64,000 bases of DNA from Tridacna crocea. Taxonomy: Eukaryota; Mollusca; Bivalvia; Cardiida; Cardiidae. The translations under genes and the position numbers were made by a program. How positions within the stretch are numbered: the stretch's first letter is position 1; every line of letters starts with the position of its first letter. Of this stretch, positions 1 through 64,000 are shown in pieces. The DNA lies in contig OX031059.1 of assembly GCA_943736015.1 (NCBI GenBank), forward strand, positions 45,209,159 to 45,273,158. Direction: 5' to 3'. The notes below the pieces were generated by a model, which was not told the DNA's origin, made no database searches, and was given only the letters and a program-made list of their open reading frames with translations.

Positions 1-12
1 GCAATGGGTTAA
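1..12. mobile_element. F1 terminus cut by the window edge
   Basis: GCAATGGGTTAA matches the F1 end; the rest of the copy is left of the window. Confidence 0.55.
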
Positions 13-213
13 GCATTATTTATTCTGTTACCTGCCAATGCTTTGAATAAGGTTTAGTTTAAAGTTTTGTCACTTCATAAAGATTTCATAAACGGAGAAT
101 ATTTCATCTGCAAATGCTTTCAAACTGGACTGCTCTAAAGTCTAGTGTGACAGGGTCAAATGAATTTGTCAAATAATAAAGGTACAAAATTCTAAATCTA
201 GATTTACAAACTC

Positions 214-430
214 TTAACCCTTTACCAAATGACAAAATCTGGGATGTGACCAAACTGAAAGCATTTGCAGACAACAAATTAAACATTGATGAAATGATGA
301 TTTCTCTCTTTGATAGAGTAGAAAACACTGAAGGAAAAGGAGAAAATACTGATTACCAGCATTTTCTCCTTTTGCAACAGTGTTTTCCGAAGACTTCTTT
401 AAAAGTTGGGATTGTGTGGGAAAGACTTAA
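214..430 (+). mobile_element. F1 foldback copy
   Basis: The A arm is on the left, with a variant stretch (AATGATGATTTCTC) also seen at 8621. The core is GGAGAAAATACTGATTACCAGC. The right terminus is decayed. Confidence 0.75.
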
Positions 431-526
431 ATATACATCAAAGAGTGTTGTTTGTGCTCAATTAAGATTTACAAAAAAAGGTCAATAACTGCAGTTCAAT
501 CCAGTACATACTTATAGTATTGAACT

Positions 527-755
527 CAATCCTTTACCAAACAATCCCCTGTTTTCATGACAATAAAGAAAAATGTTTTTGAAATCAGTGTTGGAAAATG
601 AGAAAATGAGGTCAACTAGCATTTTCTCCTTTTCCAAGAAAGTTTGCTAACCTTTTGAAGACGGGTCCGTATTTTTATGTCTCATTTGAATTTTAAACTG
701 TTGTCTGCAAATAAATTCAATATGGTCAGGGCTACAATGTATTTTGTTCAGTACA
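527..755 (-). mobile_element. F1 foldback copy, diverged
   Basis: The core hairpin and the B arm on the left are readable; the right terminus is worn. Confidence 0.6.
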
Positions 756-1056
756 GATTTACAATTTTATACACTGAAGTTTTCATGATGCTCAATTAAT
801 CCTTTAAACCCTTGGCACATCTCTTTCGCTGCTTTTTACCCAAACGGAAGATCTAAATAAGACGGAATAGAATCTGTGGCTGCATCTTGATCTTAATTTT
901 TTTGTATTGTTGGAAATATTTTGACCACAAAAAGCAAGACAGTTATTTATTTGTCTTTTACTAAGAAAAATACTCATGCATCCACTTTTAAGGATATAAT
1001 ATACTTGATCCAGGCAAGATTTCTACTCTTTTTTTTAAATAAATAACAAATTTACC

Positions 1057-1285
1057 ACATCCTGTAATCCAAACTTTTAACAACCTTGAGAAAGAAGCCG
1101 TTTGAAAACATGGTGATAAAAGGAGAAAATGCTGGTAAACCAGCATTTCCTCCTTTTGCTTCAATGTTTTCCAACCTTCCCTAACCAAATTTCAATTTTT
1201 CAGTTCAGTTACATTTATTTTGTCATCTCCAGATGCTTTCAATTTGGAAATGTCTATAATTTTGTCCTTTGGTAAAGTTTTCAAT
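1057..1285 (-). mobile_element. F1 foldback copy, old
   Basis: The core is readable (GGAGAAAATGCTGG) and the A' arm, ending TTGGTAAAG, is on the right. Confidence 0.65.
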
Positions 1286-1289
1286 CCAG

Positions 1290-1460
1290 TGGTGGATAGC
1301 TTTGAAAAACACTGTTAAAAATAAAGAGAAAATACTTTTGACAAGGATTTTCTCCTTTTCCTTCATTTTTCTACCATTTCAAAAAAGATTATGCATAAAA
1401 TGGACCCTTCTCATTTCGTTAGCTGCATTTTCTTTGAATTAGAAGCAATTTAACTTTCGT
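1290..1460. mobile_element. F1 remnant
   Basis: Only the central part is recognisable (AAAGAGAAAATACT, then GATTTTCTCCTTTTCC). Confidence 0.35.
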
Positions 1461-1534
1461 TGTCAGGTAAAAAACCCAAAAAAAACTGAAAAATAAGGAG
1501 AGCAGAGGTATTTTTCTTTATTGTATTATCCCAT

Positions 1535-1733
1535 TTATCCTAAGTTTAAAGGACCTGATAAAAAAGCTTTGCGCAAATAGGAGAAAATGCTGGTATTTAA
1601 GACTTTCTCCTTTTCTCATTTTAATCTTTCGAACATAAATCTTCCATTTAATTAATAATTACTTTGTCTTCAGAAAATGTGTTTTACTACCACAAGTGTA
1701 AAATTTTGTTGTTTGATAAATGAATTGATACTT
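1535..1733 (-). mobile_element. F1 copy, highly diverged
   Basis: Core GGAGAAAATGCTGG is followed by a mutated partner arm. Confidence 0.5.
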
Positions 1734-1928
1734 TAGTACTTAACACCCTTTTCAACATTTATTCAGCTAGATCACAGCAGCCAGTGGACCTATCCATGGG
1801 CAAACTTTACTGGAATTTCTGCTGTGCCCGAAATTATTCCCAAGCCCCAAGCCACCTTCCCACAATAACATTCTCCAACTAACTGATGTTAAGCCTTAAA
1901 GCGCTGAAACCAACTTAACTTGTTTTTG

Positions 1929-1993
1929 TGGACAGTGTAGATCAAGATCAGACCGCACAGAACATGCAGTCTAATCTTGGATCTACACTGTCC
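1929..1993. mobile_element. F2 palindrome
   Basis: GACAGTGTAGATCAAGATC is answered by its complement up to TCTACACTGTCC, giving a near-perfect hairpin of about 65 bp. This is the reference layout of family F2. Confidence 0.8.
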
Positions 1994-2079
1994 ACTATTC
2001 TGGCCAAGAAAACCTTGGTACAGCAATATTTCAGATGTTTTTCCTATTTAAAAATGTCTCTTTTATTAATTCAGCGCTT

Positions 2080-2307
2080 TAACCCATTACAACACAATCC
2101 CTACTTTTGACGCCCCTGAGAAAGAAGCCTTCAGAAAACATTGTGGGAAAAGGAGAAAATGCTGGTAACCAGCATTTTCTCCTTTTCCCACAATGTTTTC
2201 TACCCTTCACAAAACAAATTTCAAATTTTCAGTCACTTTTATTTTGTCATCTGCAAATGCTTTCAATTTGGACCAGTCTAAAATATTGTCGTTCGGTAAT
2301 GGGTTAA
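2080..2307 (-). mobile_element. F1 copy ending 34 bp before a dehydrogenase exon
   Basis: A well-preserved full-length copy with B arm left and core GGTAACC. It ends with GGTAATGGGTTAA. The 34 bp between it and the exon at 2342 must hold the branch point and acceptor unless the element supplies part of them. Confidence 0.9.
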
Positions 2308-2341
2308 GGATTGAAGGGTTATAACAACATGAACATTTCAG

Positions 2342-2527
2342 GTGTTCGTCTTCAGACAGTTTCCCTGCGAGCCAATGTCATGTATGGGGAAGGTGACCCT
2401 TACTATATAACCAATGGTTTGAGATCAGCCAAGAAGTCCTGGAATATTCTGTATTGTGTTGGAAATGGATCGGCCTTATTTCAGCCCGCTTATGCTGGTA
2501 ACACAGCATGGGCCTTTATATGTGCAG
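2342..2527 (+). CDS. HSD3B: 3-beta-hydroxysteroid dehydrogenase-like, penultimate exon
   Basis: This exon encodes the middle to C-terminal part of an extended short-chain dehydrogenase of the 3-beta-HSD family, which oxidises 3-beta-hydroxysteroids and isomerises the double bond with NAD in ER or mitochondrial membranes. Visible residues are VSLRANVMYGEGDPYY, the family block after the catalytic Tyr-Lys pair, and later NTAWAFICA, matching the NVAWAHILA block of vertebrate HSD3B. The acceptor is CAG at 2339-2341 and the donor is GCAG/GTAGGT at 2528. Both ends are phase 1, and the final G joins the next exon to give Asp. The Rossmann glycine motif and the YxxxK pair must lie in exons left of the window; I see no such exon in 1-2341. 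NSDHL and other sterol-dehydrogenase relatives are alternatives. Confidence 0.85.
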
Positions 2528-2554
2528 GTAGGTAACTATCTTTAATATCATTTG

Positions 2555-4019
2555 TTAACCCTTTACACACAATAACGACTTTAAACACCCCTGAAAGAGA
2601 AGGCTTCTGAAAACAAGAGGGCCATGATGGCCCTGTATTGCTCCACTGGCTAATTGGTTAAAACACTACAAGCCAAACAATACATTATTTCGCCAACTGG
2701 TTTCAAACTTGAGGACATACAAGATTTTTTCCATAAAATCCTACGAGAAAGTTGTGACCTGCTGAGCAAACCTAATTTTGACCTAAAAGCCATAATTACT
2801 TGAATCCTAGTGGAGGTCTACAAGATAAAGCCCCATACCAAATAATATAGGTCTAGAATGTGTGGTTATAAACAAGAAGATTTTCAAAGTTTTCTCAATA
2901 AAAGGCCGTATAAAACATGAAGCCCATGAAACATGGCTAAATTTAGTAGCCCTACTCTTTCTTATGGTTAGTAACAAGATGACTTTGACAGTTTTCACCA
3001 CAATAGCCCATGTAAAACTTGTGATCCCTGGTGTGGGGACAAACTTGACCCAAAAGCTGTAATTTGGGCCCTCCTAGTAGAGGCCCACTAGACAAAGCTA
3101 CATGCAAAATTTGGTAGCCCTTGGCCTTATAGCTAGGTACAAGTGGATTTTTAAAAATTTCCCAATATGAGCCCATGTTAAACTTGTGACCCCCAGGACA
3201 GGGCCAAATTCAAAACCAGGGCTATAATTTGGGCACCTTTGGTAGACAACCACTTGATAAAGCTAGATTCAAAATTGAGAAGCCTTACGCCTTGACCCCT
3301 GGGCTATCATTTGGGCACTCTGGGTAGAGGTCTACTAGATAAGGCTACAGGCAAAATTTGGTAGCCCTAGGCCCTATGGCTAGGTACCAGAAGGATTTTA
3401 AAGTTTTCCCTATACAAGCCCATATAAAACTTGTGACCCCTGGGGCGGGGCCAATCTTGACGCCAGGGCTATTATTTGAAGGAACTTGGTAGAGGTCCAC
3501 TAGATAAAGCTACATGCCAAATTTGGTAGCCCTAGGCCTTATGATTTCAGAGAAGAAGATTTTTAAAAATATTCAATATTTTTTGGTTATGTTGCCATGG
3601 CAACCAGATTTTTTGAAGAAATAAAATTCTTTCAAGGAAATCTGAAGAGGACCATGGCTGGATCATTTCTGTGAAGTTTCATCAAAATATGATGGGTAGT
3701 TTCAGAGAAGAAGATGTTTGAAATAAAAGTTAACGCACGGACGGACAGACGGACGCACACACACACGACAGATACCGGGCCATGACATAAGCCCGCTGGC
3801 CTTTAGCCAGTGGAGCTAAAAATTGTAGGAAAAGGAGAAAATGCTTTCTACCATTGTGGGAAAAGAAGAAAGTGCTTTAACCAGCATTTTCTCCTTTTTC
3901 CACAATGTTTTCTACCCTTCACAAAATAAATTTCAAATTTTCAGTCACTTTTCTTTTGTCGTCTGCATATGCTTTCGATTTGGACAAACTGAAAATTTTG
4001 TTGTTTGGTAATGAGTTAA
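2555..4019 (-). mobile_element. F1 copy split by a pearl-like insertion
   Basis: The left piece is about 2555-2614 (ends GAAAACA). The right piece resumes at about 3825 with TTGTAGGAAAAGGAG and ends GTAATGAGTTAA at 4019. The right piece begins with an imperfect duplication of about 30 bp (AGGAAAAGGAGAAAATGCTT and GGGAAAAGAAGAAAGTGCTT). Confidence 0.85.
2615..3824 (+). mobile_element. F7 pearl-like element with tandem core
   Basis: It opens with the inverted repeat GGGCCATGATGGCCC, then CTCCACTGGCTAA, and closes with TTAGCCAGTGGAGC, so the outer ends are complementary. The inside holds degenerate tandem units of about 163 bp (landmark AGGTCCACTAGATAAAGC near 3081, 3246, 3328 and 3491, the third spacing being a half unit). 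A simple-repeat stretch, ACGGACGGACAGACGGACG, lies just before the right end at about 3735. This is the layout of bivalve pearl elements, now usually grouped with non-autonomous Helentrons. No protein is encoded. Confidence 0.8.
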
Positions 4020-4377
4020 TCCTACTTATACTGGGATTTGGAAATGCTACTCATGGACTACTAGCTAGCACTGCAGGACACTAACTGTGCAATCATGCTT
4101 ATCATTTTTGATACTAATTGCCCACAGGCAAGTGAAATCTGAAAATGCTGTTGCCTTATGACTGTTTTGCACCAGTCTCATAAGCTGAGCATGTCACTCC
4201 ACACTTCAAGTAATGAAAACTGAACAACGTAACAAAAAGTAAAAGCAAAAAGAGAAATCACTTGTGACAAGCAAAGTTTCCTCCCACCTCTATGTTTCAC
4301 AAAGTTGTCTCGTGTGAAAATTAAAAAGTTGTCTGCGCTTGCCTGTAATGAAGCAAATTTCAATACTCTTATTTCAG

Positions 4378-4745
4378 ACTACAGACTAAGGAAAGATCCA
4401 ACTGCAGGGGGTAATTTCTATTTCATACCAGACGACACTCCTATCCAGAATACATTTGACTTTATGCGACCTTTCCTGGAAGCCAAAGGTTACAGGCTGT
4501 CCAGATTTAGAGTTCCATTTGGTCTCATTTATCCATTGTTTCTGATTGCGGAAATGGTTGTTAAAGCACTTGCTCCACTATATAAAATACATCTTCCAAC
4601 GGAGTCATACAGTATTAAGTATCTAAATATGAACTTGTATTTCAAAAATGATAGAGCTCGGCAGGAGCTTGGCTTTAAGCCCTTATTTCCATATGAGACT
4701 GCCATGACAAGAAGCTTATCATATTATAGGGATCTAAAATTGTAA
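4378..4745 (+). CDS. HSD3B: 3-beta-hydroxysteroid dehydrogenase-like, last coding exon with stop
   Basis: This is the terminal coding exon of the gene above. It follows TTATTTCAG and starts with AC, completing the split Asp codon, so the frame is continuous across an intron of about 1.85 kb. It encodes GGNFYFIPDDTPIQN, matching the GQFYYISDDTPHQS block of human HSD3B. A hydrophobic stretch (FGLIYPLFLIAEMVV) follows, as expected for the C-terminal membrane segment of the family. The end, RQELGFKPLFPYETA, matches the DLAYKPLYSWEEA region near the C terminus. The stop TAA is at 4743-4745. No AATAAA is obvious just downstream; an F1 foldback begins 6 nt after the stop, so the 3' UTR probably starts with it. 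Confidence 0.88.
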
Positions 4746-4750
4746 TCTTA

Positions 4751-4979
4751 TTAACCCTTTACTAAACGACAAAATTTTGTACTAGTCCAAATTGAAAGCA
4801 TTTGCAGACGAAAAAATAATTGTGAATCGAAACTTGAATCAGATTTGGGAAGGGTGAAAAAACATTGTGGGAAAAGGAGAAAATGCTGGTTGCCAGCATT
4901 TTCTCCTTTTCCCAAGATGTTTTCTAAAGGCTTTTTTCTCAGGGTCATCAAAAGTTGGGATTGTGCGGTAAAGGGTTAA
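4751..4979 (+). mobile_element. F1 copy 6 nt after the dehydrogenase stop
   Basis: Full length, with TTAA at both ends and the A arm left. It starts in the first bases of the 3' UTR. The family A arm often carries AATAAA, but here that site reads AATAAT. Confidence 0.9.
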
Positions 4980-5119
4980 CTCAAGACTTTATGTACAACA
5001 GTAAACTTCTGGCCTATCCCAAACTGCAGATACATCTGTACAAAAGGCCAAAATATAGGAAAAATAATCTAGAGGGTTCATAGGCAGATGGCAAATAGAG
5101 TGATGAAATCAGAACTGGT

Positions 5120-5245
5120 CTACTGTAAACTTTCTGCTGGCATATCACAATTCTTGCAGAGTATAAAAACATACTTGACCTCTGCTCTGTGAAAATGAGC
5201 CTTGATACATCTCAAAGAGCCATTACTCCTGGAACGGTGCAAAAT
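5120..5245 (-). CDS. STN1: Tentative STN1 last exon with stop
   Basis: A 41-codon frame with stop (TAG at 5122-5120), in phase 0 if spliced at the TTAAG acceptor before 5245, the same weak acceptor type as exon 3. It reads ILHRSRSNGSLRCIKAHFHR, then VKYVFILCKNCDMPAESLQ. With it the protein would be 293 residues, against about 368 in human. The pattern LRCIKAHFH...FILCKNC also recalls the zinc-ribbon OB3 of POT1, another telomere protein. An alternative acceptor (TTCCAG) gives a different start. Low confidence. Confidence 0.35.
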   Translation of the reverse strand: MLHRSRSNGSLRCIKAHFHRAEVKYVFILCKNCDMPAESLQ

Positions 5246-5421
5246 CTTAATTAAAAAGTAGGTGAGCAAATTTGCATGATAGGCAGGCTGTCAATTCATT
5301 TTCAGCCTAAATAGTTGAAAATTGCAGGAGAATAATACACCAAATTATGTCTACACTCAAAAAGCAATCCAAATTCAGTATAACTTCCCAGCCCCACCCC
5401 CTTTCCCATTTTTCTTTTTTC

Positions 5422-5648
5422 TTACTCTTTACCAAACAATGACAGTTTTTAACGCCCCTGAGGGAAAAACTTTTTGAAAACACTGAGAGAAAAGGAGAAT
5501 ATGCTGGTACCCAGCATTTTCTCCTTTTCCCACAAAATTTTCTACCCTATCATTGCAAATTGCACCATTTGAGCCACTTCGAAACTGTTGTCTGTAAATG
5601 TTTTCAATTTGGATAAGTCTAAAATTTTGCTGTGTGGTAACAGGTTAA
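5422..5648 (-). mobile_element. F1 copy in STN1 intron
   Basis: Full length with B arm left; the core is GCTGGTACCCAGC. Confidence 0.8.
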
Positions 5649-5730
5649 AGTTATATGTGCATGGGAGGGGGAAAACTGATAAAAATAATTGCTACCAGAT
5701 CTGAAAAAGAAGATATAAGCTCAGACTTAC

Positions 5731-5871
5731 AGGTCCATTATGTTGATTTGACATAAAATGTTTCACCCTAGAAAACTGTAGTAAATCCTCGGGAACAAAC
5801 TCACATCTACTGTTAGAACCTCCATTTAAACAGTCATGTATTATGCTCTTTAATTCTGATGCACAGGCTAT
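5731..5871 (-). CDS. STN1: Probable STN1 exon 6 (C-terminal winged-helix region)
   Basis: A 141-nt open segment lies between a good acceptor (TATTTCAG) and a strong donor (CCT/GTAAGT), both phase 0, which fits exon 5. It encodes IACASELKSIIHDCLNGG, then FVPEDLLQFSRVKHFMSNQ. The length, helical character and position fit the first winged-helix region, but residue identity to human STN1 is low and I cannot align it confidently. It has no internal stop and sits on the same strand at the expected place. Confidence 0.65.
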
Positions 5872-6013
5872 CTGAAATATAAATTATGATAAATTTTCAA
5901 ATTCTGAGTGAATGCTAAAATTTTGCAGTTAATTTGCATTATGGACTACCTCTCAGAGCTCCAGATAAGAGGGATCGAGTGATGGTATATTAAAGTCATC
6001 ATTTCTCTTCAAA

Positions 6014-6077
6014 ACCCTATGGTGTGGGTGCTCATTAGAATCGTCTCGATGAGAGGATTCTAATGAGCACTCACAAC
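6014..6077. repeat. Hairpin unlike the named families
   Basis: GTGCTCATTAGAATC and GATTCTAATGAGCAC flank a 13-bp loop inside STN1 intron 5. Confidence 0.7.
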
Positions 6078-6164
6078 ACAGGCTTTACTGGAGAAGAATA
6101 CTTTCAATTTTGAAACCTAAATCATTCCATCTAGCTGGAGCTATGACCTCTGCTGAGTCATTCA

Positions 6165-6345
6165 TTACATTAAATGTTTCCCAGAAAACAAATTCTAGCC
6201 TTGTCCAAACTGTAAATATTTGCCGAGGATAGACTAAATGAGGCTTGAATAATAAAATTTTTGGCCCTGAGAGAGTAAAAAATATTTTGGGAAAATAAGA
6301 AAATGCTGCCAATAAACATTTCCTATTCTTCTTGCAAAGTTTACG
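6165..6345 (+). mobile_element. F1 remnant
   Basis: Traces of the A arm and a mutated core (AGAAAATGCTGCC) are visible. Confidence 0.35.
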
Positions 6346-6396
6346 AGTTTTACTCCTCTTATTGTTGACTAATAGACTGTTATGACCTTTTGCTGA

Positions 6397-6458
6397 CAGT
6401 GAAGACCAAGATCAGACTGCATATTCTGAGTAGTCTGATCTTAAATCAACACTATTCA
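6397..6458. mobile_element. F2 palindrome, diverged
   Basis: GATCAGACTGCA is paired with AGTCTGATCTTAAATC. Confidence 0.55.
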
Positions 6459-6580
6459 ATAAGGAGATATTATACACTAAAAATAACTGTGAAATAAAGA
6501 ATATTTGTGTTTTTACTATCAACTTAAAAAGTTTTATTTCACATAATTAGCAGGATAAGGGTAAAAAACCAAAGCTTGAT

Positions 6581-6807
6581 GAACTCCTTACCAAAAGATA
6601 AAATTAAGACTGGTCCAAATTGAAAGCATTTGCAGACGACAAAATAAATGTGACTGAAAAATTGAAATTTGTTTTGGGAAAGGTGGAAAACATTGTGGGA
6701 AAAGGAGAAAATGCTGATAACCAGCATTTTCTCCTTTTCCCACAATGTTTTAAAAAGGCTTCCATCTTAAGGTCGTAGAAACCAGGGTTTGTTTGGGAAA
6801 TGGTTAA
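6581..6807 (+). mobile_element. F1 copy in STN1 intron
   Basis: Full length with the A arm near consensus, including AAAATAAATGTGACTG. The left TTAA is decayed. Confidence 0.85.
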
Positions 6808-7060
6808 ACAAGGGTTACAGACAACTAACAACAGTTCCGTATGACTTTCAACATGATTAGGTAACTATAGCATTTGCCTCTGATCTGGAAGATTATCAAT
6901 CAAAGTGTTACTAGTCACTTTCTGCTCTGTGGACAGTTTTTTTTTTGTTTGAAAGTGTCATAATAAAGTGTTCTAATATGTAAAAAAAATAAAAAATAAA
7001 AAAAACAAAAAAGCTTTTCAAATGACAAGATATTTGTAAAGTGTTGACTGGTTTATTGTT

Positions 7061-7225
7061 AAACCCATTATTATAGAAACCTGAGTTTTAACAATCCTGA
7101 GCAGGCAGGCTTATGGAGACATTGTAGAAAATGGAGAAAATGCTGGTAACTATATTGTCAATCCTATTACAGACAAATCATAATTTGAGCTGCTCTTAAT
7201 TTTTTGTGTGCTTCAGTTTGGTCTA
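7061..7225 (-). mobile_element. F1 partial copy
   Basis: The core is cut after GGAGAAAATGCTGGTAAC; part of the right arm is missing. Confidence 0.5.
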
Positions 7226-7226
7226 G

Positions 7227-7456
7227 TTCAACTCTTTATCAAATGACAAATTTTTGGACTAGTCTAAATTGAAAGCATTTGCAGACAACAAAATAAATGT
7301 GAATCAAAGATTGAATTTTGAATTGGACAGGGTAGAAAACATTATGGAATAAGGAGAAAATGCTGGTTACCAGCATTTTCTCCTTTTCCCAGAATGTTTA
7401 CAAAGGCTTTCTTTCTCAGGGTGGCTAAAAGTCGAGATTGTGTGGTAAAGATTTAA
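7227..7456 (+). mobile_element. F1 copy in STN1 intron
   Basis: Full length with perfect core GCTGGTTACCAGC; the termini are mildly decayed. Confidence 0.8.
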
Positions 7457-7492
7457 AAGTTTGTTGTTACACAGAATTTCATCAAATTGACT

Positions 7493-7705
7493 TTATCCTT
7501 TTCCAAACAATCCCAGGTTTTTACAAAACATGTTTTGAAAACATTGCGGGAAAAGGAGAAAATCCTGGTAACCAACATTTTCTTCTTTTCTCACAATGTC
7601 TTCTAACCTACTGGAAACAAATTTCAATTTTTGAGTTTATTGTGTCATCTACAAGTGCTTTCAATTTGGACCTGTCTAAAATTTTGTCTTTTAGTAAAGA
7701 GTTAA
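7493..7705 (-). mobile_element. F1 copy in STN1 intron
   Basis: Full length with B arm left; ends TAAAGAGTTAA. Confidence 0.75.
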
Positions 7706-7749
7706 AACCAAGGTTTTAACTTCTTACAACACAACAAAATTTTAGGCTT

Positions 7750-7900
7750 TTCCATATTTTGAAACCTGTGAACTTGACATATCAAATACTTTCCAAATGA
7801 TGGGTTTTGTCTTTAAAACTCTAGGAAACATTGTGGAAAAAGGAAAAAAAGTGCATATTCTTATTGTCACATGATGTTTTCATCCTTTGTTTTTGCTCAG
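7750..7900 (-). mobile_element. F1 remnant
   Basis: GAAACATTGTGGAAAAAGG and a loose partner arm are visible. Confidence 0.35.
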
Positions 7901-7904
7901 TTTT

Positions 7905-8133
7905 GCTAACCCTCTCCAAAACAAGCCCTTGTTTTTATGTGCCTGCAGTACAAGTCTTTTGAAAACACTGTGGGAAAGGGAGAAATTGCTTGTAACGAGC
8001 AATTTCTCCTTTTCTCACAGTGTTTTCTACCCATTTGGAGAACTTTCTCCCATTTTTATCAAATTTGAAATTGTTGCCTGCAAACTCTTTCAGTTTGGAA
8101 GAGTCTAAAATTTGTCGTTTTGGAAAGGGTTAA
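7905..8133 (-). mobile_element. F1b copy in STN1 intron
   Basis: F1 arms carry the other core, GAAATTGCTTGTAACGAGC. It ends GGAAAGGGTTAA, 93 bp from STN1 exon 5. Confidence 0.8.
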
Positions 8134-8226
8134 ATCTTTGATTGAGTGGCAAAGGAATAAAAGATTTCAGACCCAGATTTCAAAACCAGAACTGTACAGG
8201 TGAATAACCAACACAATGTTCATTAC

Positions 8227-8381
8227 CTCTGTTTTGCAGTCATTGTCCTTACTCTGGTGAAGACTATTGAGGACCTGTAGCACTTTGTTTGGTGGTCGGA
8301 AAGGTTTATCATAGTAAAGGGAGTAAACTCTTGGCAATTCAAGCATTCTTGCCACTTGAAACATAGCATTGTCTACCTTGG
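8227..8381 (-). CDS. STN1: STN1 exon 5 (ARMLELP motif)
   Basis: The exon begins with CC after the acceptor TGAAG, completing Ser, and reads KVDNAMFQVARMLELP, then RVYSLYYDKPF. Human STN1 has KVDDPVWNIQIARMLELP and IYRKVYDQPF in the same order; ARMLELP is the best family signature in the window. The remainder, RPPNKVLQVLNSLHQ and on to TE, is the variable linker to the C-terminal winged helices. The donor AGAG/GTAATG is phase 0. The open frame runs beyond both splice sites, so the exon is shorter than the frame. Confidence 0.9.
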
Positions 8382-8620
8382 CTTCAGACTTGTTAAGACA
8401 AATATGAAATTGCAAGCTAAGATTGAAAGAATATGGCAATGTTTGAAACTCAAAAGAAGCATATTTGATGAAAATCACTGAGCAAAAAAAGAATCAATGT
8501 TTTGTCTACCATTTTGCCTAAAAAAGCTTAAAAACATTATGGCAACAGGAGAAAATACTGGTTATGCACAGTACATCTAAAATCCTTCCTCTTCGGTAAT
8601 CTAAAAACACAATTCTTTAG

Positions 8621-8837
8621 TTAACCCTTGACCATACAACAAATTTTTGGACTGGACCAAATTCAAAACATCTGCAGGCAACAAATTAAATGTAAGTAAT
8701 ATGATGATTTCTGACTGATCGGGTAGAAAATATTGTGAAAAACGGAGAAAATGCTGGTTATTCCTTTTCCCACAGTGTTTTCTATAGGTTTCTTTCTTAG
8801 GGTCTTCGAAAGTCAGGATTGTGTGGTAAAGAGTTAA
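8621..8837 (+). mobile_element. F1 copy, left member of an abutting pair
   Basis: The A arm has the ATGATGATTTCTGA variant; the right half of the core is partly lost. Its right TTAA (8834-8837) is also the left TTAA of the next copy. Confidence 0.75.
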
Positions 8838-9063
8838 CCCTTTACCTGATATGCCAATTTGAAGCTCTTCCATATCAGCAGCAAATAAAGATATGATATC
8901 AAAAATATGGACAAATGAGGATATAAATACCTGACAGAGTGGAAAATATTGTGGGAAAAGGAGAAATTGCTCATTGCGAGCAATGTCTCCTTTTCCTACA
9001 ATGTTTTCAAAAGCTGTCTGTTGTTGATATGTCAAAATGAGTATCTATGGAGTAAAGGGTTAA
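8834..9063. mobile_element. F1b copy, right member of an abutting pair
   Basis: Core GAAATTGCTCATTGCGAGC. The arms differ from F1 (ends ATGAGTATCTATGGAGTAAAG), as in the copies at 21548, 24624 and 60510. Confidence 0.8.
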
Positions 9064-9128
9064 GGAACTTCTTACAAACAAAAATAAAGTTCAAATCTTG
9101 AAAACTACTACAGTTTTTCCAAGGATAC

Positions 9129-9299
9129 AATGATGATTCACCACCACCTCTTTTTTCTCCCTGAAGATTTTTATTTTCCCCTTCATGTTGACTAAATCTC
9201 CGAGCAAATATCCTTCCGAGGTAAGCTCAGCATCCCTCTCAATGTCACAGAGTCTGTCTTTTAAACAGTCTTGTAGATATGTAAAATTCCCTCTGCTGA
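9129..9299 (-). CDS. STN1: STN1 exon 4 (end of OB fold)
   Basis: The acceptor TTTCAG precedes 9299. The frame includes GNFTYLQDCLKDRLCDIE and GDLVNMKGKIKIFREKKEV, aligning with human IEIGDTIRVRGSIRTYREEREI, the last strands of the OB fold. The linker before it is acidic and helical, as in vertebrates. The donor CATT/GTATCC leaves phase 1. An F1b copy ends at 9063 in the following intron. Confidence 0.88.
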
Positions 9300-9541
9300 C
9301 TGAAATAAACATATAGAAAACTGGTTAAAACATTGGACAGTCCAGGCTGTTTTAGTAGTTAACAGAACACAGAAAAATGTAGAGTATAAATGGGAAGATT
9401 AGTTGCAAGAATTTTCTCCTTTTCCAAAAATAATCTAAATCCATTCAAAAACAACTCCGTTTGTATTAGCCTTATTTTGTGTCATTTGCTTCCAATATAA
9501 ACAAGTCCATAAGTCTGTTGTTCCAACAGAAAGCATGTGCA

Positions 9542-9765
9542 GTTTTACCACACAATCCTTACTTTTGATGCCCCTGAGAGAGAAGCCTTTAGAAAACAAT
9601 GTGGGAAAAGGAAAAAATGCTGGTAACCAGCATTTTCTCCTTTTTCCACAATGTTTTCTACCCATCACAAAACAAATTTCAAATTTTCAGTAAGTTTCAT
9701 TTCGTGGCCTGCAAATGCTTTCAATTTGGACCAGGTTAAAATTTTATCCTTTGGTAATGGGTTAA
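9542..9765 (-). mobile_element. F1 copy in STN1 intron
   Basis: Full length with core GGTAACC; ends GGTAATGGGTTAA. Confidence 0.8.
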
Positions 9766-9937
9766 TCTACATGGTCTCCAAAATTACACAAAGTGGAGTT
9801 CAACAAGTAAATAGTTCACTCATTACTGTACCAACTAATTTCTGATGAACTACAACTGAAATCATAACAAGTATGACAGACATACTGATTTGAGTAGAGA
9901 AATACCTGTAATATTTTTTACATTTATCAATTTCGCT

Positions 9938-10051
9938 AGAAAGTAGAAAATACTGTAGGAAAAGTTACCAGCATTTTCTTCTTCCCCCACAATGTTTTCA
10001 ATAGTTTTTTCCCAAGGGTTGTTAAGGCAGAATTGATTGGTAAAGGGTTAA
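9938..10051 (+). mobile_element. F1 partial copy about 26 bp from STN1 exon 3
   Basis: The core and B' arm remain (TTACCAGCATTTTC to GGTAAAGGGTTAA); most of the A arm is absent. Confidence 0.7.
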
Positions 10052-10076
10052 GTATTCAGAGGTTCAGGATAAATAC

Positions 10077-10139
10077 CTGTAGGTCTGTAGAAACTTTCCT
10101 TCCAACAGCAACAAAGTATAACTCCTGTTCCATCATCCA
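10077..10139 (-). CDS. STN1: STN1 exon 3 (OB-fold DDGTGVI motif)
   Basis: A 63-nt exon encoding VDDGTGVILCCCWKESFY, matching human VDDSTGVINCICWKKLN. The D-[DN]-[GS]-T-G-V-I motif followed by CCW is diagnostic of the STN1/RPA2-type OB fold. The acceptor is the weak TTAAG at 10140 and the donor is ACAG/GTATTT. Both flanking introns are phase 1. A partial F1 copy ends at 10051, about 26 bp past the exon end. Confidence 0.9.
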
Positions 10140-10309
10140 CTTAATTGGTAAAAGACAGGCGGTAGAAGATCATTATTTCTTTCATAAACAAATAAAATGT
10201 AAACAACTAATTTTTGAGTATGTGACTTATTTCTTTCTTAAACAAATAAAATGTAAATGAATTGAATATCTTTTGAGAAAGTGAGTTAGAAAAGCCAAAA
10301 TGGAGGCTG

Positions 10310-10589
10310 TTAACTCTTTACCAAATGACAAAATTTTAGACTGGTCCAAATTGAAAGCATTTGCAGACTATAAAAAAAAAGTGACTGGAGAATTGAAATT
10401 TGTTTTGGGAAGGGCAGAAAACATTGTGGGAAAAGTAGAAAATGCTGGATACCAGCATTTCCTCCTTTTCCCAATATGTTTTCTACTCTTTACGAAACAA
10501 ATTTTAAATTTTCAGTCACTTCTATTTTGTTGTCTGCAAATGCTTTCAATTTGGAAAAACTAAAATATTGTCATTCTGTAATGAGTTAA
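10310..10589. mobile_element. F1 copy with two A arms (A-A' palindrome)
   Basis: Both halves carry the A arm: GAAAGCATTTGCAGAC on the left, GTCTGCAAATGCTTTC on the right, with CAGTCACTT answering AGTGACTG. The result is a 280-bp, nearly complete palindrome, longer than the usual 229-bp A-B form. TTAA is at both ends. Confidence 0.85.
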
Positions 10590-10617
10590 CAAAAATTCTG
10601 AAAACATAAATCTGAAC

Positions 10618-10808
10618 ATGATAGCCTTAGAAAACAATGAGAGAAAGGAGAAAATTCTGGTTACCATCACTTTCTCCTTTCCTCACAACCGTTTCTATCC
10701 TTCCATCTTTAAAACGTAGACCCAATCATTTGTGCCACATCAATTTATCATCTGCAGATACTTTAAGAATGGACAAGTCTAACATTTTGCCATTGGGTAA
10801 AGAGGTAA
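10618..10808 (-). mobile_element. F1 copy, diverged, left end lost
   Basis: Core GGAGAAAATTCTGGTTACC; right end TTGGGTAAAGAGG. Confidence 0.6.
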
Positions 10809-10844
10809 AATAACTGTAATGGTGTGCTTTACACATGTATGCCA

Positions 10845-11043
10845 TTAACCTCTAACCACATGAGAAAATTTTAGATTTGTTCTAATCAAAAGAATTTGAA
10901 GACACCAAATTTGATGTAACTCAATTGGTGGGATTGTTCTTAAAAATGGAAAGCTGGATACCAGCATTTTCTCCTTATCTCACAAAGTTTGAAAAAGGCC
11001 TCTTTCTAAGGTTTGTCAGATCTCTGCATCGTTTGGTAAAGAG
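10845..11043 (+). mobile_element. F1 copy, diverged
   Basis: Core GCTGGATACCAGC; arms are shortened. Confidence 0.6.
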
Positions 11044-11200
11044 CAAAATTCATACATTCTACAAAAGGAAGAAACCCTAGAAGGTAAAGTAATAATTCTC
11101 CTTCTTGTATGGCAAATACTGAGGGAAAAAGGAGCAAATGCCATACAAATTCGAATAAAAATAGTTTTATGAGTATAAAAACATTAAACAGTAAATTTAC

Positions 11201-11296
11201 CTGCATACAAAAAACATTTTGAATTCTCTGTCTTCTTTACAACTGTTCCCAAGACATCTACTTTGTATATAGGATGATTCTTGTAGCAAAAAGCTT
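11201..11296 (-). CDS. STN1: STN1 exon 2 (OB-fold, first strands)
   Basis: The acceptor TTTTAG precedes 11296. The frame reads AFCYKNHPIYKVDVLGTVV, then KKTENSKCFLYA, aligning with human STN1 VFLYNGHPIKQVDVLGTVI. The NHPI..VDVLGTV core is the first strand of the OB fold. The donor GCAG/GTAAAT keeps phase 1, as does the intron before it. The longest frame through this interval on the same strand is a different, non-homologous one, so the exon is easily missed. Confidence 0.9.
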
Positions 11297-11437
11297 CTAA
11301 AACACAAAACAAAGCAGCATGTCACTGCAAAACAAATACTGCTTTCCAGACAACAGAAGTCAAAAACTTTTGAAAGCACTGCAAGACAAAGAGCATCCAC
11401 TGATCCCATTTCTCCTAACATTTTTTTCTGCTTAGCT

Positions 11438-11664
11438 TTACCATTAAACAGTCAATATAATTCTGGACTTGACCAGTTTGACAATATACAGACAGCAAAT
11501 CCAATTCTGCTTAGTTGATAGAATTTGTCTCTGAAAGAGCAGAAACCATTGTGTGACAAAGAGAAAATGCTTGTGACAACCACTTTCAACTTTTCCAAAA
11601 CAGTTTTTATAGACCCTATCTTTTAGAATTTTTAAAATATAGGATTATTTGGTAAAAGGTTGAC
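11438..11664 (+). mobile_element. F1 copy, old
   Basis: Full span but with many substitutions; core AGAGAAAATGCTTGTGAC. Confidence 0.55.
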
Positions 11665-11990
11665 AAAGTTAAAGATTTTTTGAAAGAAGCATGGATGACA
11701 ACAGATATATGTGTGTTGCAACATTTTCCCAATTGAAGCTAATAAAATGGGCATGGATCATATGATAAATGATTAATCTATACAAAAAGACTGATGTTAG
11801 ATGTTAGGTTTTTACATGTTTTTTTTCCCCTCCTTATGTGAGGTCTCTCGTGTAACCAAAATTTGTTATGTGAATTTCAATTTTAGGGTGTGATTTACGC
11901 AACAATTTGTGTGAGTGGGAACACTCTAACTAGAATACATTGTATTATTCTATATATATATATATTGCTATATTCAGTACAAATGTTTCT

Positions 11991-12219
11991 TTAACTCTTT
12001 ACCACAAAAGTCCCGACTTTCAATGACCGTAAGAGAGAAAGCTTTTGAAAACATTATGGAAAAAGAGGAAAATGCTGATAACCAAATTTTCTTCTTTTTC
12101 CATAATGTTTTTTACCCTTCCCAAAACTAATTTCAATTTTTGATTGATATTTGATTTATCATCTGCAAATGCTTTTATATTCAACCAGTCTAAAATTTGA
12201 TCCTTTAGTAAAAAGTTAA
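11991..12219 (-). mobile_element. F1 copy, left member of an abutting pair
   Basis: Full length. TTAA at 12216-12219 is shared with the next copy. Confidence 0.85.
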
Positions 12220-12449
12220 CCCTTTACAACACAATCATGACTTTCAATAACCCTGAGAAAGAAAGCTTTTGAAAACATTGTGGGAAAAGGAGAAAATGCT
12301 GGTGACCGGCATTTTCTCCTATTATCACAGTGTTTTCTACCTGTCCCAAATCGAATTTCAGCTTTTGAGTCACATTCATTTTGTTGTCTGCAAATGCTTT
12401 CAATTTGGACTATGGTAGTCTTATATTCTGTTGTTTGGTAAAAACTTAA
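12216..12449 (-). mobile_element. F1 copy ending 9 bp from STN1 exon 1 donor
   Basis: Core GCTGGTGACCGGC. On the STN1 strand the intron begins GTGGGTGTC and the element's TTAA follows at once. Confidence 0.88.
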
Positions 12450-12458
12450 GACACCCAC

Positions 12459-12588
12459 CAGGAAAGTGTGGATACAGCTCCATGGACAGTATATCAGCAA
12501 CATACATCTTATTGTAGGTGTTGAAGTGGTAGTCCAAGCCCCAAACATGAGGTGGGAAGAACTGCACCCCATCACTTAACTCAGCCAT
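12459..12588 (-). CDS. STN1: STN1 exon 1 (start codon, N-terminus)
   Basis: STN1 is the OB-fold subunit of the CST complex (CTC1-STN1-TEN1), which binds telomeric single-stranded DNA and recruits DNA polymerase alpha-primase for C-strand fill-in. Exon 1 begins at ATG 12588 on the minus strand and encodes MAELSDGVQFFPPHVWGLD, then NKMYVADILSMELYPHFPG. This matches human STN1 LLWGLDPVF and AKLYIRDILDM. The donor is CCTG/GTGGGT, leaving phase 1. The ATG is chosen because the conserved WGLD block lies at about residue 16, as near the start as in human. An F1 copy ends 9 bp inside intron 1. The next exon supplies AA to make Glu. Confidence 0.88.
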
Positions 12589-13556
12589 TCAAAGTTGCCC
12601 TTTACCCTTATAGCATTGGCATTGTATGTTTTCATGTCATTCTGGAAGACTAAAAATAAAGATAAAGGAAAAAGGTTATTTGCACAAAAAACATTAGAGT
12701 ATTTATACAACGGATCATTGATACATGTATATGGGGATACTAATAACTGGGATAGTTGGTTTCAAGAGGAATTATTTTGATATCCTATCCATCACTGAAT
12801 TATATATCTTATCAGATTTTAGGTGTGACATTTGAATGCACCATTCAGTATGCTATCATTCAGTATGCTATCACTTTAATATGACGGAACAACTTTTCAA
12901 GACCACTCGCTGTTACTAGGAGTAAATGTTTCCAACCCTTTTACTAAAACACTTAATGGAGGTGCCCACTCAGAAAATATGTTCATCATATTTTCATGAA
13001 TCACACATAAAAAAAGAAGGGCCTTGAAATAAACTTTGTCATGTAGTAACACATCAGTAATTTCATGGGCATTTCATTCACCTGGAACTGTGGCATGTGA
13101 ACATCGTATACATTTCTATATCAGAGAGATTTATAGATCTAAATCAGAAATAAATTTCGTCAAGAGTCATGGTTTTCATTTGACTCGAGGAATGGAAGTG
13201 TTTTTGGGTAGATCTAAATACAGTCATAACAAGACAATTATACAGTGTTTCACACAATATACATGTATAATAATATAAAGTTGCAGTGATGTTTTTCACA
13301 TGCCTTTGTTTTGTTGAGGAGATAGGGTATGTTCAGGGCTGCTACACAAACAGCCCAATTTCTATAAATTAACCACAGGCATTCAAGTTATGGCTAACTT
13401 CACCATTATTTTGCAGTTTGTGTGATGTTGAAGATTTATCCTTTATCTAACCACAGTAGACACCTATCACGGGATTCCCAGAAAGTGTTATTTCGGATTA
13501 CGTATTACTATTACTTTTTTCATTTTTGAAATATATTTATGGACAACAAATGATAC
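12589..13556. other. STN1 upstream region
   Basis: No gene or named repeat seen. It presumably holds the STN1 promoter, but no TATA or initiator could be assigned. Confidence 0.4.
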
Positions 13557-13785
13557 TTAACCCATTACCACATAATCCCTACTTTTGATGCCCCTGAGAA
13601 AGAAGCCTTTAGAAAACATTGCGGGAAAAGGAGAAAATGCTGGTAACCAGCATTTTCTCCTTTTCCCACAATGTTTTCTACCCTTCACCAAACAAATTTC
13701 AAATTTTCAGTCACTTTTATTTTGTCGTCTGCCAATGCTTTCAATTTGGACCAGTCTAAAATATTGTCGTTTGGTGATGGGTTAA
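13557..13785 (-). mobile_element. F1 copy, near consensus
   Basis: Full length with TTAA at both ends; core GCTGGTAACCAGC. One of the best-preserved copies. Confidence 0.9.
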
Positions 13786-14548
13786 GATACTTAAGAGGTA
13801 ACTAGCTTGATGGGGGATTTTCCTTATTCACAAGAGTCAAATATCTTTTCTTTTAAAAAGAATACAGTCAAATATTTTTGTTAGTTAATTCTAGAAAAAT
13901 TGTCAAAAAAATTGTAAAACATAACAGATATCTCTGGTTAAAAGGTGTCTACTGAGGTATCGCCGAATGTTGCAGATACATGTACGTTTTTGTTTTGTCT
14001 ATCGCTAAGCCAAAGGAAATTATGATCTATGTTTGTTTCTTGCGTGAGTTTGGGTGGGAAAAGCTGTCTTGTGCTGGCGCCGGCAATCAAGACGTTGCAT
14101 TCCTTGTATTTATATTATATAAGGGAGATTTTTTTTCTCATATTTTATCATTTATTTTGGTTATAGAAAGTCAAATTCCTGTGATCTAATGATCCATGCC
14201 AATTTTATTAGCTATAACTGGAAATTTTGTCGCATACAGCCATTTGAAAAGATGCCAGTAAAATCATACTAATTCCAGACGTGTTTAAATAAGGGCAGCT
14301 GTGAAGGTTTGTGGAGACCAAATAACAAAAACAGCATCGGAGCAAGGAACTTTGGAAGGCAGGCTGACTGAAACCCATGTCACCTAGGAGAAAACAGTGT
14401 ATGTACTCATGTGAAATAAACTCTCCCAGAGAACAGCAATAGAATTTAATGTCTGACACCAAATGAAAATATGGGTAAAAGTATAAGTCATAAGCTGTAT
14501 GGCGTTAGTTTGTAAACAACCTGTTGTCACGAATTTGAATTTTGATCA
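13786..14548. other. Intergenic, no feature recognised
   Basis: Contains a GC-richer patch (GTGCTGGCGCCGGC near 14074). Open frames here look random. Confidence 0.4.
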
Positions 14549-14640
14549 ATGGCGGCTTCAGTAACAAGGGAGATAACAAATAAAAAACTAATGGCCAGGT
14601 ATCGATTCTCAACAATCAAAGGACCCGAAGTGCTCAAAAG
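14549..14640 (+). CDS. Possible first coding exon of an unidentified gene
   Basis: An ATG in the context GATCAATGGCGGC opens a 30-codon frame (MAASVTREITNKKLM, then RYRFSTIKGPEVLK) ending at a donor AAAAG/GTAATT, phase 2. It points away from STN1, so the two could share the region 12.6-14.5 kb as promoter space. I do not recognise the product and could not find a phase-compatible second exon nearby. Confidence 0.35.
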
Positions 14641-14798
14641 GTAATTTAACCTTTAATTGGATAGTAACTAGGTAGTAGTTTTGGAGGAATTAAACATAAT
14701 TTTATTACACATGAAGCATATTTACATGAAATCTAGTACAGATCTAGAATTGATTGATGGAAGGAGGATTGTCAAAAAAAAAAAACTTGTTATGATTG

Positions 14799-14867
14799 AT
14801 GCATGCTGTCGTACCCATAACTCTGGATGCAGATGCAGCTGTAATCCAAGCACCAAATCCCTATCAA
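14799..14867 (+). CDS. Possible short first exon ending at a strong donor
   Basis: ATG followed by 22 codons (MHAVVPITLDADAA, then VIQAPNPYQ) ends exactly at TCAA/GTAAGT, a near-perfect donor, phase 0. The composition is protein-like, but the exon is tiny and unrecognised. It is not in phase with the candidate at 14549. It could be an alternative first exon or chance. Confidence 0.22.
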
Positions 14868-14951
14868 GTAAGTTACAAACAGCTAAAACTGTAGTACTTC
14901 ACAGTCTTATCTATTTAAACGATAGAAGGATAGCAGCGTTTCACACCTCTG

Positions 14952-15181
14952 TTAAGTCATTTCCAAACGACAAAATTTTTGGCTTGTCCAAAATCGAAAG
15001 CATTTGCAGTAGACAAAATAACAGAGACTCAGTGGTTGAAATTTGTTTTGTGAAGGATACAAAACATTGTGGGAAAAGGAGAAAATGCTGATTACCAGCA
15101 TTTTCTGCTTTTCCCACAATTCTTTCTGTAGGCTTCTTTCTTAGAGTCGTAAAATATAGGGATTTAGTGATAACCGGTAAA
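14952..15181 (+). mobile_element. F1 copy
   Basis: A arm left; core GCTGATTACCAGC; the right terminus is decayed. Confidence 0.75.
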
Positions 15182-15223
15182 AAGACCTTTTTTTCGTAGG
15201 GTTGCTTTATAATGGAGATTTTC

Positions 15224-15385
15224 TTAACCCTTTAACTAACAAAATCCCGAGTTTCAACGATCCTGAAAACGTTGAGGGAAAAGGACCTCATTTTCGCACA
15301 ACGTTTCCAATGAAAAACGAATCCAATCGTGTGGGCCAAGTTTGCTTTGTCGTCTGCAAAGTCACGGATTTCAGTAAAGACTGAT
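15224..15385 (-). mobile_element. F1 copy, shortened and diverged
   Basis: TTAACCCTTTAAC start; the core palindrome is largely lost. Confidence 0.5.
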
Positions 15386-15528
15386 CCAAAATTTAAACTT
15401 TTTTCGTCTTGGCCGAAACTTTTTGCGTATGGTCAATTTTCTGCTTGTCGAAGGACCAGTATACCTCATGATTGAGTAGGTTTGTTAACGTAGTAGACCC
15501 CTAATAGAAAACAGCTATTTCCTCTCTT

Positions 15529-15544
15529 CCCCCCCCCCCCCCCC
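15529..15544. repeat. Poly-C tract
   Basis: A run of about 16 C, a likely slippage site. Confidence 0.9.
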
Positions 15545-15582
15545 TCCCGATTCTTTGAAGACTACGTCGTGCTCTTTGAAAA

Positions 15583-15700
15583 GGTGGTTTAATGCCTCTG
15601 CAAAAATCATCGACTCAGATCAGCTCAGCTTAGTCTGCGCAACCTGACCTTGGTTAGTGGTAAACTTTGTGCATGTCAAAGGATCGCACTACCTCGTGAT
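15583..15700. mobile_element. F4 copy, diverged
   Basis: GTTTAATGCCTCTGC at the left and GTGCATGTCAAAGGATC at the right match the copy at 23893. Confidence 0.45.
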
Positions 15701-15838
15701 TATGTCAGTTTTTGTCAGTTTCAAACAATCCAAATTATACAACTTGCTACGTATATAACGAAGAAGAGCGCTGCATAAGTCAATCATGCAATTTGATCGG
15801 ATAAAAAAGTAAACACACCAAAGCATGCGGACCTTTTG

Positions 15839-15905
15839 CGGACAGTGTAGATCAAGATCAGACTGCACAGAATGTGCAGTCTGATCTCGATCTACTGTCC
15901 GATAA
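15839..15905. mobile_element. F2 palindrome
   Basis: GACAGTGTAGATCAAGATC is answered to TACTGTCC; the right arm has lost a few bases. Confidence 0.8.
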
Positions 15906-16459
15906 AACGATATTTTTTCCCCAAAACATAACTTTTAAACAGCAATATTTGGCTTATTAGCATGAAATTGAAAATTTCACTCTAGTTTTTTTTAGCAGGA
16001 TAAGGGTTAAAAACAACAAATATTGTGGGCACAAAGAATGTTTGAGCGGAGTAAAAAGCGACTTTTTCCCTGGAATAATAATGAATTATAACTGACCAAT
16101 CGTCCATCTCATTTTCCAGGGTCTTCATTGAATAAATTACCGTAAGCGGTGAACGAACTGTCTTGAAAGACAGCGAATATTTGGTTCCAGTACTGAATCT
16201 TGAATGGCTGTATAGCACATGCATATTGGTAGCGTTATGTCTGTGCTCAACTTCCAAATAATGTCTCTCTGTATAGTGGGTACAAATGACTTTGTTCAAC
16301 TTCTATAGTCGAAATGCTAACTTACACATTATTCTGAATTTTAAGAGTTACTAAATTATTGGCCAAGGCATCAGCTATATCACATGGCTACTTTTGGAAG
16401 TAAATATAAATTTCGAACTGATGATGATTGGTAAATTCATATGGCTCACTAGTTACTAG

Positions 16460-16535
16460 CTGATTACCAGCATCTATTCCTTTTCAGTGATTTTTCAAAA
16501 AGCCTTCTTTCTCAGTGTCACAAGCTACGAGATTG
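16460..16535 (+). mobile_element. F1 right-half fragment
   Basis: CTGATTACCAGC, then AGCCTTCTTTCTCAG. Confidence 0.5.
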
Positions 16536-16598
16536 TTTTTTTTTTTGTTTCATTGCAAAAATTTTGACGGCTATTGGCGACGCATTAATTTCTGATGA

Positions 16599-16640
16599 CA
16601 GCTTAGAGAAAGATCAGACTGCATAGAAAGTGCACTGGAT
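16599..16640. mobile_element. F2 half copy
   Basis: GAGAAAGATCAGACTGCA only. Confidence 0.35.
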
Positions 16641-16699
16641 TGTTGACCCATATATTGGCCGCTACAAATCACAAACTCTGGCAAAAAACAAGTTGACTT

Positions 16700-17640
16700 C
16701 TTTAAAAAAGAAGCCAGTAGAGGTCAGCATCAATGTTTTCAAATAGTTTAATGGCTTTCAATTTCAATATATTTTGGTACATGTAAAGAAACCAGTAAAA
16801 AAGCCGCCGCGCAGAAACCTCATATGCGTTAAAGACGCATCTTCGCAAGCCAAGGCTGACGATTCACTACCCTACTCTACCCTTGGCGGATCGAGCTTGA
16901 TTTTTACGTTCCCCCAATACGCTTTTTTATTGGATGCAGCCAGTTCTAACTGCAACGAATGAAATCGTTCGTAGCATTTCATCTTTTATAAAAATAGCAC
17001 AAGATCGCTACCTTTCGAATAGAAGGTAAACGTAGAAGCCCACGTGGATGTCTGCTTATCGCTTCATGTGTATTCGTAAGCGGTTTGTTAAACGATATTT
17101 CATTTGCTTTTAGAAATATGATGTAAAGGGGGTAATAACCAGCATCCAATAGAGGTCGTATCGCAGGAGTCTCGAAATCGGGCTCAATCTGCCAAGGTAA
17201 GATCCACGTAGTGATCATAACCTTGGCTCGCGAAGATGTAAATGACGGCAATTTGATCTTCTTGTCGCGTTTTCAAGTTTCATGTTCTTGTCCAGCGGTC
17301 TTCTTTCTCTTTTTTTTTTTAACGAAATTCTTCTTATTTTTCTTCTGCTTGGAATATTTGCTTAATAAAAAAACTACAATTATTAGAGATGTCATTTGCA
17401 GCCATGGCAAATTACTAAATTAAATCTTTTCTGAAATTTGTCATTTATAAAAAAAAACCACGTCTATTTCCTGTTTCTTTTTTTTTTTTATTTTATTTCG
17501 CTTTATTTACAAAACCATGGCGAAATAGACTGTATATTAGAACAAATACACTAGAAGAAATAGAATTAGACAGCAAATGCCGTGGCAGTCTGCCTTTTAA
17601 ACTCACATCTGTTCGAGCGATCTGATTACCTCTCCAATAA
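16700..17640 (+). mobile_element. F8 element, copy 1 (interrupted)
   Basis: The left part shares GAGGTCAGCATCAAT with 53.57 kb. The right part shares TTCTTGTCGCGTTTTC, ACAAAACCATGGCGAAA and GGCAGTCTGCCTTTTAAAC with 21.0 and 55.2 kb. An insert occupies about 16838-17240. Confidence 0.65.
16838..17240. mobile_element. Inserted element with inverted ends
   Basis: The ends GCATCTTCGCAAGCCAAGG and CCTTGGCTCGCGAAGATG are inverted repeats; TAAA flanks both sides as a possible target duplication. It is absent from the 53.6-kb copy of F8. No gene inside. Confidence 0.7.
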
Positions 17641-17783
17641 CATTTTTATAACTTGATGTAGGCCTACTTTACCTACCGACATGATTTCTAGAAAATTACA
17701 CAATTGGGCAAAGTACACAATAAAATTAGGACAATAACAAGGAACGATATTCTTCGATTGTTTGAAACACAGTCATATGTCTT

Positions 17784-18041
17784 GCAACACGCGAAAAGGG
17801 ACATTCGGACATTTGCGTAAAGTGTCGTCTCGGATAAGCCTGCGAAGTCCGTGCAGGGTAATCAGAGGCGGCACTTTATGATCACATTAGATTTTTTTTT
17901 CAGTAGACTTGCGCAGAATAGAAAATTACATAGAAACAGAAGGTGTTGTTTCAGATAAGCCTGCGCGGATTGTACAGATTAGATCCGGGACGGCACTTTA
18001 GGCAAATGTCCGAATGGTCCTTTTCGCGTACTGCAGGCCAA
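17784..18041. mobile_element. F3 copy
   Basis: Ends CAACACGCGAAAAGGG and CCTTTTCGCGTACTGCAGG; two internal hairpins contain TCAGCCTGCGC-type motifs. Confidence 0.75.
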
Positions 18042-18337
18042 TTATGGTAAATAAAAGTCTCCTCGTAAAACACGAGTTAATACCATATGAATGTCTTTTT
18101 TTCCCACATAAATAAGTACTATGACAGTTAAAAGATGAGTAATTTCTAAATGAAAAGATAACATGAAGTTTACTTAAAACCGCCGTGAAGCAAGAATGGC
18201 GCAATAATACTTGTCTAAGGACAATGAGCGTTGATACCCTAGTTGTTTGAAAAACAGTGTTGTTGTTGTCCATTTTTAGAGCTATTAACTCTTGCAGCGT
18301 CACAGGCGGAAACTGGGGCTATTGTGCATGAAAGAGA

Positions 18338-18393
18338 TTAATATCAGGACGCACAGAATATGCAGTCTTATCTTAGATCTTATACCGTCCGCT
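18338..18393. mobile_element. F2 partial copy
   Basis: CGCACAGAATATGCAGTC, then ATACCGTCCGC. Confidence 0.4.
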
Positions 18394-18446
18394 TGTATGG
18401 TCAACCAGTTTTAGTTGATCCTCTTTTAGGACGTCAGAAAAGGTCG

Positions 18447-18643
18447 GGGTTCGTATTCACCAACCAATCTTAAGAACTTTCTCTGACTTATTCTTCAAGA
18501 TTTTCAGACCCTGAAAGTAACAGAACATCTGATTGGCTAAACCAAATGGTTTAGCCAATCAGAAGTTCTGTTACTTTCTCATTGACAAAATTCTGAAGAA
18601 TAAGACTAAGAATGTTCTTAAGAATGGTTGGTGAATACGGACC
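18447..18643. mobile_element. F5 foldback, nearly complete
   Basis: Outer ends TTCGTATTCACCAACC and GGTTGGTGAATACGG; the core is a palindrome around ACCAAATGGTTTAGCC. Reference copy for F5. Confidence 0.8.
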
Positions 18644-19069
18644 CAGCATTCATTTTTGCTAGCTATGGTGAGGATCTTATCTTGATAAGATCCACGTTAT
18701 GATCGTCATTCTATAACTTTGTCGTTTGGTAAAGAGTTAAACCCTTTTTACCAGAGCGGCACTCAGCGCATATCAATATCAAGTGGTGGGGTAACCGCTA
18801 TAGGGAGACGTATAACATTATGTGGTAAGAGACTTGGAGACGTCATCGTGACTACAGATCTTTATTGCGATTCAATGATAGCGATAAACATCAATCAGCG
18901 AAATTTGATCATAATAATCTAAGTTGATTGGCTCATTATTTGATACAGAATGTTGACGTCCTATGCTAATACAACGTTACGATATCCACTTCCACAGTTG
19001 TTGTTGACTTGGTGTATGTACTATAGTCTCAGCTCTACTGGCTGTTTTTTTTTTCGACGAACCTTTTTT

Positions 19070-19400
19070 TTCGTTGTCTGCACATACCATATTCTTCGAA
19101 GATTCGACCTGTCAGCTTTGGGGAGGGGGCATTGTAGTGATACGCGCTATAAAGTAGCAATAGAGAAAATGGCTTTTATCAAAACGTCTGAGAAGAAGTC
19201 AGTCCTGTTTTAGCTTCAGATTTCTCTAAACTGCTGATCATAGCTGAATGAATCGCACCAGGTAGTAGCGTTTTATGGAGTAAACGTTTATTTTAGTTTG
19301 AAATTCAAAGTAACGGTAGTCCGGTGTTGTACCAAGAATGCCCAAATTAGATAGATGTGTATTTGTAGATTGCCATCTACCGGGAGACAATGCTTTTTTT
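19070..19400 (+). mobile_element. F10 dispersed repeat, copy 1
   Basis: Shares GATTCGACCTGTC, CTGATCATAGCTGAATG, AAAGTAACGGTAGTC and TGCCATCTACCGGGAGA with 26.7-27.07 kb in the same order. Confidence 0.65.
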
Positions 19401-19715
19401 TTTCGTGATTGAGAAGTAAACAACAACGAAAAGAAGAACAATAAAGAACAACAACAACAACAGAGATCTCAAGGCTGTTCTAACCAGATTTACAAAAGTG
19501 CAAGCAGAGTTAACAAAACGTCAGACTCCACAATCTTTATAGTCAGTCCGTGGCAAGTGATTGCTTAGGTTATTTAATGATACACAATTGGCACAGTAAG
19601 TTTCTTTTCTTTATTTTCTTAACTCTATGACCATTTGCAGCCATTTTCTCATTAGATTTTGAGAATTCTGTCAGATTTCACCGATTTCCTTTTTGAATAA
19701 ATAAACTTGCATATT

Positions 19716-19980
19716 TGTGACTCATCACGCAAAAAGGAACCATCAGGGAATTCTGTACATCAATTAGATGAAAACAGATCAACGATATAGTCCAGGTCAA
19801 TTTAGGTTGATTATTCAAAAATGATTGTATAACAAGGTGTAATGAACACTTTTCGTACAGAAAATGTCATAAAAGCGAAAAGTGTCGACTCTGGTCAGCC
19901 TGCGCAATTCGCGCAGGCTGACCAGAGTTGACACTTTTCGCAGTTCCCAGAATGTCCCTTTTTTAGCGTGATGGGTCACA
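19716..19980. mobile_element. F11 element with nested hairpin
   Basis: Ends TGTGACTCATCACGC and GCGTGATGGGTCACA. A hairpin at 19875-19941 (GCGAAAAGTGTCGACTCTGG arms, F3-like motif CAGCCTGCGC) is missing from the other copy at 51.6 kb. Confidence 0.75.
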
Positions 19981-20122
19981 TTTTTTAAAAGCGTTTTTTT
20001 ATCATCTTTCACCTATAAAGCTTAAGAGATACGTAATATTAGTGCATGTATGTGCGCTTGTGATCGTATTGTGCAGTCTGATCACAGATAAACATCATCC
20101 GTCTGTATGAGTTATACAGCAT

Positions 20123-20355
20123 TTAACTCTTTCCCACACAATGACGACTTTTGACGACCCTTGGAAAGAAGCCTATTGAAATCATTGTGGGAAAAGGAGA
20201 AAATGCCAGCTACTAGCATTTTCTCATTTTCCTACAATGTTTTCTACCCTATCAAGATCAAATTCCATTATTTGACTCATATTTGAATTGACGTCTGTAA
20301 AATGTGTTCAATTTGGGCAAAGCTATTCTTTTTTTTTTGTCTGGTAAAGAGTTAA
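20123..20355 (-). mobile_element. F1 copy
   Basis: Full length; core ATGCCAGCTACTAGC; ends TAAAGAGTTAA. Confidence 0.8.
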
Positions 20356-20546
20356 AGAATATTCATATCTCTTTGGCACTGGACGATTTGAACGTTGTAT
20401 CGATAATACTATGGGAATTTCTGTCAAAATATCGACAAGAAATACAAGAGAATTTATAGCAATGAATGCTCTACTCTATGTTCTATAAGAGTATTGAAGT
20501 GGTCCGCTAGATTGGCGGCACGCAACATCTGTAACCGTTAGGATCT

Positions 20547-20727
20547 GTAGCTCTTTACCTTACAACAAGTTTTTGACTCGTCCAATATCATTTGGAGAGG
20601 ACAATTTAAATGTAGCTCAAATGATGTGATTCATCTTTCCGAAGGTAGAAAACATTGTGGGAAATGAGAAAATGCTGTTTTTCATTCTAACAGACGGATT
20701 CTTTAAAACAAAAAACTCTCTGGTTAA
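20547..20727 (+). mobile_element. F1 copy, decayed right half
   Basis: GTAGAAAACATTGTGGG is present; no partner core arm. Confidence 0.5.
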
Positions 20728-21034
20728 GAGATTGTTGTATATGTTTACCAATAATTTTCTAGCGATTCAGACTCCACTTTCTTGCAGATTAAATTCTGTG
20801 ACGCTTTATAATACAATATGATGATCGCAATATGACTGAATAGTGATTGAGAATTGATACTATTTAAAAAATAACCAGGGGCCTTGATCTCAAGACCTTA
20901 CTCGGAGAGGGAGACAGACAGAAACAGAGAGAGGCAGAGTTTTTTTAAATTTGATCTCGGGCATATAAAATCTTATTGTTTATTTCTTATCTTCATGTCA
21001 TAGGCGCTTTAAAAATTTGGGATTAAGGGAAATA

Positions 21035-21400
21035 ATTTCATAATTTGTTCTTCTTTCCGCGTTTTCAAGTGGCATGATCTTGTCCAGCGGTATTCTTTCT
21101 CTTTTTAACGAAATTCTTCTTATTTATTCTTCTGCTTAAATTTATTTGCTAAATATGAAATTTCAATTATTTGAGATGTCATTTGTAACCTTGGAAAATT
21201 AATATAACGATTTTTTTTTCTGAAGTTCGTAATATAAAAAAAAAAGCCTTGCTCATGTTTCGGTTATTTGATTTCGCTTTATTTACAAAACCATGGCGAA
21301 AACAGACTGTGTATCAGATCAAATTCGCAAGAAAAATGGATTTAGATAGCAAATTCTGTGGCAGTCTGCCTTTTAAACTCACCACCATTGGATAGTTAAA
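21035..21400 (+). mobile_element. F8 element, copy 2 (right part)
   Basis: Shares TTCCGCGTTTTCAAG, ACAAAACCATGGCGAAA and GGCAGTCTGCCTTTTAAAC with copy 1. Confidence 0.65.
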
Positions 21401-21547
21401 ACTAAGCCACATTGTTTATCTTTGTTACGAAATTGCCGCATCATCCTAACAGTTTGATGGTATTTGATCCACTTCTTCGATCTTACGTGTTTTTGTTGTT
21501 GTAGAACCACTCCCTGTTATAACAGAAACTTAAGCGGGAGAAAACGT

Positions 21548-21789
21548 TTAACCCTTTACTCCACAGATACTCATTTCTACGCATTGCTTGTAGGAGCCTT
21601 TGGAAAACATTGTGGCAAAAGATGAAATTGCTCGTGACGAGCAATTTCACCTTTTGCCACAATGTTTTCTATGCTATCAAAAGGTGTCATATATACATAA
21701 AAAAAAAAAAAAAAAAACAGCTTCAACCTTGCTGTTATTTAGGGTCAATGAGAGATACCATAGAAATGTCTTATGGGGTAAAGGGTTAA
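21548..21789 (+). mobile_element. F1b copy
   Basis: Core GAAATTGCTCGTGACGAGC; an A run of about 20 expands one arm near 21700. TTAA at both ends. Confidence 0.85.
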
Positions 21790-21924
21790 CAATGATGAAT
21801 GTAGCTTCGTAAAAATCGTGACATTTTTCGGGATATAATGACCCGATCAAATGGACAATGGTTATGATTATTTATTCCCAAGAGATTTTCTTGTAAATTT
21901 CTGTGAACAGTCCTAACACGATCA

Positions 21925-22148
21925 ACTTACTCTTTCCACAAAGAAAGACCAGTCCAATATTAAAGCATTCGCAGACAACAAAAAAATGTGACTGAAAAAT
22001 TGAAATTTGTTTATGAAATGGTAGAAAATATTTTGGAAAAAAAAGGAGAAAATGCTGATTAACAGCATTTTCGCCTTTTCCCACAATGTTTTCAAAAAGC
22101 TTCATTCTCAGGGCCGTTAAAAGTCAGGATTGAGTAGTAAAGGGGTAA
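21925..22148 (+). mobile_element. F1 copy
   Basis: Core GCTGATTAACAGC; both TTAA ends are decayed. Confidence 0.7.
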
Positions 22149-22189
22149 GACATCTAGCAGGGTAACACGTTCCATCATGGCGTCCTGGA

Positions 22190-22305
22190 TCTGGATCTGT
22201 ATACACCAAACATTTGGAAAATCATTCTTTGTCTTATTCTCAAGAATTTTCTGAATTCGAAAGTAACACAATTTCTAATTGACTAAAGCAAATGATTTGG
22301 ATGAT
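22190..22305. mobile_element. F5 left half, truncated
   Basis: TCTTATTCTCAAGAATTTTC, then TAATTGACTAAAGC. It stops where an F1 fragment begins. Confidence 0.55.
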
Positions 22306-22391
22306 CACCTGCTGGTTACCAGCATTTTCTCCTTTTCCCACGTTTTCAAAAGGCTTCTTTCACAGAATCGTGAAAACCAGGGATTGTTGTT
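22306..22391 (+). mobile_element. F1 right-half fragment
   Basis: CTGCTGGTTACCAGC to AAAACCAGGGATTG; joined directly to truncated F5. Confidence 0.6.
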
Positions 22392-22511
22392 AATATAACA
22401 ATACTAAACGAATATAACGTCCTTTTACTCGAAAAAAACTCGTAACTACAGCTTTAGATATAGGCGTTACTATTATTTACAGCAGGAAGGCTGGAACAAT
22501 TCATAGAATAC

Positions 22512-22985
22512 TTTTTTATTTCATGCTTTCCGGTAGGATATCGAGAAATAACAGTGAAAATATTTTTCGATCTTACTCTGGTATCACCAGTAAAAATACC
22601 GATTTTCACGTTCTTGTCGCATAGGTAAATTGCGCGTGCCCTGACAACCAGATGGGAAATATGACGTCATTTACCTTAGATTTCTCGCGCATGACGTAAT
22701 ATTGTAATGCGTTCCTATGCGGGAGGGGTACGCCACAGGGAATAACGGAAAATAACTGCACTGGATTTTTATAAAACTCCTTCCAGAAAGGGTTAAAAGC
22801 ATGAAATAAATAGAATATTTGTTTCTTTCGGCGAAAGATCGAAATATTTCATCCCGTGAACACCATCGGTAATATTTTCACTCGTGGCTGCGCCACTCGT
22901 GAAAATATTACCGATGGTGTCCACTCGATGAAATAAATTTCGATCTTTCACCGAAAAAAACAAATACCCTCTATTTCATCAACCG
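22512..22985. mobile_element. F9 composite foldback, copy 1
   Basis: A unit of about 300 bp with TATTTCATGC ... GCATGAAATA ends (22518-22812) is followed by a palindrome at 22822-22965 (GAAAGATCGAAAT arms, centre GTGGCTGCGCCAC). The same two parts lie in the opposite order at 30.0 kb, so the copies are inverted. Confidence 0.75.
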
Positions 22986-23452
22986 TCATCCGAAATTTGT
23001 AGTATGTCTGGCATGACATTTCAGAGCCGTGCCTAGAACTTGTGGAGCCCAGAACGTACTTGAATACGATAGCGTTAGTATGTGCTGTGATTGAACTGAA
23101 ATTATGTTGAAAGCGACGTAAAACATCGTTCAATTAACGAATCACCCGAAATTTAACCAATATTCCATTGCCATAAGGCGAATCCAATATCTTTGCGCTC
23201 ATCAAATTTAGATAGGAGCTCATCAAATTAGATTCGCAATATGTATGGGGAGACAAATAGAGTCGAATTTCAATTTCATATCTTGAGATACTTTTTTTTA
23301 GGGGGAGGGAATCATTATAAACGTAATGACCCAATTATATTAATGTTAACCCATAACCTTCAAAATATCCTGAAGTTTTAAGCCCGTATTAAAAACATAA
23401 ATGTTGCTGTGTGTTCAAACATATTTTATGGAGAAAAATAGATCCAGATCGG

Positions 23453-23517
23453 ACGGTGTAGATCAAAGATCAGACTGCACGTTCTGTGCAGTCTGATCTT
23501 TGATCTACACTGTCCGC
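23453..23517. mobile_element. F2 palindrome, near perfect
   Basis: GGTGTAGATCAAAGATCAG, centre GCACGTTCTGTGC. Confidence 0.85.
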
Positions 23518-23589
23518 AAAAGGTCAGTGAGTCGCGCAAAACATTTACCATTGGGTTTACCATTTATTACAGGCAAAAGTCGAGACTTT

Positions 23590-23637
23590 AGCTGAAGGCA
23601 TAGATCAAGATCTGGCTGCACTGAGCGTGCAGCCTAG
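23590..23637. mobile_element. F2 half copy
   Basis: GCATAGATCAAGATCTGG, then GCAGCCTAGG; it abuts F5. Confidence 0.4.
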
Positions 23638-23820
23638 GCCCGTACTATTCACCAACCATTCCTAAGTCCATCATTAACGTTATTCTCAAGAGTTTTCTAA
23701 AAATGAAAGTAACGTAACTACTGATTGGCTAAACCAACTAATTCAGCCAATCAGAAGTTGTGTTATATTTTAAATCCAGAATAAGACTGAGAAATGAAAC
23801 GAAGAATAGTTGGTGAGTAC
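23638..23820. mobile_element. F5 foldback
   Basis: TATTCACCAACCATTCC and TAGTTGGTGAGTAC ends; core GATTGGCTAAACCAAC. Confidence 0.75.
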
Positions 23821-23892
23821 AGATAATGCTCCTAAATCCATATCAGCCGTTTGATTGGTCAAGCCTTTAAGACAGAAATTGGCCGTACTCTG

Positions 23893-24005
23893 TGAAAAGG
23901 AGGCTTAATGCATCTGCGAAAAGGATCGACCCAGGTCAGCCTGCGCAGCCCGCGTAGGCTGACATGGACAGAAACTTTTTGCTCATGGTCAATTTTCCGT
24001 GTGTC
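23893..24005. mobile_element. F4 copy
   Basis: GGCTTAATGCATCTGCG, inner hairpin CAGCCTGCGCAGCCCGCG, end GTCAAAGGACC. Confidence 0.6.
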
Positions 24006-24029
24006 AAAGGACCATTATACCTCATGATT

Positions 24030-24215
24030 CATTTTTTACCAAACAACAAGATTTTAGACTTGTCCAAATTGAAAGAATTTGTAGACGTAAAAACAAACAA
24101 AAAAGTAAAAAAAACGTGACCCAAAGATTAAAACTTTACTTTAGAAAAGTATAAAACATTATGGTAGAAAAAGGAGAAAATGCTGGGTACCACAATGCTT
24201 TTAGAAGGCTTCACT
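24030..24215 (+). mobile_element. F1 copy, core half deleted
   Basis: A arm left with an A-rich expansion; the core stops at GCTGGGTACC. Confidence 0.65.
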
Positions 24216-24330
24216 GTCCGCAAAAAAGCCCCAAATGGTATTTAGGAGCGTAAGGGTTAACTTGACTTTTGTCGATGTCTTTATGCAGATTTCTATAGCA
24301 ATTGAAAATGTTTAGGTTTATCGTTCAGCA

Positions 24331-24467
24331 GAGAGTGTAGAGCAAAGATCAGATCACAAGTTCTGATCAGTTTGATTTTGATTTACGCCGTTCAAAGCAG
24401 GTGGTGTATGGCCAAGATCAGACCACAAGTTCTAATCAGTCTGATTTTGATTTACGCCGTCCAAACA
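24331..24467. mobile_element. Two F2 copies in tandem
   Basis: Units at about 24331-24397 and 24402-24467 share ACAAGTTCT centres and GATTTTGATTTACGCCG right arms, unlike other F2 copies, so they arose by local duplication. Confidence 0.75.
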
Positions 24468-24623
24468 AATGGTTGAAATCGCGTTCAGTAGCGAAAGTGT
24501 TCAATTAGTTCATTAAATGATATTTATCTTATTAAAAATATATACTCTCGACATCGCTAGATCACTTGTTATCAGACGTTATTAAGATAAAAGCATATCG
24601 AAAATTGCCTAATTAAAATTGCT

Positions 24624-24852
24624 TTAACCATTTACTCCATAGATACTCATTTCTACACATTTCTTGCAGGAGCCTTTGGAAAACATTGTGGCAAAAGGTG
24701 AAATTGCTCGTGACGAGCAATTTCACCTTTTGTCACAATGTTTTCTATGCTATCAAAAGGTGTCATATACACATAAGAAATTGCTTCATCCTTGCTGTAA
24801 TTTTGGGTCAATTGGAGATACCATAGAAACGCCTTATGGGGTAAAGGGTAAA
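24624..24852 (+). mobile_element. F1b copy
   Basis: Core GAAATTGCTCGTGACGAGC; clear relative of 21548. Confidence 0.85.
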
Positions 24853-24934
24853 TACCTTGTTACAGTACAACCTTTGCCGTTTAAGATTAACCTTCTCGCT
24901 GCCAAAGGCAACTTATTTGAAAAGCTTTTTGCTG

Positions 24935-25000
24935 AAGACGTCGACCTAGATCAGACTGCTCTGAACCTGAAGTCTGATCTTGATTCCACACTGTTCATAA
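24935..25000. mobile_element. F2 palindrome, diverged
   Basis: CTAGATCAGACTGC paired with AGTCTGATCTTGATT. Confidence 0.65.
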
Positions 25001-25018
25001 TGCTGAATTACGGCCTGT

Positions 25019-25246
25019 GTAATGCAGAGAAATGACCCTCCCTACAAAATGACCCAGGGGTCATTTCACTACTTACAGGAATGACACGGGTCATTATTCT
25101 ATGTAGGGAAATTACCCAAGAAATCATTTTACTACGTAGAGGAATGACCCAGGTCATTATTCTACGTAGAGAAGAGGGTCATTTCTCTACTTAGTGAAAT
25201 GACCCACGGGTCATTTTGTAGGGGAGGGCCATTTCTCTGCATTACA
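25019..25246. mobile_element. GACCC foldback element
   Basis: The ends TGTAATGCAGAGAAATGACC and its complement at the right are near-perfect inverted repeats; inside are repeated short palindromes of the form AATGACCC..GGTCATT with CTACGTAG. No other copy in the window. Confidence 0.75.
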
Positions 25247-25502
25247 CCGGTCAAAACCATCTTTTCATTTTAACGATAACCTTTACTCGTTTTCATCCAA
25301 CTTTTAAACTTATTTCATTTCTTTTTTATGAATCTATAATCTTTCTTGTATCTTCATGAATGCTAAATGTTGCCCCTGACGTTTGCAATGTTATACAGAT
25401 TACAGCGGATAGAAAATGCGTGCCATTCTCTGGGGGCTACCAAAGATGTCAACTGATGCGATTTTTTCCGGTTGTAAAAAGAAGAACAATCGCTTTAGTT
25501 TC

Positions 25503-25731
25503 TTAACTCTTTACCAAACGACAAAACTTTAGGCTTGTCCAAAACGGAGGCATTTGCAGACGACAGAATAAAAGTGACTGAAAATTTGAAAATTGTTTTG
25601 TGAAGGGTAGAAAAAATTGTGGGAAAAGGAGAAAATGCTGGTTACCAGCATTTTCTCCTTTTCCCACAATGTTTTCTAAAGGCTTCTTTCTCAGGGTCGT
25701 CAAAAGTAGGGATTGTGTGGTAAACAGTTAA
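25503..25731 (+). mobile_element. F1 copy, near consensus
   Basis: TTAA at both ends; core GCTGGTTACCAGC. Confidence 0.9.
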
Positions 25732-25832
25732 TCCGACCTTATAACTATCTTTTACATAGCTGACGCAATACTACACACTATCAAGTTCCAACAACGCTTG
25801 TTTATTCTCTAGCTATAGATGTATCTTTAATC

Positions 25833-26381
25833 CTTAAAGGTTGGTATTTAGAATTTTCACATCTCACCAAATTAAAAAATATATATCTCACTGAAATTTA
25901 TATGAAAAAATGATACAAATCATCAATAATTAAGACTTATAAAATTTCAAAAAAAATTTTTTTTGATGGTGTTCCCTTAAAAGGCTACGTAGCCGCTTAA
26001 GGTATTTTTAGATTTTGCGCCAAAAATCAATAAAGCATTGTGGGAATGTCAAGTGACTGGCACGTGACTAATAACGCTTAAATTCCATTACATAACAAAC
26101 ATGTAATAATTATTTTCCATAATTTCTTCTTCGGACGGATGTTTGAAACTTCGTCTGTGTATTCCTGTATGTAAAAGAGAGAATTGGTAATCTAAAAATA
26201 GAACGTGTCTCCCGTTGTTGTCAACCTGGGCCGTAGCAAATCTCTAATTTCTCGTGTTGTCGGGTGGTTTTCGACCACTTGGGTTTTATGAACGCAAATT
26301 AAAAGGCTGTAGGAATATAAGGATGATTTTTTTGCATTTTTGTCAAATTTTCGTCCCAAAATCTGAAGGGCCACCTTTAAA
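25833..26381 (+). mobile_element. F6 element, copy 1
   Basis: Ends CCTTAAAGGTTGG and CCACCTTTAA. Landmarks: TCACATCTCACCAAATTAA, GGCTACGTAGCC, GACTGGCACGTGAC, AAAATCTGAAGGGCC. Short AT run at 25880. Confidence 0.8.
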
Positions 26382-26403
26382 AAGAAGCGAAGTATAGGAG
26401 TGT

Positions 26404-26627
26404 AACACATTACCACACAATCCCTACTTTTGACGACCCTTAAAAAAAGCCTTTAGAAAACATTGTGGGAAAAGGAGAAAATGCTGGTAACCAGCATTTT
26501 CTCCTTTTCTCACAATGTTTTCTACTCTTCACAAAACAAATTCCAAATTCAGTCACTTTTATCTTATCGTCTGCTAATACTTTTGATTTGGACAAGCCTA
26601 AAATATTTTCGTTTGGTAATGAGTTAA
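26404..26627 (-). mobile_element. F1 copy
   Basis: Core GCTGGTAACCAGC; ends GGTAATGAGTTAA; left TTAA decayed. Confidence 0.85.
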
Positions 26628-26711
26628 TCAGATTATTATGGACATTTTCTTTAGTCTATCTTTGTCTCAACCTATTTGATATTTTTCTGTATCACTCATA
26701 CCACGGCTAGG

Positions 26712-27075
26712 CATTGTCTGCGCATGTCATATTCTTCGAGGATTCGACCTGTCTTCTTATATGACGCACCACTTTCTCCAATATTGGGGGGGGGGGGGAT
26801 TGTAGTAATACACGCTATAAAGTAGCAATGGAGAAATTGGCATTTATTAATAGGTTTGAGGCGAAATTAGGACTATTTTAGCTCCAGGCTTCTCTAAGCT
26901 GCTGATCATAGCTGAATGCATCTCGCACCAGGTAGCGTTTTATTGAGTAAACGTTTATCTTTTGAATTTCAAAGTAACGGTAGTCGCGTAGAACAGTAGC
27001 CCTGTTCTGTACCCAGGATGCCCAAATTAGATAGATGTGTACTTGTAGACTGCCATCTACCGGGAGATAATGTAG
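26712..27075 (+). mobile_element. F10 dispersed repeat, copy 2
   Basis: Same landmarks as 19.07 kb plus an extra segment with a G run at about 26787. Confidence 0.65.
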
Positions 27076-27488
27076 GGCTAGGGTATTTTGCCTTTTCAAA
27101 CGACTCTTCAAACATGACCGATGCTTATTAAAGGGATTAAACTCGGGAGTCCCTAAAAGTTTGACTATTGAAATCAATTTTAGTTTTAAATGACTATATA
27201 TTGTTTTTTTTGTATTACGGACTTGTAAACCACCCGATTCTTGAAATAATGAAAAAAGAGAGAATTACTCTCTAATCATCGCATGAAAACGACATTTTCT
27301 ACACTTGCTGGTCAGCGTTATCAAAAAATAAATCTGCTTTTTGAAGCACTTACGAAAAGAATATTTCTTAGCATCGTCTTATCGTCTGCTCGACGCAAAA
27401 AGTCGTCTGCAGGAAGAAATGTATCAATATCCTCTCACACAGAATTGTTCATGGCGATTACCAGACCTGCACAGTCAACGAGAATATC
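27076..27488. other. No feature recognised
   Basis: Short frames only; no splice-supported exon seen. Confidence 0.35.
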
Positions 27489-27751
27489 ATCAACCCTTTA
27501 CCATATGACCAAATTTTAGACTGGTCCAAAATGAAAGAACTTGCTGACGACGACAACATAAACGTAACTGAAAATATGCTTCAAGCAGGGTCGAAAACTG
27601 AAAAATTGAAATATGCTTCAAGCAGGGTCGAAAACATTGTAGGAAAAGGAGAAAATGCTGGTTACCAGCATTTTCTCCTTTTCCTACAACGTTTTCAAAA
27701 GGTTTCTATCTCAGGGTCGTAAAAACCAGGGATTGCTTGGTAAAGGGTTAA
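27489..27751 (+). mobile_element. F1 copy with internal duplication
   Basis: A segment containing TGCTTCAAGCAGGGTCG occurs twice, about 41 bp apart, in the A arm, lengthening the copy to about 263 bp. Confidence 0.85.
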
Positions 27752-27845
27752 ACACATATCATACTTTTTCGAGCTGAAATGAAAGTTTGGCAAAAACCTG
27801 AATGTTTCAAAACTACTGTTTGGAATAAAACATCTCCTTATGGGA

Positions 27846-27910
27846 CAATGTGGAACCAAGATCAGTGTACATGTCTGTGCAATCTAATCTTGATCTACAC
27901 CATCCGCAAC
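27846..27910. mobile_element. F2 palindrome, diverged
   Basis: AACCAAGATCAG left, ATCTTGATCTACACC right. Confidence 0.6.
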
Positions 27911-28323
27911 AAGCCATTGCATCGTTCTTAGCAGCACAAGGGTTTTAAATAGTGTGGGCGGACTAAATCTCCTGATTTCCATAACCAATAAAGATTTATA
28001 CCTTATCATGAAACTATCGTTTTCGTATTTTCTCATTCTGTGGATTTCATAAAAATTGTAATCCTCTCAATTAAAATGCACCCAAAGTCTCCCAAGTCAA
28101 TTGATGAGTTATGAAAGTTTTAAACTCCACAGTTCAGATGGTGATTTTTGAAATGCAGACATTTTTAGGTCACACAATACAGAGAAGACATTTTTAGCCA
28201 AAAACATTCTTTTATCATAATTTTCATTATTTTTTTTTTTAGTCATTGACAACCCCCATGTCTTTTGTTTAGGTATCAGGGTATGCCAAGAAAAGGAGAA
28301 TTTTAGTTTCGTCTGGTAAGCAT

Positions 28324-28553
28324 TTAACTCATTACCAAACAACAATATTTTAGGCTTTTCCAAATCGAAATCATTTGCAGACAACAAAATGAAAGTGATT
28401 GAAAATTTGAAATTTGTTTTGTGAAGGGAAGAAAAGATTGTGGGAAAAGGAGAAAATGCTGGTTACCAGCATTTTCTCCTTTTCCAAAATGTTTTCTATA
28501 GGCATCTTTCTCAGGGTCGTCAAAAGTAGGGATTGTTTGATAATAGGCTAAAT
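28324..28553 (+). mobile_element. F1 copy
   Basis: Core GCTGGTTACCAGC; right terminus decayed. Confidence 0.82.
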
Positions 28554-28738
28554 GTATTTTGTGCACAGCAAGTGTTGTAAACTTCTCCAAGTGCCAAGGA
28601 TGGTATGGCGGAAGTGATGAATCTATTGTCATAAACTTAAGGACACTGTCTAGCTAAAAATGACCCGAAATAATGAGCCATGTTTATGATCATCAGCGTG
28701 GGACATTATAATCGTTACTGAATGATGCTTTACTTTCA

Positions 28739-28905
28739 GGACGTAAGTCGCCAAACGTTTTCTATATATATAAAGTAATTCAAATTCTGATTGGCTAAAC
28801 CGAATGGTTTAGCCAATCAGAAGTTGTGTTACTTTGACATTGGAAAAGCCACGAGAATTAGATTACAGATGTAATTAAGAATGATTGGCGAACACAGGTC
28901 TAGGT
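28739..28905. mobile_element. F5 foldback, worn ends
   Basis: Core GCTAAACCGAATGGTTTAGC. Confidence 0.7.
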
Positions 28906-29167
28906 TTTGTTCGTGATATATCGTCGAAAAAACAGAAAAGTTATGCTTGTGCCAACCCCTGCTTCTTTCTTTGAAAACTCGACTTTGTCCGTAAAAACCA
29001 AAGTATCATTTTATGATTCGATCGAACTTTTCGTTCTAACACTGTAGACGGAATATATGTTTCATTAATCGAGGCTTTTACGCAACTTCATCAACAGGAC
29101 CGTTATCTTTTCCTTTCCTGGCATATTTTCTTTGCATTTCTTAAATCCTGCCAAAAGCTGGGGTTCT

Positions 29168-29697
29168 TCCATCCTGGGATACCCCGGGGTCTCCCTATTT
29201 GCTACGCTACATCGACCCCTGGGACAATTAATTGAATTTCCCTCGCTTTACCACTGGCCGAATGCTGGCTTTTCATTGGTTCCATCATCATTTTGTGATG
29301 GGCGAGTGGACTGTACGCTATGACGTTTCGTATCGATTTTCGGCGGCTGATTCAAAGTTTTATTAGTCAATTGTCCCAGGGGTTGCTCATCCTCGGATAC
29401 CCCGGGATCTCCTATCTGCTACGCTACATCGACCCCTGGGACAATTAATTGAATTTCCGTCGCTTTGCCGCTGGCCGAATGCTGGCTTTTCATTGGTTCC
29501 ATAATCATTTTGTGATGGGCGAGTGGAGTGTACGCTATGACGTTTCGTATCGATTTTCTGCGGCTGATTCAAAGTTTTATTAGTCAATTGTCCCAGGGGT
29601 CGATGTAGCGTAGCAAATAGGGAGACCCCGGGGTATCCGAGGATGGGGGTTGCTGTAGCGTAGCAAATAGGGAGACCCCGGGGTATCCGAGGATGGG
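29168..29697. mobile_element. Element with inverted ends and a duplicated body
   Basis: The left end GGATACCCCGGGGTCTCC, then CTACGCTACATCGACCCC, recurs inverted at 29604-29646 and again at 29652-29697. Between them a body of about 220 bp (AATGCTGGCTTTTCATTGG, GTACGCTATGACGTTTCG) is present twice head to tail (from 29168 and from 29388) with few differences. No protein recognised. Confidence 0.75.
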
Positions 29698-30003
29698 GTT
29701 CTTCTCTTTAGCTTAAAATTATCAAAAGGCATGCCAAAACGCAATATAAAGTCTCCTATACAGAACGTAATTTTCACTCAAGAATTCAAATCAATTTTTC
29801 TCACGTACTTTGATTCTGAAACTACACGTAGGAAATGTCACGTGTCTCAATTAACGGAAGTCTTCGGTCAATCGTCTAATCAACTTTGTTGTGATGCAAT
29901 CAGTGTCAAAATGTCAATGGTGTATTAGCGAAAGCAGTGCAATATGAGTATAACCTCCATTTCTGATTTTCTGACAACTATATAGGCTATAGTAGATATG
30001 TGT

Positions 30004-30447
30004 TTTTTTCGTTGAAAGATCGAAATGTATTTCATCGAGTGAACACCATCGGTAATATTTTCACTCGTGGCTGCGCCACGAGTGAAGATATTACCGATGG
30101 TGTTCACGAGATAAAATAAAGTTCGATCTTTCATCGAAAAAAAAAAAAAAATTATTTCATGCTTTTAAACCTTTCTTGGAGGCGCTTTATCAAAATCAAG
30201 TACAGTTCTTTTCCGTTATTCCCCGCGGCGTATCCCTCCCACATAACAACGCATTACAATATTACGTCAAGCGCGAGAAATGTAAGCTAAATGACGTCAT
30301 ATTGCCATCTGGTTGCGAGGCAAGCGCAATTTACCTAGGCAACAAGACCATGAAAATCTGTATTTCTACTGGTCGTACCCGTGGAATATCGATAAATATC
30401 TTCACTGCTATGTCTCGATATCCTGCGGGAAAGCATGAAATAAAATA
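30004..30447. mobile_element. F9 composite foldback, copy 2 (inverted)
   Basis: Palindrome 30014-30140 (centre GTGGCTGCGCCACG), then a unit bounded by TATTTCATGC and GCATGAAATA (30153-30447). Confidence 0.75.
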
Positions 30448-30849
30448 ACCTATTTAAAAAAAAATAAAACCGCTTGGAGTAAAAAGGGGTAAGCATTACT
30501 ATCACCTCTGGAGTTCATGCAAAAGGTAAACTTATCAGTAAGTATACTCCGTGGGTAAAAAATGTCATGGGAACGGAACCCAGTTTTACATGTGAAAAAG
30601 AAAAAAAAAAGGTGTTTCCTTACTTTTTGTATGCTGTGGAAATTCAGTGTTAATACACAAACCCATTTATATTCCAACGAATTCATAATCCATTTCAATA
30701 GATTGTTCACTTTAAAAGAAGCTACGAAGAAAAAGGCTAACCTCAGTGAAAGTACAAAAAAGGAGACTGGAAAATTGATAGTTTTGTAAACTGAAGTTTA
30801 CATTATTGTGGATTTAATGTTTGATTCACCTGCACATTTTCTGCCGGAC
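30448..30849. other. No feature recognised
   Basis: A-rich runs near 30600; no exon supported. Confidence 0.35.
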
Positions 30850-31066
30850 TTAACTCATTACCAAACGATTCCTACTTTTGACGACCCTGAAAAAGAAGTC
30901 TTAAGAAGACATTGTTGGCACATGTAACCAGCATTTTGTCCTTTCCCCACAATGTTTTCTACCCTTCACAAAACAAATTTCAGGTTTTCAGTCACTTTTA
31001 TTTTGTCGTCTGCAAATTCTTTCGATTCGGACAAACCTAAAATTTTGTCGTTTGGTAATGAGTTAA
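30850..31066 (-). mobile_element. F1 copy, core left arm deleted
   Basis: Only CATGTAACCAGC remains at the core, giving 217 bp; both TTAA ends are intact. Confidence 0.82.
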
Positions 31067-31446
31067 AAAGTAAACACGCAACCAAGTAAATACGATGATT
31101 ACCAGGAAAAGTCAGTTCAATAAATTCATGACGGATAAATACGAAAGAATAAAAATTACTAGTTGCTAAACAGTGGGAAAGCAAGTCATAGATTTGAGCA
31201 GCCAGGAATCATACGAAGTACGAGTAATTGGAGGATTATTGTTCGATTTAGAAACATGAACTGGCCAAAATATCTCGGTTGAATGTATTAGTTTTCTCTC
31301 TCGTTGTTTCCAGCCTACGTGTATTGGAGACAAATCAAGAGCTACTGTTAGAAAAAAAAAACTATGAATGACTCCAGCTTTGTTTTATGCGAAGTTTTTC
31401 TGAACTTGGCACAATTTTAATTGCTTTAGACTGTGTGTGAAATGAT

Positions 31447-31678
31447 GTAAACTCTTTACCAAACGACAAAATTTTAGACTGGTCCAGATTGAAAGCATTT
31501 GCAGACGACAAAATAAACATAAATCAAAAATTGAAATTTGTTTCCAGCAGGATAGAAAACACTGTGGGAAAAGGAGAAAATGCTGGTTACCAGCATTTTC
31601 TCCTTTTCCTACAATGTTTTCAAAAGGCATCTTTTCTCAAGGGTCTTAAAAACCAGGGATTGTTTGGTAAAGGGTTAA
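31447..31678 (+). mobile_element. F1 copy, near consensus
   Basis: Core GCTGGTTACCAGC; right end GGTAAAGGGTTAA. Confidence 0.88.
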
Positions 31679-32329
31679 CCGGTTACTTTATAAATACAAA
31701 AATATTGAAAATGTTCAAGAAAAAAGTTCAGCTGCAAGTGACAACCGTTCGCTTATTTTTCCCGAAACATTTTTTGCCTGCTGTTGAAAGAGGCAATGTC
31801 AATTTCCTGCCTTGGAAGTACATGCTCTTTTTATGATTTGTTAAAGTGTTGGTTTGTCTAAAACATAGCCAGTGCTAGGTAATTGCTGTAAAGGATGGCA
31901 AATTTTAATCATAGTCAATTTTGCTGCTATTTGAGAGGTTATTATTTGCTATTTTGTTAATTCCTCAATCTAGAGTAAGAGGAGGCATGCAGTGGTTGGT
32001 GAATACAAACCCCTGTAAAATGTTAAAAATAGATATTTTTTACCAGTGTTAGGAGAAGCAAAATTGAACCGTGTGTTTATCATCTTGTCGAAAAAAAGAC
32101 TTGTACCCTAAGTAGAACATTGTTTCTCCTCTTTGAAGTGACGAATCTTTTCCCGAAGCATATCATTGTGTCCCTCGAAGTTAAAAAAACTCTCTTTGTC
32201 TCTTATATCACTCTAAAGAAAACATTAAATAAACCAATTAAATATTATTTCCTTTTGGAAGAACTGAGAAAGGACTTGAGTAACAGACCTTATTTAACCG
32301 AAATACTGTTAAAACCGTATGAAACACTG
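31679..32329. other. No gene recognised
   Basis: Contains GGTTGGTGAATACAAACCC near 31994, a lone F5 end. The open frame at 32120-32353 looks random. Confidence 0.35.
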
Positions 32330-32537
32330 TATTACCAAAGGGCAAATTTTTAGACTTTTCCAGGCTAAAGTCATTTTCAACCGAGAACATGAAAGTGGCT
32401 CAAAAACTGTTCTTCTTGTTGGGAAAGGTAGAAAAGAGTGTGGCGCAAACAAAAAATGCTGGTTACCAGCATTTCCCTCCTTAAACCCCTCCCCCAACGT
32501 TTTCAAAAGTTTTCTTCTTTCATTAGGTTTTCTTTCA
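32330..32537 (+). mobile_element. F1 copy, diverged, abutting F6
   Basis: Core ATGCTGGTTACCAGCAT. It runs straight into the F6 end at 32538. Confidence 0.6.
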
Positions 32538-33087
32538 TTAAAGGTGGGTATTTAGAATTTTTACATCTCACCAAATTAATATATATATATATATCATTGA
32601 AATTAATATGAAAAAATAATACAAATCATCAATAATTAAGATTCATAAAATTACAAAAAAAAGTTTTTTGATCGTATTCCCTTTAAAGGCTACGTAGCCT
32701 TTTAAGCTATTTTTAGATTTCGCGCCAAAAAATCAATAAAGCATTGTGGGAATGTCAAGTGACTAGCACGTGACTCATAACGCTTAAATTCCCTATCATA
32801 ACAAACATGTAATAATTATTTTCCATAATGTCTTCTTCGGACGCTATGTTTGAAGCTTCTTCTATGTATTCCTGTAAGTAAATGAGCGAATTGGTCATCT
32901 AAAAATAGAATGAATCTCCCGTTGCTGTCAACCTGGGCCGTAGTAAATCTCTAATTTCTCGTGTTGTCCGACGGTTTTCGATTACTGGGTTTTTATGAAT
33001 GAAAATTAAAAGGCTTTGGGAGTATAAGGATGATTTTTTTGCACTTTTGTAAATTTTTTGTCCCAAAATCTGAAGGGCCACCTTAAA
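32538..33087 (+). mobile_element. F6 element, copy 2
   Basis: CATTAAAGGTGGG start, GGGCCACCTTAAAA end; TA run at 32579. Same internal landmarks as copy 1. Confidence 0.82.
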
Positions 33088-33490
33088 AACCTAGGATTGA
33101 TTGGTAAATGGTTTAAATGGTTAAGAGAAACAAGTCTTCTAGTAAACAACAAACGGTGTGATTAGCCGGTAGCTTTGAATTAAAATAGTGCGGTAATTTC
33201 AATGGAATTCCGGACATTTAGCAATGGTATACTAAAAGTATTTGCCGATTTAAAAGGTAAGACTGTCTGCTGCTAAATGTCTTCATGAAATGATAGGAAT
33301 TCTTATTAACGTACAGCGGGCCTTAGCTATATACCAGACCACACAGTTTCAGACACTGGAAAGCATTTTGCAGACGACGGCCAAACTAAGGTTCTATTGA
33401 CGAGATTTTGTCTTTGGGTAGATAACACTTGCGGAAAGGAAGAAAAAGCCTTTTTTACGGTTCGTAAAAACGAGATTGTTTTGTTACAGG

Positions 33491-33721
33491 TTAACCCATT
33501 ACCACACAATCCCTACACTTGACGACCCCGAGAAAGAAGCCTTTAGAAAACATTGTGGGAAAAAGAGAAAATGCTGGTAACCAGCATTTTCTCCTTTTCC
33601 CACAATGTTTTCTACCCTTCCCAAAACAAACTTCAATCTTAAAGTCACATTAATTCTGTTGCCTGCAAATGCTTTGAATTTGGATTTATCTTAAAATTTG
33701 CATTTTTTGGCAAAAAGTTAA
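33491..33721 (-). mobile_element. F1 copy
   Basis: Core GCTGGTAACCAGC; right arm of the CACATTAATTCTG type. Confidence 0.85.
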
Positions 33722-34049
33722 GGGTTAGTATTCACTTAGAGTTCGATAGTATTTGTAAGCCTCTTGTTTCCGTACATGATGAGTGTTATTGAAGAAAGTC
33801 CCGCTGGTATTATTACTGATGAGCCAGGGCGATAGTACGTTAATGTCATACTAAGTACCACACGGAAATGTAATTACCGAGTAGTAATAGCATAAACATG
33901 TTTCCACCCCATTCCCCACCCCATTTACATTGGTTTTTACGGTTATTCCCCTGAAATTTACGGACATGCAGAAAAGGGTGCCTTTATCTGTTTACATGTT
34001 CACGGATATACGAGCTGACAAAATTATTTTGATATTTGATTTAACTCAT

Positions 34050-34330
34050 GTCTTGCCCTTTTCTACGTCCGACGGGACGACTTACGTTATGCCACTAGTC
34101 GTACGTCCGTCCCTCCGTCCATCCACCTGTCGGCATTTTTGCAGTTTTATGCAAGCTTCAAATCTTCTGAACCGCAGTCCCGATTTTTAAAATATTTTAC
34201 ATTTGCGTACCTTAATGAGGCGATGTCCAGTGCAGAATTTCCAGACACGTATTTCCAAGGACAAAGTCAAAAGTCATATGTTTTTAAATAGTGACCGCTC
34301 CATATATCATGATCTCAAGGTCTAATATTG
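34050..34330 (+). mobile_element. F7-type fragment
   Basis: CGTCCGTCCCTCCGTCCATCC simple repeat in a context (TTTTGCAGTTTTATGCAAGC, CTTCTGAACCGCAG) like the ends of pearl-type elements; boundaries unclear. Confidence 0.35.
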
Positions 34331-34745
34331 AAAAAATATTCTCATTCGTATGCTCCTCAATGAGACGACATGCAACAAAGAAGCATACCAAGTCTTATGG
34401 TCAAGATCGAAAAAAGGGTGGAGGAGCTGCGGAGAATTCAGAGATCACATGCTGTCAATTGCTTCCTTTGACGTATGTTGCCCCGCCTTCTCTTTGTAAG
34501 CATTTCTAGGTTAAAATCGTTCAGGTAGTGATTGATTGATCAGAATTAGATCTACTTAAAATAACCAATTTCATACGGGATAGCAGCCATTGCTTTCGAA
34601 GAGTATTGGCACTACAAAAGAAAAATAAATGAAGGATGACACTGCCCTAGCTATGCAGACCAAAGTCCCGGAAACAAATTTGTGACCTGTGAAACAAATC
34701 TGTAGTAGGCCTACACTCTATTAGATGTTTCACCATCGTATGGAC

Positions 34746-34995
34746 TGCAAAACGCAAAAAAGGGCATTCGGACGTTTGCTTAAAGGGTCATGTCGGATCA
34801 GCCTGGGCAGGCTAATCCGAAACGAAATTGTCCGTTCTAATGTGATTTTCTGTTTCGCTCAAGACTACTGTAGGACAAAATCTGATGTAGCCGTAAAGTG
34901 CCGTCTCGGATTAGCCTGCGCGGACTGCGCAGGCTGATCCGAGACGACACTTTACGCAAATGTCCGAATGCCCCTTTTTCCCGTGTTGCAAGCCA
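34746..34995. mobile_element. F3 copy
   Basis: The right half is a near-perfect hairpin (GCCTGCGCGGACTGCGCAGG centre); the end CGTGTTGCAAGCC matches the 17.8-kb copy. Confidence 0.8.
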
Positions 34996-35012
34996 ATCAT
35001 GTATGAACCATA

Positions 35013-35045
35013 CATTGGTAAAAGGGGCTTAATGCATCTGTGATT
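35013..35045. mobile_element. F4 fragment
   Basis: AAAAGGGGCTTAATGCATC only. Confidence 0.4.
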
Positions 35046-35482
35046 CTCATACCAGGTAAGTCATCACTTAATTATGGATCCACAAAAATGATTTTATTTA
35101 AAAACCAACTGAATGATGTAAACTGCCCCTTGAACTCTCAGAAAATTGTCCTGCAGAAAAAGGTTTCGGCCCAGGGCAGCCGGTCCCTATTTTCGCCCGT
35201 AGTGCTGCGAGGGTTAAAAGAAATCTTGTGCAATGGTGGTAATCAACTTCGATTAAAATATTATACACGAATCTGAAAACTTTGCTGCAAACGGAGAAAT
35301 GTCTCTATGAAAGGAACTTCTGCTTTTACCTCTGTGTTCGCAATAATGGTCTGCTGTAAGACAAAAAGGGATGTCTGCAAGTAGAAATGAGTTGAGAACA
35401 AAGCAATGACAATAAACCAACCGATTGACCGACTAACCAGGCAACTAAGAAAATACGTTTAGTCTTAAGTAGCATAAGGCAG

Positions 35483-35692
35483 GTGCCCTTAGCTCAGTCC
35501 GTCACTTAGATGAGACAAAAAAGTCGATGGTTGAATTTTCAGCACGTCACAAACCGGCCAGAAGCAGAAGCATTAAATGAAATGTTGTTGGGGCCACTGG
35601 TAATAGAAACTCCAGAGAAGTGTTGATTGGAACACTAACCGCAATGATGTGTTAATGTTGAATATGGTGTTAAGCAACGAAGAGAGCACAAG
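35483..35692 (+). mobile_element. tRNA-derived SINE, probable
   Basis: The head resembles a tRNA: a box A-like TTAGCTCAGTCC near 35490 and a box B-like GATGGTTGAATTTTC near 35526, about 30 bp apart, the usual spacing of an internal RNA polymerase III promoter. About 150 bp of body follow, ending near GGTGTTAAGCAACG. No clear flanking duplication was found. Confidence 0.45.
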
Positions 35693-36093
35693 GACAATTG
35701 TATAGAGCTTTGTGGTGTTTCAATTAATGTCACTCAACATATTTTAGAGGTAAGCAATTATTACTGTGTATCTTTATTTACATTTTACAACCATGTTGAA
35801 AGAATGCAATCTCCAAGCAAAATACATGCCTGCTTTCTAGAACACAAAGGGGTACATGCCCTCCGTCTAGCAGAAATCAGGTTAACTCTATTAGGATCAA
35901 GTGCGTAGTCAGGTGAAAGTCCGGAGATTCGGGCTTCAACATTAACCATCAAGCATAGAACAAACGAACTGCGCCTGGCTTTCTCAATTGCGAAAAGAAA
36001 CCAGGTCATCTTAATTTCAAAATGACGTTTGCCAGAAAATAAAAAAAAAACTAAAAAGCGGACGATCACACAGTAAACTGCACTCTGTTGTTT

Positions 36094-36150
36094 GACTGAA
36101 ATCTACATTGTCTGCCGACTGCAGTCTGATCTTGATTTACATCGTTCAAA
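36094..36150. mobile_element. F2 partial copy
   Basis: GCAGTCTGATCTTGATTTAC right arm; left arm decayed. Confidence 0.5.
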
Positions 36151-36370
36151 AAATGAAAAAGTTGTTTTTGGCTCTTTGAGGTGTTTACATCTTTGCTAGA
36201 GAAGAAACGACAAAAGAATACAAAAAAGTGAAAATTCACAACAAGAGCATCAGTCGCGAATGCCAAAGCTCGGCTGCAAATGCTGGATTTTTCGTTATAA
36301 TCTTGAGTCGAAATGGGGGTGTAATTGTCAAATAATGTAATGGTTATCTGCCTTTGTTGATGCCGACGCA

Positions 36371-36739
36371 GATGACGACGACACAGGTGACCATGACACA
36401 GATGACCATGACACAGGTGACGACGAGGAAGATGATGACGACGAAGACGACTACGCAGATGACGACGACGGCACAGATGACGACGACGGCACAGATGACG
36501 ACGACGAAGATGACGACGGCACAGATGACGACGACGGCACAGATGACGACGACGCAGATGGCAACGACGTAGATGACGACGGCGCAGATGACGACGGCGC
36601 AGATGACAACGACATTCTTTGCTGCGTACCTGATGATAATATCACCTTGCAACAGACCAATTTTGAAGACAATGCGGCATTTAGATTGAAAACTGAATTG
36701 GAAACTGTCGGTGAAGTTCATAGTGCTCCTATTAACTAA
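36371..36739 (+). CDS. Acidic-repeat open frame, possible last exon
   Basis: After a pyrimidine-rich stretch and GACGCAG, a frame of 122 codons stays open to TAA at 36737. The first 80 residues are Asp-rich repeats (units like DDDDGT and DDDGA). They are followed by non-repetitive sequence, DILCCVPDDNITLQQTN, then RLKTELETVGEVHSAPIN. The repeat period is a multiple of three and the frame continues into unique DNA, which favours coding over a plain minisatellite. It has no ATG of its own, so it would be a 3' exon. The product is not recognised. The opposite strand is also open through the repeat, as expected of GAC/GTC repeats. Confidence 0.35.
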   Translation, partial: DDDDTGDHDTDDHDTGDDEEDDDDEDDYADDDDGTDDDDGTDDDDEDDDGTDDDDGTDDDDADGNDVDDDGADDDGADDNDILCCVPDDNITLQQTNFEDNAAFRLKTELETVGEVHSAPIN

Positions 36740-36779
36740 ATCAACATATAGCTTTTACGGTGTACGTTGACTTGAGTAC

Positions 36780-37002
36780 TTAATCATTCACCCCACAAAG
36801 AGATTTTATTCTTTTCCAAATACAAAACTCTTGAAGACTACTAATTAAATGTGGATTAAATGATCAAATTCGTCCTCGAAGGGTTGGAAACAGTTGGAAA
36901 AGGAGAAAATGCTGATTACCAGCATATTCTCCTTTTCCAACAACGTTTTAAACCCTTATTCCTTAGGTTTGTGAAACACGTGATTATTTGGTAAAGGGTT
37001 AA
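36780..37002 (+). mobile_element. F1 copy
   Basis: Begins 41 bp after the stop of the acidic frame; core GCTGATTACCAGC; right end GGTAAAGGGTTAA. Confidence 0.8.
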
Positions 37003-37750
37003 TACTGGCTTCCATCTAAGCACTTGCCATGATTTTCTAAAGGCCACCATTACTACAGTATATATGTCCTTGTTCTTCCATCAGTAGGTCTCCGACCGTC
37101 AATGTGGCAAGTCATGTCCCACCCGCCTGCACACCCAACAACATGTATATCCGTCCTTTCATCCACATTATTTTAACAAACACCCATTTCTGACATTTTC
37201 TCACGTTAAAGTCCCTCGATGAAATTCGCAATTGGAGAAATGTCAGAAATCTCACGAGGTCCTTTTTTTGATCTCAGTGTAAGAGAAAGTAATTCATTTT
37301 CATTTGTGCGGACAAGTTTTTTTTTGTTCTTTTGCCTCCTTCGACTCTAAAATAGCGGTTGTCAGCTTGATAATTTTGACAAATTGCGACAAGAAAGCGG
37401 TCATGCAATGAAGCATTGAGTCTTGCAAATAGAGGCAGTATGGCTTTTGTGAATGTCACAGACATCTTTTCAAGATTGCAAAGGTACTTTTATCATTTAC
37501 TCCCCGTTGTAATGATTTTGTGAGTGTTATTGCAGCGGGAATTGTTGCTATCTCATAGCTGGACATTGTTCTTTTTTCTATTTGTAAGTCTGTTTTGAGG
37601 GAGAACATTCAGTACTGAATTTGTTTGTACGTAACGAAATATAAAAAAGGTTAACAAAATTGCACTGGTCTTCTTTTTATACTGTTATGTATGAAAAACT
37701 TCTCCTATCGTTTATTGTTGTGTTCATAGAGTAAAGGAGAAACTAACCGA

Positions 37751-37796
<46 letters not shown>

Positions 37797-38755
37797 TCTC
37801 TTAAAATAATGGAAAAGATGCTCTGTAAAATAAAGGAAAAGATCACGGCAAAGTAGAGCATCTAATACTGCGCACCCGCCTCATCGTCCCAGCAAAAACA
37901 TATTGGTGCCAGCGAGCCCCGAGTATAAAATACTAACTCACAGATCGACTTCTGCGGTTCCTCACAATAATATCATAGGGGGAATTATATCACGGATTTA
38001 TTGCCTTCAAATTGAACAACCATGCAAGCCTTAGAAGTGATTGGAAACCAGCGCACGGTTCACGTAATAGACATTAGTGTCATTCATTGACGTTCACAAA
38101 GAAATGAACGCAATGATCATGTAACTTAGAAATACAAAGTTTATTGGTAACCTTTGGAAAGTGAATGAATGAAAAAAAATCTTTGTATTACTTTTTACCA
38201 GATTAAAGAGGGGAGTGTTCATAGAACATCTCACGAATTGTGAGGGAATAGATTTTTGTATTAGAAAGTATACAAGTTATGGTTTTATTCTACATTTCTT
38301 CAATACTGGATTTCATTAATATTTTGATCAAAGAATGCTGTGGCATTACCAAATGAGACGTCACTAAAAAGGTAAGGCTTTCTTTTTTATCATTATTTTT
38401 TCAGTATGCTTGGAAACGTATCTTTATTTGTTTTCATCAATTTCTTATGTTGTCATTTGCGACTGCTGCTCTTTTCCGAGATGATAAGGAACATTTCGCT
38501 GGAATACTGTCTGTCGAACAGACAGTCATTTTGCCCACAAAAAATTCCTCGAATACCACTTGTCTTTTTTTTGAAACAGCCTTACCGATATTTTTCTCTT
38601 TTCTAAAACTAAGAGACTGTGATTTATCTTAACCCTTATCCGGTTAAATGAAAAAAAAAAGAAAATAAGAAATAAATTTTTTGAACAGATAGTAAAAAAA
38701 AAATTTCAGCTATTTCAAAGGTATTTATTTTTTGGTCGGATAATATGTCTACATC
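37003..38755. other. Repeat-poor stretch, no gene recognised
   Basis: Apart from the GA microsatellite at 37753, I see no family member. The frame at 38447-38632 is short and unsupported. Confidence 0.4.
37753..37797. repeat. GA microsatellite
   Basis: About 20 GA units with one AAG interruption near the end. Confidence 0.95.
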
Positions 38756-38823
38756 GGACAATGTAGATCAAAGATCAGACTGCACGTTCTGTGCAGTCTG
38801 ATCTTGATCTACACTGTCCGCAA
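38756..38823. mobile_element. F2 palindrome, near perfect
   Basis: AATGTAGATCAAAGATCAG, centre GCACGTTCTGTGC, as at 23453. Confidence 0.85.
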
Positions 38824-39239
38824 TAGGCCATCGAATGCGCTTAGCAGGATAAGGGTTTAATATTACACTTGGTAGAAAAGTTGACTGGTGAAATACTTTT
38901 TATTTGAAGTGATTATTGCACAACTTTTAACTATTTTCGAAGTGTCGTCGTCGATATTGAAAAAGAGTTACGTATTTTTTTAGTTAATCTTTCTTGACGA
39001 AACGTTACGGACCCACTTTTCCGAAAATATGGATAAGGACCAGCCTGCACATATGTACTCTCGATCTTCGGCAATGCTCTACCTTTATCTATCCATATAT
39101 CTACTGTTAATACATCTAACGAAAATGTTTCTTTTTCTTTCTATGTTATAAAAGAAACTATAGATTGTACTATACGGTTTTTGATAGAGATTTGAGGCAT
39201 GCAGAAAATTGACAAATTGACTAATTATAGCAAAGAACT

Positions 39240-39333
39240 TTGATCCATGTAAGTATGAGCGGACAGCGCAGGCGGACCTGGGTCTATTCGCCTAGCATAT
39301 GCATTAAGCCCCTTTTTACAGAGCATGGGTCAT
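39240..39333. mobile_element. F4 copy, inverted
   Basis: GCATATGCATTAAGCCCC, then ACAGAGCATGGGTCATG. Confidence 0.45.
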
Positions 39334-40046
39334 GATGTAAATTTACTTAACTTTCATCAAGCCTTTGTCGACCACAGATGTATCAAGCGAACGTTCAGAC
39401 TGACCTTTCAGCAGTTCCGGTTATCTGAACCCAATTCAATTCTTATAAACTTACAGCTGTCCAGTTTTTGAAATAGTCCATGATTTTAATTCGACGGGAA
39501 AAAGGGTAATTCTGAGAGAGGAAGGGAGGAATAATGAAGAATTATCCGCTTGTACAATGTATTGTACGAGTTTTAAGAAACTGGAATATACATTTTTGTT
39601 GAAAGTCGGTGATTCTGTCGGGTTTCGTTGGCGACGGCCTTCGATTTGGGTTTACAATGTCAACTGTTGTCCTTTTTTGTAGATAATATATATGAACAAA
39701 TGCTTGTAACATGTGGCAACTACTCTAGTAAATGATACAGAGAATGGTTTTTATGATCATGTAAGCAATCAGTCATGTATAGCTTCAATATTTAATTTTT
39801 TTTATATTTTGAACCGCATATCTATTTATATCATCTTTAAGTCAACTATTATTTAGAATTTCTTTCTATTCTTAAATGGAGCTTTGTTCCCAACATGGAG
39901 TAGATTTTTAACTTTGACTTTTTTAAAATTATCTTCATTCTTTACGTGCCATTAAATTTTCAATGCACGTTTTTTAGTCTGAAATATAACAAGTAATAAT
40001 TTCGAGATCAAGATATTTTTTTTTTTCGTCCAGAAAATCTCAACAA
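39334..40046. other. No feature recognised
   Basis: AT-rich, without family repeats or supported exons. Confidence 0.35.
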
Positions 40047-40114
40047 AGCGGACAGAGTAGATCCAAGATAAGACTACACGTATCGTGTGGACTTATCTTT
40101 GTCTATTCAGGCAG
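40047..40114. mobile_element. F2 palindrome
   Basis: GTAGATCCAAGATAAG paired with CTTATCTTTGTCTA. Confidence 0.65.
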
Positions 40115-40547
40115 CAAAGACAACAAAAGTATTAAATGACGTTCTAAAAATTAACTCATTGTCTAAATCTAAAATCCTATCCCGGTATCTTAAACTTGCA
40201 CGAAAGAAACTTTAAGTTTGATTATTCTATATGGGGGATAATCCCTGCAAGGTCAGCTATTTATTCAGTAACTGGTAACCGCTCAACTCGTACATGGAAA
40301 TGTTTGAGGTACTGTCAGACATAGTTTGATAAGTCTACAAGTACTGGCCAGTACTACTGGAATACTGACCAAATGTCGAAAATTCTTTTGTCTGGTAAAA
40401 AATCTAGAACTTGAAACAAACACCTTTATTTCTGCACATTTATTTTTTTATCCGCGTTCCTTTTTTTCGTTTAGTATAAATAAACTTCTGTATGAAGTCA
40501 AGGCACTGGAACTGTACAAATTTACCAGTCATTCTGAACAGAGTTCT

Positions 40548-40640
40548 CAAGTATTCTAAATAGTTCAAATTAAAACAATTTCTAATTGGCTAAACCATTT
40601 TTTTTTTTCTACCAATCAGAAATTGTGTTGTTTTCTTTAC
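40548..40640. mobile_element. F5 core fragment
   Basis: TTTCTAATTGGCTAAACCA, then ACCAATCAGAAATTG, with a T run in the loop; it abuts F6. Confidence 0.6.
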
Positions 40641-40642
40641 CT

Positions 40643-40680
40643 TTTAAAGGTGGGTATCTAGAATTTCACATCCCACCAAA

Positions 40681-40755
<75 letters not shown>

Positions 40756-41253
40756 TGAAATTTAAATGAAAAACAATACAAATAAATCATTAATAATTAA
40801 GAATCATAAACTTACTAAAGGAATTTTTTCATGGTATTCCCTTAAAAGGCTACGTAGCCTCTTAAGCTATTTTTAGATGATTTCCCACCAAAAATGAAAA
40901 AAAAAGCATTGTGGGAATTCTAAGTGACTGGCACGTGACTAATGACGATGAAATTCCATAAAATAGCTATCATGTAATTATTTTCCTTAATGTTTTCTCC
41001 GGACGCTATGTTTGAAGCTTCGTCTGTATATTTCCGGTATGTAGATGAGTGAGTTGCTCATGTAAAAATAGACCGTGTTTCCCGTCGGTGTCTACCTGGG
41101 ACGTAGTAAATCTCTAATTAATCTTGTTGTTGGATGGTTTTCGACTACTGAGGTTTTATGAATGAAAATTACAAGGCTTTTGGAGTATAAAGGTGATTTC
41201 TTTTTGTATTCTTGTAAAATGTTCGTTCCAAAATCTGAAGGGCCACCTTTAAA
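40643..41253 (+). mobile_element. F6 element, copy 3
   Basis: TTTTAAAGGTGGG start, GGCCACCTTTAAAG end. The AT-rich spot is expanded to about 37 A plus about 17 TA units (40681-40752). Confidence 0.85.
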
Positions 41254-42102
41254 GACCAAGCGTACATTTTAGAATACATGTAGTTTGCGGGCGCTGGGAT
41301 TGTATCATACTCGTTGTAAAAGGCTTTCCCGTTTAGAATCTAAATACCGTTTTAGGCCTATTTCTTTTTGACAAAAATAAGGAAATGTGGTATTTAGATG
41401 TTTGTGAAATCTCTGCGTTTAACCTGATGTTTTCAATTCAAATTGACAGATATGATTTGTAAATTGAACGAAACAAATGTTTTCAAGCTTTCCGCCACGA
41501 AACTCCTCAATTTCGTTCCGATTTTAGATCTGTATCACTTTGTGATGAGGTACAGAAATCCAATTGAAAAATTCAGAAGAAATATTTGCCGGGGTAACTG
41601 TCGGATAAGAAGAGTGATTCATTTCGTTCCTAATTCAGAAATATTTTATTCGCCCTAGAATTTTGTTAAAAAAAACCCGATAGTTTTAAACATTGAAAGT
41701 GTCCCGAAAACAGATTTCCCATTTCAACAAGTTCAAGGCTAAAAGACTTCTTCCGTAAATTGAAATTTATTGTAGATCTAAAAAATTGATTGATATTTTT
41801 TTTTTAGATTTTTTTTTTTATCTGAGAGACAAATAAACTGGGAAGCTAAATCTAGTAAAAAGCCTTTCTTTGGCGTAAAGCCTCACATTGACTAATGGAC
41901 CCAGCAGATATGTTAAGTTTAGAAATAGGAAAATGATTTTTGCCAAATCTTGATCCTTGTAGTCTATACTGTTTCAAGAAAGTTGAGTAATACAATAGTA
42001 TACTGCAGAAAATTAATAACCCCTATGAGTGAGCACACTGCCACCCTAGTACGTTCGACCCCTATGGAGCAAAGTAAACGTGAACTTTCGTCTCCACTGG
42101 AT
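41254..42102. other. No gene recognised
   Basis: The 71-codon frame at 41443 has no splice or family support. Confidence 0.35.
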
Positions 42103-42332
42103 TTTACCTTTTACTAAACAATCCCTAGGTTTTACGGATCAAGGGAAGAGGCCTTCTGAAAACATAGTGGGGAAAAGGAGAAAATGCTGGTAACCAGCGT
42201 TTTCTCCTTTTCCTACAATGTTTTCTACTCTTCTAAAGTCAAGTTTTAATTTTTGAATCACGTTTATTCTGTCGTATGCCAAAGCTTTCAAATTGGACAA
42301 GTCTAAAACTTTGTCATTGGGTAAGGAGTTAA
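42103..42332 (-). mobile_element. F1 copy
   Basis: Core GCTGGTAACCAGC; ends GGTAAGGAGTTAA. Confidence 0.8.
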
Positions 42333-42549
42333 AACGAGATTTAAAAGTCTCGTTCTTTACCCGAGAATTCAGAAATGGAGATTTTAACCCATATCCGTCT
42401 TGGTGACGGGAAGATCAGATTTGCTGATCAAAAACAAACTTTGAGGGCCAAACTTTAACCATGACTATCCATACCAGCATTAAAAGTTGTAGATTTTTTT
42501 CAATGAAATTGTAGCTGGAATGGCAGGAATTCACAGTAAGAAAAAAGAG

Positions 42550-42660
42550 AAATTTTTGGAGAAAAGGGAAAAAATGGCAAACAGTATTTTCCCCTTTCAC
42601 CACGAGGTTTCCAAACGTTATTCTTTCCTTGGTTATTACAACACAGTTTTTTGAAGGGTC
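42550..42660 (-). mobile_element. F1 remnant
   Basis: GGAAAAAATGGCAAACAG, then TATTTTCCCCTTTCACC, resembles a worn core. Confidence 0.35.
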
Positions 42661-42862
42661 AAAAGGATGGTAAAATACAAACAACACAAGATAATAATAC
42701 AAATCACGATTCTAGTCATAAGCAATTACGAAATCCATCAACAAATGGTGTCCAACAGCGCCGGAAATCAGTGACACTGTCCGGAAGTCCTTGGAGAATT
42801 AAATAATTTAACCCATATAGAGCCTATCTCTAAAACAAACTATTATAACTTTAGTTTCAGTT

Positions 42863-42930
42863 GTGAACGTTGAAGATCCAAGATCAGATTGCACAGAATG
42901 TGCAGGTTGATCTTGGATCTACTTTGTTCC
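42863..42930. mobile_element. F2 palindrome
   Basis: GATCCAAGATCAGATTGC paired with TTGATCTTGGATCTAC. Confidence 0.75.
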
Positions 42931-43044
42931 TCGTTCTGTTCTGATATTTAGTCTGCAACAATCTTGACTTTGGGTTTTTTTGGTCTTAAAGATTTCCTTG
43001 GCTGTAGATTGACATGGTTTTTGTTTTTCCGAACTTAAAACTGA

Positions 43045-43266
43045 TTAAACCCATTACCACACAATCCCGACTTTTAACGACCCTGTGAAAGAAGCCTTTT
43101 GAAAACATCGTGGAAAAGGAGAAAATGCTGGTTTCCAGCATTTTCTCCTTTTCCCACAATGTTTTCTAGTCACAAAGCAAAATTCAAATTTTTAGTCGCT
43201 TTATCTTGTCGTCCTAAATTGCTTTCGATTTGGACAAACCTAAAATGTTGTCGTTTGGTAATGAAC
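43045..43266 (-). mobile_element. F1 copy
   Basis: Core GCTGGTTTCCAGC; the right TTAA is lost. Confidence 0.8.
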
Positions 43267-43339
43267 CCGTAATGGCACAGTCTATATCTAGACATATGAT
43301 TTTATCCTTTCGGTGTGAAAGAAGAAAACAGAGGCTTTT

Positions 43340-43398
43340 GCAGACGACATTGATTAATATCAGACCACATAGGACTTCCGGTCCGATCTTGGGTGTAT
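43340..43398. mobile_element. F2 copy, diverged
   Basis: AATATCAGACCACAT, then GGTCCGATCTTGGG. Confidence 0.4.
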
Positions 43399-43500
43399 AC
43401 TATATGCTTGTGTTGCTAAATCTGTAAGATAAAAATCTATCTGACTTTCCGGTGGACATATTTTCATCCGTCGAAACAGGGCGAATTTGATTATGTAATG

Positions 43501-43729
43501 GCCTGCAAGGTGTGAAAAGGGGCAATCGGACATTTGCGTAGAGTGTCGTCTCAGATCAGCCTGCGCAGACACTGAAACGCCACTCTCTGTTTTTATGTAA
43601 TTCTCCTTTTTTCGCAGGACTACTGAAGAAACAAAATCTTTTGTAGTCGTAAAGCTTCTGCAGACTGCACTGGCTGATCCGAGATGACACTTTACGCGAA
43701 TGCCCGTATACCCCTTTTCGCGTGTTGAC
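43501..43729. mobile_element. F3 copy
   Basis: GGACATTTGCGTAGAGTG and CACTTTACGCGAATGCCCG ends. Confidence 0.7.
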
Positions 43730-43812
43730 AATAATATAGATATGTCCAAATTGAAAACACATGAGGACTACAGTTTAAAATTATAATGTTGTTCATAGAA
43801 TAAAAGAGTACA

Positions 43813-43977
43813 GGGCCCGTATTCACCAACCATTCTTGAGAATATTCTTAGTCTTATTCTCCAAGGTTTTCTATATTTTGTAAGTAACACAACTTCTGAT
43901 TAGTTCGAATGTTTTAGCCAATCAGAAGTTTTCTTACTTACAAATGTAGAAAATTCTTGAGAATAAGACCAAGACTC
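43813..43977. mobile_element. F5 foldback, right end truncated
   Basis: TATTCACCAACCATTCTTG left; core AATGTTTTAGCCAATCAG; the right end breaks off inside AGACCAAGAC. Confidence 0.7.
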
Positions 43978-45067
43978 GTTGAAACTCGGGATTGTGTGGT
44001 ATTAATATGATAGGAAATGTTTTTTTTTTTTCCTTTGAGAAAGAGCAATAGTTTTTGGCCCTACAAGCACTGCAATGGCATTCTTCATTGAATCCCATTC
44101 AGTTTTCATAGATTGCTAGCCAAGTTCTCAACTTTTACCAACCACTTTCGATGGATGTTTCGTGGAAATCTGGTTCCTCGTTCCAGCAGCGTGTTGAGTA
44201 TTTTGAAAATTAGCCCTCTACACCATGATGTCATGTCGAAAAGCAGCCAAATACCCAAGGCTTGGTAAGAATGTTGGGTGAAGTACTGGTAAAACAAATT
44301 CAAGGAAAGTATGAATAGCTGCTCAGAGTGAAATAATTTTGAAAACGGCGTTTAACACCATTTATAAATCAATGAATTAATTAGTTAGTCTTTTTTAAAG
44401 AACCAATGTTGTATCCAAACTATCCTTCATTACTGTCTTTTAAGCCAAGGGTAAATGATCAAGTAAACTAGAACGTGAGCTGGTCGGAGACCGTCTAGAA
44501 ATGATTTTAATTCTATTCAACAGAGGGTAATAAGAAGAACCAATCATTGTTCCGGAAAAATTTGGTGTAGCAATCAGATATAGCGTTCCGTTCGGAATCA
44601 AAGGTTAGATTTGGAATTCAAGTTAAATTAGGCACCATGATCTAACTACATGGAGGAGCATACTGATCTAAGTTCACTTTATCGTTCACATAGAAGAAAC
44701 TAGTTCCTGATACACAGTTGACTATCATTGTGCTTGTAAATGAAACAGAAGTATTATATCATAAATGTGTACGAGAAAAACGGTTTTCTGATTGTATCTG
44801 TGAGCACAGAAATAGATAAGTTTCTCTTCCTTTCTGTCAGGACGACGCCTATTTGACAGAGAGCTGGGATATTGATAATCTGACGGTAGTCCTACAGTTT
44901 CACTCAATGGAAAGCTTTGAAGGGCATAAAACTATCGTTTGTTTTAACAACTGCTCCTTCTTATAAGCGATATTTTCAATTTCTGTCAAATGAAAGGTCA
45001 GAACATGTCGCATTCGTATTTAGGACTATGTACACCATAAAATAAAACCTGTCTAAGTGACCACGGG
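43978..45067. other. No gene recognised
   Basis: A minus-strand frame starting near 44907 (MSETVGLPSDYQYPSSLS) is slightly protein-like but unsupported. Confidence 0.3.
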
Positions 45068-45225
45068 TACTCAACTCTTCAATATACGGACTTTTTTGGA
45101 CATCTCCAAATTGAAAATATTTGAAGATGACAAATCAGCAGTGGCTCAATGATATCTTTTGAGGGTGGAAAACATTTCAACAGGCTTTAACCTCAGGGAC
45201 TGTAAACTGCGCCATTGTGTAGTAC
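45068..45225 (+). mobile_element. F1 copy with core deleted
   Basis: The A arm passes from GGTGGAAAACATT directly to CAACAGGCTTTAACCTCAG; the hairpin core is missing. Confidence 0.55.
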
Positions 45226-45446
45226 AGCAAGCAACCTTTAATCGGTCAACTACTTTTGAGCTTTCAAAGAAGACTTATGCCAGGTGTACTAGTACGAAGC
45301 ATGCACATTTTGAGTGTCCCGTTTTTGTTTGCTTTGAACAGGTTTGACTGCTATGGGTTAATCCTTAGCATATCAAGATAAATGTTTCCTTTGAATCGTT
45401 TTACTTACACGACCAGGTTGAGTTGAATATTCTGCAATGTTTTTCA

Positions 45447-45475
45447 ATCTGATCTTGGATCGCACTATCCGTTAT
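45447..45475. mobile_element. F2 right arm
   Basis: CTGATCTTGGATCGCAC. Confidence 0.35.
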
Positions 45476-45560
45476 TTATAGAAATATTTTTTTCAAAACT
45501 TCATTGTAAATCAGATTGTGTTTGAAACTGGTCTAGTTGGTTATATTAAGTTAAGTGTAA

Positions 45561-45980
45561 TTGTTAATTACTTTATTCCTTTGTGCGCAAACTGATTGGA
45601 CAAAGACAAGCGATGAAGAAAACAACAAAAAACTAAACGCTACGCGAAGGTCCAACGTACTTGTGCAGGGACAGAGAAATTATGTTCCTTCAGCTATTCA
45701 GACGTATTTGCAGTACAGTAAAGAAACATCTACCCTTCAAATAATTGCCATATTGGCTCATAGGATTCTGAAAGTTGATAGGAAAATACAGGAAGAGGAA
45801 CTATAGGATACTATTACATGGGTAGACGGTACTTTTGAAAACATACCAGAACGTTGTTTTAGTCACAGACGCCGTGATCAATACGGTAATTACGGAAAGC
45901 TCTTTGTACATGTTTTGAGGCACTACCCAAACAATCTTAACGAAGAGTTACTTAATTTACATACTGCAGGAATGTCTTAA
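45561..45980 (+). pseudogene. Decayed coding-like segment, unknown family
   Basis: One frame looks like protein code over most of this interval, with stretches such as RNYVPSAIQTYLQYSKE, IIAILAHRILKVDRKIQEEE and KLFVHVLRHYPNNLNEELL, but it is interrupted and has no convincing start. The surroundings are repeat-poor. I do not recognise the family. The segment TWVDGTFENIPE faintly recalls the start of a DDE-type transposase domain, which is not enough to call it. It could be an old host-gene copy or a mobile-element remnant. Confidence 0.3.
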
Positions 45981-46945
45981 AAGCGATGTCCGTAATCGAT
46001 TAGGGATGGGAAAGCTCGACAAAAATCTACCTTAGTGCCAGATTTATATCCGCGAACAATTTTATGGATGCACACGACTTGCATCTTTATCTCATTCTGT
46101 AAAGTCTAATGTATGGTCTAATGTGTTGATATGATGATACCCTTGATATGGGAAACTACCATATTGTATCTGTGACTACGAAGAAACGTATGCCTTTCAA
46201 CAATTTTGTTTTATTCAATGAGAATTTCCAACAGTTTTTTTTTTACCTTTATTCAATAGCTGGTTTCTCATGCTGCCATTTTCTTTACCTGTTTGAGAAT
46301 CTTATTTGATACATATTGCATAAATGTGAATGAACAGAAAAAAAACAACTTGTTCTTGGTTTACGATAAAGCACACGAACCGAAGTTTGTGATTTAAGCC
46401 CTTTCCATATTTCCATATACTTAAATGGTTATCAGTGTGATACCAACTGCGTGGAATGCGCAGATCTATTCTTAAATATATTGGGAAATGCCAACTGATT
46501 TAAATTTAAATCAGTTTATGAACTCCAGTTTCCAATAATAAGCAGTAAACTACAATTTGATTATTCTAAAATTATTTTCAGTGTTTTAAATTATTTTCTA
46601 TGTTTTTAAGCTATTGTCTTAAGCTTAGAAAGCTGAATAAACTCAACTTCCAATCGACACCTTTATTCTGGAAATAAGACCCAGAGGATATTAATGTTGC
46701 TCGTAGTGCAGTCTGAACTTGATCAACACTGGGCGCCAAGCCTAATTTAGATATGAAAGGTTCTTTCAGGGCAAATGTTCGTTTTAGAAAGCTGGTTTAC
46801 CGTAGAATATTCGAGTTAAGGATTCATAGATCTGTTTGGAGTTAAGACAATTTTCATCTTTTTGTTTCTAGTATCATATCTTAAGAAAATAGTAAGTGTC
46901 CTCTTTTTCCAGGGTTTCATCTTTGTGCAATTCGTATTTATTGGA
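45981..46945. other. No gene recognised
   Basis: Holds a perfect 24-bp palindrome at 46493-46516 (centre TTTAAATTTAAA) and an F2-like arm at 46707-46737. Confidence 0.4.
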
Positions 46946-46948
46946 TGT

Positions 46949-47174
46949 ATGAACCTTTACCAAACGACAAGATTTTAGAATTATCCGAAATTAATCGTTT
47001 TCAGAGGACAATTACAATGTGGCTCAATTGAGGAAATTTGGCGTTGCTAGGAAAGAAACATTGAATGAAAAGAAGAAAATGCTCTTTACCAGCATTTTCT
47101 CCTTTTCAAACAATGTTTTCAAACGAGTTCTTAGTTGAGTCGTTAGAAGATAGGATTGTTTGGTTAAGGGTTTA
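46949..47174 (+). mobile_element. F1 copy, diverged
   Basis: Core ATGCTCTTTACCAGCAT; ends TTGGTTAAGGG. Confidence 0.65.
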
Positions 47175-48546
47175 CTACAGGATACTGTATAGCAATAAGT
47201 CTAACCCATCACCTTCGCAAACACAGATACAACATTTACAATAAGATGAAAGTGAGGTCTAAATGAATAAGTCAGATGCGCAAGTTTTGTATTTATCTGG
47301 TTATTAAAACTTGGCTTAATTAGCAGTAAAACACGTTTTTATTGCACTTTTCTCTCATCGCTGATACTTTTTTCCACCCTGTGGATTCACAAATGTTTTA
47401 CAGTCAGAAAAGAAAACTACAATGAGATATATGAATTGGGTACGTAGAGATTTTGAGTCATCACCAAATAGGCTTATTCTAGATCGATGTGTTTTTTTAT
47501 TTGATTTTAAATCTTTCGTCGAAACGTAGAGTAAATTATGCAGGCGAGAAAGCCTAGAATAACCGGATTGAGTTGTCGTTTCTGCCATAATGTCTGCTTA
47601 TTTACTACGAATTTTCTTGACGGCATGCTAACCCTTCTATGAGCAACCTACACAAGTTTGTTCTAGGATATAAATATGTATTACTTAGGTAGCTCGGAAT
47701 ACGAATAGGCACTGAAACCTTATTCGAACTACGGTATCAACATGTTTGAAAATAAAAATCATCCAGTTTGACAGCCATTCGGTCCAACACTTGTATCTTT
47801 CCGCAAGCACCATTGTGGCGCCGCTGAGCGGCGGCCCTAACGTTATATTCTTTCATTCGCTGCTTTTTGAAAAGTGCTGGTGGAGATAGCCATATTCTGA
47901 ACTATATACACTGGACCAGTGTTTTTCTTTTCCAACATACATAAAAAAAATACTGTACTGTCATTACCATATCGAGCCCGTCTCAACATTTTTTTTCTAT
48001 TTGGACTGATATTTTTTTCTATTGTTAACGTGTAAAATACCCTACTTTTATTACAAGATCGATAAAACCAGATCGTATCCCAAATAGCCCAGAGTTTAAG
48101 TAGTTCTCAAGTAGTATCACTACGTTGTTTGTTCTAGTGATGCCCATGGCGTATAAAATTAACCCCTGTAATGCGCCCTATTTCAGAAACAACTGTTTTG
48201 CAGAGCCATTGATGTTGTGCATTTATATTTTTTGTAGTTTTAATTTGTTTCCCTCAATCGTAGGTTGTTTCAGTTTCCATTTAGCACCATATTAGTTAGC
48301 TAACGCAATTACTACAGAAATGCATCCGATTTCAAGTTTTTATGACAAGGAAAACGTATCGTTAGGGAGTGTAGAAAATTATTACGGATGGAATGTTTAG
48401 CATTTTGAGATCAATACTTCACTAAACAAGTGCTTTTAATCAGTTCTGATATTTTGGAGGGATAGATGTGATTGAGTTTCAACAGGTTTGTTTCGACTTT
48501 GCACTGCAGTGGCCTAGATCTAACCCTTAGAGTGCGAGATATAGAG
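47175..48546. other. Repeat-poor stretch, no gene recognised
   Basis: A minus-strand frame from 47588 (MAETTTQSGYSRLSRLHNLL) begins with a plausible ATG but has no family support. Confidence 0.3.
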
Positions 48547-48664
48547 TTTATTTCATCAGCTTGTAGTTAATATGGGAAAATATTTGCCTGCTCGTTATTT
48601 TCGCATACCTGTCCCTTTTTCGGCAAACATTTCCCCATATTAACCGCAAGCTGATGAAGTAAAT
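48547..48664. repeat. Foldback, single copy
   Basis: Arms TTTCATCAGCTTGTAG and AATATGGGAAAATATTTGCC are answered inverted after a loop of about 35 bp. Confidence 0.7.
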
Positions 48665-49950
48665 TGTATATTATATTTCCTCTGATTATTTTGTGAAACG
48701 AATGCCACTTTTAACACTATTTTTAGCAAAGTAGAACAAATAAAAAATTAGTTCCAGATTTTAGGCAGGAGGCAGGAGGAAAATATTTCCCCCCCCTCCC
48801 AGCTTAAGTTACATTTCTTTACCCATAACCTTTCTAAAAATAGACACATGAAATATAATATAATCTTTTCAATCATGACGGAAAAAAATCGTTGCATTGT
48901 CATGACGGTTTCGAGATAAAAATTTGCGATATAACGGGCAGTGCCGATCAAACATAAGGCTGCAGTGCCCATACATGTAATTTTAATCGAGCTAGAGGCT
49001 TAGTATGGTCAAGTAACTAGTCCTAAAATGATGCAATCAAACTGACTTTGATAAAAACCCCATCATTCAAACTTTCTCCTACGCCATAAAAATTGTATAA
49101 CAAACGTCTAGCCAGTCTTAATTAGAACGTGTCTCATAGTCAAAGACCAACACCTAATTCCTAGGATATTTGTCTACGTCTGTCTCTACCTCGTATTAAG
49201 TATTTCAGATATATTAACTCTGTGGCCACCTTAAAGTGACCGCCTTTTTCCACTATTCTACCACAAAGACACGTTTTGTCCATAGCCGAGAACCAAATAA
49301 TCGTTACTATAGGACAGTTAGGTATATGCCATAAGGATTAATTCTCGGCTATCTTGCAACCAAACAACTGAGCCTAATTTGAAAATACTTTGTATGTTTC
49401 ATATCACAATGTTATCGAACCAATTAGTGTTTAATGCGTGCAGAAACTTTCTTTGTCACTTGAAACGAACGGAAACTAAACCTGTCTAATAATAGATAAT
49501 TAACACTCAATAAGGGTTTCATGTGTTACTTCAAATGACAAAAGAAGCGATCCTTCATGACACGTTTTAAAAGTCAGATAACAATAGCTTTTTGAGTCTT
49601 TCAAAAATTAATTTTCAAATGCAAACACTCTCCACTGATTTCAACACTTTGAGATGTCTTACAGACTAATCAACCGAAACTTAGCTCATGTTATAAGGAA
49701 CGACTCCGATATAAATCTGGGAAGAATGACACGAACAAGAAACTTTGATTAAAGTTTTTGGTCAATCAGACAAGAAAATGCTATCGTCTGGTTTCATTTC
49801 TCTTGACAATTTATAAACAAACAAGCTGACAAAAACATCAAAAGGCTTATAAAATATTTTCATCCGACTCTTAGTATAACATATACACACCATTGTATTG
49901 TACATCTAATTATCCTGCGAAATACACGTGAGCCTTGGACTCGCTTGCAA
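48665..49950. other. Repeat-poor stretch, no gene recognised
   Basis: No family repeat, tRNA-like fold or splice-supported exon seen. Confidence 0.4.
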
Positions 49951-50082
49951 AATATTGTTCCTGTTCTAAACTCTATCACAAGTCATCTGATTGGCTGAGA
50001 CATTTCATCTCAGCTAATCAGATGACTTGTAATGGAATTTAGCATTTGAAATGTTTTAGGATACTCAGTGAGCACAATATTT
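49951..50082. repeat. Foldback, single copy
   Basis: Ends AATATTGT and ACAATATT; core ATCTGATTGGCTGAGA paired with TCTCAGCTAATCAGAT. Its layout resembles F5 but the ends differ. Confidence 0.65.
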
Positions 50083-51216
50083 GACCTCAAGATATGCTTT
50101 ATCCAGTTTGTAGTTTTGCTGGATGTTCTAGCCAAAACAATTGAATAGAAATGATAGCGCAATTTTCAGAATTTATTTTTGATATATTCTATCTGAAATT
50201 TACGCATTCCATTTACATGCAAGCCAAAAAGATTGCAGGGGCAATTTAGCTTCTATAATAACATGTATCTGAGTACTGTAGTGTTGACGGAAATATAACT
50301 TGGTATGCTTCTGCGACCTATTTCAGTACGGGTCAGTAAGCATAGACGTACATGTATATATATATAAGCGTGTCATCAAATTTAACATCAATATGGGTTG
50401 AAATTGTCAATCAGACCATTTTCTTTTGTTTGGTATTTTACACCATTTTCGACACCATTTAATTCCAATCGGCCTGTGTACCTATCCGCGTGTTCCTGGA
50501 GTTTCTATCAGCAGTACCTTGCTGCATGACAATATTCTTTCCAAGCAAATCAACACAAATATCGTCGAAAGAATCATTTCACAATGACTATCATCAGTCT
50601 CCAAAAAAGATTTTAGCCGAGTTACATTTCAAACTTATGAGGAGTGGATTACCCTGTATGTCACCGACTGTGTCACACTGAGCTCAGTTTCCAACCATTT
50701 CGCGAAATATGTTTATTGTTCTTGAGCTACAACTGCAAAGCTAAATGATAATAATAACAACAACAACAATAATAATAATAATAATAATTATAATTATAAT
50801 ACCTGCTAAAGATATAAAAATATTTTGAGAGACTTATAGTGTTTGCCTTAGTTTAAGATAGAGTTTTAGACAGTGTAGAACTTAGTTTAAAACTGAGTTT
50901 TAGACAATGTAGATCTATGTTATTCGTAAAAAGTAAAGTTTTACAGAGTAAACCAGAAAGCTCTGGGTGGAGTTATTTCTCCTCCAGAAGTTAACGTGAC
51001 CATGATCGACCGCATGAAGATTATTCATAATCGCTGAAAATAAGTTTTTATGTCGCACAAAATTTTGGCTTCTTATTGAGTTCTTGCCTGACATCACGTT
51101 ATATTTCGTCTCATTCTTTTCATGTTTTTGACATACAATTTGAATGGTTTATTTGGTTTCTATTTTGTTCCGGACACTTTCCGCGTATAAGCACAACAGA
51201 TTCCCTTCGACATCAT
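50083..51216. other. No gene recognised
   Basis: Contains a TA run near 50355 and AAT/AAC microsatellite at 50746-50800. Confidence 0.4.
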
Positions 51217-51445
51217 TTAACCCATTACCACTCAATCCCTACTTTTGACGCCCCTGAGAAGGAAGCCTTTAGAAAACATTGTGGGAAAAGGAGAAAATGC
51301 AGGTAACCAGCATTTTCTCCTTTTCCCACAATGTTTTCTACCCTTCACAAAACAAATTTCAAATTTTCAGTCACTTTTATTTTGTCGTCTGCAAACGCTT
51401 TCAATTTGGACCGGTCCAAAATTTTCTCGTGTGGTAATGAGTTAA
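51217..51445 (-). mobile_element. F1 copy, near consensus
   Basis: TTAA at both ends; core GCAGGTAACCAGC. Confidence 0.9.
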
Positions 51446-51608
51446 AACAAGTAAAGAAATTTGAAAATACATTTCGATTCTAAACATACTCTCTATTGTA
51501 GATGCTCTTACCGAGAAAAACGAGGAGCAGCGGCAATAGTAAGAAGTAGTACAGAAAAAGACAATCATTTCAGTAGCATTCTGCCATCTCTTACTGCCGA
51601 GTTTATAA

Positions 51609-51770
51609 TGTGACTCATCACGCAAAAAAGAAAATTGGTCACTGTACCTTGTAATACAATCATTTTCGAATTATCATCTTGAACTGACCTGCACTAACGT
51701 TGATCTGTTTCTGTACATCTGATTGATGTACAGAATTCAAAGACGGTCCCTTTTTGCGTGATGGGTCACA
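51609..51770. mobile_element. F11 element, copy without insert
   Basis: TGTGACTCATCACGC and GCGTGATGGGTCACA ends. The inside matches the 19.7-kb copy in reverse orientation. Confidence 0.75.
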
Positions 51771-52222
51771 TATTTATACTATGTTTTACCTTAACTTTAC
51801 GAATTGTAAAAAAAAAAGAGAGCATTCTGCACCAAGCTTCTTATAGACACACTTTTGACGTGTAACTAGGTTAAATGATCACCTAGATATGACTAGAGTA
51901 ATGTGGAAAAAACGGCGTTAATAGCCAAATATACTATCTATTTGGTGGGTAAATTCCTTAAAAGTGCATCATGCAGATAATCCAGTTTGCTTTCCTTTGA
52001 TGTACTCCATATTGAAACTTTATGTTTCATTTTACGAGGAGCACTTGCGATTTATATCATAGTATCGAGATCTTAAGAATTTAGCGTCATGCACTCTCTC
52101 GCTGCAAGCTGAATAAATTTGTCGTTTTTTGTTAAAGGACTGAACATCGATTTCCACTGTTCTGTGAAACGATGTTGGTCGAATTCCATCTTCTGTGCAG
52201 TCTGAACTTGTTCTACGTCGTG
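51771..52222. other. No gene recognised
   Basis: An F2-like arm (GCAGTCTGAACTTG) sits at 52199; otherwise nothing seen. Confidence 0.35.
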
Positions 52223-52451
52223 TTAACCCTTTCCCAAACAATCCCTGGCTTTTACGGGTCTGGAATAGTAGCCTTTTGAAAACATTGTGGGAAAAGGAGA
52301 AAATGCTGGTAAACAGCATTTTCTCCTTTTCCCACAATGTTTTCTACCCTATCATAGACAAAAATCATCTTTTCAGCAAGAGTTGAATTGTCGTCTGCAA
52401 ATGCTTTCAATTTGGTCTAGTCCAAAAGTTTGTCGTTTGGGAAAGGGTTAA
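52223..52451 (-). mobile_element. F1 copy
   Basis: TTAA at both ends; core GCTGGTAAACAGC. Confidence 0.88.
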
Positions 52452-52553
52452 ATAACATGTGTCATTCTTTCATGGTTTGCAGTGAAAGAGCTGACACACA
52501 AAAAGTAATCAAGTTTTCAGTTCGTCTACAGTTATCTACCGTACTTCACCGAG

Positions 52554-52864
52554 TTAACCCTTTACCAAACAATCCCTGGTATTTACGACATCAAGATAGA
52601 ACCCTTCTGAATAGACTGTGGGAAAAGGAGAAAACGCTGGTAACCTTTTTCCTTTTCCCATCGTGTTTTTACCCTGTTAGAAATAAATTTCAATTTTTCA
52701 GTAACGTTTACTTTGGAAACCAGCACTATCTTCTTTTCCCGCTTTGTTTTCTACCTTTTAACAGGACGAATCAATTCATTTGCATCATATTAAAATTTTA
52801 TTAGTCGTCTGTAAATGTTTCCAGGTTGGAACAGTCTAAAAAATGTTGTCTCCTGCAGAGTTAA
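52554..52864 (-). mobile_element. F1 copy with a second partial core
   Basis: At about 52717-52760 a second core-like block (GGAAACCAGCACTATC, TTTCTACC) interrupts the right arm, lengthening the copy to about 311 bp. It shares its right TTAA with the next copy. Confidence 0.75.
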
Positions 52865-52975
52865 CCCTTTACCAAACGGTCTGGTGTTTTCTCTGCCTTG
52901 AATTAGAAAGGATTTGAGCACCATTCTGAAAAAGGAGAAATATATTGGTTAACAACGCTTTACCACATACTCTCA
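52861..52975 (-). mobile_element. F1 partial copy abutting the previous
   Basis: TTAACCCTTTACCAAACGG start; fades after the core. Confidence 0.55.
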
Positions 52976-53549
52976 GCTCATTTTCATCAATTTCGAGTTA
53001 GCCAGCTGTAGTTATTTTCAAGTTCACAAGAGTTTGAAATTTTCATTTGAGAGAGAAAGGCTTAGAATATCGTGAACAACTTTAATTGGCGGACTTGGCA
53101 GAATCCTGCAGATTAGTTACCAAAGCTCTGCAGTCTTTTTTTCTTTTTTTTTTCAGATTCGTGCCGTCTGATCTGTAGTGATAAGATAGGACAAAGGTTG
53201 AGATTAGAATGGCTGATATAAGAATCATCCTACTGAGAGGGAAATGACCATTCTATTTATAAAGCAGCCTATTGGTTAATGTTTCTGTCCCTGTGAGTTT
53301 TTCCGTTTGATGAAAACCGTCTTAGCACGCAGAGCTCATTTAGTCATTACCTACATACTGCGCACATAATCATTTGCGAATATTTTCCGAACGTGATGAT
53401 TGGTCAAAGGCTGATGGTAACAAAAGGTTATTGACCTTCAAAATCAAGGGAGATAAATTCATTTAGGAACGCGTTGTCTAATGTATATCTTTTGGGTATT
53501 AATTGTAACATTAATGACGTGTAATACTTTTCCTGAATGTACAAGTGGG

Positions 53550-55370
53550 CTTGAAGCCAGGAGAGGTCAGCATCAATATTTTCCAATAGATCATTGGCTT
53601 TTAATTTCAATACATTTGGTATATCTAAACAAACAAGTGAAAAAGCCGACACGTACGAGTAGAAACGTCATATACTTTACTTGACGGTTATTTGGCCTTC
53701 ATGTCGCGTTTTTAAGTCGCATGATCTTGTCCAGCAGTCTTTTTTGTCTTTTTTAACGAAATTATTCTTATTTTTTCTTCTGCTTAGATTTATTCACTTA
53801 ATGAAAAATTACAATTATTTTAAGAGTTTAAGCAAATTGCTGCCCTGGCAAATTAATGTAAGAAATATTTTCCCGATATATAGAAATAAACCACGTCTAT
53901 TTCCTGTTTCGTTTTTATACGCCCGGAGGGTCGTATTATGTTATACCCCCGGTCGTCCGTCCGTCCGTCCGTCTGTCTGTCTGTCCGTCCGTCCGTTAGC
54001 AATTTCATGTGTGCGCAACTCCTCCTACAGTTTTCATCGGAATTATTTGAAACTTGCCACAATGAATCTCCATGATATCTAGTTGTGCACCTGGGTCTTA
54101 GAATTTTGATCGCTGTTTCCGTTCCAAAATTATCTGCCCTTGATTTCTGAAATAACCAACTTTTCACTTTGAATTTTTGTTCAGGCCATAACTTCCATAC
54201 CATAAAAGGTATTAAATTGAAACTACATACACTGATAGAACACATTATGGAAAAGTGCAGTGCACAAGAACTATAACTCTGCCACTTTTATTTTTTGAGT
54301 TACAGCCCTTTGTTAATTTTCAGTTTGAATTTTTGTCCAGGCCATAACTTCTAAACTATAAAAGCTATTAACTTTGAACTTCATACACTGATAGATAACA
54401 TTATGGAGAAGTGCATCGCACATGAACCATAACTCTGCCACTTTTATTTTTTGAGTTATTGCCCTTTGTTAATTTTCAGTTTGAATTTTTGTCCAGGCCA
54501 TAACTTCCAAACTATAAAAGCTAATAACTTGCAACCTCATATAGTGATAGAACACTTTATGGAGAAGTGCATTGCACATGAAACATAACTCTGCGACCTT
54601 TATTTTTTTACTTATTGCCCTTTGTTAATTTTCAGTTTGAATTTTTGTCCAGGCCATAACTTCCAAACTATAAAAGCTAATAACTTGCAACTTCATACAC
54701 CGATAGAACACATTATGGAGAAGTGCAATGCACATGAACCATAACTCTGCGACTTTTATTTTTTTAATTATTGCCTTTTGTTAATTTTTTAGTTTGAATT
54801 TTTGTCCAGGCAATAACTCCCAAACTTTAAACCTATCATCTTGAAACTTCAAAAACTTATAGAACACATTATAAAGAAGTGCACTGCACAATAACCATAA
54901 CTCTGCCATCCTTCTTTTTTTAGTTATTGCCCTTTGTTAGTTTTCTATTTGAATTTTTGACTGGGCCATAATTTCTAAAATATAAAAGCTATGATCTTGA
55001 ACCTTTCAAAACTGATATAACACCTTGTGGAGAACAGCAATTTACAAAATTTGTAACTGTGCCACCCTTTCTTTTTTTAGTTATTGCCCTTTAATATTTT
55101 CCACATATCATGGAGATTAACTACTCTTCATTCATGGCCCTTCCATCATTTCAACTCATTTCACTGACAAGCCCCTTCGGGCGTATATGCGCCGCTTTGC
55201 GAAGCTCTTTTTTTTTTTTTTAATTGCGATTTATTTACAAAACTATGACGAAACAGACTGTGTATCAGAATAATTTCGCAAGAAAAAGTGGATTTAGACA
55301 GCAAATTCTGTGACAGTCTGCCTTTTAAACTCACCACTGTTGGAGAGGTCTGATGACCTCTCCAATTAAT
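53550..55370 (+). mobile_element. F8 element, copy 3 (split by F7)
   Basis: The left part runs to CCTGTTTCGTTTTTA at about 53916; it resumes at about 55222 with GCGATTTATTTACAAAAC and ends at the GACCTCTCCAAT region near 55370. Confidence 0.72.
53917..55210 (+). mobile_element. F7 pearl-like element inside F8
   Basis: Ends TACGCCCGGAGGG and CCCCTTCGGGCGTA are inverted repeats. A GTCCGTCC simple repeat (53960-53996) follows the left end. Then come tandem units: AACTCTGCCAC-type landmarks at 54275, 54431, 54587, 54743, 54899 and 55056, a period of 156-157 bp. No coding capacity. Confidence 0.82.
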
Positions 55371-55443
55371 AAAAAGATCTGAGAAAATATGAGTACGTAA
55401 GACAGTCCATACAATTAACAATATGGCTACCTCGACGGACACT

Positions 55444-55672
55444 TTAACCTATTACCACACAATCCCTACTTTTGACGGCCCTGAGAAAGAAGCCTTTTGA
55501 AAACACTGTCGGAAAAGGAGAAAATGCTGGTAACCAGCATTTTCTTCTTTTCCCACAGTGTTTTTTACCCTTCCCAGAACAAATTTCAATTTTTCAGTCA
55601 CTTTTATTTTGTCGTCTGCAAATGCTTTCAATTTGAACCTGTCTAAAATTTTGTTGTGTGGTAAAGAGTTAA
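55444..55672 (-). mobile_element. F1 copy, near consensus
   Basis: TTAA at both ends; core GCTGGTAACCAGC. Confidence 0.9.
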
Positions 55673-56552
55673 AAAGCGAATAAACATATAGTGCGCGGCG
55701 CCACAACTAAAGCAACCAGAGTGTTCACAATCAAAGTACTGAAAGTACGAATAGAAGGTGACAATAAAAACTTGCTTGCAAACAGGTTTTGACAGAGGAC
55801 CATTTCATTAGAAAATCATTTAAATGACAGATAGCAACTTTTTTTTCTTATATTGTTAGCATCATTCCATGACTACGTTTAATAAAATCTTGTATCTAAA
55901 CGTTATGCATGTGGCTTTAGGTGCTAGGAAAGTGGTTATAGTGTACCGAAAATGGTTTGGGGTGTTTTTCGGAAGGTTTAGGGTGTTTTTAAGTTTTTTT
56001 TAGCCATCCGCAATGTAAACATTATAAACAAGGCCATATCAAAGGTGCAGAACAAAGCCAATTTCAGTGCTAGAACTATTTCTATGACTTTTGGCTCTAA
56101 ATTTTTTTTGTTCGACTGGCTTGCAGTTTTTCAATCCGCATTTTATTACAGATATAAAAGACACGCATCCGTTCATTGATATATGTCGGTCTACTTTCCT
56201 TAAAACAGTAGCTTGATTCGTAGTCACAGGGTTTTAGTGTGAAACCCGTAATTTCGCTCTTTTTGCATTTTATTCTTTCAAAACTGATGACTCGATATTT
56301 TGTCCATAGTCTATCCAACTCTCTTATTGACATGTTTGTTTCTATATTTTGGTCGTTTTGATAATAATGTTAATAGTCTATTTACGGTTAGGGATGAAGA
56401 TCATTTGCTCTTCAAAAAAGTTCAAGCGATGAAAATTGAACCTACCATTAAATCGGACTTCCGCCTCGCGGAGAATCCCTCTTACCAATGAACAATTTTT
56501 GTTGTTTACATGGGCATGTGGTATAAATATGCAGACATCATTACAATGATAT
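55673..56552. other. No gene recognised
   Basis: Overlapping frames at 56039-56620 look random. Confidence 0.35.
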
Positions 56553-56790
56553 GGCCCGCAACACGCAAAAAGGGACATTCGGACATTTCGCAGTCTGTGC
56601 AAGTTAATTCGAGACGGCACTTTACGACTACATCAGATTTTGTGCTATATAGTAAACTTGTGCAAAACAGAAAATTACATAAAAACGGACAAAAGCCGTT
56701 TCGGAATTGCCTGAGCGGACTGCGGAGGTTGATCTGAGACGATACTTTACGTAATTGTCCGAATGCTCCTTTTCGCGTGTTGCAGGCCAA
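56553..56790. mobile_element. F3 copy
   Basis: CCCGCAACACGCAAAAAGGG and CTTTTCGCGTGTTGCAGG ends. Confidence 0.78.
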
Positions 56791-57640
56791 TATCATCATC
56801 AGTTGTCAGTTTTTTCTCATTATGAATATTAAAACGGCTATTACTGGTTAATGTATCCGCGAATTTCTGCAAGTTAAAGAGATCATATTACGTAATCAGT
56901 GGCAGAGATGGCTTTATATCTTAGGACAGTCTACATCAGATAATAGTAATGAACGTAAAACGTCTGACAATCCTCATTCATGGTGACCAATTTCGAATCT
57001 GATCCTTTACTTTCATTTATAACTCAAATCGTATTTGAGTGATATAAAAGGAACAGCAAACGTGGCTTTGTTGCATAGATAGCATTTAAAGTTGATCTCA
57101 TTGAAGTTCGAAGGAATGTATCCCTCTTCCACTCGTTCGCCATGTATCTGTTGGGATTTTCTATACTAGATAAGTTTAAGTCCGTTTGCCTATCTTTTTT
57201 TCATACTTGAACAGTTCATTTATGTCACTTAAATCCTACGGTTTGGCTTTGTTAGATAAGCTAGGTCGACCGATATAGTCTCTTTCTCACGAATCATGTA
57301 ATGGACAAAATAATAAATTTTACCTGATTTGTTTCGTAATCCTACCGTTTGGCTTTGTTGAATAAGTTAGCCGGACAGAGATATTCTTGATTTATTTCAT
57401 CTGATTTGCTTCGTAATTCTTCGTCCGAAATTTGATGAAAACAGATCAGGACAGTACAAAGCCTAAAAAGTCCGCAATTCATCTCTGTACATGCTTACAT
57501 GTACCTTTACATTTACGTTGCACCCGCTTCATTAAAAACAAAAATAACAAAACAGCACACTCTCAAAATGAAACAACTCTTGCTCCCGCAAACCTAATAT
57601 CCAATTAAAATAGATTATAGAATTGCGACAAAGAAGACAA
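56791..57640. other. No gene recognised
   Basis: A short block (CCTACGGTTTGGCTTTGTT and CCTACCGTTTGGCTTTGTT, about 107 bp apart near 57235 and 57342) is duplicated. Confidence 0.4.
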
Positions 57641-58200
57641 ACACCACCAGCACCTTGTCACTGACTTAGAACAATCAGAGATCTTACATGATTTTCAAAA
57701 CAAAGATTACCTGTTAGTTGACCTATGACACATGTGAAACAAGAAAAAGAGGGTACCCCCTGGGATCATGGGCAACACTGTTAGAAAGTTTTATCATAGG
57801 TAAAACGCCTTTTGAGAATACAAAAACGTTTTTCAGCGACCTTGACTTACGACACTTCTGAAAGGAAAACAATAAGGCACTTTCTTGGACCAGAGGCAAC
57901 ATTTGCACAAAGTTTCATGGTCCAAGGTCAAACAGCCATTGTAAGAGCACGCAAAAGATTATCATACAAAGTTCACCAGTGGCCTTGACCTTTAAAGCAT
58001 GTGACAAAAAAGCAATAGGCTATCTCCTTCGGCCATGAGCAACACTTCTATAAAGATTCAGGACCATAATTCAATCAGCTTTTGAGTAAGAGCATGGAAA
58101 CTAAACAGTCAACAGACGGACGGACGGAACGACGGCCTGCAAGACATGGTGTCAAAACCAGTTTACCTCCCTCTATTTCGTAGGCGGGGGATATAAATAT
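57641..58200 (+). mobile_element. F7-type element, decayed
   Basis: Repeated GGCCTTGACCT- and GGGCAACACTG-like phrases, ACGGACGGACGGAACGACGG near the end, and a GTAGGCGGGGGATATAAA terminus. GGTACCCCCTGGG may be the left end. Confidence 0.5.
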
Positions 58201-59343
58201 GTGACTTTGGTCAAATAAGCCAACTGAAACTGTGTTTCCCTGAACATGTCAATTTCCGACTAGACGCTACAAGAATGAATTCATGATTACATGTCAAAAT
58301 GTTATCGTCGAGTGTCCTTATTCCGTGAGTGTCCTTGAAGTGAAGATTTTTGTGTACATCTCGTCAAGCACATATTTTGATGACGTCAGACGGTATTTCT
58401 ATTCGTAACCCTTACCAATATTCGAATGTTACATTGCCCTTAAATTTCAGACAAAGACATGTAAAAATCAAGTAATTATCATATGAAAAAGAATTCTAAA
58501 CCATTTTTCTTAAATCTAAATAATATTCCTTCTCAAAAAATGCAAAGATTTCGACTTTCTGCTGTAAATACTAGGTACCGAACTACCGGAATAGTTTTCT
58601 TAGTTATCCTTTTCGTCAGAAATTATTTTTTGAATGAAGGCAAGTAATTTCTAGCTCATATCCTGGTCTCAATTCTTAATTTTTCATCAAATCTTTTTCA
58701 TATCATCGCGGAATACGACACTCGAAGCTAAAATCTTTGAATCAAAATAGAGTTGCATTTCGATCGGGAGACACGGCCATAATATACATAGACTGCGATA
58801 TCTTTGCAAAATTCAAATTTATACGGCTTTTCTGCTATAGCGTCTGGTTCATGCTACATAGACATATCTTTATTTCTTCTGAACAGGTTAAACTCTTAGT
58901 TAGAGTGTTTGATACTCATCTCACAAAGAGCAACTCTGATGATAAAATTTGAAGCCGAATATAGATTTCAATCGGTAATTGATATAGAATTTATGGCACG
59001 CTGTACATAATGCTCAATCTGATTGGTGAGAGGTACATATTGAAGTGATAATACTTAATTGGGTATTGCCTGTAGTCAGCTGAACGGTAGAAAGAGGAAC
59101 AACAAATAGCAGCTTTAAAATTACTGTGATAAACAAAATGATGCCCAAAGTTAAGTGTTCCCCACACTGCATATAATTGTTAAATTACAGCATGCCAGGA
59201 CAGCTTTCCTAGTGTAATTAAAAAGCCCCTGGTCAGCTCAAGGCAAATGGTAATGATTGCAAATGGATATCGTATTTTCTGTTTCCCATAAAAGTACACG
59301 GATGAACTCTTAGCACGCCAAAGGCAACAGTCGAAAGTTTTTT
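58201..59343. other. No gene recognised
   Basis: The frame at 58737-58952 has no recognisable motif. Confidence 0.35.
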
Positions 59344-59412
59344 GGATAAAGTAGTCCAAGATCAGACTACTCAGAACGTGAGGTCAGATATAAATCTACA
59401 TTGTCCGATAAA
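59344..59412. mobile_element. F2 palindrome
   Basis: AAGTAGTCCAAGATCAGAC paired with GGTCAGATATAAATCTAC. Confidence 0.65.
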
Positions 59413-59524
59413 TTATCAGACATTCTTGCAAAAATTTCCTCGATATTGAAATATTCGGATCTTTTTCATGATCTGAAAATATCTACTGGCCTTGTTTACG
59501 GGGATCTAAGAGGTAATTATGTGT

Positions 59525-59753
59525 TTAACCCATTACCACACAATCCCTACTTTTGACGCCCCTGAGAAAGAAGCCTTTTGAAAACACTGTGGGAAAAGGA
59601 GAAAATGCTGGTAACCAGCATTTTCTCCTTTTCCCACAGTGTTTTCTTCCCTTCCCAGAACAAATTTCAATTTTTCAATCACTTTTATTTTGTCATCTGC
59701 AAATGCTTTCAATTTGGACCAGTCTAAATTTTTCTCATGTGGTAAAGGGTTAA
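59525..59753 (-). mobile_element. F1 copy, near consensus
   Basis: TTAA at both ends; core GCTGGTAACCAGC. Confidence 0.9.
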
Positions 59754-60509
59754 AGGTTACAGATCACCCCAAGATACTTGCACGGTGCTGCGCTAAATAA
59801 ACAAATTTCCGTATTTATTCTTTAATAAAGACAGCAAAATTGTTTGAGGACGTAACACTCATGATTTGCAGCAATGTATCTATTGCAAGGAAAACATTCT
59901 TTTGAAGGAAACATTTAAAATTAAAAGCGATAACTATGCTGACTTTGATAAATCTAAGGAAAATGGCTAATTCTGATTTTTGTGCTTTTGTGTTTTTGTG
60001 ATGAATGAACAAATGATAGAATGAAAAAGAAAGAAGAAAGGTGGGGAGGGAGGAAAGAGCAATGACAAATAGATGACGGTAAATGGAATAATGAAAGGAA
60101 AGAAAGAAGCAAGTAAAGCCAGATACATGTAAATGGATAATTCAGCTCGATAAGATTTCTATTTCTATGGACATTTCAAGATATTTATCTGTCGAGCGAT
60201 CAGTAGATACATAGATGGCTAGAAGTTCTCTTACTGCAACCTCAGTCAAACTATCTTGCAAGAAAAAATTCTGATGAAGGCTTTAGGCTAAATAACAGGC
60301 TACACCATATATCATCACATCACAAAACAATTACGCATAGCACTGTTGGTAATATCATAAATTCCAATAATTTCTCTCATACTTTAGCCTAATAGCCTCT
60401 TACGCTTTCCTTTGACAAGACAGACAATCTTAATTAAAACCTACATCTACCTCTAGCACGTGTTAATTACATGCAATAATACAACTGTCACAAAAAAATG
60501 ATGAATATC
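59754..60509. other. No gene recognised
   Basis: Purine-rich tract at about 60020-60110 (GAAAGAAAGAAG-type); nothing else. Confidence 0.35.
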
Positions 60510-60738
60510 TTAACCCTTTACCCCATAAGACATTTCTATGGCAACTCTAATTGACCCTAAATAGCAGCAAGGATGAAGCCGTTTCTCATGTGTAAATGAC
60601 ACCTTTTTATAGCATAGAAAACTTTGTGACAAAAGGTGAAATTGCTCGTCACGAGCAATTTCACCCTTTGCCACAATGTTTTCAAAAGGCTCCTACAAGC
60701 AATGTGTAGAAATGAGTATCTATGGAGTAAAGGGTTAA
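60510..60738 (-). mobile_element. F1b copy
   Basis: Core GAAATTGCTCGTCACGAGC; TTAA at both ends; reverse orientation to 24624. Confidence 0.88.
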
Positions 60739-60787
60739 ATGCTTCAAGTGACTTTTTTTTTTTTTCAGAAGCATAGGCAAAGATAGG

Positions 60788-60850
60788 GACTTCTGCAGAC
60801 GGCATAGGTCAAGACCAGACTGCACAGAACATGCAGTTTGGTCTCTGATT
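60788..60850. mobile_element. F2 palindrome
   Basis: CATAGGTCAAGACCAGAC, centre GCACAGAACATGC. Confidence 0.7.
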
Positions 60851-60940
60851 TATTCGCATATTTAGACGCGCGTATAGAAACATCTTTGAGTTTCAGCGGA
60901 TCGTACGTTAAGCCGTCGAAAGAGGCTTGGTATATAAAGG

Positions 60941-61164
60941 CTTGTAACACGCTAAATGGGGCATTGGGGCAAGTGTCGTCTCGGATCAGCCTGCATTGTC
61001 CTCGCATGCTAATCCGAGACGACAATCTACGACTACATTAGATTTTGTGCAACAGTAGACTCTGCGCAGAACAGAAAATTGCATAAAAAAAACGTAAAGT
61101 ATGGTCTCGGGTCAGCCTACTTTACGTAAATAACCGAATGCCCATTTTCACATGTTGCAGGCTA
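60941..61164. mobile_element. F3 copy
   Basis: GCTTGTAACACGCTAAATGG and TTTTCACATGTTGCAGGC ends; part of the left arm is missing. Confidence 0.7.
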
Positions 61165-62236
61165 TATTCACTTGGTGCCGAAGAGTAAAAAAAAACTGGA
61201 TTAAAAAAATTATAGAGTTTTTTACCATTTCTTTTTTGAATATTAAATTAAGCCTTACAATTTGTGTTGCTCACATTTGCATGTGTTTATCGCTATAGAC
61301 AAAAATTATACTACACAGAACGAGTTGTCTGATCTTGGATGCACGTGTTCTTTCCTGACCCAACAAAACCCTTCAGAATTTGCGTGTAATGTTTTATTTT
61401 ATAACCGTTTTACTGTCTAGGCACTCCAATACAAAAAGATGTATTCTTGCACTGAATCTGGAGTATTTGCTGTATTTCAATCCTTTTTATCTATCAGCAT
61501 GCTTTTTCGGCGTAGAAGAATGATACTCACTTTTGACATACTTTTAGTAATAGGAGGAAATGAATAGTTACACATTTTGTGATTGGCAAAATATATGTCA
61601 ACTAGGCAAAAAAAGTAATGGTCACAATAGAATTTTACCAACTTTGGATAAAGGCGTTCATGACTAAAAATCACGTAATTATCGTAATAACCTACATATG
61701 TATGTGAAGTTGTACTTAATGGCCTTGCAGATGTTGAACTCCATTAAATTATCCATTATCTAAAGTACATGGATAAACTTATAGAAATGGGTATTGGCGA
61801 GTTTTCTATTTTGTTTAGTGTAAGAGACTTGATACCCGTTTTTCCTCGCGTAAAACCCAATACGAAGGGCGAAAGCAGGGTACATCTCTCTTGTCTTACA
61901 CGAAAACGGGTTGTAAAACGATTGTTTTCGTTTCACTTGTCACTATATGAGAAAAAGATGTTTTGTCTTGAATTTGTTGATTTAATTTGCATCATGAATA
62001 ACTATGCCTACCTAGTGGAACAATCGGTTTTATCGCGTTGTTAGCGAAGAAACTGAGTTTCTATTAAATTATTCCTAGTAAGAGAATGTGGTGTGGCCAA
62101 GCATTGACAATGGTGATAAAAACCTACTTTCTGGTAACGACAAATCGTCCATGTTTGAAAGGTGTTTCATCTTTGTGAAAAAAAGATGCAAATACACTTT
62201 GTTTTCTTTTTAAAGATTTCATCTTATGGTCCAAGC
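61165..62236. other. No gene recognised
   Basis: F2-like arm at 61310-61345. An imperfect foldback at about 61818-61910 (GTGTAAGAGACTTG against CTCTTGTCTTACAC) explains the frame at 61769. Confidence 0.4.
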
Positions 62237-62490
62237 GGTGTCTTCCCAGTTCGCCCAATTCCATTTCGCCCATTCCCGTTTCGCCCTTTGCCGTCTTGTC
62301 CCCTACCCATTTTGCTCTTTTTCATTTTGCCCCGTTGCCACCTCGCCCAATCATCTTTTCGCCCAATTACCGTTTCGCACTTTTGCCAATTCACCCTTTG
62401 CCGATTTGCCCAATGCCATCTCGCCCCTTCACCACTTCGCCCAATGCCATTTTGCCCAGTTATCAGCTCGCCCCATCACCATTTTGGCCC
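62237..62490 (+). repeat. TTTCGCCC minisatellite, left arm
   Basis: About 14 degenerate units of roughly 18 bp (TTTCGCCCAATGCCA type). The same motif recurs inverted from 62630. Confidence 0.85.
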
Positions 62491-62629
62491 TTACATGTTG
62501 TAGCCTACACCCTGTTCTTTTACCACATGACTATAATAATAACCCTCAAAATAAGGTTCATAAATTGAGGAATTAACTTATTAGAGGACTTTTCACTAGT
62601 TTTGGACCCAGATATCAGAAAAATGGCGT

Positions 62630-62872
62630 TCAGGCGAAATGGGAAGGGGCCTTGTGGGAAAAGGGCGAAATGGGAAAGTTGGGCGAGATGGCGTCTGGGC
62701 GAAAAGAAAAGTGGGCGAAAATGAATTTGGGCAAAACGGGAAAAGGGCAGGACAGATATTTGGCGAAATGGGAAAAGGGCGAAGTTGGAAAGGGCGAAAA
62801 AAGAGTGGGCGAAACGGGAAAAATTCTGGCGTAATGGGAATGGGGGAAACGGGATTGGGCGAACTGGGAATA
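62630..62872 (-). repeat. GGGCGAAA minisatellite, inverted right arm
   Basis: Units like GGGCGAAATGGGAAA are complementary in motif to the left arm; the spacer of about 140 bp is ordinary DNA. Confidence 0.85.
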
Positions 62873-63351
62873 AACCGGTCCAAACAGACCTTTTTTTAAA
62901 CATGACTAAAAAAAAAAAGATATTTCCGAAACATTGCAGAATCTCGACTTTCATTTAACGTTAAACAAGAGAAGTAATCATTGCTCAGTAACACACATTA
63001 CGAGAGCCTCCTCATTCTTCAACCTTATTGAAAATCCTGATTTCAACCATATGCTGAACAATTGAAAAACTAATTTCAGAACTGTTTTCATCAGTTCTCT
63101 TCGTATTATACTGTAAACGAATTTAAATATTCATATCTTAGTGCCTCTTTCGCCGTTTATCGTTTTCTAAAGATACTTTTTGTTTCTTGATGTGCCAAAT
63201 TTGGCAAATGTTGCACATTCAATTAATCTAAGTAAAGCAAGACAGAGATAGGACAGCAGCTCTAAGCCTGCCAATGCTTCTATGACATATCAGAAACAGG
63301 CATACTTCTGAACTTGCTCGTTGCTGGTCTTAGTTTCCATGGTGGTCGTAT
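62873..63351. other. No gene recognised
   Basis: Nothing seen. Confidence 0.35.
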
Positions 63352-63583
63352 TTAACTCTTTACCAAACGACTAAATTATGAATCGATCCAAATTGAAAAC
63401 ATTTGCAAATGGCAAAATAAATATGACTGAAAAAGTTGAAATTTGGTTTGGGAAGGGTAGAAAACATTGTGGGAAAAGGAGAAAATGCTGGTTACCAGCA
63501 TTTACCCCATTTTCCACGATGTTTTCAAAACGCTGAAAGTCTTCAGGGTCGTGTAAACAAGGAACTGTTTGGTAAAGAGTTAA
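63352..63583 (+). mobile_element. F1 copy
   Basis: Core GCTGGTTACCAGC; ends GGTAAAGAGTTAA. Confidence 0.87.
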
Positions 63584-64000
63584 GCAAATATCTAATAAAA
63601 ACTATTATTTTTACATTAAAAAACAAGTTGCAAACTGAATCGCTTTCCTGTTGGATTTCTTATAAGCTTTGTTCTAATTTCATCGAGCTTGCATATGTCG
63701 CTTGTATTGTGGACTTAATTCTAGGAATTCATGTGTTTTTTTTATTTGAAGCAAGGGTGAAGACTAACTGCTTTCTATCAGTGTATAACCTATGGTTCGA
63801 AGGACAATGCAAACTGTCAAAGTATTTCTGATAAGCACAACTGACACTCAAGATTGTTAGATACTCTTCGTTTTTTTCTCGGGAGGTATTTTTTTTAACT
63901 TTGGTTAATTTATCCGAGGCCGAGGATAATAAACCAAAATGATCTATATTGCAGTTATTTAACCTAAAGCTTCTCATAAAAACCATTTAAGTTAGATAGT
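63584..64000. other. No gene recognised
   Basis: A short inverted pair at 63910-63936 (TATCCGAGG and CCGAGGATA); no exon supported. Confidence 0.35.

What the first reader, a model, noticed from the sequence alone, without database searches (positions are those of the whole stretch)
214..63583. A TTAA-flanked foldback family fills much of the window and looks piggyBac-mobilised
About 58 copies share TTAACCCTTTACC...GGTAAAGGGTTAA ends. TTAA duplication and a CCC-first terminus are hallmarks of piggyBac transposons (established), yet the rest is a long hairpin with no coding capacity. The density is extreme: in the first 15 kb the element is over a third of the DNA.
Basis: partly seen in the sequence, partly recalled or inferred. 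Interest (0 to 1): 0.75.

Follow-up and report, generated by a model that had tools for sequence, protein, structure and literature searches.

The report
Mobile hairpin repeat crowding a genome
A short DNA element without genes of its own, which jumps into TTAA sites and carries a hairpin at its core, has been copied roughly half a million times or more in this genome, and the hairpin seems to have been preserved in the copies that spread.

Summary
A model of the element finds 67 copies in the window, 33 nearly full length. They cover 19.6% of the window and 40% of the first 15 kb; the reversed window gives none. Genome-wide, exact counts and ten sampled regions (92 kb) suggest about 570,000-650,000 copies and roughly 10% of 1.05 Gb.

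The piggyBac reading is largely supported. Ends start CCC or CTC inside TTAA, and related empty sites show one TTAA turned into two; at the best site eight of nine empty relatives match exactly. The genome holds many piggyBac transposase matches. But none of 42 transposase loci read (ends clear in 12) was seen to carry this element's terminal repeat, so the enzyme is not identified.

"Long hairpin" is only partly right. The typical 229-bp copy has short terminal repeats, asymmetric flanks and one 67-bp palindrome (33-bp arms) at a fixed off-centre place.

New here: between two subfamilies whose flanks differ at 58% of sites, the stem changed mainly by paired, compensating substitutions. On a tree, stem changes are depleted most on internal branches. 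Copies with close relatives decay almost only one-sidedly. So the hairpin was probably kept by selection among copies that transposed, not repaired after insertion. What it does is unknown.

The parts
2079..2307 (+). Reference copy of the young subfamily, 229 bp including TTAA at both ends
   Evidence: 242.5 bits; 2.6% from young-subfamily consensus
2079..2082 (.). Left TTAA (target duplication)
   Evidence: sequence; duplication shown at other copies
2134..2166 (+). Left arm of the core hairpin (model 56-88)
   Evidence: 34-nt arm, 100% complementary, 1 nt between arms; model pairs
2168..2200 (+). Right arm of the core hairpin (model 90-122)
2304..2307 (.). Right TTAA
   Evidence: sequence
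2555..4019 (+). One copy apparently split by a roughly 1.2-kb unrelated stretch (model 1-62 at 2555-2615, 60-229 at 3851-4019)
214..429 (-). Copy, near full length
4751..4979 (-). Copy, full length
8621..8837 (-). Copy sharing its TTAA (8834-8837) with the next copy
8834..9063 (-). Copy of a divergent subfamily; shares TTAA with the previous copy
11991..12219 (+). Copy sharing its TTAA (12216-12219) with the next copy
12216..12449 (+). Copy sharing TTAA with the previous copy
13557..13785 (+). Young-subfamily copy
15224..15396 (+). Copy with both ends but no recognisable stem
21548..21789 (+). Copy of subfamily C1 (unrelated flanks, compensated hairpin)
24624..24852 (+). Copy of subfamily C1
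25503..25731 (-). Young-subfamily copy
26403..26627 (+). Young-subfamily copy
27492..27751 (-). Copy
28324..28550 (-). Copy
30850..31066 (+). Copy
31450..31678 (-). Copy
33491..33721 (+). Copy
36780..37002 (-). Copy
42104..42332 (+). Copy
51217..51445 (+). Young-subfamily copy
52223..52451 (+). Copy
55444..55672 (+). Young-subfamily copy
59525..59753 (+). Young-subfamily copy
60510..60738 (-). Copy of subfamily C1
63352..63583 (-). Copy at the right edge of the finding (this list gives 25 of the 33 near-full-length copies plus two partial ones; one search lists all 67)

Best explanation
A clan of non-autonomous piggyBac-type miniature elements (MITEs), typically 229 bp. Shown: TTAA target with duplication; C-first ends; genome-wide presence at several hundred thousand copies; an internal 33-bp-arm hairpin at a fixed place that changes by compensated substitutions between subfamilies. 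Inferred: they are cut and pasted in trans by one or more piggyBac-type transposases of this genome, or by one now lost. Also inferred: the hairpin is kept by selection at the level of the element, because copies that lose it leave fewer descendants, while each inserted copy decays without repair. The likeliest role, not tested, is a cis-acting aid to amplification: a transposase-bridging or internal binding structure, or a cruciform that couples excision to replication and gap repair.
For: TTAA duplication: L031:844-1070 filled; nine relatives empty, eight with exactly one TTAA at 96-98% identity. L004 (relatives in L041, L039 and L045, 78-82%) and L060 (relative L012, 88%) likewise. Two pairs of window copies share one TTAA. 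74,484 of 87,384 strict ends carry TTAA. Exact counts: 133,483 ends, control 48; 191,599 perfect 31-nt palindromes, control 0; 659,282 single arms, control 1. piggyBac transposase domain: 118 matches, some of them pieces of one gene, many without internal stops; clear TTAACCC end pairs in 12 loci. Hairpin, 58 thinned copies: 87.9% of cells paired against 85.6% shuffled; 37 cells changed on both sides against 14.2; covariation score 0.128 against 0.096, 0 of 500 shuffles as high, 0.047-0.063 with slid partners. Subfamily C1 against the young one: flanks 71/122 mismatched; stem 5 of 33 pairs changed, 4 Watson-Crick to Watson-Crick, 1 wobble, 0 broken. Trees of 108 copies: internal-branch changes per column 1.1-1.2 in the stem against 3.3-4.0 in flanks; terminal 6.8-6.9 against 11.4-12.4; Fisher p 6e-4 and 1.7e-6. 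In 58 copies with near relatives, 136 of 144 changed pairs are one-sided, 3 are compensated doubles (about 1.1 expected) and 5 are other doubles.
Against: No transposase with matching terminal repeats in 42 loci, of which only 12 had clear end pairs; 76 of 118 matches were not read, and matches are a lower bound. Only 7 of 50 joined-flank queries found an empty site; of these 3 show a clean single TTAA (for L060 in one of two relatives), 1 shows TTTA in the relatives (L033), and 3 are unclear (L041:9288-9516 has a relative without TTAA). The number of stem pairs with a change on both sides, 15, is above shuffles (10.0; 9 of 500 as high) but not above slid partners (8-16). In the young subfamily the excess of private over shared stem changes has p 0.025 and falls to 0.16 with CpG/TpG/CpA masked; private changes themselves are somewhat rarer in the stem (odds ratio 0.67, p 0.085). 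Terminal branches also carry 20-21 compensated pairs; I read these as unsampled source history, because one search finds 26 of 29 compensated doubles in copies without near relatives. Stem similarity is partly ascertained by the search model. The role of the hairpin is untested.
Confidence: 0.8

Rival explanations
1. Ordinary piggyBac MITE whose palindrome is kept symmetric by mutation, not selection: template switching or arm-to-arm gene conversion during replication turns imperfect palindromes into perfect ones.
For: Compensated changes are often transversion swaps with few intermediates; near-perfect palindromes are known substrates for template switching (recalled). Terminal branches carry compensated pairs too.
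Against: It predicts correction after insertion too, but 136 of 144 changed pairs in copies with near relatives are one-sided, and rare changes have 3 compensated partners against 3.08 expected. It does not by itself explain fewer substitutions in the stem.
Confidence: 0.15
2. A TTAA element of another superfamily (Kolobok or Sola3) rather than piggyBac.
For: These also duplicate TTAA (Kolobok: PMC9587614 passages; Sola3 recalled).
Against: Ends start C, not RR. piggyBac elements with TTAACCC ends are present in this genome. Kolobok and Sola transposases were not searched for.
Confidence: 0.06
3. The hairpin acts as RNA: copies in introns form double-stranded RNA or small RNAs that let the element evade or feed host silencing, and that is what is selected.
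For: The stem is long and stable in RNA folding (-80.5, -97.7 and -102.9 kcal/mol for three whole consensus elements); in the window, copies lie around an open frame weakly resembling 3-beta-HSD.
Against: No Rfam family matches in the window at gathering score, though a new RNA would not be in Rfam. No expression data were available.
Confidence: 0.12
4. The hairpin is a passenger: it was perfect when each subfamily was founded, and its apparent conservation is ascertainment by a model that needs it.
For: The stem gives the profile much of its score; of 153 right-end hits reaching the stem side, 15 have no stem beside them, and 3 of those have a left end too.
Against: Substitutions compensate across subfamilies, which a passenger would not do; within the young subfamily, where copies are easy to find whatever their stem, shared stem variants are rare (4 in 67 columns against 38 in 122 flank columns).
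Confidence: 0.12

Closest known systems
CMITE families of Acropora corals (PMC2872659)
   Same: TTAA-duplicating piggyBac-type MITEs with CCCTTT-like ends whose internal region is better conserved than the terminal repeats; several families share one core; one family tied to a piggyBac element
   Different: CMITEs are about 100 bp and about 1,600 copies in A. millepora; a compensating hairpin is not described in the sections I read; here the element is 229 bp and hundreds of thousands of copies. Sequence relation not tested
T2-MITE / Kolobok of Xenopus (PMC6004289, passages)
   Same: TTAA-targeting, long-lived, prevalent MITE
   Different: Ends AGGRR, not CCC; different superfamily
REPINs of bacteria (PMC3116915, passages)
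   Same: Very short mobile unit with a hairpin whose two sides change in a compensating way and which is read as the replicating unit
   Different: Bacterial, linked to a RAYT tyrosine transposase; an analogy, not a relative
Foldback elements / snap-back MITEs (recalled)
   Same: Long intramolecular hairpin in a non-coding mobile element
   Different: There the terminal repeats themselves make the hairpin; here a separate internal palindrome does, with short terminal repeats
piggyBac families A-D of this genome (A: L014-L019, L023; B: L020; C: L021, L022, L032; D: L011)
   Same: TTAACCC ends, same target sequence; near-identical copies suggest recent activity
   Different: Terminal repeats CCCTTTATATAC, CCCTTTCAGYGC, CCCTAGTCATGC or CCCTTGTCATGC, CCCATTTATGCC; they share only the first 4-7 bases with the MITE ends

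Membership tests
piggyBac-type MITE | TTAA target duplicated on insertion | tested here: met
   Related empty sites, clean at L031, L004, L060; 85% of strict ends carry TTAA genome-wide; TTAA within 3 bases of both ends in 53 of 101 full-length copies, chance about 5% per end
piggyBac-type MITE | 12-19 bp terminal repeats with CC[C/T]T-like start (as put in PMC2872659) | tested here: met
   CCC or CTC then [A/T]TTACCA at both ends; met loosely, since CCCA, CTCT and CTCA starts are common
piggyBac-type MITE | Short, cannot code for a transposase | tested here: met
   Modal length 229 bp, at most 76 codons. Pfam was run on 10 of 72 window ORFs of 85 aa or more; the only hit was 3Beta_HSD just under its cut-off
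piggyBac-type MITE | Autonomous piggyBac with the same terminal repeats in the genome | tested here: inconclusive
   0 of 42 loci read, ends clear in 12; 76 of 118 matches not read
Kolobok MITE | TTAA target | tested here: met
   as in the first row
Kolobok MITE | 5'-RR ... YY-3' termini | tested here: not met
   Termini are 5'-CCC/CTC; rule from a PMC9587614 passage
Foldback element | Long terminal inverted repeats that make up most of the element | tested here: not met
   In the main subfamily the hairpin is internal, 67 of 229 bp, and the ends pair over a short stretch; subfamily C1 has longer matching ends
CMITE | Shares the coral internal sequence | not tested
   The coral sequence was not in the text I read

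The most novel reading that the evidence does not exclude
The internal hairpin is an independently selected cis-acting amplification module of piggyBac-type MITEs. It outlasts both flanks and terminal repeats, works through its base pairing rather than its letters, and has driven one non-autonomous clan to about a tenth of a 1.05-Gb genome, possibly by letting different piggyBac transposases use it. A second, unrelated hairpin core with 17,208 perfect genome copies, seen next to TTAA-CCC ends in a few copies, would be a parallel case.
Probability: 0.3. Interest if true: 0.78.

Novelty: new variant of a known kind. Interest (0 to 1): 0.6.

Why it matters
How MITEs reach enormous copy numbers without coding for anything is an open question. 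This family offers very large numbers of natural variants of one short element, with a recent insertion inside a piggyBac copy that can be dated against its relatives, and an internal structure that appears to have been under selection mainly in copies that went on to spread. That makes the question 'what, besides the ends, makes a MITE successful' directly testable by counting and by a plasmid assay. At roughly 10% of the genome the clan should also matter for introns, gene regulation and assembly in its host (inference).

Tried and rejected
Autonomous partner: 30 loci from the Pfam PF13843 search and 12 more degenerate ones were checked for end pairs. 12 show clear TTAACCC end pairs of four families; L052 gives an 11/16 pair like family D and L038 a 10/16 pair that I did not count; the other 28 have no clear ends. 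None of the pairs has the MITE ends. A 13/16 MITE-like pair around L052 proved to be two MITE copies flanking the transposase. The L025-L029/L034/L037 repeat looked at first as if a MITE formed its right end; L025-L029 and L034 are alike to the edges of the stretch I hold, so its true ends are unknown and I drop the claim.

A full-consensus DNA search of the genome returned nothing; the tool says it skips very common words, so it is not evidence of absence. Rfam gave no match at gathering score. Full-text search for end and arm strings listed six papers, unrelated by title.

'Post-insertion repair of the hairpin' was considered and is not favoured. The private-change test uses rare bases only and has little power for common C-to-T pairs, so I lean. 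The Lincoln-Petersen estimate of 567,000 assumes independent arms; in the 143-copy sample arms were not independent (26 both intact against 15.7 expected), so it is a low figure. The ten sampled regions were at round coordinates that I chose, not drawn at random. The forward and reverse counts are printed as exactly equal (37,242 each), which is odd for a pattern that is not a palindrome; I take the total as printed.

Rows dropped before counts: L008 and part of L006 (overlap with L007); L025, L026, L028, L029, L034, L037 (near copies of L027) from then on; hits not spanning the hairpin or scoring 60 bits or less for the hairpin tests (143 of 239 kept; 117, 108 or 86 of them where more complete rows were needed); rows within 10% of another (58 of 91 kept).

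Papers: of PMC2872659 the outline with abstract, Results part 1 of 2, and section 15; passages only of PMC9587614, PMC6004289, PMC3116915, PMC10294476, PMC8905726; all others only in search listings. That I know of no printed MITE clan of this size or with a compensating hairpin rests on the searches alone, in an open-access library.

Mended on re-check: the empty sites of L031 are eight exact and one altered of nine, not nine exact; changed pairs total 144, not 142; the shared end bases with families A-D are 4-7.


Full report
WHAT IS THERE. The window lies in a 1.05-Gb genome of 31 contigs, window = C4:45,209,159-45,273,158. The reported ends exist: with up to one mismatch TTAACCCTTTACC occurs 21 times and its complement 18 times, against none in the reversed window. 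A profile from 21 paired copies (modal length 229 bp counting both TTAA) finds 67 copies in the window, 33 near full length and 18 of those on the + strand. They cover 19.6% of the window and 40.0% of the first 15 kb; the reversed window gives none.

SCALE. The exact 13-base end occurs 133,483 times genome-wide against 48 for the reversed pattern. The inner 31 bases of the palindrome occur perfectly 191,599 times (control 0), and one 15-base arm 659,282 times (control 1). Treating the arms as two independent marks gives 567,000 copies, a low figure because decay is uneven. Ten regions that I picked at round coordinates, 92 kb in all, hold 57 copies and 10.3% coverage, i.e. about 620 per Mb or 650,000 copies and 108 Mb; a bootstrap over the ten regions gives 6.8-13.3%. 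Regions range from 0 to 15.6%, so the first 15 kb of the window is unusually dense.

ANATOMY. From the young-subfamily consensus (23 copies, 2.2-10.5% from it): TTAA; end CCCATTACCACACAAT; an asymmetric left flank to position 55; left arm 56-88; one base; right arm 90-122; an asymmetric right flank; end complementary to CTCATTACCAAACGAC; TTAA. Subfamily C1 (7 of 97 full-length copies; window 21548, 24624, 60510) has largely unrelated flanks but the same length and the same place for the hairpin, and its ends pair over a longer stretch.

TARGET DUPLICATION. Joining the flanks of 50 copies with TTAA at both ends and comparing them with the loci held gave 7 copies with a related empty site. The best is L031:844-1070...CGATTGGC-TTAA-[element]-TTAA-ACCAACCC... 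in a piggyBac family A copy, against ...CGATTGGC-TTAA-ACCAACCC... in L015. Nine relatives are empty; eight (L013-L019 and L033, 96-98% identical over 204 bases) have exactly that single TTAA, and L023 (93.7%) is altered there. L033, the closest relative of L031 (98.8% over 2.2 kb), is empty, so this insertion is younger than about 1.2% divergence. L004 is clean against copies 78-82% alike, L060 against L012 (88%) but not L009, which reads TTTGA. L033 has its own copy at TTAA where relatives read TTTA; three more are unclear. Two pairs of window copies share one TTAA (8834-8837, 12216-12219), as when a second copy enters the TTAA of the first. Of 87,384 exact CCCWTTACCACACAATCCC, 74,484 (85%) are preceded by TTAA.

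ENZYME. The piggyBac transposase domain (PF13843) gives 118 matches, some of them pieces of one gene and many without internal stops. In 42 loci read, end pairs beginning CCC were clear in 12: CCCTTTATATAC (L014-L019, L023), CCCTTTCAGYGC (L020), CCCTAGTCATGC/CCCTTGTCATGC (L021, L022, L032), CCCATTTATGCC (L011). L052 (11/16, like L011) and L038 (10/16) are possible further cases. None carries the MITE's CCC[A/T]TTACCA. So piggyBac-type mobilisation is supported by target, ends and company, but the source is not shown. Kolobok is disfavoured by its 5'-RR ends (PMC9587614 passage).

THE HAIRPIN. In 143 copies spanning it, both sides match more often within a copy (85.0%) than after swapping right arms between copies (81.6%, sd 0.3%), but no more than after swapping with the nearest relative (86.6%), so the coupling belongs to subfamilies. 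On 58 thinned copies the pair counts are: standard pairs 87.9% against 85.6% shuffled; cells changed on both sides 37 against 14.2; covariation 0.128 against 0.096 with 0 of 500 shuffles as high; slid partners give 0.047-0.063. One measure is weaker: 15 pairs have a change on both sides, against 10.0 shuffled (9 of 500 as high) and 8-16 with slid partners. C1 differs from the young consensus at 71 of 122 flank sites but at only 5 of 33 stem pairs: four are swaps to another Watson-Crick pair, one a wobble, none broken. A third subfamily consensus (3 copies) has 3 pairs changed, two Watson-Crick and one wobble.

WHEN IS IT KEPT? On trees built from half the flank columns plus the ends (108 copies), stem changes per column are 1.1-1.2 on internal branches against 3.3-4.0 in the flank columns held out, and 6.8-6.9 against 11.4-12.4 on terminal branches. 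The stronger depletion on internal branches has Fisher p 6e-4 and 1.7e-6 for the two halves. True pairs change together on a branch 43 times against about 21 with shuffled pairing (maximum 36 and 31 of 200). Copies with near relatives (58) show 136 one-sided changes, 3 compensated doubles (about 1.1 expected) and 5 other doubles; the 50 copies without near relatives hold 26 of the 29 compensated doubles (about 6.3 expected). Inside the young subfamily, private:shared variants are 26:4 in the stem and 70:38 in flanks (p 0.025; 16:3 and 46:25, p 0.16, with CpG/TpG/CpA masked). The reading is that inserted copies decay nearly freely and lineages that keep transposing keep the hairpin. Limits: the model that finds copies uses the stem; the stem is also less variable on terminal branches and among private changes (odds ratio 0.67, p 0.085); and 'terminal' contains unsampled history because 108 of several hundred thousand copies were used.

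WHAT IT WORKS LIKE. CMITEs of corals (PMC2872659; abstract, Results part 1 and section 15 read) are the nearest precedent: piggyBac-type ends, TTAA, and an internal region better conserved than the ends, for which the authors suggest a role in transposition. REPINs (PMC3116915 passages) are a bacterial analogue with compensating hairpins. The step from 'conserved' to 'what it does' is inference: internal transposase binding or synapsis, replication-coupled copy gain, or RNA.

A SECOND CORE. Another palindrome (AGATCAGACTGCAC-5 nt-complement) has 17,208 perfect copies. 20 copies lie in the loci held, of which window:16010 and L043:8638 show TTAA-CCCTTATCCTGCTA at one end; window 38629-38860 has similar ends on both sides with TTTAA at one. 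Most of the 20 show no such ends. This hints that hairpin cores recur in TTAA elements here; it was not tested further.

VERDICT. The new part is the structure-preserving evolution of an internal hairpin in an extremely abundant MITE. I found no earlier report in eight open-library searches, which cannot exclude one elsewhere.

Noticed in passing
window 38629-38860, 15845-16010, 1896-2082, 23450-23516; L043:8428-8638: A second palindromic core (GTGTAGATCAAGATCAGACTGCAC...) with 17,208 perfect genome copies; a few copies end TTAA-CCCTTATCCTGCTA, so possibly another hairpin-bearing TTAA MITE family.
   Followed up: partly
window 2612-3850: A roughly 1.2-kb stretch beginning near GGGCCATGATGGCCC, with about two internal 247-bp tandem units, sits inside a MITE copy.
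   Followed up: no
window 4233-4742: Open frame weakly resembling 3-beta hydroxysteroid dehydrogenase (21.2 bits, cut-off 22); MITE copies lie around it, perhaps in introns.
   Followed up: partly
L025-L029, L034, L037 (C15, C3, C5, C9, C10, C18, C17): A repeat of at least 4.1 kb, 96-99.9% identical between places, with a piggyBac-type transposase frame and several MITE copies in and beside it; its ends lie beyond the sequence held.
   Followed up: partly
G000 C13:4.48-4.61 Mb; C8:56.71-56.76 Mb; C8:50.41-50.44 Mb: Local clusters of piggyBac-domain matches, several with stops, which may be arrays rather than scattered transposons.
   Followed up: no
window 18513-18578; L042:8828-8893, 4549-4614; window 22845-22935, 30013-30133, 19875-19941, 34892-34956; L046:7783-7903: Further unrelated long palindromes; L046:7712-7974 has matching ends next to TTAA (12 of 14 bases). 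12 of 70 strong palindromes in 335 kb are outside the main family; a shuffled window had none.
   Followed up: partly
window 54161-55092: Six tandem copies of a 156-bp unit, 85% matches.
   Followed up: no
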